A program made the position numbers and the translations under genes. Source: Bacteroidota bacterium (lineage in GTDB: Bacteria > Bacteroidota > Bacteroidia > Sphingobacteriales > Sphingobacteriaceae). Taken from it: a stretch of 34,737 nucleotides of DNA. Below, in pieces: positions 1 through 34,737 of this stretch; positions within the stretch are counted from its first letter, which is position 1, and every line of letters starts with the position of its first letter. The DNA lies in contig JABDEQ010000019.1 in the NCBI GenBank assembly GCA_013286985.1, forward strand, positions 1 to 34,737, written 5' to 3'. A model generated the notes under the pieces. It was not told where the DNA came from and searched no databases. It worked only from the letters and a program-made list of their open reading frames with translations.

Positions 1-162
1 ACCCGATTTAAAGTTGCAGTAAATCCAGATACACATTCCCAATTGCACCAAAGTGGCCAGCAGGGTAATATATTTAAAACTACCCCTCCATGCCGACGGC
101 ATCAGCGCGATGATTAATCCGAACAGGACAGGCGTAAATATGAGCAGGGTTAGGATATTCAT
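1..162 (-). CDS. nuoM: NADH-quinone oxidoreductase subunit M, N-terminal fragment (cut by window edge)
   Basis: Only the first 54 codons are present, reading off the left edge of the window. The translation starts MNILTLLIFTPVLFGLIIAL and continues with a second hydrophobic stretch, as expected for the first membrane helices of an antiporter-like complex I subunit. The ATG lies 9 bases after the nuoL stop in the direction of transcription. Gene order (nuoL then nuoM) is the standard complex I order, and this is the main reason for the assignment because no signature motif of the family falls in the fragment. Confidence 0.85.
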   Translation of the reverse strand, partial: MNILTLLIFTPVLFGLIIALMPSAWRGSFKYITLLATLVQLGMCIWIYCNFKSG

Positions 163-171
163 TTGGCAGAA

Positions 172-2283
172 TCAAATAACAATTTTCAAAATAAACAAAA
201 CCAGTATAACTACCAGCATACTAAACAAATAATATTGCACCTTACCACCATGAAACATACGGGCAAAGTTGCCTATGCCTTTTACAATTGCTACCAGCAA
301 ATGCAAAAAGCCGTCAACAATATGGCGGTCGGTCCAATCGGCTAATTTTGACAAGGCAATGCCTGTTTTGGCAATCCGTTTTACCAAACCATCAACCACC
401 CGGCGATCAAACCAAAAAGCAAAACGGCATAAAAGCAATACCGGTTCAACAATAACCTTGTTGTAAACAGCATCAAAATACCATGCATTGAACGATAAGT
501 TAAACAATACACCCTTTTGCGGGAATGGATTATTACGGCGTTTAATGTAAATGGTATAAGCACCGTACATCACCAATATACTTAAAATATTAACCCCGGC
601 CGGCACAAGGGTATGGTAAACATTATCACGTTCCAATCCGCCTGCGTTTGGCAAACCTTTAAAAATCCAGGCTTGCTCGTATACCAGGAAATTGGTAGAA
701 AACAATGGGAAGAAACAACCCAAAACCAATAATGCCAGCGGCAATTTGTATTGCCAGTTACCGTCGCTTAGGTTGAGCTTAATACCGGGTTTTATATGAA
801 GCAGCCTCAATTCTCCAAAAAACACCTTTACAATAAGGCGGGTAACATAAAATGCAGTTAACCACGTAGTAAGCAGCGCAATAACCGGAACAACTTTTAA
901 AATACCGCTGCGGCCACCCGTCCACTCGAACGATTTAATGAGAATACCATCTTTTGACAAATAACCCGATGTTAATGGCAGACCTATTAAAGCCAGCGCG
1001 CCAATTACGGCCACAACAAAGGTAAAAGGCAGTTTTTTGCGCAAACCACCCATATTATTGATATTTTGGGGGTCGATGTCGAGTTGGTTATCCTCTTTAA
1101 TATGCTGCATTTGGTGGATAACAATACCGGCAACCAAAAACAACAGGCATTTAAAAAAGGCATGTGTTACCAAATGGAACAGTGACGAGGTATAGGCCCC
1201 AATCCCCATGGCCATCACCATGTAACCCAATTGCGATATGGTTGAGTATGCCAGGATACGTTTCAGATCGGTTTGTGTGAGCGCAATGCTGGCCGCCATA
1301 AAGGCTGTAAAGCAACCTACAACAGCTAATATGGTGAGTTCGGCATCGTTAAACAGCGGATAAACCCTTGCCAGCAAAAAAACACCAGCAGCCACCATGG
1401 TTGCCGCGTGAATCAGTGCCGATACCGATGTTGGCCCCTCCATAGCATCGGGCAGCCAGGTATGCAGTGGAAACTGTGCCGACTTTGCTGCAACGGCTAA
1501 AAATATGCCACCAAAGGCAATGTATTGCAACATAGAGGGTAATTGAACAAGACGTTCACGCGGCCAAATTAACCTGACGTTAATTGGCAAATTATGCCAC
1601 AAAGACCATATTCCGTCATGAACACCGGAATAACTCATTAAGTTTCCTGATCCGAAAAGGCTATCAATATCGAAAGTACGAAATTGGATAAATATGATGA
1701 TAATGGCCGTTAGCAAACCTATATCCCCTATTCTATTCATAATAAAGGCCTTTTTATTGGCTTGAACCGCTTTATCACGTGTAAACCAAAACCCAATGAG
1801 CAGGTACGATGAAAAACCTACCAGTTCCCACAATGCGTAAAACAATACCAGGTTATCAACCACCACCAAAGCCAGCATACTGAAGCAAAACAAGCTGAGA
1901 TAAGCAAAATAACGGTTGATATTGCCATCGTGCTTCATATAAGCGGTTGAGTAAATATGCACCGGCAAAGCAATAACCGATACCAGCAACAGCATCAACA
2001 CAGAAAGATTATTTAATAAAACACCTGCATAAACTACCGTGTTACCAATGGTAAACCAAATAACCTGTTGATGCACAACGTGACCCGTATTCCAAACCTT
2101 TGCAAAAACCGATACCGATAAAACCACGCTGAATAAGATAGCCACGGTAGAAACCCATCCCGCCAGTTTGCTTTTTCTGCCGGGCAACAGAAAATTAAAT
2201 ACAAAGGCAAGCAACGGCAGCAATACCGCTGTTAATGCGAATTTGATGGTTAAGGTGTCTATGGCTTGTAAAAAGTTGTTCAA
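172..2283 (-). CDS. nuoL: NADH-quinone oxidoreductase subunit L (complex I proton-pumping membrane subunit)
   Basis: This is the distal antiporter-like membrane subunit of complex I, which takes part in proton translocation across the inner membrane. At 703 residues it is longer than the E. coli protein (about 610). The sequence is hydrophobic throughout and carries the family hallmark HTWLPDAMEGPTSVSALIHA at about residue 274. Lys267 just before it and Glu153 in WELVG match the conserved charged residues of the proton channel. The C-terminal part ends in a last membrane helix after a long amphipathic stretch, as the lateral helix of NuoL requires. The start is TTG: an in-frame stop lies six codons upstream and the next in-frame ATG is near residue 97. 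It follows the nuoK stop by 7 bases, so it belongs to the same operon. Confidence 0.96.
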   Translation of the reverse strand: MNNFLQAIDTLTIKFALTAVLLPLLAFVFNFLLPGRKSKLAGWVSTVAILFSVVLSVSVFAKVWNTGHVVHQQVIWFTIGNTVVYAGVLLNNLSVLMLLLVSVIALPVHIYSTAYMKHDGNINRYFAYLSLFCFSMLALVVVDNLVLFYALWELVGFSSYLLIGFWFTRDKAVQANKKAFIMNRIGDIGLLTAIIIIFIQFRTFDIDSLFGSGNLMSYSGVHDGIWSLWHNLPINVRLIWPRERLVQLPSMLQYIAFGGIFLAVAAKSAQFPLHTWLPDAMEGPTSVSALIHAATMVAAGVFLLARVYPLFNDAELTILAVVGCFTAFMAASIALTQTDLKRILAYSTISQLGYMVMAMGIGAYTSSLFHLVTHAFFKCLLFLVAGIVIHQMQHIKEDNQLDIDPQNINNMGGLRKKLPFTFVVAVIGALALIGLPLTSGYLSKDGILIKSFEWTGGRSGILKVVPVIALLTTWLTAFYVTRLIVKVFFGELRLLHIKPGIKLNLSDGNWQYKLPLALLVLGCFFPLFSTNFLVYEQAWIFKGLPNAGGLERDNVYHTLVPAGVNILSILVMYGAYTIYIKRRNNPFPQKGVLFNLSFNAWYFDAVYNKVIVEPVLLLCRFAFWFDRRVVDGLVKRIAKTGIALSKLADWTDRHIVDGFLHLLVAIVKGIGNFARMFHGGKVQYYLFSMLVVILVLFILKIVI

Positions 2284-2290
2284 GGTTATT

Positions 2291-2596
2291 TTAATCTCTC
2301 AGTTTATCAATCCTGTCGGGATCAATGGTTTTATATTTCTTGTAAACGTTTAAAATAATGGCCAGCGCTACTGCTGTTGTCGCGGCAGCCAGTACAATGG
2401 CAAAAAGGGCAAACATTTGTCCGCCGTTGTTTAAGCTATCGTATTTGCCAAAGGCTACCAGGTTCAAGTTGGCGGCATTCAGCATCAATTCAATACCGAT
2501 CAATATTTGTATGGCATTGTGTTTGGATACTATCATGTACAAGCCAATACAAAACAATGCAGCGCTTACCATCAAAAAATCTGTTAATGATATCAT
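2291..2596 (-). CDS. nuoK: NADH-quinone oxidoreductase subunit K (complex I)
   Basis: This 101-residue, three-helix membrane subunit is the usual size for NuoK (100 in E. coli). Glu36 in IGIELMLNAANL matches the essential membrane glutamate of helix 2. In helix 3 the E. coli motif LAAAEAS is replaced by LAAATTA, so the second conserved glutamate (E. coli Glu72) is threonine here; the codons read ACA ACA. The gene overlaps nuoJ by four bases (ATGA), indicating translational coupling, and is followed by nuoL. The assignment is secure from length, motif and position. The effect of the missing glutamate on proton pumping is not known from sequence. Confidence 0.96.
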   Translation of the reverse strand: MISLTDFLMVSAALFCIGLYMIVSKHNAIQILIGIELMLNAANLNLVAFGKYDSLNNGGQMFALFAIVLAAATTAVALAIILNVYKKYKTIDPDRIDKLRD

Positions 2597-3141
2597 TGCA
2601 GTGCCACCTTTCGCGATAAATGCGCCGCACCCACCAGCGCTATCATTAATAATATTGATACAGCTTCAAAAGGTAATAAATACCCGGTCATTAAGTTTAC
2701 GCCTATATTTTCGGTTGTGGCTGCATCCGGTTGAATTACATTTTTTTGTTGAATAGCTAGGCTGATCCATCCTAAATGATCGGCATCAGATTTAAGCATC
2801 ATGTTGATCAGCACAATCAGAAACAAAGCAGCCAGTAAAATGGCCGGTAATTTACTCAGACTGATGAATTGCCTGCGCTGCTGTGCAATGGCATTCAGCG
2901 TTTCTTTGCCCGATAACATAAAGGCGAATAGAATCAACACCAAAATGCCGCCTACATAAATTACAATCTGGGTTATGGCCACAAAATCGGCTAATGCCAA
3001 AACGTATAACCCCGCAAGGGCAAACAGGGTAATAAAAAACATAAATACTGAGCGTACCAAATTTTTAGTAGCTGCCACAAATACCGCCGAAGCCAATGCT
3101 ATAAAACTCATCAGGTAAAATAATGCTTGCGCTAAACTCAT
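2593..3141 (-). CDS. nuoJ: NADH-quinone oxidoreductase subunit J (complex I)
   Basis: This 182-residue polytopic membrane protein sits between nuoI and nuoK, the fixed position of nuoJ. Five hydrophobic helices are visible. The segment VIYVGGILVLILFAFMLSG contains the glycine-rich helix 3 region (YVGG) typical of NuoJ, where the helix is distorted in known complex I structures. It helps form the central proton pathway of the membrane arm. Both ends overlap neighbours by four bases (nuoI upstream, nuoK downstream), so the four genes I-J-K-L form one tightly packed unit. Confidence 0.95.
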   Translation of the reverse strand: MSLAQALFYLMSFIALASAVFVAATKNLVRSVFMFFITLFALAGLYVLALADFVAITQIVIYVGGILVLILFAFMLSGKETLNAIAQQRRQFISLSKLPAILLAALFLIVLINMMLKSDADHLGWISLAIQQKNVIQPDAATTENIGVNLMTGYLLPFEAVSILLMIALVGAAHLSRKVALQ

Positions 3142-3725
3142 TCGCCACCCTCCTTTTTCTGCATAGCCGCCAGTTTAGCCGCCTGCCTTTCGGCTTGTTG
3201 TTGTTCAAATTCGCGGCGCTTTTCGGCAGCCATTTCGGGTGTCATGTCCGAAAACTCATATGTTAAATCCTTCAGTTCCACCACGCTTTTATCATACTGA
3301 TTAGTCATCACAATACACTCTGTAGGGCAAACCACTGTGCACAGGCCGCAATACATGCATTTGGCCATATCAATATCAAACTTAGCCGCATATAGCCGTT
3401 TGGTAGTACCATCTGACGTTTGCCCAATAGCCTCCGTTGCTTTAATAGCTTCAATATCAATACAATCAACCGGGCAAACCTTGGCACAAAGGTCGCACAC
3501 AATACAATCGTCCATTTCCACATCCAATTGGTACCGGCCCACTTCCGGAACAGGCAGCTTTTGATGCGGATACTGAATGGTATTAGTGCCTTCCAACTGC
3601 TTAAAATAATTAGGATTACTGGCCGGCAAAATCTCCCGCTTCCGGTGCGAAGCAAAAAGATGCCGCAGCGTGATCCGTAATCCCGTCCAGGAAGTAGTAA
3701 AACCTTTTATTATTCCTTTTATCAT
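3138..3725 (-). CDS. nuoI: NADH-quinone oxidoreductase subunit I (two [4Fe-4S] ferredoxin domain)
   Basis: This peripheral-arm subunit carries the two iron-sulfur clusters (N6a and N6b) that pass electrons towards the quinone site. The 195-residue protein has two CxxCxxCxxxCP clusters: Cys74, 77, 80 and 84, then Cys123, 126, 129 and 133. A fifth cysteine follows each cluster (88 and 137). The N-terminal 50 residues contain the amphipathic segment that docks on NuoH. The C-terminus is a charged tail rich in Glu, Gln and Ala. It overlaps nuoJ by four bases. Upstream, 97 bases separate it from nuoH, and this gap holds an inverted short-period repeat. Confidence 0.97.
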   Translation of the reverse strand: MIKGIIKGFTTSWTGLRITLRHLFASHRKREILPASNPNYFKQLEGTNTIQYPHQKLPVPEVGRYQLDVEMDDCIVCDLCAKVCPVDCIDIEAIKATEAIGQTSDGTTKRLYAAKFDIDMAKCMYCGLCTVVCPTECIVMTNQYDKSVVELKDLTYEFSDMTPEMAAEKRREFEQQQAERQAAKLAAMQKKEGGE

Positions 3726-3730
3726 TTAAT

Positions 3731-3816
3731 TCGTCATTGAGTCATTGAGTCATTAAGTCATTTTTTTATCATAGTTGAAGAGACTAATGAAACAATGACC
3801 TAATGACTTAATGACA
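3731..3816. repeat. Inverted arms of 8-base tandem units between nuoH and nuoI
   Basis: The left arm is four copies of an 8-base unit (gtcattga, with small changes) at 3733-3764. The right arm is three copies of the complementary unit (taatgacc and variants) at 3793-3816. Bases 3749-3762 and 3802-3815 are a perfect 14-base inverted repeat with a 39-base loop. The structure fills nearly the whole gap between two genes of one complex, so it would be transcribed. No T-tract follows on the minus strand in the way a simple terminator needs. Confidence 0.85.
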
Positions 3817-3822
3817 AACTTA

Positions 3823-4896
3823 CTACATGAGCCAAAGTCTCCATATCCCCGATGCCAGCATGCAGGCAAAGGCCAGCGGCGTTAATACTTTCCAGCACAG
3901 GGCCATTAGTTTGTCTACGCGCATACGGGGCAAAGTCCATCGTATCCACATTTGTATAGCTATCAGCACAAGCGTTTTTAGCATAATCCATAAAATACCC
4001 CATCCGGCTCCCGTTGTCCAGTTAGCCAATTGTACTGCTCCAATGTTTGGCAGCGGGGTGTTCCAGGCTCCCAAAAATAAGATTACAGCCACCATCGATA
4101 CTAAAAACATCATGCTGTATTCGGCTAGAAAAACCAGCGCAAATCTTAGCCCGGTGTACTCGGTATGAAAACCGGCCACCAGTTCTGATTCCGCCTCCGG
4201 AATATCAAATGGCGCACGATTACTTTCGGCCAGCGAGGCTATAAAGTAAATTACAAAAGCTATCAGTAAATGTGGTGCTCTGAAAACGTTCCACGAGAAA
4301 AAGCCACCTATTTTAGTGACATCCCAAAAACCTGCAAATTTTATTTTTTCGGCCGCCAAAACACCCTGCTGCATGGCTATATCCTGCATGTTGAGCGTTT
4401 GGGCAATCATCACTACCGAAATAATGGCAAAACCCGCCGGAATCTCGTACGAAATAATCTGCGCTGCTGAACGCATTGCCCCCAGTATAGAATATTTATT
4501 GTTCGATCCCCAGCCGGCCATCAGTATGCCAAGCGTTTCGATAGATATAATGGCGAAAATATAGTAAAGCCCTAAATTCAATTTTGATGGCACCAGCCCC
4601 GGCGCCCAGGGCAGCGCGGCAAAACCCATATACACGGCAATAAAAATAATAGCCGGAGCCATAATAAACAGCACCTTATCGGCAGCAGTAGGGATAATCA
4701 GCTCTTTTTGCAGCATCTTTAAAATATCGGCAAAGGTTTGCAGTGTGCCGTATTTGCCCGTTTCTGTAGGGCCAAGTCTGTCCTGTATAAAAGCCGATAC
4801 TTTGCGCTCGGCATATACGCCAAACAGCGCAAACAGGGCCGAAAAGCCAAACAAGCCTGCAGCAATAAAGAAATATGTAATATAAAAATTCAACAC
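3823..4896 (-). CDS. nuoH: NADH-quinone oxidoreductase subunit H (complex I, quinone-binding membrane subunit)
   Basis: This subunit joins the membrane arm to the peripheral arm and helps form the quinone chamber. The 357-residue protein has about eight hydrophobic helices. It carries the family signature ESNRAPFDIPEAESELVAGF (residues 224-243) followed by HTEYTG, and an early QDRLGPTETGKYG loop. The predicted start is GTG, immediately followed by TTG; an ATG is not available in the right place. No nuoG lies upstream: the next gene is an unrelated carboxypeptidase on the opposite strand. The H-M block therefore starts its own transcription unit here. Confidence 0.96.
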   Translation of the reverse strand: MLNFYITYFFIAAGLFGFSALFALFGVYAERKVSAFIQDRLGPTETGKYGTLQTFADILKMLQKELIIPTAADKVLFIMAPAIIFIAVYMGFAALPWAPGLVPSKLNLGLYYIFAIISIETLGILMAGWGSNNKYSILGAMRSAAQIISYEIPAGFAIISVVMIAQTLNMQDIAMQQGVLAAEKIKFAGFWDVTKIGGFFSWNVFRAPHLLIAFVIYFIASLAESNRAPFDIPEAESELVAGFHTEYTGLRFALVFLAEYSMMFLVSMVAVILFLGAWNTPLPNIGAVQLANWTTGAGWGILWIMLKTLVLIAIQMWIRWTLPRMRVDKLMALCWKVLTPLAFACMLASGIWRLWLM

Positions 4897-5174
4897 GTTT
4901 ACTTAAGCTGCAAACTTAATGATTTTTGCGTTACGGAGTTGCCCTGTATTGAATACTTGACTAAGTTGATAGATGAAATTATTTTCTATTGAACAGCGGT
5001 ATTTAAAAACAAATACCTCACTAAATATTTTCTTTTGAGGGGATGCAGCTGCACCTACTCTCACAACTGGCCGCCACAGCTATATTTTTTTCATTAACTG
5101 TAATATTAGCACACATATTTTATCATATTAACGCAGCCATATGGTGATCCGGGTATTTCATCTATTTTGTTAAC
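4897..5174. other. Divergent intergenic region between nuoH and the S10 peptidase
   Basis: These 278 bases separate two genes pointing away from each other, so both promoters should lie here. On the minus strand a TAAGTTTG box (4911-4918) fits the Bacteroidota -7 consensus for nuoH. For the peptidase only the near-match TATTTTG at 5163-5169 is visible. A loose hairpin (CCTCA paired with TGAGG, about 5015-5040) and a GCAGCTGC palindrome just after it could be operator sites. No gene was found. Confidence 0.6.
4911..4918 (-). promoter_or_regulatory. Candidate -7 promoter box for the nuoH-M operon
   Basis: On the minus strand this reads TAAGTTTG, a full match to the Bacteroidota consensus TAnnTTTG. 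It lies 14 bases before the GTG start of nuoH, which would give a very short leader. No clear -33 TTG element is seen at the right distance, so confidence is modest. Confidence 0.35.
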
Positions 5175-6692
5175 ATGAAAAGAACTTTAATCCTTTTTTC
5201 TATTGCATTTTCTATAGCAAATACCGTTTTCGCCCAAACGGTCGCTCCTATTAAAAACATTAACCCGGTGACAAAAAGCCGGGTTTTGCAGGTTGATTCA
5301 TCGGTTGTTACTAAACACCAGGTTACCATAAAAGGCAAAACTATCCCTTATACCGCTACAGCAGGCAGCATTCCGGTTTGGGATGCAGACGGGCGCCCCG
5401 TTGCCGGTGTTTTTTATACTTATTTTGAGCGCGATGATATAACCGACAAATCAAACCGGCCATTGGTAATTTCTTTTAATGGCGGTCCGGGATCGCCATC
5501 GGCATGGATGGAGATTGGCTATACCGGGCCTGTTTTGCTCAATGTGGATGACGAGGGTTATCCCATTCAACCTTACGGCGTTAGCGACAATAAAAACTCC
5601 ATCCTTGATGTAGCCGATATTGTATACGTTGACCCTGTAAACACAGGTTATTCGAGAATTGTGGATAAGAATACGCCGGGTTCAAAGTTCTTTGGTGTAA
5701 ACGAGGACATCAAATATCTGGCTGCCTGGATCAATACTTTTGTTACCCGCAAAAACAGGTGGGCATCGCCTAAATTTTTAATTGGCGAAAGTTATGGCAC
5801 AAACCGCGTAGCCGGATTGGCCCTCGAACTTCAAAATGCACAGGGAATGTTTTTTAACGGCGTGGTACTGGTATCTACTACCGACCTCGGCATTGGGCGC
5901 GATGGCCCGCTGCAGGCGGCTTTAAAACTTCCTTATTTTACCGCTGCTGCCTGGTATCATGGTATGCTTTCGCCCGATTTGCAGCAAAAGGACCTGCTTG
6001 CCATATTGCCCGAAGTGGAAAATTTTACTTTAAATACGTTGGTACCTGCTTTTAGCAAAGGAGGTTTTATAGATGATACCACGAGGCAGCAACTGGCAAC
6101 AAAAATTGCGCATTACAGCGGCCTCCCGGAAAAATTGGTATTGGAAAATAATCTGGATGTATCACGTAACTTGTTTAGGAAAGCTTTGCTGCGCGATAAA
6201 GGTTATACCATTGGCCGGCTCGATTCCCGTTACAAGGGTATTGACCGCCAGACAGGTGGTGATGCACCCGAATACCCTGCCGAGGCGCTTGCCTGGATGC
6301 ATGCCTTTACACCGGCCATTAATATTTATTTGAGGAATAATTTGAACTACAAAACCGACCTTAAATACGATATGGCCGCCGATGTATCGCCCTGGGATGA
6401 TGATAACGATCATACCGGCGAAAACCTGCGCCAGGCCATTGCACAAAACCCAGCTCTGCATTTGCTCATACAATCGGGATATTTTGATGGTTCCTGCGAT
6501 TATTTCGATTCCAAATACACGCTTTGGCAACTCGATCCAAGTGGCAAGCTCAGAGATCGTTTAAAATGGGTGGGATATAAAAGCGGGCATATGATCTACA
6601 TGCGGAAAGATGTCATGCCACTTGCTACAGAAGACCTAAGGGAATTTATACAGGAATCTATACCTAAACCGGGCGCATCTGCTAAATATTAA
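5175..6692 (+). CDS. Secreted serine carboxypeptidase-like protein, peptidase family S10
   Basis: The 505-residue protein starts with a signal peptide (MKRTLILFSIAFSIANTVFA, then Q), so it is exported to the periplasm or beyond. It has the alpha/beta-hydrolase layout of S10 peptidases: an oxyanion-hole motif NGGPGSPS at 102-109, VDPVNTGYS at 152-160, the nucleophile Ser206 in GESYG, a likely acid Asp438 in SGYFDGSCDYF and the histidine His472 in KSGHMIY. All triad residues are present, so it is probably active, releasing C-terminal amino acids from peptides. It is transcribed alone, divergent from nuoH, and its stop lies only 3 bases from that of the gene opposite. The substrate is unknown. 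Confidence 0.9.
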   Translation: MKRTLILFSIAFSIANTVFAQTVAPIKNINPVTKSRVLQVDSSVVTKHQVTIKGKTIPYTATAGSIPVWDADGRPVAGVFYTYFERDDITDKSNRPLVISFNGGPGSPSAWMEIGYTGPVLLNVDDEGYPIQPYGVSDNKNSILDVADIVYVDPVNTGYSRIVDKNTPGSKFFGVNEDIKYLAAWINTFVTRKNRWASPKFLIGESYGTNRVAGLALELQNAQGMFFNGVVLVSTTDLGIGRDGPLQAALKLPYFTAAAWYHGMLSPDLQQKDLLAILPEVENFTLNTLVPAFSKGGFIDDTTRQQLATKIAHYSGLPEKLVLENNLDVSRNLFRKALLRDKGYTIGRLDSRYKGIDRQTGGDAPEYPAEALAWMHAFTPAINIYLRNNLNYKTDLKYDMAADVSPWDDDNDHTGENLRQAIAQNPALHLLIQSGYFDGSCDYFDSKYTLWQLDPSGKLRDRLKWVGYKSGHMIYMRKDVMPLATEDLREFIQESIPKPGASAKY

Positions 6693-6695
6693 CAG

Positions 6696-7352
6696 CTATT
6701 GCTCCGATACAGTAATAAATTGCCGCGAATACAAATCTTCCTGTAAAACCTTTATCATAAAGCGCGCTACATTTTGCCTGCTGATAGTTAAACGCGGCTT
6801 TGGCTGATTATTGGTGCTTATCTGCACTGTTTTGTTATTTAATGAATTGGTAAGCCCCACGGGCCGTACCGCCGTAAAATTTAAAGCCGATTGCTGCAGC
6901 AAAGCTTCCTGCAGTTCATGATCGCGGTAAGGATAGCCAACATTGCTATGATCTATAACCCATCTGAACCAGCCGGGAACATCCTTTTTGGTTTCGTTAA
7001 CACCCCAGGCGGTAGTTACAATCAGGCGCTTAATCTGTAAATCACCGGCCAGCTCAATAATATTTTTCATGGATGCCGACAGAAAGTCGGTTGGCGTCCG
7101 CAATGGTGCCCAGGGAAAGTCAGATGTGCGGGAAATATTAAGGGTACTTAAAATAGCTTCGCAGCCTTGCATGGCTTGCTGTAATACTGCTTTATCAATT
7201 GGCGTACCTTCAAACAAAGTAATAGCGGTTGAGTTATGCTGCCATTTACTTTTATCGCGCAGCAAAATGTTTATAGTATATCCTTGTTTAAGCGCCTCAT
7301 CAACCAAAAAAGCACCAGTTCTGCCAGTGCCTCCTAAAATCAGAATTTTCAT
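6696..7352 (-). CDS. NmrA/SDR-type NAD(P)-binding protein (atypical short-chain dehydrogenase)
   Basis: This 218-residue protein opens with a Rossmann dinucleotide motif, KILILGGTGRTGAFL (GGTGRTG at 7-13), typical of NmrA-like and atypical SDR proteins such as biliverdin-reductase-B relatives. The usual Tyr-x-x-x-Lys catalytic pair of classical SDRs is not obvious, so it may be a redox sensor or a reductase of unknown substrate. It converges with the S10 peptidase and is separated from murI by about 90 bases, which makes an independent transcript possible. The family is confident; the function is not. Confidence 0.85.
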   Translation of the reverse strand: MKILILGGTGRTGAFLVDEALKQGYTINILLRDKSKWQHNSTAITLFEGTPIDKAVLQQAMQGCEAILSTLNISRTSDFPWAPLRTPTDFLSASMKNIIELAGDLQIKRLIVTTAWGVNETKKDVPGWFRWVIDHSNVGYPYRDHELQEALLQQSALNFTAVRPVGLTNSLNNKTVQISTNNQPKPRLTISRQNVARFMIKVLQEDLYSRQFITVSEQ

Positions 7353-7443
7353 ATGATATGACCTTGTTTATTAGATAATTGCATCAAATATCCCATAAAA
7401 AAGCACAATACAAAGCCACAACAGTCAATATCAATATCTCCTG

Positions 7444-8277
7444 CTAAACCACCGCCGCATAGCCGGATTGCACCGGTGCCTCAAAAAATATTTCGGCATA
7501 GTGATCAAAATCGGCTGTATCATCGGTAGTGGTAAAAAATTGTTGTGTGCCATTCTTGGTAAGGCGCGTTTCCATTTCGGGGTGTCGTTGCAGGTAGTCG
7601 ACCAGGCTTTTGGCAACAATATCACCTTGTGCTACTATTTTTATATCGTGTGGTAAAAAGGCTTTTATTTGGGGCAGCAATAAAGGATAATGTGTGCAAG
7701 CCAGTAGCAATGTATCAATATTGGGCGATTGTGCCAGTATTTGCTCAAGGTACTTCTCCACAAAATAATCGGCGCCCGGTTTATCATGCTCGCCGTTTTC
7801 AATAATAGGTACCCAAAGCGGGCAAGCCTGCTGGTAAACCTTCAACTCCGGGAAAAAATGATCAATCTCTATCAGGTACGATCCCGACTGCACCGTTCCC
7901 CTGGTGCCCAGTACGCCAATTTCCGTGCTGCGGGTGTAATTACCTATCACTTCGGCAGTAGGGCGTATAACGCCTAATACACGCTTTGAGGGGTCTTCAA
8001 AAATCTTCAGGTCCTGTTGCTGTATAGTACGCAGCGCTTTGGCCGATGCCGTATTACAGGCCAGTATCACCAATTGGCAGCCCTGGTTAAACAGCCATTG
8101 CACACATTCCCAGGTGTACTGATGTATAGTTTGGAACGACCGGTTGCCATATGGCGCACGGGCAGTATCGCCAATGTACATATAATCATACTCCGGTAGT
8201 TCTTTTAAAATAGATTTGAAAACGGTTAGGCCGCCATAGCCCGAGTCAAATATCCCGATAGGTTGTTTGTTCAGCAT
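7444..8277 (-). CDS. murI: Glutamate racemase
   Basis: MurI converts L-glutamate to D-glutamate for peptidoglycan precursor synthesis in the cytoplasm. The 277-residue protein has the expected start IGIFDSGYGGLTV and the two catalytic cysteines in their conserved settings: Cys74 in LACNTASA and Cys194 in ACTHYPLL. The first aspartate motif (FDSG) and DTARAPYG are also present. The length is normal. It lies at the end of the uppS-bamA-ompH-ompH cluster, but a strong terminator between the last ompH gene and murI suggests that most murI transcription starts separately or depends on readthrough. Confidence 0.97.
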   Translation of the reverse strand: MLNKQPIGIFDSGYGGLTVFKSILKELPEYDYMYIGDTARAPYGNRSFQTIHQYTWECVQWLFNQGCQLVILACNTASAKALRTIQQQDLKIFEDPSKRVLGVIRPTAEVIGNYTRSTEIGVLGTRGTVQSGSYLIEIDHFFPELKVYQQACPLWVPIIENGEHDKPGADYFVEKYLEQILAQSPNIDTLLLACTHYPLLLPQIKAFLPHDIKIVAQGDIVAKSLVDYLQRHPEMETRLTKNGTQQFFTTTDDTADFDHYAEIFFEAPVQSGYAAVV

Positions 8278-8282
8278 TATAA

Positions 8283-8322
8283 CAAAAATAAAAAAAGCGC
8301 CCCGGTTATCGGCGCGCTTTTT
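8283..8322 (-). terminator. Rho-independent terminator after the ompH genes
   Basis: On the minus strand the stem AAAAAGCGC pairs with GCGCTTTTT around a short loop that itself contains CCG/CGG. It is followed by a long run of T broken by a single A. It lies about 20 bases after the stop of the second ompH-like gene and just before the murI start. The T-run also contains TATTTTTG (8283-8290), which matches the -7 promoter consensus for murI, but this may be coincidence. Confidence 0.8.
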
Positions 8323-8342
8323 AAATGTTTACAATTAAGTTA

Positions 8343-8858
8343 TTATTTTAAGCCTAATTTCAATTTCACTGCTGCTAACAGGTCGTCACCATCAGGAGAT
8401 ACGATCAAAGGAGAACCTTGTGATGAATCAAATACATAAGTGTAACCTTTTTCTTTAGCAACATCTGATACTGCGGCACGTGCTTTGTCAATTAATGGTT
8501 TTGAAAGCTCATTAGTTTTAGCATCAACTTTTTGCTGGGCATCATTTTGATAATCCTGCATACGTTTCTGGATATCCTGTAACTCAGCTTGTTTGGCAGT
8601 GCGGGCAGCATCTGTCATAGTAGCCTGGTTTTTTGTATAATCCTGACCTTTTGACTGCAATTCAGTGTTCATAGCAGTAAGCTGATCAATAAATTGTTTT
8701 TGATAAATGTCAACCTGCGACCTGATAGTTTTATACTCAGGCATTTGAGTAACTAATTGACCAAAATTAATATAACCAATTTTGGTTTGCGCTTTCGCAA
8801 AGTTGCCTACAAATAACATGCTTACTGCAACTAAAGCAACTTTTAATAATTTTTTCAT
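8343..8858 (-). CDS. OmpH/Skp-family periplasmic chaperone (second of two)
   Basis: The 171-residue protein has a signal peptide (MKKLLKVALVAVSMLFVGNFAKA, giving QTKIGYI) and a helical, Gln/Lys/Asp-rich middle part that would form the tentacle-like coiled coil of Skp. The opening KIGYINFGQLVTQMPEYK and the closing YVFDSSQG...DDLLAAV are typical of OmpH-family proteins. Skp proteins hold unfolded outer-membrane proteins in the periplasm and hand them to BamA. It follows a paralogue and bamA in the same direction and ends before a strong terminator. The 58-base gap to its paralogue has no obvious promoter. Confidence 0.92.
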   Translation of the reverse strand: MKKLLKVALVAVSMLFVGNFAKAQTKIGYINFGQLVTQMPEYKTIRSQVDIYQKQFIDQLTAMNTELQSKGQDYTKNQATMTDAARTAKQAELQDIQKRMQDYQNDAQQKVDAKTNELSKPLIDKARAAVSDVAKEKGYTYVFDSSQGSPLIVSPDGDDLLAAVKLKLGLK

Positions 8859-8916
8859 TTTTTTTTGTGTGTTGTTCTGTGTTTAAAAATAGTGGGATAA
8901 TTATAATTAAAAAAAT

Positions 8917-9447
8917 TTATTTTGCAAATGCTCCGGGCTTTAATCCTAGCCTGGTAATTACTTCATTACTTTTATCATAGCGCGGATTAGCATAAAGCAT
9001 AATCACTTCGCTGTTTTTGTCAAAAATCATATCCAGATCATCGCTTTCTGCAACAGCTTGTATCGCTTTTGACATTTTATCCTGTATCGGTTTAATGATG
9101 GCACTGCTGCGCTGTTCCAACTCCCCTCCCGGGCCAAATTTCTGATTCTGAAAATCCTTTGCCGATTTTTCTTTGTCGGCAATTTCCGCCTCGCGGCGTT
9201 TTTTCATATCGGGCGTCATCAACACCTGGTCGGCATTGTAGGCTTTATATAAGCGGTCAATCTCCTGGTACCGGCTATCAACTTCCTTTTGCCACTGAGC
9301 CGATAGCGCATTCAACTGTTTTTGTGCAGACGAATACTCAGGCATATGTTTCAATATGTAATCCGAGTCTACATAAGCAAACCGCTGTGCATTTGCCGCA
9401 ACAAATGTTAGTAACGTAAGCCCCAGTACTAAAATTATCCGCTTCAT
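8917..9447 (-). CDS. OmpH/Skp-family periplasmic chaperone (first of two)
   Basis: The 176-residue protein has a signal peptide (MKRIILVLGLTLLTFVAANA, giving QRFAYVD) and the OmpH layout: a beta-strand start (RFAYVDSDYILKHMPEYS), a long charged coiled coil and a C-terminal strand ending near DDLDMIFDKNSE. The gene lies 17 bases after bamA, which fits co-expression of the outer-membrane assembly pore and its chaperone. It is similar in plan to the next gene but clearly diverged, with shared MPEY and coiled-coil spacing, so the pair is an old tandem duplication rather than a recent one. Confidence 0.92.
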   Translation of the reverse strand: MKRIILVLGLTLLTFVAANAQRFAYVDSDYILKHMPEYSSAQKQLNALSAQWQKEVDSRYQEIDRLYKAYNADQVLMTPDMKKRREAEIADKEKSAKDFQNQKFGPGGELEQRSSAIIKPIQDKMSKAIQAVAESDDLDMIFDKNSEVIMLYANPRYDKSNEVITRLGLKPGAFAK

Positions 9448-9464
9448 TTATTTTTTTGCGTCCA

Positions 9465-12020
9465 TTAATTAAAACCGCCGTTAAGGCTCTGTGATATGGA
9501 GAAGCTAAATTGCCCTTTATTTGCACTTGGTATACCCGGTATAGCATCAAAGCCATAACCATAATCAAGCCCTAACAATCCAAATATAGGTAAAAACACC
9601 CTCGCTCCAATACCTGCCGAACGCCTAACGTCAAACGGATTAAAGGTATCAAAAGAATTCCAAACATTTCCGCCCTCAGCAAAAGCCAGCACAAATATTG
9701 TTGCTGATTGGCTCTGGATAACCGGATGCCTTAACTCGAAAGTAAACTTATCATAAATAGGGCTTCCAGGATTGGTGTTGGCATTGTAGTTAGTACCCTC
9801 AGGTACTACCGTAAAGTTCTGGTAACCCCTTAATCCTATTATATCACTACCCTGTAAAAACTGGTAGCTCTGCATACCATCACCACCCAGTTTAAACCTT
9901 TCAAACGGCGTAGGACCTACTTCTGAGTTGTACTCACCAATGAAGCCAAATCTTACCTGCGACATCAATACCAGCTTACCGCTTATACGTGTAAACCACT
10001 GCGCATCGTATTTAAATTTATAATACTCAACAAAGTGGTAACGCTCTTCGGGAGTTGCTATTTTATAGTTAATATCGTTAAACAACGAGTATGGCGGTGT
10101 TGCTTGTATAGTTAACTTAATGTTTGAACCAGTTGTTGGATAAATAGGCGCATCAAGCGAGTTACGTGATAATTCCTGCGTTAACTTGATATTATATGAG
10201 GTACCGTTCTGGAACAGGTAGCCGGTATAGTTATCCAGATCATAGTGGTCAACGTTTAACGAGTAATTTAACTGGAAGTAATTATCGGGCCAGTTTAAAC
10301 GTTTACCCAGGGTTATACCTGCACCGTTTATCCGCAAATTATTGTATAACGGGTTGGTTGGTGCATAATACTGCCCGGTTGAACTTAACTGTGTATAAGC
10401 CGAAAACGCAAAATATATTGGTTTTTTACCACCCAGCCATGGCTCAGAAAACGTAAACGAGTAGTTTTGATAAGTACGTCCGCTTGATTGCCCCCTTAAG
10501 CTTAGTTTTTGACCATCACCTTTTGGCAGCGGCTTGTAGTCTTTTAAATGGAAGATATTACGGATAGAGAAGTTATTGAACGTTAAACCCAACGTACCAA
10601 CCAGCATACCGCCGCCGAAACCGCCTGATAGCTCAATCTGATCTGATGGTTTTTCAACCACATTGTAAACTATATCAACTGTACCGTCCTGTGGGTTAAT
10701 GTTGGTAGGTTTAGGCTCAGTTTTTTGCTCGTCAAAGTTTCCTAACTGCCCAATTTCACGGGTACTGCGTATCAATAATTCTTTATTAAATTTCTGTCCA
10801 GGTTTGGTTCTTATCTCACGCATAACCACTTTATCATTTGTTACGTCGTTACCTTTAAGTATAACCCGGTTAATGGTATACTGAGGGCCTTCGTAAACCC
10901 TGATATCCAAATCAACAGTATCGTGATAAATTTTGGTTTGAACCGGATCGGCCTGATAGGTTAAATAACCATCGTTCAGGTAAAATGATGAAACGTCATC
11001 ATTATTAGGTGTTGGGCCGGATAACCTTTTGTTCAATTCATCCTCACTAAATATATCGCCCTTTTTAATTTTAAATATCCTGTTTAACACTTCTGCCGGA
11101 TATTTGGCATTGCCCGACCATTTGATGTTACCGAAATAGTATTTATGACCTTCAAATATTTTAATTTTTATACCTACTGTATTTTCGCCGGTTTTAAAAA
11201 CAGTATCACTTATCAGCTCCGCATCACGATAACCTTTGTCCTGCATCTGGGTAATCAAATTCTGCTTATCCTCATCGTACTTATCCTGCTTGAATTTTCT
11301 GGAGCCGAATAAATTGTACCATTTTTTTGTTCTGGTTTTTGATAAATATTTCGCTAATTTCTTTTGTGAAAACGCCGAGTTACCCTCAAAGGTTACCTGC
11401 GTTATCATTACTTTTTGCTTTTTATCAACCTTAATATTCAGAATTACGCTATTTGCATCTCCCGGATCTTTCCGTTGAACAATAGTAACCGTAGTATTTA
11501 AAAAGCCTTTTTCGTTAAAATGCTTTTTAATAATGGCCGTGGTGGTACTCAGTAAATTCTCATTTACAATTTTCCCGGTTTTGTCCGATAGCTTTTTCTG
11601 CACATCCTCAATTTCACCTTTACGCAAGCCGGTTATATGCATACGCGACAAACGCGGGCGTTCAACAACTGCAATTTCAAGATATATGGTATCCAGGTTT
11701 ATTTTGGTGATGAACAGCTGCACATCATCAAATAAGCCCTGGCTGTACATATTTTTAATAACATTGGCATTAGCCTCACCTGGTAAGTTTATACGGTCGC
11801 CTTTATTCAGTTTTGATATAGTAAGCAATACATCCTTGTCCAGATTTTTTGTACCGGTAATAGTTACACCACCAATTATATAATCTTTAGGGTCCAGGTA
11901 GCTCAAACTATCAGCCGGAAGAGCCGATTTTGAAAGCGAAAACCGTGGTTGGTTCGATATCTGGGCTAGTGCCGCCGTACTCAATACAGAAAAAAGAATA
12001 GCAAAAAGAAATTTATTCAT
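9465..12020 (-). CDS. bamA: Outer membrane protein assembly factor BamA
   Basis: BamA is the essential outer-membrane pore that inserts beta-barrel proteins. The 851-residue protein has a signal peptide ending AALAQ, then POTRA repeats over roughly residues 45-450, recognisable by repeated GNxxFSxxxL-type strand-helix units, and a C-terminal 16-strand barrel (about 470-851). The barrel contains the conserved loop motif GLRGYQNF, corresponding to VRGF/Y of the Omp85 family. The protein ends QFSFSISQSLNGGFN, with a few extra residues after the last strand instead of ending on the aromatic residue. It lies 63 bases after uppS and 17 before ompH, the usual Bacteroidota order. Confidence 0.96.
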   Translation of the reverse strand: MNKFLFAILFSVLSTAALAQISNQPRFSLSKSALPADSLSYLDPKDYIIGGVTITGTKNLDKDVLLTISKLNKGDRINLPGEANANVIKNMYSQGLFDDVQLFITKINLDTIYLEIAVVERPRLSRMHITGLRKGEIEDVQKKLSDKTGKIVNENLLSTTTAIIKKHFNEKGFLNTTVTIVQRKDPGDANSVILNIKVDKKQKVMITQVTFEGNSAFSQKKLAKYLSKTRTKKWYNLFGSRKFKQDKYDEDKQNLITQMQDKGYRDAELISDTVFKTGENTVGIKIKIFEGHKYYFGNIKWSGNAKYPAEVLNRIFKIKKGDIFSEDELNKRLSGPTPNNDDVSSFYLNDGYLTYQADPVQTKIYHDTVDLDIRVYEGPQYTINRVILKGNDVTNDKVVMREIRTKPGQKFNKELLIRSTREIGQLGNFDEQKTEPKPTNINPQDGTVDIVYNVVEKPSDQIELSGGFGGGMLVGTLGLTFNNFSIRNIFHLKDYKPLPKGDGQKLSLRGQSSGRTYQNYSFTFSEPWLGGKKPIYFAFSAYTQLSSTGQYYAPTNPLYNNLRINGAGITLGKRLNWPDNYFQLNYSLNVDHYDLDNYTGYLFQNGTSYNIKLTQELSRNSLDAPIYPTTGSNIKLTIQATPPYSLFNDINYKIATPEERYHFVEYYKFKYDAQWFTRISGKLVLMSQVRFGFIGEYNSEVGPTPFERFKLGGDGMQSYQFLQGSDIIGLRGYQNFTVVPEGTNYNANTNPGSPIYDKFTFELRHPVIQSQSATIFVLAFAEGGNVWNSFDTFNPFDVRRSAGIGARVFLPIFGLLGLDYGYGFDAIPGIPSANKGQFSFSISQSLNGGFN

Positions 12021-12083
12021 TCGAATATTTTAGTGGGCTAAAAATAATTTATACAGTTGTTAAAAAGTGTTAAAAGAAAAAAT

Positions 12084-12824
12084 TTAGTTTACCTGCTCGC
12101 TGGTCATCCCAAAACGGCGCTCACGTTTCTGATAATCAAGTATGGCTTCGTACAAATCTTCCTTGCGGAAATCGGGCCATAACTTAGGCGTAAAGTACAA
12201 TTCGGCATAGGCAATTTGCCAAAGCAAATAGTTACTTATTCTAAATTCGCCACTGGTTCTGATCAGCAATTCTGGATTTGGCATTCCGTGGGTAAATAAA
12301 TTATCTTCAAAAACTTCTTCATTAATGTCATTTAAATCAAGTTCACCCTGTTGAACCTTATCGGCTATATTTTTAACCGCGCGTAATATTTCGCGGCGCG
12401 AGCTGTAACTCAGTGCCAGGGTAAGTACCAAACCAGTGTTGTTTGATGTTTTGTCGATGGCGTTTTGCAGCTCATCATAACACTTCCGCGGCAGCAAATC
12501 CAAATCGCCAATGGCATTAAGGCGCACGTTTTTTTCCATAAAGTTTTTTATCTCTTTATGAATGGTACTCACCATTAACTCCATAATAGCCATCACTTCC
12601 AGCTTTGGCCGGTTCCAGTTTTCAGTTGAAAATGTATATAATGTAAGGTATTTTAGGTTGAGGTTTACAGCACCTTCAACAACATCTCTTACAGAAATAA
12701 CCCCGTTATGATGTCCGAACACTCTTAATTTGCCCTTTTCTTTTGCCCAGCGCCCGTTACCATCCATTATAATGGCAATGTGCTGCGGCAACTTCAACAA
12801 ATCAATCTGATCACTATATCCCAT
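12084..12824 (-). CDS. uppS: Undecaprenyl diphosphate synthase (cis-prenyltransferase)
   Basis: UppS extends farnesyl diphosphate with isopentenyl units to C55 undecaprenyl diphosphate, the lipid carrier for peptidoglycan and surface polysaccharides. The 246-residue protein has the family start IAIIMDGNGRWAKEKG with Asp21 as the magnesium-binding residue, and the C-terminal signature RTSGEFRISNYLLWQIAYAE followed by LYFTPKLWPDF. Motifs and length are normal. Upstream is the longest gap of the window (369 bases), with a possible promoter about 160 bases away. bamA follows 63 bases downstream. Confidence 0.96.
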   Translation of the reverse strand: MGYSDQIDLLKLPQHIAIIMDGNGRWAKEKGKLRVFGHHNGVISVRDVVEGAVNLNLKYLTLYTFSTENWNRPKLEVMAIMELMVSTIHKEIKNFMEKNVRLNAIGDLDLLPRKCYDELQNAIDKTSNNTGLVLTLALSYSSRREILRAVKNIADKVQQGELDLNDINEEVFEDNLFTHGMPNPELLIRTSGEFRISNYLLWQIAYAELYFTPKLWPDFRKEDLYEAILDYQKRERRFGMTSEQVN

Positions 12825-12985
12825 TTTACTGATATTAAAAGCCGGTATTTTGGCTTAAATAAGGCGTTATTTTTTATTACTTACCAATAAACCGCCTAAT
12901 ATTATTTGTTTTTGTTTAATCAATTAGTTTAAAACAGCCCACATCGGCGTTGTTTTTTTACACAAACGCCCATTTTTTCAGGTGA

Positions 12986-12993
12986 CAAAGGTA
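12986..12993 (-). promoter_or_regulatory. Candidate -7 promoter box for uppS-bamA-ompH
   Basis: Read on the minus strand this is TACCTTTG, matching TAnnTTTG. It would give a leader of about 155 bases before the uppS start. No clear -33 TTG was found at 19-21 bases, so the assignment is tentative. Confidence 0.35.
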
Positions 12994-13040
12994 AAACTTA
13001 ATTGTAGTTTTTTTAGTATGCTGATAGAAAAGAAAATGTT

Positions 13041-13130
13041 ATGTTTTTTTTGAGGAAGAAAAAGCCGGAAAAGACGGCGACGAGCGTGAAATCAGCAACA
13101 GATTCTATGGTTGAAAATATAAAGGGTTAA
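13041..13130 (+). CDS. Possible small protein of 29 residues
   Basis: An ATG-started frame on the plus strand encodes MFFLRKKKPEKTATSVKSAT followed by DSMVENIKG and a stop. The peptide is basic at the start and mixed at the end. No family was recognised. The sequence before it (TAGAAAAGAAAATGTT) is A-rich, as many Bacteroidota translation starts are, but it has no clear ribosome site. The stop codon sits inside the hairpin that follows. It could be a real small protein, the broken start of a longer lost gene, or chance. It runs against all its neighbours. Confidence 0.3.
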   Translation: MFFLRKKKPEKTATSVKSATDSMVENIKG

Positions 13131-13163
13131 CAAAGTTCCCCGCTGCAGCAACTTTATTAACCC
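13124..13163 (-). terminator. Hairpin downstream of exbD, possible terminator
   Basis: The arms GGGTTAAcAAAGTT and AACTTTaTTAACCC pair over 13 of 14 positions around a GC-rich 12-base loop. On the minus strand the stem is followed by TTTATATTTTC, a weak T-tract. It starts about 30 bases after the exbD stop, so it probably separates exbD from uppS. Confidence 0.5.
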
Positions 13164-13193
13164 CCAGGCTATCAAATATTCAAACTTGCGACT

Positions 13194-13712
13194 TTAATAA
13201 ACACCCTTTTGTTTTAATAGGTCAATATCTTTAGGAGAAATAGCAGCAATAGCATAGGTAGGCACATTGGTAATATTTAGCTCATCAAGCGTATTTACCA
13301 GGTTTTCGTATACCGAGTGCTCGGCAGGCTTCACCAATACTATAATACCCTTGCCGGTTGATGATTGTATTAATTTGGCATTATCCAAAATAACTTTCCG
13401 CATATCTTTGCCATAGCCAATTAGCCGTGGTTGAGTCAAAGGGTGATCGGCCATTCCCATATACCACAGTACGTGATTGTTTTTGCCAAGGCAAAAGGTC
13501 ATTGTTCTGCTTGCCGGTACGGGGCCCTGTGGACCATCACTCGGCATTACAACCGGCATAACATGTGGTTTAAGAAGAGATGTGGTCAGCATAAAAAAAG
13601 TAATCAATAAAAATGCAAGATCAACCATTGCGGTAAGGTCAACACGAACGGGCATTTTTTTGACGCGGTTTTTACCGCCTGATTTTCCGGGAGATTGGTT
13701 TAGTTCAGCCAT
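13194..13712 (-). CDS. ExbD/TolR-family biopolymer transport protein (orphan)
   Basis: ExbD works with ExbB as an inner-membrane proton-driven motor that energises TonB-dependent import; TolR is a relative. The 172-residue protein has one N-terminal membrane helix (about residues 27-46) containing Asp31 in MVDLAFLLITFFM, the position of the essential proton-carrying aspartate. A periplasmic domain follows. The Lys/Arg-rich cytoplasmic start (GGKNRVKKMPVRVDL) is typical. No exbB or tonB is adjacent, and the gene interrupts the usual nadK-DUF6089-uppS-bamA order. It is flanked by gaps of about 200 and 370 bases, so it is probably transcribed alone. Confidence 0.9.
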   Translation of the reverse strand: MAELNQSPGKSGGKNRVKKMPVRVDLTAMVDLAFLLITFFMLTTSLLKPHVMPVVMPSDGPQGPVPASRTMTFCLGKNNHVLWYMGMADHPLTQPRLIGYGKDMRKVILDNAKLIQSSTGKGIIVLVKPAEHSVYENLVNTLDELNITNVPTYAIAAISPKDIDLLKQKGVY

Positions 13713-13909
13713 GACATTAATGATTTAAGGTTAAACAATAGGTTGAAACGATATAAGGTTTGTCGCTTTTATTATACAACGCTTAAGATACAAAACTTAT
13801 TGCAACAATGATGCAAATAAAAAAGGTTTGTGATGGAAGATTAGAGATTGGGGAGCGATGGATTATTCGGTTGGCAAAAACCGGTATCGGCAATAGGTCC
13901 TTTATAAAA

Positions 13910-14695
13910 TTATAGGGTAAAATAACACTTCTCGGTAACGAAGGTGTAGGAGATGGTAATTTGAGTAAAAAAGTACGTATCGCGGGGGCTAAGATCGCCG
14001 CGCTGGGTGCCGGGTGTGCCGATATAAATGCCGGTCTTTTCGCCCGACCGATCAGACAGCGCCTGCTGCAGCGGGGTAAGCCCTGCCTTTGAGGGGTAAT
14101 AGCCGCTCACATCGTCAAGATAATCAGTATTGGGGTTACGATAACCTATTTCGGCACCTAAAGTAAACTTACCCGCAATGTTGTATTTAACGCCAACACC
14201 ATAAGGGATTGAAAATGCCATGCTTGGAAAGGTAGCTTCGCCATTGGTTTCGGCACCGCGCAAATTATAGGTTTGCCCCTGGTAAACGGTTGTGGGGTTA
14301 TAGTTAACCGCGCCAAAGCCTATATAAATATAAGGTGTCCACACATTACTGGTTACCGAAGGGATATATTTAAAAAAGTTAAATTCAGCTAGTAGGGCGC
14401 CTTCCAGCAGTTTATCATTAAAACTCAAATTGCGCTGCCGGAATTGCGGATCGCTGGAATTACTATCGGCCGCGGCAATTTCACCATAAGTAAAGTTTGC
14501 CCTGAGTGCCAGGTAACCGTTAAAATTGCGCTTAACAAAGAAACTGGCCGATGGACCGCTGACTTTAAGCGGATTGCTGGGATTTAAATCGCCCATATAG
14601 CCTGCACCACCGGCGCCAAGCCCTACCTCCCAGGTTTGAGCCTTTAAACCGAATGATAGTAAAACCAGAAATGTAGCGAGTATAAATTTTGGCAT
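13910..14695 (-). CDS. DUF6089-type outer-membrane beta-barrel protein
   Basis: The 261-residue protein has a signal peptide (MPKFILATFLVLLSFGLKA, giving QTWEVG) and alternating strands ending in an aromatic/hydrophobic residue (FTL). It fits an eight-stranded outer-membrane barrel. The start WEVGLGAGGAGYMGDLNP matches the DUF6089 family, which in many Bacteroidota is found between nadK and uppS/bamA. The function is unknown; the position beside bamA suggests a role in envelope assembly, but that is inference. It begins 9 bases after nadK ends, so the two are very likely co-transcribed. Confidence 0.85.
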   Translation of the reverse strand: MPKFILATFLVLLSFGLKAQTWEVGLGAGGAGYMGDLNPSNPLKVSGPSASFFVKRNFNGYLALRANFTYGEIAAADSNSSDPQFRQRNLSFNDKLLEGALLAEFNFFKYIPSVTSNVWTPYIYIGFGAVNYNPTTVYQGQTYNLRGAETNGEATFPSMAFSIPYGVGVKYNIAGKFTLGAEIGYRNPNTDYLDDVSGYYPSKAGLTPLQQALSDRSGEKTGIYIGTPGTQRGDLSPRDTYFFTQITISYTFVTEKCYFTL

Positions 14696-14704
14696 CCGGT
14701 AAAT

Positions 14705-15586
14705 TTAATAATTGCGGACGTCAAGCCCCCATAGTAATTTGTTTCTTAACGTTGATAAGTAACTTTCATTATTTAAACGGATCAAATTCAGCTTAAATCC
14801 GGCTTTTGTAACTTTAAAACGCATGGTTTTATCAATAATGGCCGTTCTTGAATCGCACGATATCAGGTAGTTGTTGCCACGGCACTCCACATCAAAAGCC
14901 AGTGTGCTGCTATCAGGCAGTACTATGGGCCTTACATTTAAGTTATGCGGCGCATTGGGTGTTAAAACAATACTGTTTGATTGCGGGAAAATAATTGGCC
15001 CGCCACAGCTCAGCGAATAAGCGGTTGAGCCGGTTGAAGTAGATATAATAATACCGTCGCCCCAGTACGAATTTAAAAACTCCTCGTCCAAAAAAACGTG
15101 TGTGGTAATCATGGCCGAGTCGTCGCGTTTATGGATGGTGATATCATTAAGTGCAAAATTATCTTTACCGAATATCTCCAACTCCGAGTCCAGGCTCAGC
15201 AATTCGCGGCTATCCAGCGTAAACTGACGATTTACCACAGCAGTAATGGCGGCAGTAATATCATTCTTATTAATACTGGCTAAAAAACCCAGCCGACCAA
15301 AATTTATACCGATAACAGGTATACCAGTATCACGTATAACGGTTACCATATCCAGCAGGGTGCCGTCACCGCCGAGCGTTAAAAACAAATCAATAAACCC
15401 TTTCAACTGTCCCGAGCAATCCAACACAGTATAATTTACAGATTTAATGGTATCCTTTAAGTAATCGTTCAACTGCGGATGAACGTAGATATCAACCGCG
15501 TGGTGTTTAAGAATATCAAAAACCTGCTGTATGTAAGGCAATGCTACCCCGTCATTAAATGGCCTGCCGTAAACTGCTATTTTCAT
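14705..15586 (-). CDS. nadK: NAD kinase
   Basis: NadK phosphorylates NAD+ to NADP+ in the cytoplasm. The 293-residue protein has the diagnostic GGDGTLLD motif (72-79; Asp74 is the catalytic aspartate), NFGRLGFLA about 25 residues later, an NDITIHKR segment matching the NE/D region, and the glycine/threonine-rich [20 protein letters not shown]. Length and motifs are normal. Upstream, a 94-base gap with tandem repeats separates it from the CBS gene. Downstream it runs almost directly into the DUF6089 gene. Confidence 0.97.
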
Positions 15587-15596
15587 TTGGTTATTT

Positions 15597-15680
15597 GGTC
15601 ATTTGTCATTAGGTCATTTGTCATTGTTTAATAACCAACGGCCATCGACTATGGACTATGGACTATCGACTATGGTCTAT
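15597..15680. repeat. Two adjoining short-period repeats between the CBS gene and nadK
   Basis: Bases 15597-15626 are two 15-base copies of GGTCATTTGTCATTA that differ only in the last base. Bases 15648-15680 are a 7-base unit (ACTATGG) repeated four times with one change and a partial fifth copy. In addition, 15587-15595 (TTGGTTATT) and 15630-15638 (AATAACCAA) are a perfect 9-base inverted repeat enclosing the 15-base copies. The array touches the stop codon of the CBS gene. Confidence 0.85.
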
Positions 15681-16343
15681 TTACAAATTAAGGTAATTCA
15701 TCAAAGAATCGTACCTGTCCCGTGAGTTATCATTATCATCGGTATGATTAAAAGTGGCTTTTATATCATATTCATAGCGTAAAAAAGTAGCTATAATAGC
15801 CGAAATATCCTGTTTATTTACTTTTAGGGTTACTTCCATCCGTGTAGAATCGGGGAAGGTGCGCACGTAGGAGCTTAGTATCTGGGCATTGTCTGATTCA
15901 ACTATCTGGGCCATGTGGGCCAATGAGTTGTTTTTATTGTTTATCTCCAGCACAATAATGCCTCCGGGCTGCGCCACTGAAGTAAGCTGCGCAAAATAGT
16001 TGGTTAAGGTATTAACAGAAATCAGTCCCAGGTAATTGTTTTTATTATCCAGCACGGGCACCACTGTTAGCTGGCGCTCATAAAACATGCGGATAACATC
16101 ATAAATATGCTGCTCCTCACGCACATAAGGGTTTACCAGCGATAAGGCCAGCGAACCGATAGGGGTTTGATTATCGCTGGTTTCTACCAGGTCGTCCTCG
16201 CTTACCAAACCCAAAAACTGGTCTTCATTTACAATTGGCAGATGCCGTACCCGAAATTCCACCATCCGGTCAATCACCTTCTGTATACTATCAGAAGTAT
16301 GTACCGGTGGAATTGCGTCGGCTATCAGTTCAACTGCAAGCAT
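15681..16343 (-). CDS. CBS-domain pair protein with C-terminal ACT-like domain (AcuB-like)
   Basis: The 220-residue cytoplasmic protein has two CBS motifs (about residues 5-60 and 72-122, with RHLPIVNEDQFLGLVSEDDL and the matching TVVPVLDNKNNYLGLISVNTL-type strand), then an ACT-like region (about 128-198, IIVLEINNKNNSLAHMAQIV). CBS pairs bind adenine nucleotides and ACT domains bind small ligands, so it is probably a sensor of nucleotide or energy state. It starts 2 bases after the hydrolase gene and is followed by nadK, whose product makes NADP. A regulatory link to nucleotide metabolism is possible but not shown. Confidence 0.88.
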   Translation of the reverse strand: MLAVELIADAIPPVHTSDSIQKVIDRMVEFRVRHLPIVNEDQFLGLVSEDDLVETSDNQTPIGSLALSLVNPYVREEQHIYDVIRMFYERQLTVVPVLDNKNNYLGLISVNTLTNYFAQLTSVAQPGGIIVLEINNKNNSLAHMAQIVESDNAQILSSYVRTFPDSTRMEVTLKVNKQDISAIIATFLRYEYDIKATFNHTDDNDNSRDRYDSLMNYLNL

Positions 16344-16345
16344 AA

Positions 16346-17107
16346 TTATTTTTTTATTTTCTCTAAAAACTGCCTTAACAACTTATTAAACTCTTCGGGC
16401 TGCTCCATCATAGCAGCATGTCCGCATTTATCTATCCAGTGCAACTCAGAGTTGGGTAGTTCTTCGTTAAACTCCACTGCCACTTCCGGGGGAGTGATTT
16501 TATCATCTTTTCCCCATATCAATGATACCGGGATGGTGATTTTACCCAAGTCATCCTTCATGTTATGACGAATGGCCGATTTAGCCATAGCCAATATCCT
16601 TATTACGCTATGACGATCATTAATGATACGAAAAACATCATCAACCAATTCTTTAGTTGCCGTTGCCGGATCGTAAAAGGTGTATTCAACCTTTTCTTTT
16701 ATAAAATCATAACTGCCGCGCTTTGGAAACGAACCACCAAAAGCGTTTTCATATAAACCCGAACTACCTGTTAAAACCATTGCTTTAACAACCGACGGAT
16801 AAGCCAGCACATAAATCAGTGCCACATGTCCGCCAAGTGAATTACCCAACAAGGTAACGTTTTTCAGCTTTTTATATCTTACAAATTTGTGAACGTACTT
16901 AGTAAGTGTTTTTACCCCGGTAGTTAACAATGGTAAGTCATAAACAGGCAAAATTGGAATAATAACTCTGTATTCAGAACTAAACTCTTCAATTACTTTT
17001 TCCCAATTGCTTAATGCGCCCATTAAACCATGTAACAGTAATAAAACTTCCCCTTCGCCCTCATCGATATAACTAAAACCGTTTTCCTCTTTAAGCACGA
17101 AATTCAT
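16346..17107 (-). CDS. Alpha/beta-hydrolase fold enzyme
   Basis: This 253-residue cytoplasmic protein has a complete hydrolase triad: nucleophile Ser90 in LGNSLGGHVAL, the acid in IWGKDDKITPP and the histidine in WIDKCGHAAMMEQPEEF. The oxyanion-hole motif LLLHGLMG lies at 23-30. It resembles epoxide-hydrolase and lactonase-like esterases; the substrate cannot be told. It has no signal peptide. It is the first gene of the block running through the CBS gene and nadK to uppS; the CBS gene begins 2 bases after its stop. Confidence 0.9.
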   Translation of the reverse strand: MNFVLKEENGFSYIDEGEGEVLLLLHGLMGALSNWEKVIEEFSSEYRVIIPILPVYDLPLLTTGVKTLTKYVHKFVRYKKLKNVTLLGNSLGGHVALIYVLAYPSVVKAMVLTGSSGLYENAFGGSFPKRGSYDFIKEKVEYTFYDPATATKELVDDVFRIINDRHSVIRILAMAKSAIRHNMKDDLGKITIPVSLIWGKDDKITPPEVAVEFNEELPNSELHWIDKCGHAAMMEQPEEFNKLLRQFLEKIKK

Positions 17108-17236
17108 ATAAATTTATAAAGTTTAAATTTTAAAGTTAACCCGGAATTCAATGCTCCTTAAAAAACGTTAATATTCCGCCATAAAAATAGTTTATTGCAT
17201 TTGAGTTACAACTATTAATGCAATTATTTATATACT

Positions 17237-17346
17237 GGTTGATTAAGTTGATTAGGAGAGTGGTTGATTAAATTGTATTCCATTCAACCTAATCCAACTC
17301 AGTTTAATCTGTTCAACTCAATCAACCTAATTCAACCCAATCAACC
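17237..17346. repeat. Inverted arms of 9-10-base tandem units between the yqeY-like gene and the hydrolase
   Basis: The left arm has GGTTGATTA at 17237-17245 and 17262-17270 with AGTTGATTA between them. The right arm (17284-17346) is about seven units of the complementary type (TCAACCTAA, TCAACCCAA and variants). The arms can pair into a long imperfect hairpin with a short loop around 17272-17283. The right arm ends 3 bases before the stop codon of the yqeY-like gene. The rest of the gap to the hydrolase (17108-17236) is AT-rich with no visible gene. Confidence 0.85.
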
Positions 17347-17349
17347 AAT

Positions 17350-17799
17350 TTATCCCAACAGTTGCTTTACTACTTCCGATATGGTACGACCATCGGCCTG
17401 GCCCGCCAGCTCTTTGTTGGCAACGCCCATTACCTTGCCCATATCAGCTGCTGATGTTGCACCAACGCGGTTAATTAGCTCCTGCAAATAGCCTTCAATT
17501 TCAAACCGGGTCATTTGTTGTGGCAAATAAGGTTCAATCACCTTCATCTCGTCAATCTCTATCTGGTACAAATCCTCGCGGTTTTGAGTTTTGTATATCT
17601 CTGCCGATTCCTTACGCTGTTTTACCAATTTTTGTAGCACTTTAATTTCAGCTTCGTGCGTTAACTCTTCGGCGGCACCTTTTTCAGTACGCGCTAAAAG
17701 CAATGCCGACTTAATAGCCCGTAGGCCTCTTAAGCGGTCTGCCTGTTTGGCCAGCATAGCTTGTTTTATATCCTGGTCTATTTGGTTTATTAGTGACAT
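17350..17799 (-). CDS. GatB/YqeY domain protein
   Basis: The 149-residue protein matches the YqeY family, which resembles the tail domain of the GatB subunit of the tRNA-dependent amidotransferase. It has the typical LRGLRAIKSALL helix near the start, VLQKLVKQRKESAEIY in the middle and a C-terminal GKVMGVANKELAGQADGRTI (the G-x-x-D/E-G-R segment). A tRNA-linked role is inferred from the family and is unproven. It is flanked on both sides by intergenic tandem repeats, suggesting that it is its own transcription unit. Confidence 0.93.
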   Translation of the reverse strand: MSLINQIDQDIKQAMLAKQADRLRGLRAIKSALLLARTEKGAAEELTHEAEIKVLQKLVKQRKESAEIYKTQNREDLYQIEIDEMKVIEPYLPQQMTRFEIEGYLQELINRVGATSAADMGKVMGVANKELAGQADGRTISEVVKQLLG

Positions 17800-17808
17800 G
17801 TTTTTTAA

Positions 17809-17902
17809 ATTTCGGATTTAGGAAGTTCGATTTCGGAATTATTTTATTTGTTGCTTTTTAATTTCGGATTTCGAACGTTCTATTTCGGATTTAATTTTTT
17901 TA
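17809..17902. repeat. 21-base direct repeats between the SDR gene and the yqeY-like gene
   Basis: ATTTCGG occurs at 17809, 17830, 17861 and 17882, so there are two pairs, each spaced exactly 21 bases. The 21-base units starting at 17809 and 17861 agree over the first 11 bases and most of the rest. Unlike the other repeats of the window, the copies are in direct orientation. They lie immediately upstream of the yqeY-like start. Confidence 0.8.
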
Positions 17903-17921
17903 TTTATTATTTTTCGCTTTA

Positions 17922-18680
17922 CTATTTTCTGAAAATTGTGGATGCGTTGGCTTGTGCGGTGGGCATCACTATCATATCATTAATATTAACATGTGCCGGG
18001 CGTGATACTGCAAACCATATGGTTTCGGCTATATCATCGGCCACTAAAGGCTCAAAGCCTTCGTAAACTTTTTTAGCCCTATCCTTATCACCCTTAAATC
18101 TCACTTCCGAAAACTCTGTTTCTACGGCACCCGGATGTATGCCCGTAACCTTTATTCCATGTGGCAATAAATCAATACGCATTCCTTTATTTAACGCGTC
18201 AACTGCATGTTTAGTTGCACAGTAAACGTTGCCATTGGCATAAACTTCTTTACCGGCTATTGAGCCTATATTCACAATATGGCCATTCCCGTTAGTAATC
18301 ATCCAGTTGGCAACCACCTTGCTTACATACAGCAAGCCTTTAACATTGGTATCAATCATAGTATCCCAATCATCCAAACTGCCGTTTTGTATGGGGTCAA
18401 GCCCCTGGCTTAAGCCGGCATTGTTAATCAACACCGATACTTTTTTCCATTTAGCGGGCAAAGCCTCCAAATTAACAATCACCTGTTCACGGTCGCGCAC
18501 ATCAAATGTCGATACCGCTACCTCAACGTTATATTTAGTATTTAATTTTTTTGCCAGCTTTTCCAGCCTGTCTTCCCGGCGACCGGTAAGTATCAAATTA
18601 TAATGCTCACGGGCAAATAAATGAGCACAAGCTTCACCTATTCCCGAGGTGGCGCCTGTTATTAATGCAATTTTAGCCAT
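17922..18680 (-). CDS. Short-chain dehydrogenase/reductase (classical SDR, YdfG-like)
   Basis: The 252-residue protein is a classical SDR: TGATSGIG at 8-15 binds the nucleotide, NNAG at 86-89 stabilises the sheet, and Ser140, Tyr153 and Lys157 (YCATK) form the catalytic set. The phrase GHIVNIGSIAGKEVYANGNV is close to the YdfG-type 3-hydroxy acid/serine dehydrogenases, which prefer NADP+. RREDR after the second strand fits NADP binding. The substrate is inferred only at the level of small hydroxy acids or aldehydes. Repeats separate it from the yqeY-like gene downstream. Confidence 0.92.
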   Translation of the reverse strand: MAKIALITGATSGIGEACAHLFAREHYNLILTGRREDRLEKLAKKLNTKYNVEVAVSTFDVRDREQVIVNLEALPAKWKKVSVLINNAGLSQGLDPIQNGSLDDWDTMIDTNVKGLLYVSKVVANWMITNGNGHIVNIGSIAGKEVYANGNVYCATKHAVDALNKGMRIDLLPHGIKVTGIHPGAVETEFSEVRFKGDKDRAKKVYEGFEPLVADDIAETIWFAVSRPAHVNINDMIVMPTAQANASTIFRK

Positions 18681-18825
18681 AGATAGGTAACTATTGCAGC
18701 GAAATTATGTTTTTTCGTTGGAATAACTTGTCATTTATTGGCAATGAAAGCTATTTATATTTTTGCGGGAGCGGTACTGTGCCGCTTATGTGGTATGTGT
18801 TAGGATGAATAGTGGACTTACCCCC

Positions 18826-19569
18826 CTACTCAAATAACAAACTAAACATTATAGTATGTAAAGATAGTTTGCTTATTGGTGCCGAAAATGGCTGTTGCTC
18901 TGGCACCAGCACGTTGCCAAACGAGTTGGATATTTTTATTTCGGGCGATAGTTTGAAGAATTCAAAATAAAAATCAAAACCAAGACCAGCCTCGTACGAG
19001 CCATAACCAGTGCTGGTTTTCACCAGTTTTTGCAGCGGATCGTCATTAGCATCATCGGCCTGACCTTTGCCAATTTGTTCCGAATATTTTACACCACCCA
19101 AAATATAAGCCCTAAAATTGCCTACCCTGTCAGACTTCAGCTTAAACGACAGCGGGAAATCAACAATAGTGGGCTGCATTTGCTTAGTTACATTTTCTGT
19201 TGGATCGGCATAAGTATAGGTAATGGAGCGATCGCCAAAAACCAGCGAAGGTGTACTACGGATTTCGAGGTGATCATTGAGGCTGTAACGGGTTATAAAC
19301 CCTATGGCGAAACCGGGCAATTTATTGGAGCTGATACTGTTCAGCGAATCGGTAATATTTTTACCGGAGCCCGGATCATAATAAGGCGAGCGCCAGTTTG
19401 TTTTTTTTACAATTTTATAATTATTGGTAACGTACGAAAAGGTAAAACCAAAGCTAAGGTCGGTTTGATCGGCCCCACCACCCCATGCAGGTACTACAAC
19501 TTCCTGCGCGAGCAGGAAATTACTGCAAAACAAAATTAAAATAATGGTTAGGTAGCCGTTTTTTATCAT
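18826..19569 (-). CDS. porT: PorT-family outer-membrane barrel protein (type IX secretion component)
   Basis: PorT is needed for type IX protein secretion and gliding-related export in Bacteroidota. The 247-residue protein has a signal peptide (ending NFLLAQ), strands consistent with an outer-membrane barrel, and ends in FSLLFE. Its position directly after ubiE, with a four-base overlap of stop and start, is the arrangement commonly seen for porT. The family call rests on size, barrel pattern and this synteny. A generic PorT-like barrel without a secretion role remains possible. No other T9SS gene is in the window except the GldF/GldG frame. Confidence 0.75.
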   Translation of the reverse strand: MIKNGYLTIILILFCSNFLLAQEVVVPAWGGGADQTDLSFGFTFSYVTNNYKIVKKTNWRSPYYDPGSGKNITDSLNSISSNKLPGFAIGFITRYSLNDHLEIRSTPSLVFGDRSITYTYADPTENVTKQMQPTIVDFPLSFKLKSDRVGNFRAYILGGVKYSEQIGKGQADDANDDPLQKLVKTSTGYGSYEAGLGFDFYFEFFKLSPEIKISNSFGNVLVPEQQPFSAPISKLSLHTIMFSLLFE

Positions 19570-20297
19570 TTAATGCCAGTGTATATTGAACAGATACCAA
19601 ACGCCAGCGGCCTGCATTTGGTATTTTTAAAACCTACTTTATCCATCAGTGCAGTAAACTTTTCGCCATCCGGAAAAGCAGCTACCGATTCGGGAAGATA
19701 CGTATAAGCCCTTGAATCTTTGGAAAATAATTTACCAATGCCAGGCGTAATATAATTAAAATAGAATTTGTACAGCTGCTTAACCGGGAAAACCTTGGGT
19801 TTTGAAAACTCCAGCACCACCGCTTTTCCGCCTTTTTTTAACACCCGTTGAATATCAGCCAAACCTTTTTCCAGGTGCTCAAAATTACGCACACCATAAG
19901 CCACCGTTACCGCATCAAACTGGTTATCGCTAAAAGGAAGTTTCTCTGAGTCGCCAAGTTTTATTTCAAACTTATCACCCATACGGCGCTTATTTATTTT
20001 TTGCTGCGCGATATCCAGCATCCCCTGTGAAATATCAACCCCAATAATTTTTTCGGGCTTTAAGATTGATAAGGCTTCAAACGCAAAATCGCCCGTTCCG
20101 GTTGCAACATCCAATATTAATTTAGGCTGATTTTTTTTGAGCTCGTTAATGGCTTTTTTGCGCCATATAATATCAATCCCCAGTGATAAAAAGTGATTTA
20201 AAAAATCGTAAGTTTTAGAAATATTGTTGAACATGTCGGCTACCTGTTCTTTTTTGGTAGCCTGCTCGTTTTGGTAGGGTGTTACTATTTTACTCAT
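19566..20297 (-). CDS. ubiE: Demethylmenaquinone methyltransferase
   Basis: UbiE/MenG methylates demethylmenaquinone with S-adenosylmethionine, the last step of menaquinone synthesis. The 243-residue protein has the SAM motif LDVATGTGDFAFEA (62-75), the family-specific YGVRNFEHLEKGL and VLEFSKPKVFP, and ends in a segment with GICSIYTG. Bacteroidota use menaquinone, so the menG role is the likely one. The start follows a TATCTTTG promoter box by about 10 bases. It overlaps porT by four bases, so quinone synthesis and the PorT barrel are translationally coupled. Confidence 0.95.
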   Translation of the reverse strand: MSKIVTPYQNEQATKKEQVADMFNNISKTYDFLNHFLSLGIDIIWRKKAINELKKNQPKLILDVATGTGDFAFEALSILKPEKIIGVDISQGMLDIAQQKINKRRMGDKFEIKLGDSEKLPFSDNQFDAVTVAYGVRNFEHLEKGLADIQRVLKKGGKAVVLEFSKPKVFPVKQLYKFYFNYITPGIGKLFSKDSRAYTYLPESVAAFPDGEKFTALMDKVGFKNTKCRPLAFGICSIYTGIK

Positions 20298-20307
20298 ACT
20301 TATGAGG

Positions 20308-20315
20308 CAAAGATA
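20308..20315 (-). promoter_or_regulatory. Candidate -7 promoter box for ubiE-porT
   Basis: The minus strand reads TATCTTTG, a perfect TAnnTTTG, 10 bases before the ubiE start codon. The same octamer precedes engB. A -33 element is not clear. Confidence 0.5.
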
Positions 20316-20429
20316 GTTATTTGAACGGCTGATTTAGGGTGCTGGCTTCCCGATTTATTTGCCACTTGCCGCGCCGTGATTATTAGCCCGGTTATTACAC
20401 CTTCAAAGCCCCCATTGCCTGTCAAAATA

Positions 20430-21401
20430 TTACATTACAATTACCAGTCTTTTACCGGCGGCAATATGTTCGTGCCACGCCATTTCAACATCTTTTAACG
20501 GCCGGGTAACGGTTTCTATTTTCAGCTTACCCAGGGCCGAAAGCTGCAACATCTCGGGTAAAATTTCTGAATTCAACTTTTCCATAGCATCTGCCTGCAC
20601 ACTGCCAAACCCCGATCCCAACAACTCAATAGCCGTACTTCTTAATATATTGCTCGATACCTTAATTTCATCGCCTGCCATTGAACCAACGGTAACAAAG
20701 CGCACTATGGGGGTAATATTGTGCAAGCCGCCGCCTTTTAACGCATTAATAATTAACTCGGCCGGGTGCCCCCAGGTATAATCAATAACACTGCTGATAG
20801 TACTGCTGCTGTGAATTTCCTTTATCTGCTTAATGATGGTTTCGTCATCGTCCTTCAGCGAAATAACTTCGTCGGCTCCTAATTTCAGCAATAACTTTAA
20901 CGACTCCGGGTTACGACCGGTAGCTATCACCTTTTTGGCGCCGTAATATTTGGCAATTTGTACTGCCGCCTGCCCGGTAACACCGGTTGCACCGTTAATT
21001 AGCACCGTATCGCCTATTTTTATCTGTGCCCGGTATTTAAGGGCCAGGGCAGCACCCATAATAGCATTGGGTAGTGCCGAAGCAGTAACATCATCAATCC
21101 CATCGGGCAAAACGGTATATTGATTTTTATTGATCAGCGCTTTTTCAGCTATCATGCCGGCAATACCAATGGCATATACACGTGTACCGTCTTCCAATAC
21201 ACCAACACCATCAACACCAACCACAGTAGGCAAATTGGTATGGCTGGCATAATGGCTCCCGCTAGCTCGCCCCTTATCAAAATTTTTAACAGACGCTGCC
21301 TTAACGGCAATTAAAATCTGATCATCATTTTGCGGAACAGGTACTGCAAAATCTTCATATTTAGGGGCGGTGCCCAACTGATGTAATACGGCTGCTTTCA
21401 T
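20430..21401 (-). CDS. Quinone-oxidoreductase-like NAD(P)-dependent alcohol dehydrogenase (MDR superfamily)
   Basis: The 323-residue protein belongs to the medium-chain dehydrogenase/reductase superfamily. A GroES-like start (KAAVLHQLGTAPKYEDFAVP) precedes a Rossmann domain with NGATGVTGQAAVQIAKYYGA (136-155). TGR(N) after the second strand suggests NADPH. No catalytic zinc ligands (GHE, or Cys/His at the usual positions) and no four-cysteine structural zinc loop are visible, which fits the zinc-free quinone oxidoreductase branch. It lies upstream of ubiE on the same strand, 132 bases away, but ubiE has its own promoter box. Confidence 0.9.
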   Translation of the reverse strand: MKAAVLHQLGTAPKYEDFAVPVPQNDDQILIAVKAASVKNFDKGRASGSHYASHTNLPTVVGVDGVGVLEDGTRVYAIGIAGMIAEKALINKNQYTVLPDGIDDVTASALPNAIMGAALALKYRAQIKIGDTVLINGATGVTGQAAVQIAKYYGAKKVIATGRNPESLKLLLKLGADEVISLKDDDETIIKQIKEIHSSSTISSVIDYTWGHPAELIINALKGGGLHNITPIVRFVTVGSMAGDEIKVSSNILRSTAIELLGSGFGSVQADAMEKLNSEILPEMLQLSALGKLKIETVTRPLKDVEMAWHEHIAAGKRLVIVM

Positions 21402-21418
21402 TAGTGTTTGCTTTTTAT

Positions 21419-21426
21419 CAAATGTA
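21419..21426 (-). promoter_or_regulatory. Candidate -7 promoter box for the quinone-oxidoreductase-like gene
   Basis: The minus strand reads TACATTTG, matching TAnnTTTG, 17 bases before the start codon. No convincing -33 element was found. Confidence 0.45.
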
Positions 21427-21522
21427 TTTGTTTCTTATTTGTCCGAACAGAACTTTCCCTGGCATAAAAACAATTTGCCTATTCATCAAAATTAAAAAAT
21501 TCATATTACAGTGTTTGATAAA

Positions 21523-22386
21523 CTAACTGCACACCTTCAAGCCTATAGTCAATATCGCAACGCTCCCAAAACAAAGGATAGAGAAAATATTGCTAATAAT
21601 TACGCGATATTTATTTTCGGGTTTGTATTTAAAAAACCACAGCGTAAATACAGAAAAAAGTCTGTGCCGCAGCTCACCAGGCTCATATAGTTTAAACTTA
21701 AAATGATTGCCAAAAGACGAATAATTGGTTTCATTCTCTATATTGTATATTTGATAATTTATTAGAACCCTAAAGATCATCAACACAACCAAAATTGGAA
21801 CTAGGATAGAAAAATTTTCTATATAAAATCCAAAAAGAGGCATATTAACAATAGTGACAGGCTTTCCGCTTGAGTAGTCGATTTTTTTTACGATATAATA
21901 TTCTTTGCCTAAACTAACTTCCTTCGTTTCATTTAAAAGCTTTCCGCTTTTAGAATATTTTTTTGACTCTCCAAAATCATTACCATCAATATAAACAGAA
22001 GTAAAATAATTGCCTAAACTGTCTGTAGTAATCCACAAACCTTGTTGTATGCAACTACTATCCGTCCTGTTAGCTATTTTGCCATTTATTTTCTCGAATC
22101 TCGGGCATGGGTCTTCATAAAATGTGTCAGATTTAATATGAGTTACACCTCCTTCCCGCGTTGTATCATATGAAATAATCATTTTAGGCTTCAAAGGCAA
22201 AGTATCTTTACCCACTATCATATAACTCTGCCCAGACGCTGAATTGCAAAACAAAAGAATTACAAGAATAAAAGACGTTGTTAATTGCTTGTGACCGGTT
22301 ATCTGTCTAATCAATTTGTTAAAATTACCTGGCACCCAATATATCGAATTTTCTAAAAAAACCGAGGCAATCCATAAATTCAGCAA
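21523..22386 (-). CDS. Unrecognised exported membrane protein
   Basis: No family was recognised. The product (up to 287 residues) has a strongly hydrophobic signal-like stretch (TTSFILVILLFCNSASGQ), a polar domain of about 120 residues with VGKDTLPLKPK and repeated DSLGNYFTS- and GKLLNET-like phrases, and two C-terminal membrane helices (ILVPILVVLMIFRVLINYQI and the last 25 residues). The phrases resemble the short repeats of MORN/toxin-antitoxin WG-type proteins, but only loosely. The longest start is TTG; a GTG at codon 18 or a TTG at codon 25 (22314) would give a more normal signal peptide. The gene is visibly more AT-rich than its neighbours, which suggests acquisition. Confidence 0.7.
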   Translation of the reverse strand: MLNLWIASVFLENSIYWVPGNFNKLIRQITGHKQLTTSFILVILLFCNSASGQSYMIVGKDTLPLKPKMIISYDTTREGGVTHIKSDTFYEDPCPRFEKINGKIANRTDSSCIQQGLWITTDSLGNYFTSVYIDGNDFGESKKYSKSGKLLNETKEVSLGKEYYIVKKIDYSSGKPVTIVNMPLFGFYIENFSILVPILVVLMIFRVLINYQIYNIENETNYSSFGNHFKFKLYEPGELRHRLFSVFTLWFFKYKPENKYRVIISNIFSILCFGSVAILTIGLKVCS

Positions 22387-22410
22387 ATCAAGATTCAGAA
22401 AAACTATAGG

Positions 22411-22899
22411 TCAGACAAGCTCTCCCAATAAACCCTCAATATCCAACCGGCGGGTAAACATGGTTAGCTCACCATTTTCATCCAGCGGCCATAGCTCGCG
22501 CGGCCTGTCCCAATATAGCTCAACTCCGTTTTTGTCAGGGTCATCCAAATAAATAGCTTCCGAAACGCCGTGATCTGAAGCTCCGGTTATGGGGTATTTG
22601 GCATCTATCAATCGTTGCAGAATAGCTGCCAGATCTTTTCTTTCAGGATAAAGTATAGCAGTATGAAACAAACCCGGTGCATATTCCGGTGCGGGTGGCG
22701 CACCCTTGCTTTGCCAGGTGTTTAAACCGATATGATGGTGATAACCACCGGCCGATATAAACGCCGCCTGATCGCCATACAACAACATCTTATCAAAGCC
22801 CAGCAAACCACTATAAAAATCAAGGGATTTTTGCAGGTTGCTCACCTTTAAATGCACGTGGCCAATACGTGTTTGAGCTGGTATTTTATATTGATCCAT
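22411..22899 (-). CDS. VOC-superfamily protein (glyoxalase / catechol-2,3-dioxygenase-like)
   Basis: The 162-residue protein has two beta-alpha-beta-beta-beta modules of the vicinal oxygen chelate fold: IGHVHLKVSNLQKSLDFYSG at 12-31 and a second module from about 77 (LFHTAILYPERKDLAAILQR). Candidate metal ligands are His14 or His16, His56 in HHHIGLN, and Glu127 in GVELYWDRP. The pattern resembles the CatE-type extradiol dioxygenases and related lyases. No substrate can be named. It starts below two overlapping promoter boxes, and the unrecognised membrane gene follows closely (24 bases). Confidence 0.9.
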   Translation of the reverse strand: MDQYKIPAQTRIGHVHLKVSNLQKSLDFYSGLLGFDKMLLYGDQAAFISAGGYHHHIGLNTWQSKGAPPAPEYAPGLFHTAILYPERKDLAAILQRLIDAKYPITGASDHGVSEAIYLDDPDKNGVELYWDRPRELWPLDENGELTMFTRRLDIEGLLGELV

Positions 22900-22918
22900 A
22901 AATTACATGTTTAAACAT

Positions 22919-22934
22919 CAAATTTACAAAAGTA
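22919..22934 (-). promoter_or_regulatory. Two adjacent -7 promoter boxes for the VOC gene
   Basis: On the minus strand TACTTTTG (22927-22934) is followed directly by TAAATTTG (22919-22926). Both fit TAnnTTTG. The VOC start lies 20 bases beyond. Which one is used cannot be told. Confidence 0.45.
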
Positions 22935-22976
22935 TTGAGCCGGTATTGTGTAATAATTGTAAAATAAATACGCTGG

Positions 22977-23180
22977 TCAGCGTTGCAACCGGTCATTATA
23001 CAATATAGTGCTATTTTTATTTTCATCAGCTTCTTTTAGTTCGGTTTTTATTTCAATTGAATTATCTTTTCTTCTGCTTCCAGGAACCGGCACGCCACCG
23101 GCTATGCTGATTCCAAAGCATGCAAGAGTAATAAGCATCACCATGCCTGCAACCCGCAGCATTTTTTTTAATTGCTTCAC
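22977..23180 (-). CDS. Small membrane or secreted peptide (67 residues), unrecognised family
   Basis: The frame encodes a basic start (MKQLKKMLR), one hydrophobic helix (VAGMVMLITLACFGISIAGG), then GVPVPGSRRKDNSIEIKTEL and a polar tail. It begins with GTG; an ATG at codon 7 is the alternative. The helix could be a membrane anchor or an uncleaved signal, with the GGVPVPGSRRK stretch just outside the membrane. This shape (short helix, proline-containing GGVP segment, double arginine, acidic/basic tail) looks conserved-protein-like rather than random, but no function can be named. It is the third gene of the AT-rich patch. Confidence 0.55.
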   Translation of the reverse strand: MKQLKKMLRVAGMVMLITLACFGISIAGGVPVPGSRRKDNSIEIKTELKEADENKNSTILYNDRLQR

Positions 23181-23284
23181 GCCTGTTAAATATTAAATAG
23201 CCATGCCAGAAAAAACCCGGCAAAGCTTTTTTGATAAAATGAATAAATTGGATTACCGCAATTGCGGTTAAGTGAAATGGGAGA

Positions 23285-23683
23285 TTAACTCAAAATTGGA
23301 TGAGCATCGTTTTTGCCGCTTTGAGGAATTGTTTTACCGCGGCGAAAGTTAGATAGGTGTGATTTTGATAAAATTGATACGGGGTGCAGCTTCAAACTAA
23401 CATAAGCAAGTTTGCTGTGGAATTTACTTATGTTTAAGACCCCGACTGACAAAAATCCGGCAGCGAGCTGTTTGCAATTCGTTGTTGACTTAACCGGATA
23501 TTGAAAACCATGAATTGCCCTTGAATTTGCGTAACTAACCCAGGTTGTTTGTACAACTGCAGGCCCGCGCTGAGAAGATACCACCAGATTGGAAAAAGCA
23601 AAAAAACCAAGCAAAAAAATTGCGGCGCACATTATTTTCTTGCAGCTGTTTTTAAAACTATACCTACCCGGCAATTGCATCAT
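23285..23683 (-). CDS. Hypothetical secreted protein (132 residues)
   Basis: No family was recognised. A plausible signal peptide (CKKIMCAAIFLLGFFAFSNL, then VVSSQ) is followed by about 95 residues with no obvious domain, one further cysteine and a basic C-terminus. The start overlaps the region just upstream of the engB promoter, making a divergent pair with 71 bases between starts. It may be a real orphan gene. The signal peptide argues for this, while the lack of any motif and the irregular composition of the second half argue against it. Confidence 0.45.
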   Translation of the reverse strand: MMQLPGRYSFKNSCKKIMCAAIFLLGFFAFSNLVVSSQRGPAVVQTTWVSYANSRAIHGFQYPVKSTTNCKQLAAGFLSVGVLNISKFHSKLAYVSLKLHPVSILSKSHLSNFRRGKTIPQSGKNDAHPILS

Positions 23684-23742
23684 GAAGCCAAGTTACAAAG
23701 AATAGTTAAATCTAAATGTTACAAATTCTCACATCTTACCTT

Positions 23743-23750
23743 TATCTTTG
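23743..23750 (+). promoter_or_regulatory. -7 promoter box that fixes the engB start
   Basis: TATCTTTG matches TAnnTTTG and lies 4 bases before the ATG at 23755. It falls inside the longer reading frame that begins at 23716, so the upstream ATG is unlikely to be used. The leader would be nearly absent. Confidence 0.55.
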
Positions 23751-23754
23751 CCAA

Positions 23755-24372
23755 ATGATCGTAAAATCAGCCGAATTTATTTGCAGTAATACCCAAATAT
23801 CAAAATTACCGCCTCCTGTAAAGGCAGAATATGCTTTCATAGGGCGGTCAAATGTGGGTAAATCGTCGCTTATAAATATGCTGGCCGGTAAAAAAGGACT
23901 GGCAAAAACATCGCAAACACCCGGTAAAACACAACTTATCAATCATTTTTTAATTAATGATAGCTGGTATATTGTTGATTTACCCGGATACGGATATGCC
24001 CGGGCCTCCAAAACTAAAAAGGCCGACTGGAACAAATTCATTCATACCTATTTAGATAAGCGCGAAAGCCTGCAATGTGTAATGGTGCTGATTGACAGCA
24101 GGCTGGAGCCACAAAAAATAGACCTGGAGTTTTGTAACTGGCTGGGCGAAAAAGGGCTGGCTTTTGTTTTGATATTTACCAAGGCCGATAAGCAATCAAG
24201 CGTTAAAACGGATCAATGCGTGGCGCAATTTAAAAAAGCGTTATCACAAACGTTTGATGAGTTTCCGCAGTATTTTATCACCTCGTCCGAAACGCAGTTA
24301 GGGCACGATGAGGTATTAAACTTTATAGGTGAAGTAAATAAGCATTTTGTAATACCAACCATAAACATTTAA
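23755..24372 (+). CDS. engB: Ribosome biogenesis GTP-binding protein EngB/YsxC
   Basis: EngB is an essential GTPase needed for 50S ribosomal subunit assembly. The 205-residue protein has G1 GRSNVGKSS (30-38), the G2 threonine in TSQTPGKTQ, G3 DLPGYG (75-80) and G4 TKAD (142-145), then an SSE-type G5. The start at 23755 gives MIVKSAEFIC, the usual N-terminus. The frame is open 13 codons further upstream, but that extension covers the promoter box. The OsmC gene follows 15 bases after the stop and is probably co-transcribed. Confidence 0.96.
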   Translation: MIVKSAEFICSNTQISKLPPPVKAEYAFIGRSNVGKSSLINMLAGKKGLAKTSQTPGKTQLINHFLINDSWYIVDLPGYGYARASKTKKADWNKFIHTYLDKRESLQCVMVLIDSRLEPQKIDLEFCNWLGEKGLAFVLIFTKADKQSSVKTDQCVAQFKKALSQTFDEFPQYFITSSETQLGHDEVLNFIGEVNKHFVIPTINI

Positions 24373-24387
24373 CCAAAAAACAAATCT

Positions 24388-24807
24388 ATGAAACGTACAG
24401 CGCATGCCCATTGGAACGGCACTTTAACCGAAGGAAAAGGTGAAATTACTACCCAAAGCACTATTTTAAACAAAACCCAGTATTCATTTAAAACTCGTTT
24501 TGCCGATGGTATCGGTACAAACCCCGAAGAGCTGTTAGCGGCTGCCCACGCAGGCTGTTTTACTATGGCTGTTGGTGCGGTTTTAACGCAGGCGGGTTTT
24601 ACACCAAATGATTTAAGCACCGATGCTATTTTAGATCTGGATATGGTTGCCCTTAGCGTTACCGGTATCCAACTTAATCTTACTGCATCAGCTATTGACG
24701 GTGTAAGCGAAGAAAAATTTAACGAAATTGCTGAAGGTGCAAAAGCAAATTGCATTATTTCAAAAGCACTAAGCGTGCCTATTACGCTAACTGTGAAATA
24801 TGCATAA
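24388..24807 (+). CDS. OsmC-family peroxiredoxin
   Basis: OsmC proteins reduce organic hydroperoxides with a pair of cysteines. The 139-residue protein has both: Cys57 in AAHAGCFTMAVGAVL and Cys122 in KANCIISKALSVPI. The start RTAHAHWNGTLTEGKGEI and NPEELLAAAHAGC are typical of the OsmC (not Ohr) branch. It follows engB closely and ends before a strong hairpin, so the two form one transcript. A complementary-strand frame over this gene is a shadow. Confidence 0.95.
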   Translation: MKRTAHAHWNGTLTEGKGEITTQSTILNKTQYSFKTRFADGIGTNPEELLAAAHAGCFTMAVGAVLTQAGFTPNDLSTDAILDLDMVALSVTGIQLNLTASAIDGVSEEKFNEIAEGAKANCIISKALSVPITLTVKYA

Positions 24808-24830
24808 TTTGTTGTAGCGAGAAAATTAAC

Positions 24831-24905
24831 AAAGTCCGGAAAATGGTAGTGTAAGTATCCTGATAGGATAAAAGCATATAAGGTTTTCCGGACTTTTCTT
24901 TTTAA
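24831..24905 (+). terminator. Nested hairpin terminator after the OsmC gene
   Basis: AAAGTCCGGAAAA (24831-24843) pairs perfectly over 13 bases with TTTTCCGGACTTT (24884-24896), followed by CTTTTT. Inside the 40-base loop lies a second perfect hairpin, TATCCT/AGGATA (24856-24861 with 24865-24870) around GAT. The outer stem with T-tract is a sound terminator; the inner hairpin is unusual. It also lies 25 bases beyond the histidine kinase stop on the other strand and could serve both. Confidence 0.75.
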
Positions 24906-24929
24906 AACATTCCGGTTCCTGCGCTCATG

Positions 24930-27194
24930 CTATGCCATCTCCAGCCTCGCCTCGGTCGACATAGCTGCTGGTATAGTGAATGAAAATTCGGTGCCCTCGC
25001 CGGGTTTGCTGGTTACCCATATTTTGCCACTACACTTTTCAACCAGGTCCTTGCAAAACAACATCCCCATACCCGTTCCCGATTCGTTGTTGGTACCTGT
25101 CTTACTGTTCACTTTCCCTTTAAACAGCTTATTCAGTTGATCTTCGCTCATACCTATACCAGTATCTTTCACGGTTATAATATGGCTATTATCATCCTGC
25201 TGACTGGCGATAATTTCAATAACATCATTATCGTTCGAAAACTTAATGGCATTGGTTATTAAATTGCGTATAACTATCCGTATCGAGTTCGGATCGGCCG
25301 ACGCAATCATATTGTCGGGCACGTGGTCAATCAATTTAATTCCTTTTGCAGCGGCCTGCTCCAGGTAGCTGTCCACTTCAAACGTTACAATATCTTTTAT
25401 ATAAAAACTCTTTGCCGAGCTTTCAAAATTCTCCATCTGGCTATTTATCCAAAATAACAAGGTATCCAAAAAGTCAGAAGTATACTCTAGCTTTTTCAAT
25501 ACACTAGGTATCATTTCGAGCAATTGCTGGTGGGTAATCGTATCATCCTGTAATAAACTGAACAAACCGCGCAGAGTGCTCAAAGGTGCCCGCAGATCGT
25601 GTGCTAAAACAGAAATCAGGCGGTCCTTTAAAATATTCAGGTCATTTAGCTTTTGAGCCTGATCATCCAGATCAGTTTTTTGCTGCAGCACTTCACGGTT
25701 CTTTTCTTCCAGCTTTAAATTGATGCCCTGTTGCTTGCGTTTTTGCCTGTAGTATACAATCGATACACTTATCATCGCTATGATGATCGTCAAAAAGATC
25801 AAATTAATCAGCTGCTGCTGTTTAAGACTTTGCTCGTATAAAAGTTCTTTTTCGTGTTGTTGTTGTGCCAACTGGTGCTGTTTGTTTGCAAAATCGTGCT
25901 CCAAATTGTATGAAGTTAGCTTTTGCATACTCTCGTTATTGTTCAGGCTATCTTTCAGATCAATGTATTGCCTCAACAATTTATAAGCCGCGTCGTATTG
26001 CCCTAAACCGGCAAGGGTTCTGTTCAATTGCAATGCAGCGTCCGAACGTACAGCCAGGTTGCCCAGCTTACTAGCCATTTGCTGGCCTTCAACAGCGTAC
26101 TTATAAGCGTTAACGTAATCGTGTTTCATGTTGTAAACCGTGGCAAAACCAATTAAAGTATAAGCCTGGTTGTAAACAATTTTATATTTGCGGGCTACCT
26201 GTAATGATATATCTAAATAATTTATAGCCTTGTCAAATTGTTTTTTATGTGCATAGCAAAGGCCCAGATCGGTATAAATGGAGCTCATCCCATCCTTATC
26301 ATCCTGGCGACGGGCAATCCGGTCAGATACATTTAAATAAGCTATAGCGCGGTCATAATTCTGTTGGGCAAGCCAAACCTCACCAATATTCTCATTTACA
26401 ATTCCGTAGCCTAATAAATCATTACTCGCGTAATATATGCCATAAGCCTTTTTGTAATACTCAAGTGCTTTAGGATACACCTGCATGCCATATAAAACAA
26501 AACCTATATCATTATAATTAGCCGCAGCAGCCAGTTTGTTATTTAATTTCAGGTCGATAAACAAAGCCTTATAATAATAATCAAGCGCTTTAGGTAACAG
26601 ACCCTCGTTAAAATATAATATGCCTATATTTTTATAGCTGTCGGCTTCATCCATTTCATTATGAAGCTTTCTGTTTAAATCAACCGCCATATTTAAATAG
26701 CGCAGTGCCAGCTTATACTGTGCCAGCAAATTGTACATGCGGCCACAAAGCGTATAACAGTTGCTTAAACCCTTATAATCTTTTATGTTTTTATAAATGA
26801 AAATTGCTTCGTTAAAATTTTCTATAGCTAACGGGTATTTGCCCTTAAAATAATTAGCATGCGCAATTTGCAATAAGCCGTTGGCTACACCTGCCCTGTA
26901 ATTAATTTTGCGCGAAAGATCAATACTTTTTTGCCCGTAATATAAGGTACTGTCGGGGTTTGATTCGAAGTAGTTAGCGGCTAAAGCGGTTAACCGGTTA
27001 ATGTAAAGGGTATCAGGGGCGGCTTCGTTTTTGGACGATGCCACCAAAGTTTTCAAACTATCAACACGTCCCCTGTTGATAATTGAAAAACCGCTAAAAG
27101 AAATTAATAGAAAAGAAATAGTTAAATAAATTCTCAAGATAATACGCCCCTTATTTTCAAATACTTGTTGTAACACACCTTGTGCAACAGGCAT
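24930..27194 (-). CDS. Tetratricopeptide-repeat sensor histidine kinase
   Basis: The predicted 754-residue protein has an N-terminal hydrophobic signal or anchor (about 17-41), about eight TPR motifs (about 70-415, with GILYFNEGLLPKALDYYYKA-type units), a coiled coil, a membrane helix (about 463-482, QQLINLIFLTIIIAMISVSI), then a HisKA domain with the phospho-accepting His532 in SVLAHDLRAP and an HATPase domain (N box RNLITNAIKFSN, G1 DTGIGM, G2 GTGMGM). The TPR part should lie in the periplasm and sense an unknown ligand or partner. No receiver or DNA-binding domain and no neighbouring response regulator is seen. The frame is open to 27254, but that start lies inside the rpsT terminator, so the ATG at 27194 or a later TTG is preferred. 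Confidence 0.9.
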   Translation of the reverse strand: MPVAQGVLQQVFENKGRIILRIYLTISFLLISFSGFSIINRGRVDSLKTLVASSKNEAAPDTLYINRLTALAANYFESNPDSTLYYGQKSIDLSRKINYRAGVANGLLQIAHANYFKGKYPLAIENFNEAIFIYKNIKDYKGLSNCYTLCGRMYNLLAQYKLALRYLNMAVDLNRKLHNEMDEADSYKNIGILYFNEGLLPKALDYYYKALFIDLKLNNKLAAAANYNDIGFVLYGMQVYPKALEYYKKAYGIYYASNDLLGYGIVNENIGEVWLAQQNYDRAIAYLNVSDRIARRQDDKDGMSSIYTDLGLCYAHKKQFDKAINYLDISLQVARKYKIVYNQAYTLIGFATVYNMKHDYVNAYKYAVEGQQMASKLGNLAVRSDAALQLNRTLAGLGQYDAAYKLLRQYIDLKDSLNNNESMQKLTSYNLEHDFANKQHQLAQQQHEKELLYEQSLKQQQLINLIFLTIIIAMISVSIVYYRQKRKQQGINLKLEEKNREVLQQKTDLDDQAQKLNDLNILKDRLISVLAHDLRAPLSTLRGLFSLLQDDTITHQQLLEMIPSVLKKLEYTSDFLDTLLFWINSQMENFESSAKSFYIKDIVTFEVDSYLEQAAAKGIKLIDHVPDNMIASADPNSIRIVIRNLITNAIKFSNDNDVIEIIASQQDDNSHIITVKDTGIGMSEDQLNKLFKGKVNSKTGTNNESGTGMGMLFCKDLVEKCSGKIWVTSKPGEGTEFSFTIPAAMSTEARLEMA

Positions 27195-27241
27195 TTGTAC
27201 GCAAGTAACATACAATTTTGTTTTGTCAAAATAAAAAAAAT

Positions 27242-27281
27242 AAAAAAAGCCCATTTCCTGTAAAGAAAACGGGCTTTTTAA
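27242..27281 (-). terminator. Rho-independent terminator after rpsT
   Basis: On the minus strand AAAAAGCCC (27279-27271) pairs with GGGCTTTTT (27252-27244) with TTTC/GAAA extending the stem, followed by a run of T broken by one A. It begins about 17 bases after the rpsT stop. The longest possible reading frame of the histidine kinase starts inside it. Confidence 0.85.
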
Positions 27282-27297
27282 AAGAATATGTTTTACC

Positions 27298-27552
27298 TTA
27301 TTTAAGGTTATTTACAAATTTGGTAAGCTTTGATTTATTATTCGAAGCTTTATTTTTATGAATAACGTTCTTTTTTGCTAAACGGTCAAGCATTGATATA
27401 ACCTTCGTTAAAAGCTCACTCGCCTCAGCTTTGCTGCTTGTGTTTCTTAATTTTTTGATGGCGTTCCTGGTGGTTTTAGCCTGGTACCTGTTACGTAAGC
27501 GCTTCGCAGCGTTTGCACGGATCCTTTTTAATGATGATTTATGATTTGCCAT
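27298..27552 (-). CDS. rpsT: Small ribosomal subunit protein bS20
   Basis: bS20 is a small, basic three-helix protein of the 30S subunit. The 84-residue product begins [20 protein letters not shown] and continues [17 protein letters not shown], the classic bS20 N-terminus, and ends with Lys-rich [12 protein letters not shown]. Length is normal. It has a good promoter with both -33 and -7 elements about 40-70 bases upstream and a strong terminator behind, so it is a single-gene transcript. Confidence 0.97.
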
Positions 27553-27592
27553 TGTATAGCTTTGTTATTCTTTCTATTATTTTTAAGGACTG

Positions 27593-27623
27593 CAAATATA
27601 CGATGGTTATTTCAATTTTCAAA
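27593..27623 (-). promoter_or_regulatory. Promoter of rpsT with both Bacteroidota elements
   Basis: On the minus strand TTTG (27623-27620) is followed 19 bases later by TATATTTG (27600-27593), exactly the TTTG-N19-TAnnTTTG pattern of Bacteroidota. Transcription would start near 27587, leaving a leader of about 35 bases. This is the best promoter seen in the window. Confidence 0.7.
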
Positions 27624-27658
27624 CACCTTTTTTAATTTAGTTTTTTGAGCCTTTGGAT

Positions 27659-27798
27659 GTTGTAAAGTTATGGGGTTTAAAGCTTGTAAAGTTAAATGCT
27701 GCCATAACCTGCTTCCGGTAAAACTTCGGTACATCAATCTTCAATTAAAATCTTTTTAATTATTATCTTCAAAAGTTTCAACTTTACAACGTTAAACC
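27659..27798. repeat. 24-base direct and inverted repeats between rpsT and the zinc phospholipase-like gene
   Basis: TTGTAAAGTTA occurs at 27660-27670 and again at 27684-27694 (spacing 24). GTTGTAAAGTT (27659-27669) is perfectly inverted at 27780-27790. The inverted copy is followed by a version of the GGTTTAA part. The arms flank about 85 bases that also contain a loose ATTAAAA/TTTTTAAT pair. It lies just upstream of the phospholipase-like gene and beyond the rpsT promoter. Confidence 0.8.
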
Positions 27799-27815
27799 TT
27801 ATAACAGTCCTGCTC

Positions 27816-28775
27816 ATGAAACAAGCATTCCGTATAATAACCGGTTTTATTTTGATCTTGCTATGCTCATCCTGGGGATTTTATGCGCATTTCCGCATTA
27901 ACAGGTTGGCGGTTTTCACCCTGCCTAAAGCAATGACAGGCTTTTACCGCGCCAATATCCAGTTTATAACAGATCATGCCATCAGCGCGGATAAACGACG
28001 CTATGTTGACTCAACCGAAGCGCCACGACATTTTTTTAATGCCGACCATTATGGAAAAAATCCGTTTGCTGCCGTTCCTCAGAACTGGGATGATGCTGCT
28101 ATTAAGTTTACGGCCGATACACTTATTAAATACGGTACCGTGCCGTGGACCATTCAATACAATTATTACCGGCTGGTTAAAGCATTTAAAGAGCATGATA
28201 CCACCGCTATATTAACTGCATCGGCTAATTTGGGCCATTATGTAGCCGATGCGCATGTTCCGCTGCATTTAACGCTTAATTATAACGGGCAGCTAACCAA
28301 CCAAACCGGCATACATGCCCTTTGGGAAAGCCGCATCCCTGAGTTATTTGGCGATCATTACAACTTGTATATTGGTAAGGCCCGTTATATTGAAAACCCA
28401 CTAGCCGAAGCCTTTAAAATATGCCGCAGCTCCTTTAAAAGCACCGATAGCGTATTGCGTTTTGAACGGATACTGAGTAAAAACTACCCGCCCGAAAAAA
28501 AATACGTTACCGAAAAACGGGGTAAAAGAGAAGTAACGGAATATTCCGAAGCTTATGCAAAAGCCTATCAAAACATGCTGAATAGCATGGTACAACGGCG
28601 TATGCGCTCGGCCATATTATCGGTGGGCAGTTTCTGGTACTCTGCCTGGGTTGATGCCGGGCAGCCGGATCTGAACAAGCTGATTGCCCAACCATTAACC
28701 GCCGATGAAACAGCAAAAGTTAAACAGGAAGAAACGGCCTTTAAAAACGGCAAAGTCAAGACGCCCGCAAAATAG
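27816..28775 (+). CDS. Exported zinc-dependent phospholipase C / S1-P1 nuclease-like protein
   Basis: The 319-residue protein has a signal peptide (ending LLCSS) with Trp20 right after the predicted cleavage site. In this family the free amino group of a mature N-terminal Trp binds zinc. The other ligands appear in order and at family spacing: His25, Asp65, His72, His141 and Asp145 (LGHYVADAH), His151, His167 and Glu171 (GIHALWE). W1-H6, D-x5-H and H-x3-D/E spacing match P1 nuclease, with Glu in the last position as in bacterial phospholipase C. Either phosphodiester or phospholipid cleavage is possible. The gene is convergent with the DedA gene, with 9 bases between stops. Confidence 0.88.
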   Translation: MKQAFRIITGFILILLCSSWGFYAHFRINRLAVFTLPKAMTGFYRANIQFITDHAISADKRRYVDSTEAPRHFFNADHYGKNPFAAVPQNWDDAAIKFTADTLIKYGTVPWTIQYNYYRLVKAFKEHDTTAILTASANLGHYVADAHVPLHLTLNYNGQLTNQTGIHALWESRIPELFGDHYNLYIGKARYIENPLAEAFKICRSSFKSTDSVLRFERILSKNYPPEKKYVTEKRGKREVTEYSEAYAKAYQNMLNSMVQRRMRSAILSVGSFWYSAWVDAGQPDLNKLIAQPLTADETAKVKQEETAFKNGKVKTPAK

Positions 28776-28798
28776 CAGGCTAACTTAAGCTGCCTGCT
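28774..28798. terminator. Hairpin shared by two convergent stop codons
   Basis: AGCAGGC (28774-28780) pairs with GCCTGCT (28792-28798) around an 11-base loop. The stem overlaps the end of both the phospholipase-like gene and the DedA gene. There is no T-tract, so termination by this hairpin alone is uncertain. Confidence 0.4.
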
Positions 28799-29438
28799 GC
28801 TTATTCATCCGGCTTTTTATGGCTGCAAAAATTGCAGGCAATACAGATACAGCTATAATTGCTATCCCTACCAATGCAAAATGAGCCTTAAAGAAAGGAA
28901 CATTGCCTAAAAAGTATCCGGCAAACAAAAACACAATGATCCAGGCGGTGCCCCCTATAATATTGTATAAGCTATATTTCACAAACGACATTTTGCTCAC
29001 CCCCGCCACAAAAGGCGCTATGGTACGTATAATAGGCATAAACCTGCTAAAAATCACAGCCAATGCACCATGCTTTTCAAAAAAAGCATGCGTTTGCAGG
29101 TAGTAATCGAGTTTTAGTATCTTATTTTCTTTCTTAAAAACCTTGGGGCCCAGATAGCTGCCAACAAGATAATTTACTGTATTGCCGGTAAAAGCAGCGG
29201 CAATTAAAATAAGGGTAAGCACATAAATGCTTAGTCCGGTAGTTCCGGCGGCAATTAAGGCACCGGCAGCAAATAACAGCGAGTCGCCGGGTAAAAATGG
29301 GGTAACTACAAAGCCTGTTTCGGCAAATATTATGGCAAATAATATTAAGTAGGTTAAAGCATGGTACTGGTTAATAATATCTTCCAGGTGCTTATCAATA
29401 TGTAAAATAAAATCAATGAGGCTTTTAATCAGTTCCAA
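28785..29438 (-). CDS. DedA/VTT-family membrane protein
   Basis: DedA proteins are inner-membrane proteins, some of which move lipid carriers such as undecaprenyl phosphate across the membrane. The 217-residue protein has the family signatures FAETGFVVTPFLPGDSLLFA and FSRFMPIIRTIAPFVAGVSK, with helices between and after them, and a short basic tail. The start appears to be TTG, supported by a TAATTTTG box 19 bases upstream. Convergence with the phospholipase-like gene is likely chance; a role in envelope lipid movement is inferred from the family only. Confidence 0.93.
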   Translation of the reverse strand: MELIKSLIDFILHIDKHLEDIINQYHALTYLILFAIIFAETGFVVTPFLPGDSLLFAAGALIAAGTTGLSIYVLTLILIAAAFTGNTVNYLVGSYLGPKVFKKENKILKLDYYLQTHAFFEKHGALAVIFSRFMPIIRTIAPFVAGVSKMSFVKYSLYNIIGGTAWIIVFLFAGYFLGNVPFFKAHFALVGIAIIAVSVLPAIFAAIKSRMNKQQAA

Positions 29439-29456
29439 GGCTTTTTAGTTTTGGGG

Positions 29457-29464
29457 CAAAATTA
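29457..29464 (-). promoter_or_regulatory. Candidate -7 promoter box for the DedA gene
   Basis: The minus strand reads TAATTTTG, matching TAnnTTTG, 19 bases before the TTG start of the DedA gene. This supports the unusual start codon. Confidence 0.45.
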
Positions 29465-29536
29465 TAAATTATATTCCGTAATCATCGGCGAATGGCAAAC
29501 CTATTCCACCTGACTGGCGACGTCCGGTTCAGTCAA

Positions 29537-30271
29537 CTATTTATTTGTAATTATTCCTGCATTAAACGCGGCCGAATCGGCACGGGTGGTATAACCATAG
29601 GCGTATATGGTATATAAGCGGCCATCCTGTACGGTTATGGAGGGTTGATCATTCAGTACGCCTGTAGTACCGGTGGTCATTAACTGGAAATCATAAGTAC
29701 CCACCGGAATTTCTTTAAAAGCGGTAGTGGTTAAATAAGGTACCGCGCCAAAAGCCAATGTGCCGTTAGCATACAAATCGAGCCCCGTAGTGCCGGTAGG
29801 CGAAGCATTTACAAACCTTATTTTACCCCTTCCTATTGCAGGCTCGCTTTCGACATTATCAACCGTAAAAATTTGCTGGGGCACACCGTTTACTGCCGAG
29901 CCTGTTAAAAATATAGTATATTTCAACCCAGTCTTCAAGATATCACCCCGCGAAAACAGCGTGGTACCTGAGTTACCGTTATAAATAAAAGGCCGGAACT
30001 GGTATGGTGTATCTGTCGAAGGCACATAAAAATACCCTGAACTAACGCCATAAATATATGGGCTTGTTAAACCGTTTACCTGGTTAAAATCAATATAAAG
30101 CGACAGATACCCCAAATTAGGACTTAAGTTTAAAATTTGATATTGAATATTAAGGCCTGTTGGGCTTGCAGCTCCCGATTTGCCGCACGACTGCATTGCC
30201 AAAATAAAAACCGGGCCAGCCATAACTAAACATAGCCAAATCCTGAAAGTATTTTTTATTTTAAATATCAT
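29537..30271 (-). CDS. DUF4397 lipoprotein (second of a tandem pair)
   Basis: The 244-residue protein has a signal ending LAMQSC, so the cysteine is probably lipidated and the protein anchored on the outer side of a membrane. Two beta-rich halves follow, each with the DUF4397 pattern of VRFVNASPTG..LDLYANGT, a strand with IPVGTYDFQLM and a closing YTIYAYGY. It ends AAFNAGIITNK, close to the SAFNIGVALNH end of its neighbour. The start at 30271 is chosen because AAAGGA precedes it at normal distance and overlaps the upstream stop; nine more codons are open upstream. The function is unknown. Confidence 0.85.
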   Translation of the reverse strand: MIFKIKNTFRIWLCLVMAGPVFILAMQSCGKSGAASPTGLNIQYQILNLSPNLGYLSLYIDFNQVNGLTSPYIYGVSSGYFYVPSTDTPYQFRPFIYNGNSGTTLFSRGDILKTGLKYTIFLTGSAVNGVPQQIFTVDNVESEPAIGRGKIRFVNASPTGTTGLDLYANGTLAFGAVPYLTTTAFKEIPVGTYDFQLMTTGTTGVLNDQPSITVQDGRLYTIYAYGYTTRADSAAFNAGIITNK

Positions 30272-30278
30272 TGATCCT

Positions 30279-30962
30279 TTAATGATTAAGTGCAACACCT
30301 ATATTAAATGCAGAATTGCCTTTTCCGTTTAACAAGCCCTTTGAAAAAATAGTATAGATACTACCCGCTTGAAAAGTTATTGTTGTATCAACTTTAGCTA
30401 TCGAAGACCCGGACTGAAAAACCTTTATTTCATTGGCACCACCAGGAAATTCCACAAAAGCACTTGACGTTTTAAAAACACTCGACTTAAAGCTAACTGA
30501 ACTACCGATGTAAACATCCAGGTTACCGGCATCAGAGGATACATTAACAAAACGAACCATGGTAGTATCAGGATGCAGGGTATCAATAGGCAATTCATCC
30601 TGCGTAGTTAACGTTTCACTTGCCGATTCGCCATAAACATAGGTAGAATAAAGAGAGCTATCCAATAGCTTTAATGGCAGATTAAACAAAACATTATAGA
30701 CGGCCGGGCCTGCCTTTTTAAATGAATAATTCTGAACACCTGCAGGCACCGTAAGGTAATAAGATTGCCCTGCCGGAAATAAACTTGAAGTATTATTTAA
30801 GCGGGTACCGTTCAAATAAAAATTCAAAGTGTCGGCAGTTGCGTTTACTATATTTAAACCAGTGGTAACTTTTTTTGCAAAAACCTCGTCATTATTTTTA
30901 CAGGAAACAAACACCACCATCATAGCAGTAATAACCCATAAAACCAAAAACCTTGTATTCAT
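30279..30962 (-). CDS. DUF4397 lipoprotein (first of a tandem pair)
   Basis: The 227-residue protein has a lipoprotein signal (VVFVSC, then KNNDEVF). It has two beta-rich DUF4397-type halves: GLNIVNATADTLNFYLNGT near the start and VRFVNVSSDAGNLDVYIGS at about 138-156. It is followed 7 bases later by a paralogue with the same two-part plan. DUF4397 proteins are surface or periplasmic beta-sandwich proteins of unknown role, common in Bacteroidota. Expression is separated from dnaN by a terminator. Confidence 0.87.
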   Translation of the reverse strand: MNTRFLVLWVITAMMVVFVSCKNNDEVFAKKVTTGLNIVNATADTLNFYLNGTRLNNTSSLFPAGQSYYLTVPAGVQNYSFKKAGPAVYNVLFNLPLKLLDSSLYSTYVYGESASETLTTQDELPIDTLHPDTTMVRFVNVSSDAGNLDVYIGSSVSFKSSVFKTSSAFVEFPGGANEIKVFQSGSSIAKVDTTITFQAGSIYTIFSKGLLNGKGNSAFNIGVALNH

Positions 30963-31015
30963 ATAAATAATTGCTATAATAACTGCGTATTATACGTTTT
31001 GTTATAGTACCGAAC

Positions 31016-31046
31016 AAAAAAGTCCGGTTTCGGGCCGGACTTTTGT
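31016..31046 (-). terminator. Rho-independent terminator after dnaN
   Basis: AAAAGTCCGG (31018-31027) pairs with CCGGACTTTT (31035-31044) around a 7-base loop, and on the minus strand TTTTTTG follows. The stem core AAGTCCGG/CCGGACTT is the same as in the terminator after the OsmC gene 6 kb away. Confidence 0.85.
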
Positions 31047-31174
31047 ATTAGTGATCAGCGATTAGTGGCTGGAGATAAGTCTTGACAGTTAAGTAAACAA
31101 TTTTAGTAAAACCGATGATCCTAATCTCCAATCATTAAAACCTGATCCCTGCTCATTAACCTCTAATCACTAAT
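31047..31174. repeat. Inverted arms of 14-base units after dnaN
   Basis: ATTAGTG occurs at 31047-31053 and 31061-31067 (spacing 14). The right arm (31111-31174) holds complementary variants (CTAATCTCC, AATCATTAA, TCATTAACC, AATCACTAAT). ATTAGTGAT (31047-31055) is perfectly inverted at 31166-31174, reaching the first base of the dnaN stop codon. The terminator hairpin follows directly on the minus strand. Confidence 0.8.
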
Positions 31175-32298
31175 TATGCATAGCTATTAAGCATTACCGG
31201 CATTACCAGCATCAGTACGTCTTCATTTTCGTCGCCGCCTTGTGGTAACAATAAACCGGCACGGTTAGGGGTCGACATTTCCAGTACAACTTCTTCGCAG
31301 CTCAGGTTCTTTAACATTTCTATTAAAAAACGGGCATTAAAGCCAATTTCCATGTCTTCGCCTTCATACTGGCAGGTTAAACGCTCATGTGCTTCGTTTG
31401 CAAAATCAATATCTTCTGATGATATATTTAGCTCGCTGCCGTTTATTTTAAGCCTTACCTGGTGGGTAGTTTTGTTGGCATAAATAGCCACGCGGCTTAA
31501 TGAACTTAAAAACGACTGGCGGTCAATATTCAGCTTATTAGGATTATTCAATGGAATAACGGCTTCATAGTCAGGATAACGCTCGTCAATTAAACGGCAT
31601 ACCAAGTTAATGTTGCCAAATTTAAAAAATGCGCTGGTAGTGTTATACTCAACCGATACGTTTACATCGTCACTTGGTAATGACGATTTTAATAACGTTA
31701 ACGCCTTTTTAGGCAATATAAATGATGTAGTGCTGCCAGCCTTGGCATCCTTACGGCGATAACGCACCAGTTTATGGGCATCGGTAGCAACAAAAGTAAG
31801 GTGTTGGGTTGATAACTGGCAGTAAACACCTGTCATAGCCGGACGTAGCTCATCGTTACTAACCGCGAAAATGGTTTTATTAATAGCTTCTGCCAAAACA
31901 GATGCTGGCAGGTTTACTGACGATGCATTTTCAACAACCGGAATTTTCGGGAAATCTTCACCATTTTCGCCGTTCAGTTTATATTTACCATCACCGGCGT
32001 TTATTTCAATAGCAAAAGTTTTATCATCAACAGAAAAAGCAATTGGCTGCTCTGGCAATGATTTTAAAGTTTCTAACAAAATGCGCGATGGTATGGCAAT
32101 ACGGCCATTCTCTTTTGACTCAACAGGTAAAGAGGTGGTCATGCTGGTTTGCAGGTCGGTAGCCGAAATAGTTAAGTTTCCATCTTTTATCTCGAACAAA
32201 AAGTTCTCCAGTATGGGCAACACAGTACTATTGCTTAGCGCGCCGCTAACAGCCTGCAGTTGCTTGAGTAAGGTTGATGTAGAAACAATAAATCTCAT
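31174..32298 (-). CDS. dnaN: DNA polymerase III beta subunit (sliding clamp)
   Basis: DnaN forms the ring that holds DNA polymerase on DNA. The 374-residue protein has the normal start MRFIVSTSTLLKQLQAVSGA, three clamp domains and a closing DENEDVLMLVMPVMLNSYA, where the usual MPMRL end is varied. The start at 32298 is chosen over a frame open 6 codons further up because MRFIVS is the conserved N-terminus. A TACTTTTG promoter box lies 20 bases upstream, between gldFG and dnaN. dnaA and recF are not adjacent. Confidence 0.96.
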   Translation of the reverse strand: MRFIVSTSTLLKQLQAVSGALSNSTVLPILENFLFEIKDGNLTISATDLQTSMTTSLPVESKENGRIAIPSRILLETLKSLPEQPIAFSVDDKTFAIEINAGDGKYKLNGENGEDFPKIPVVENASSVNLPASVLAEAINKTIFAVSNDELRPAMTGVYCQLSTQHLTFVATDAHKLVRYRRKDAKAGSTTSFILPKKALTLLKSSLPSDDVNVSVEYNTTSAFFKFGNINLVCRLIDERYPDYEAVIPLNNPNKLNIDRQSFLSSLSRVAIYANKTTHQVRLKINGSELNISSEDIDFANEAHERLTCQYEGEDMEIGFNARFLIEMLKNLSCEEVVLEMSTPNRAGLLLPQGGDENEDVLMLVMPVMLNSYA

Positions 32299-32317
32299 AT
32301 AATTACAATTAATCAAT

Positions 32318-32325
32318 CAAAAGTA
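32318..32325 (-). promoter_or_regulatory. Candidate -7 promoter box for dnaN
   Basis: The minus strand reads TACTTTTG, a full TAnnTTTG match, 20 bases before the dnaN start and just after the gldFG stop at 32332. It would let dnaN be transcribed apart from gldFG. Confidence 0.5.
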
Positions 32326-32331
32326 TAAAAT

Positions 32332-34737
32332 TTAATGTGCATACTTCCGCCTGCGGATATAATGTTGAAAAATAGCAAATATTAACAGTAAAGCCAAAGG
32401 AACTACAGTGTTAATTACCTGCCAGTACAACTTTTCGCCGCGGATGCGTGCACGGTTAAGGAGGCGTATTTTAACCTCTTTGGTACGCAGGGCGATAAGG
32501 CCCGAGTCGTCCGTCATATAATCGGCAATATTCAGCAGCAGGTTCTTGTTGCCAAAGTCCTGGCGCATGTAATGGTCATATCCCAGCGGGAAAGGTGATC
32601 CATCAGAACCTACATCGTTTTTAAAAATATCACCATCGCTTATTACAATCATTTTGGTAGGCACACTTTGTGGCAGCGAGTTTACATGCTCGGTTAAGCC
32701 CGGTGGCGTTGGGCGGTTTAAAAAGTCGCTGGTAAACTTGCCTTCCAGCAGCACAGCAACCGTTTTAGGTGTACTTTGAAACTGCTTAGGGTCCGGCTCC
32801 TGTTCAATGGCCCGCAACGATATAATATGCGGTGCCCCTATTTTTTTATTATAGGGCGATGAGGTAAGCAAAATAGTTTTTTTAACATTTTTAACCGCCA
32901 GCGTATCAATGGTGCTGGCAAACTCGCTGCGTATGCCATCCAGATTTTTAACAATAGGGTTTTTTGAAAGCGGCATAAACACCGGATAGTACAACCATGG
33001 CACCATTTGTATTTGCGCCTGCCCGCCAACATTGCCTGTGGCAATAGGTATTTGAGCGCAGCTGATGTCGGCTATTAAATCATAATTAATGCGTACACCA
33101 TAAGTAAACAATTGATCATCCAGATCCAGCTGTTTCGGAAACGACATCTGATCGCCTCCATGGCCACGCAGGCTGTCCAGCTCGGCGTTTACCTGGTCTA
33201 TCGCCCATAACACTCGTCCGCCGCGCATAATATATTGGTCAATTTTATATTTTTCCAGTTCGGTAAATGCAGTATCTGGTTTGGGGATAATCAACAGCCT
33301 TACTTTTTCCAACACACTAAACGGAACGGTCTTAAGGTTTAAGCGGCCAATTTCAAAACCATCCGACAGTGATTTCATAGCATCATTAACCTGCAAATCG
33401 CTCAGTTCATGATCGCCCTCGGCAAACGCAACAATAGGCTTGCCGCCACTGGTGATTTTTTTAATGGCCGATGAAAAAGCATATTCCAGATTCTGGATGG
33501 AGTTATTGTAAACTTCCTCGTCTGATAAGCCTATCCGGTTTTGCAACAAATTAACCGCAACGTATTTCCCTTTATACGCCACCAATGCCTCGGGGAAAAG
33601 CAACATTTGCGTAACGCCATTATCGGTTTTTATGCTGGTAGGCTGCGACACGATGCCTTTAGCTTCCAATGTATCATAAGCTGCCTTTTGCAAACTATCG
33701 GGCAGGCTTTTTATATAGGCTACAGGGTCTACAGATTCAAATTGCAGCCTACCGTGACTGTAGGCCTGCAAATCGCTCAACATGTCGTTGGTGGCACGCT
33801 GCAGGCGTTTCATTTCACCATTAAAGTTATCGCCCTTTAAATAAACCGCTATCCTAACCTCATCTTTAAGGCTATCCATTACGCCGCGGCTTACTTTTGA
33901 TATGGTAAAACGTTTTTCCTTAGTAAAATCAAAACGCGTAAAGGCAAAGTTGGATACTATCCCCAGCAAAATCAATATTGCCACAACAGAAAAACAGGAT
34001 TTTGCATCGGCGCTTTTCATGCTTTTTTGCCTTTGCCTAATTAATACAAACAAGGTAAGGCATATAAATAAGCCGGTAAGGATAATAAAATAAACCAGGT
34101 CGCGGGTATCCAGCACGCCGCGGCTTACCGATTGGTAATGAGCCGTGATACCTAAATTTTCGAGACTAAGATTTTGAAGCGACAACAGCTGACCCAATGA
34201 ATCAAAACCGCTATAAAAAAAGAAACATAAAAATACGGCTACTGTAAATGCTATAATCTGATTTTTACTAATGGATGAGGCAAACAAGCCAATAGCTGCG
34301 AAGCTTGCTCCCAGCAAAAACAAACCGATGTATGAACCAATAACACCGCCTGTATCAATATTGCCCTGTGGCGTACCCAGCGTGTAAACTGAATAATAAT
34401 AAACCAATGTAGGCAATAAGGCAAACAGCACTAATAAAAGGCTGGCAAAATATTTACCCAACACTATTTGCCAATCAGTTAAGGGGCGGGTCAATAAAAG
34501 TTCAAAAGTTCCTTCTTTGCGTTCTTCGGCTAATGACCGCATGGTTATGGCCGGTATCAGGAACATAAAAAGGTAGGGTGCGGTACTGAACAAACTGTCT
34601 AATCCGGCGTAGCCGTAATCAAGGATACTTGACTGGGGGAATACCCATAAAAATAATCCTAATACCAATAAAAATACACCAATGGTAACATAGGCTACCA
34701 GCGAACTGAGGTAAGAAATAATTTCTTTTTTGAGGAT
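32332..34737 (-). CDS. Fused GldF-GldG gliding-motility ABC transporter protein (5' end cut by window edge)
   Basis: In Flavobacterium gldF (permease) and gldG (auxiliary, periplasmic-facing) are separate genes of an ABC transporter linked to gliding motility. Here one frame of 801 visible codons covers both. The first about 240 residues are GldF-like with about six membrane helices and SLAEERKEGTFELLLTRPLT. The frame then continues without a stop through RQRQKS into a GldG-like part starting MKSADAKSCF (ATG at 34020), with a helix, RFDFTKEKRFTISKVSRG, a large soluble region and a last helix (VVPLALLLIFAIFQHYI). Only the first few residues are missing at the window edge; the sequence reads ILKKEIISYLSSLVAYVTIG. 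An internal start at 34020 could still make a separate GldG. Confidence 0.88.
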   Translation of the reverse strand: MLKKEIISYLSSLVAYVTIGVFLLVLGLFLWVFPQSSILDYGYAGLDSLFSTAPYLFMFLIPAITMRSLAEERKEGTFELLLTRPLTDWQIVLGKYFASLLLVLFALLPTLVYYYSVYTLGTPQGNIDTGGVIGSYIGLFLLGASFAAIGLFASSISKNQIIAFTVAVFLCFFFYSGFDSLGQLLSLQNLSLENLGITAHYQSVSRGVLDTRDLVYFIILTGLFICLTLFVLIRQRQKSMKSADAKSCFSVVAILILLGIVSNFAFTRFDFTKEKRFTISKVSRGVMDSLKDEVRIAVYLKGDNFNGEMKRLQRATNDMLSDLQAYSHGRLQFESVDPVAYIKSLPDSLQKAAYDTLEAKGIVSQPTSIKTDNGVTQMLLFPEALVAYKGKYVAVNLLQNRIGLSDEEVYNNSIQNLEYAFSSAIKKITSGGKPIVAFAEGDHELSDLQVNDAMKSLSDGFEIGRLNLKTVPFSVLEKVRLLIIPKPDTAFTELEKYKIDQYIMRGGRVLWAIDQVNAELDSLRGHGGDQMSFPKQLDLDDQLFTYGVRINYDLIADISCAQIPIATGNVGGQAQIQMVPWLYYPVFMPLSKNPIVKNLDGIRSEFASTIDTLAVKNVKKTILLTSSPYNKKIGAPHIISLRAIEQEPDPKQFQSTPKTVAVLLEGKFTSDFLNRPTPPGLTEHVNSLPQSVPTKMIVISDGDIFKNDVGSDGSPFPLGYDHYMRQDFGNKNLLLNIADYMTDDSGLIALRTKEVKIRLLNRARIRGEKLYWQVINTVVPLALLLIFAIFQHYIRRRKYAH

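Follow-up and report, generated by a model that had tools for sequence, protein, structure and literature searches.

The question raised by this locus is what the short-period repeats in six of its intergenic gaps are, and why they look alike in design when their sequences differ. The window, by which we mean the whole stretch of 34,737 nucleotides analyzed here, is Mucilaginibacter-like. A sequence-only reading of it had described such repeats in six gaps, with complementary arms in four of them, and the analysis bears this out: short-period repeats were found at all six sites, and complementary arms at sites 1, 3, 5 (weak) and 6, being absent at sites 2 and 4 (Table 1). All six sites lie between ORFs, as that reading had it, with protein-family matches on both sides, and none is inside a 23S rRNA gene. 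The claim that the repeats often touch a stop codon stood for five sites, which begin 0–19 nt past a stop or, at site 6, share a single base with it, while site 5 has a start codon on either side. The further claim that each site has its own unit was partly upheld, as sites 1 and 2 have GTCATT in common.

Table 1. Repeat features of the window, with flanking genes and scores against the arm library.
Site	Position	Strand	Feature	Flanking genes	Library score (shuffles)
1	3731..3816	.	ORF-less hairpin, class G, unit GTCATT + 1–2 nt	Fills nuoH/nuoI junction (nuoH end 3823, nuoI start 3725, minus strand)	G, 47 and 34 (five shuffles ≤25)
2, 5' half in gene sense	15642..15680	-	Class B arm, ATAGTCC units	Directly 3' of CBS-domain gene stop	B, 43 at 15642-15670 (≤26)
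2, 3' half in gene sense	15597..15625	-	Class G arm, AATGACC units	Precedes NAD kinase start	G, 41 at 15603-15625
3	17237..17346	.	ORF-less hairpin, class E, GGTTGATTA units	Begins 3 nt past YqeY gene stop	E, 46 and 33 (≤26)
4	17803..17906	+	Class K arm twice, direct copies, ATTTCGG units		K, 62 (≤28)
5	27659..27805	.	Weak ORF-less hairpin, class M, GTTGTAAAG units	Divergent gap, S20 gene on one side, S1/P1-nuclease-like gene on the other	M, 31 and 28 (own shuffles ≤24; other window gaps up to 29)
6	31047..31174	.	ORF-less hairpin, class D, GTGATTAG/GAGATTAG units	Runs from dnaN stop codon toward a separate terminator-like repeat	D, 35 and 34 (≤29)

To score the gaps, each whole gap was compared with 40 dinucleotide shuffles for a stem score and a tandem score (periods 6–30). 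The real stem score was reached by no shuffle at sites 1, 3, 4 and 6, by one at site 5 and by two at site 2, and the real tandem score by none at sites 1, 2 and 5, by one at site 3, by 10 at site 4 and by 14 at site 6. Among the 15 other window gaps, 24808-24929 exceeded all 40 shuffles on stem and 23684-23715 on tandem. Terminal inverted repeats able to form a stem are present at sites 1, 3 and 6, weakly at site 5, and not at sites 2 and 4. RNA folding of the gene-sense strand gave z values of -5.64, -0.80, -5.62, -1.71, -1.46 and -3.51 for sites 1 to 6, with 0, 37, 0, 12, 12 and 1 of 200 shuffles, respectively, folding equally well. When the architecture was searched for in gap tiles of four relatives, both stem and tandem scores passed the threshold in 71 of 1335 real tiles and in 0 of one shuffle set. 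Pure chance is ruled out by the shuffles. The proposal of a common architecture, as opposed to one copied element, is confirmed as a real class well above shuffled sequence; it comprises some 20 unit classes, grouped by hand, and a single repeat family copied everywhere is ruled out by the same diversity.

The match of the window sites to the arm library was clear at five sites (one or two classes each) and marginal at site 5; 13 of the 15 other window gaps were scanned in the same way and scored 29 at most. In relatives, arms with these units flank S23/IVP genes, each arm family going with a gene subfamily. The sites can thus not be regarded as separate inventions of each locus, and the difference in unit from site to site reflects membership in different element families. 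Site 2 is made up of two unlike halves (B/G), the 3' half having no complementarity to the 5' half. Site 4 is a decayed or rearranged element, with direct copies that are 52 bp apart and 79% alike, and no inverted-arm hairpin. The copies in the window are without an S23 gene, with PF05635 found in 0 of the 35 window proteins scanned, and an Rfam scan of the window gave no match at the gathering score.

Examination of 70 S23/IVP genes (PF05635) in 10 Mucilaginibacter-like genomes revealed arms scoring at least 28 at 65 of the 70 loci and above their own 20 shuffles at 67, the exceptions being L190, L192 and L207. Arms of at least 28 were found at 23 of 310 other genes, compared with 28 of 29 S23/IVP genes in an equal flank window. 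The arms are mostly some 20–45 nt long and, by eye, consist of about 2–5 quasi-tandem units of 7–9 nt. The same units turn up at more than one locus and in several genomes, and many arm classes coexist within one genome. The complete elements abut genes on both sides in sense orientation: in 61 of 66 cases the neighbors on both sides have the same strand as the S23 gene, and the outer arms lie a median of 2 nt from the upstream gene and 3.5 nt from the downstream gene. Because genes were called as longest ORFs, the distances to start codons are biased low, and those to stop codons are unaffected. The 5' arm is richer in G than in C in 64 of the 67 complete elements and 48 of the 52 empty ones, as against 124 of 241 other hairpins. 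Where an S23 gene of the class is resident, the density of empty hairpins is 2.65 per Mb, and where there is none it is 0.98 per Mb, a contrast reached in 10 of 5000 and 70 of 5000 permutations under two schemes. Classes E and L were found without a resident S23 gene, indicating that the resident gene is dispensable.

Within Mucilaginibacter, unit and protein subfamily go together. Arm and protein similarity were correlated (Mantel r 0.66, 0/2000 permutations), and remained so after removal of 72 pairs with homology of the flanking genes (r 0.53, 0/5000), the share of 6-mers common to the arms then rising from 0.03 below 40% protein identity to 0.71 above 80%. Linkage between arm and ORF accounts for part of this correlation, and the assignment to 20 classes was made by hand. 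Between genera the pairing was not significant (r 0.028, 708/5000), although in the closest pair, L330 and L156 (69% identity), the arms match best out of 67. That each S23 subfamily has its own repeat word hints at a possible recognition code.

Comparison of the same junctions in other genomes revealed that one and the same operon junction may hold a full element, an empty one, one of another class, or none. The site-2 junction was followed in 19 distinct Mucilaginibacter-like genomes including the window (L001=G001, L003=G003, L006=G006 and L011=G011 were counted once). It carried class A at both ends in five, class F in three, half of F in one, G in one, B in one and a mixture in two, with some other insert of about 1 kb in four, and was empty in two (3 and 6 bp). 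An S23 gene was present in three of the A/F cases (G033, G001 and G006), whose arms at this junction are themselves part of the arm library. Outside the genus, the junction measured 0–17 bp in 12 of 28 rows and 40–150 bp without a class match in 16; no target-site duplication was readable in the empty junctions of 0–17 bp. The site-3 junction had similar units in G042, G033, G003 and G001, and in G003 and G001 the site-6 gap has kept the terminator-like repeat and has no hairpin.

Taken together, the hairpins probably belong to a family of small, apparently selfish intergenic elements built like the intervening sequences (IVS) of 23S rRNA, as copies that lack the ORF, are half lost or have decayed. 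In its complete form such an element has one gene for an S23/IVP four-helix-bundle protein in the loop between two inverted arms. The S23/IVP genes are bracketed by arms of the same kind. The S23 protein of each subfamily would recognize the units of its own arm class and act on full as well as empty copies. In mRNA, the hairpin might be cut by RNase III as in rRNA, and the message would therefore be parted between two genes at little cost. Such an element may spread and be kept mostly at stop-start junctions. As for movement, we lean toward an RNA or single-strand hairpin intermediate, with a reverse transcriptase or repair enzymes acting in trans, because S23 is reported, in the part of the account available, to resemble Avd, the partner of a reverse transcriptase (PMC10053308).

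This reading is weakened by the classes that occur without a resident S23 gene, by the absence of a significant unit-protein pairing between genera, and by the loops, which show little sign of recent copying. Among 97 pairs of same-class empty hairpins the loops were on average no more alike than shuffled sequence (12.9 vs 12.3), apart from three pairs that scored at least 24, the highest at 35, and empty loops had no average resemblance to the interior of complete elements (n=41; 21.1 vs 20.3), two loops at 47 and 36 excepted. Arms paired slightly better with their own partner than with same-class arms of other elements (46.0 vs 42.3, p 0.03), the own partner being the best match in 26 of 65. 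Both observations would suit a local origin, in which replication slippage makes the tandem units and template switching in imperfect palindromes makes the complementary sides, each gap independently and without S23. Slippage and quasi-palindrome correction would yield tandem units and imperfect arms, which is what the sites have. However, such an origin does not lead one to expect units shared with S23-flanking arms, recurring at different loci in several genomes, nor class-specific arms and the G>C polarity; moreover, hairpins stand where the junction is 0–17 bp in 12 of 28 out-of-genus genomes and 3–6 bp in two within the genus. We consider this explanation unlikely, and the local duplication-and-inversion mechanism offered by the sequence-only reading fails in its purely local version, which leaves the match to the S23-flanking arm families unexplained.

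Equally improbable, in our estimation, is that the hairpins are selected RNA devices for mRNA processing, differential stability or termination in operons, with S23 a passenger or a trans-acting processing factor. The strong gene-sense RNA stems at sites 1, 3 and 6 accord with such a role, as does the rarity of empty class hairpins in divergent gaps (4 of 52 vs 228 of 1100), a scarcity common to other hairpins too (21 of 235). A selected device is difficult to reconcile with a junction that is nearly empty (3–19 bp) in some congeners or close relatives, has unlike halves in others, and changes class between species, or with the separate terminator-like repeat of site 6, kept where the hairpin is absent. 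Terminators were rejected as the main reading on the position of site 1 within the nuo operon and on this separate repeat. It is highly improbable that the hairpins are DNA elements of the REP or MITE type whose movement depends on a conventional tyrosine (RAYT) or DDE transposase encoded at another place in the genome. They do resemble REP/RAYT and MITEs in being short, inverted and intergenic and in having a coding partner (PMC3733652, in the portion available), but the gene between matching arms is S23/IVP, a transposase match was found in 0 of the 6 S23 proteins scanned, and many arm classes stand side by side in one genome. The arms are common to empty hairpins and the coding element; simple MITE copying is weakened by the mostly non-homologous loops.

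A similar architecture is seen outside Mucilaginibacter as well. Like arms were found at 10 of 11 S23 genes on cyanobacterial plasmids, and in other Bacteroidota arms exceeded shuffles at 22 of 28 S23 genes and scored at least 28 at 18 of 28; the 5' arm was richer in G than in C in 10 of 10 plasmid cases and in 18 of 22 from other Bacteroidota. An S23 gene inside 23S rRNA in Azospirillum has heptamer arms scoring 47, a value for one IVS that was not shuffled. The sequence-only reading knew of no named class with these features; the IVS of 23S rRNA is a named relative, having an inverted-repeat stem around a loop and an S23 gene in sense orientation. Short ORF-less IVS of the Salmonella type exist, and the Coxiella IVS has tandem heptamers beside the S23 start, according to the available parts of their descriptions (PMC2672173 and PMC4990558, respectively). 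The elements described here differ in lying between protein genes, in having many classes per genome, and in a unit matched to the S23 subfamily.

Three other systems share some of these traits, as far as the accessible portions of the respective papers describe them. The TAACTGA repeats are also 7-nt intergenic tandem units and occur in overlapping taxa (Beggiatoaceae, Cyanobacteria and some Bacteroidetes), but they have one main unit in direct repeats, mostly near start codons, with one inverted case in the main genome; a link to S23 was not found in that description (PMC4679880). REP/RAYT (REPtron) and TIRtron elements likewise are short intergenic palindromes flanking a coding partner, but that partner is a tyrosine (HUH) transposase, the elements have a GTAG or CGTC tag, and tandem-unit arms were not found in the description (PMC3733652). 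Avd of diversity-generating retroelements is reported to be similar to PF05635/S23, but acts with a reverse transcriptase and TR/VR repeats (PMC10053308). We also observed that GTAG adjoins some of the hairpins. No report of tandem-unit arms around S23 genes outside rRNA was found in the literature searched, a body that excluded most subscription papers.

A wider proposal, which is conceivable though doubtful, is that a large unrecognized class of mobile hairpins, without a known transposase or nuclease, owes its specificity to S23/IVP proteins. Each subfamily would read its own 7–9 nt word, move full and empty copies in trans via an RNA or single-strand hairpin, and target operon stop-start junctions; the classical 23S rRNA IVS would be copies that landed in rRNA, and small nuclease genes (GxxExxY and GIY-YIG) might sustain similarly designed hairpin elements in parallel. 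What IVS do and where they come from has been called unclear, with movement by the ORF product listed only as a theory in the part of that account available (PMC4990558). Genomes that have 5–9 S23 genes, the existence of empty copies at sites other than rRNA, and the diversity of about 20 unit classes make both the function and the origin of IVS testable, and the relation of the hairpins to IVS, if true, would partly explain the puzzling intergenic short repeats of Bacteroidota, and possibly those of Cyanobacteria.

Short-period repeats, which a sequence-only reading had placed in six gaps between genes of the window, were found at all six positions (table). The same reading had claimed complementary arms at four sites, which holds for sites 1, 3, 5 and 6, the arms of site 5 being weak; site 2 is composed of two dissimilar halves, and site 4 carries one arm as two direct copies. 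Its proposal of a separate unit for each site held in that the arm classes, about 20 families hand-grouped by repeat unit, differ among sites, but class G is common to sites 1 and 2. Among the remaining 15 window gaps, only one exceeded all 40 shuffles in stem score and only one in tandem score. The background of the arm-library scan reached a maximum of 29, both in five shuffles per site and in other gaps (13 of the 15 were scanned), and the class call at site 5 is therefore marginal.

Features of the window and of relatives. Stem and tandem columns give the number of 40 dinucleotide shuffles of the entire gap that matched its score; z is for gene-sense RNA folding; window neighbours are named by Pfam; classes and scores are from the arm-library scan.
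Feature	Position	Neighbours or description	Class (score)	Stem	Tandem	z
Site 1	3731-3816	nuoH / nuoI	G (47 and 34)	0	0	-5.64
Site 2	15597-15680	CBS-domain gene / NAD kinase	B (43) + G (41)	2	0	-0.80
Site 3	17237-17346	YqeY / hydrolase	E (46 and 33)	0	1	-5.62
Site 4	17809-17902	short-chain dehydrogenase / YqeY	K (62)	0	10	-1.71
Site 5	27659-27798	ribosomal protein S20 / S1/P1-nuclease-like gene, divergent	M (31 and 28)	1	0	-1.46
Site 6	31047-31174	dnaN / DUF4397 gene	D (35 and 34)	0	14	-3.51
Other gap, high tandem score	23684-23715				0	
Other gap, high stem score	24808-24929	convergent; perfect 13-nt inverted repeat, probably an ordinary terminator		0		
Terminator-like inverted repeat	31013-31049	15-nt arms, 87% complementary, A and T runs; distinct from site-6 hairpin				
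Tandem array, Sphingobacterium faecium (L016)	14722-15206	long, 5-bp unit, beside an ordinary hairpin; unrelated to the arm class				
GIY-YIG gene with arms (L242)	G036:C1:325108					
GIY-YIG gene with arms (L228)	G036:C1:50824					
GIY-YIG gene with arms (L280)	G026:C1:284248					

The hairpin class itself is real. In four related genomes (2.0 Mb), stem and tandem scores were both above threshold in 71 of 1335 gap tiles, and in none of one shuffled set. A stem score of at least 30 was reached by 264 of these tiles, compared to 6 in one shuffle set; many of the stems belong to other families without tandem units, and of 305 hairpins sorted, 64 were placed in one of the S23 arm classes and 241 in none. 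A survey of 13 loci, comprising M. polytrichastri and the first twelve loci found (11 Mucilaginibacter and one Bacteroidetes MAG, L008, with UppS 80-86% identical to that of the window), gave stem scores of at least 32 in 34 of 171 gaps, including one run of N, against a background of 1.2 gaps per shuffle set, 1.0 of which was the N run.

At the site-2 junction of three relatives (G033, G001 and G006), the arms enclose an S23/IVP gene (PF05635). Six representative proteins from other loci matched PF05635 and TIGR02436 ('four helix bundle protein'), and the closest solved chains by sequence for one representative were 2gsc and 2rld. Ten genomes contained 72 PF05635 matches, every one above the family cut-off, and in 67 of the 70 taken into the flank analysis the inverted flanking arms exceeded their own 20 shuffles. 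Arm scores of at least 28 were obtained at 65 of these 70 loci. The control consisted of 310 non-S23 genes from the synteny regions, where three S23 genes had been removed, and 23 of them scored as high, with flank windows that reached 30 nt further on the side of the gene; when S23 loci were given these longer windows, 28 of 29 reached 28. Within Mucilaginibacter, arm-unit similarity tracks S23 protein similarity (Mantel r 0.66, 0/2000 permutations), also after removal of 72 pairs with flanking-gene homology (r 0.53, 0/5000), part of the correlation being due to linkage, because arm and ORF travel together. With flanking-homologous pairs excluded, the shared 6-mer fraction of arms rose from 0.03 below 40% protein identity to 0.71 above 80%. 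Across genera the pairing was not significant (r 0.028, 708/5000).

Junctions turn over among genomes. Between the CBS-domain and NAD kinase genes, compared in 19 distinct Mucilaginibacter-like genomes counting the window, both ends were class A in five, and others carried F (three), half F (one), G (one), B (one), mixed classes (window B/G, G042 A/G), another insert of about 1 kb (four) or an empty junction of 3 or 6 bp (two). Outside the genus, this gap was 0-17 bp in 12 of 28 rows and 40-150 bp in 16, and none of these sixteen longer gaps had a class match. At nuoH/nuoI, in the window and 38 genomes, both ends showed one class in nine, only the 5' arm in 15, only the 3' arm in two and neither in nine, and four junctions were short (4-19 bp). 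The dnaN junction of G003 and G001 is without the hairpin and retains the terminator-like repeat.

Complete elements, with an S23 gene between arms, had both neighbours on the S23 strand in 61 of 66 cases with two called neighbours, and their outer arms lay a median of 2 nt past the upstream gene and 3.5 nt ahead of the downstream gene; this placement may reflect selection for expression or an insertion trait. Empty class hairpins, which lack the ORF (n=52; 34 codirectional, 14 convergent, 4 divergent), were scarce in divergent gaps relative to a set of 1100 gaps (683, 189 and 228, respectively; Fisher p 0.014), a scarcity common to other hairpins (21/235). G exceeded C in the 5' arm of 64/67 complete and 48/52 empty elements, compared to 124/241 other hairpins, and since inverted arms read identically on either strand, this polarity is a property of the element. 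It recurred in 10/10 plasmid-borne and 18/22 other Bacteroidota S23 elements; a G-biased 5' arm is a nearly constant trait of S23 elements in different phyla.

A search of 18 other Bacteroidota genomes gave 77 S23 matches, spread over 13 of them, with no match in G069, G070, G071, G075 and G081, which include Sphingobacterium and Parapedobacter. Thirty loci were sampled from the 77, and arms exceeded shuffles in 22 of the 28 of sufficient length. S23 matches were present in 25 plasmid records, from which we sampled 12 (11 cyanobacterial, one Azospirillum), and arms exceeded shuffles at 10 of the 11 cyanobacterial loci. Two of these plasmids (L375, L378) carry S23 amid CRISPR genes (cas6/cas4; cas10/Cmr3-family gene), and in a third (L373) it is flanked by two ribonucleotide reductase genes that are oriented against it. 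The Azospirillum S23 gene lies within a 23S rRNA gene (RF02541), between arms of 7-nt units with a raw score of 47, given without shuffle comparison.

Other small genes share this arrangement. GxxExxY genes (TIGR04256; L356-L371, from eight Mucilaginibacter genomes searched) likewise lie between inverted arms, which exceeded their own 20 shuffles in 16/16 match rows, representing 14 genes (two present twice as fragments). Their sequences differ from S23 arms, e.g. TGAACCATGATT, and only 10/16 rows had G above C in the 5' arm. Composite nuoH/nuoI junctions (L081-L093, L111-L135) combine a post-stop half of S23 type with a pre-start half of GxxExxY type; among 35 gaps in rows of common ancestry, the GxxExxY-type 3' arm scored at least 30 in 13 and the 5' arm in none. 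All three small GIY-YIG genes examined, of 44 matches, also lie between long inverted arms.

Simple copying is disfavoured, as the loops are on average unlike each other and unlike complete interiors. Same-class empty loops had a mean similarity of 12.9 versus 12.3 shuffled (97 pairs; three pairs scored at least 24 versus none shuffled), and empty loops compared to complete-element interiors gave 21.1 versus 20.3 (41 loops; outliers 47 and 36). This points either to old copies with fast-decaying loops or to arms that were built around sequence local to the site. Empty hairpins numbered 2.65 per Mb for classes with a resident S23 gene and 0.98 for those without (10/5000 and 70/5000 in two permutation schemes), but a resident gene is not necessary for empty hairpins of its class.

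We postulate that the S23 protein recognises the arm units and that the elements may be mobile. Because PF05635 is reported to resemble Avd (PMC10053308), we lean towards movement via a reverse-transcribed intermediate. In the published Coxiella intervening sequence, tandem heptamers precede the S23 gene and the RNase III site lies at the first repeat (PMC4990558); by analogy, RNase III could cut the hairpin in mRNA. Intervening sequences are defined by their location in 23S rRNA, whereas the window sites are not so located, and the best reading of the window hairpins is that they are intergenic cousins of 23S rRNA intervening sequences.
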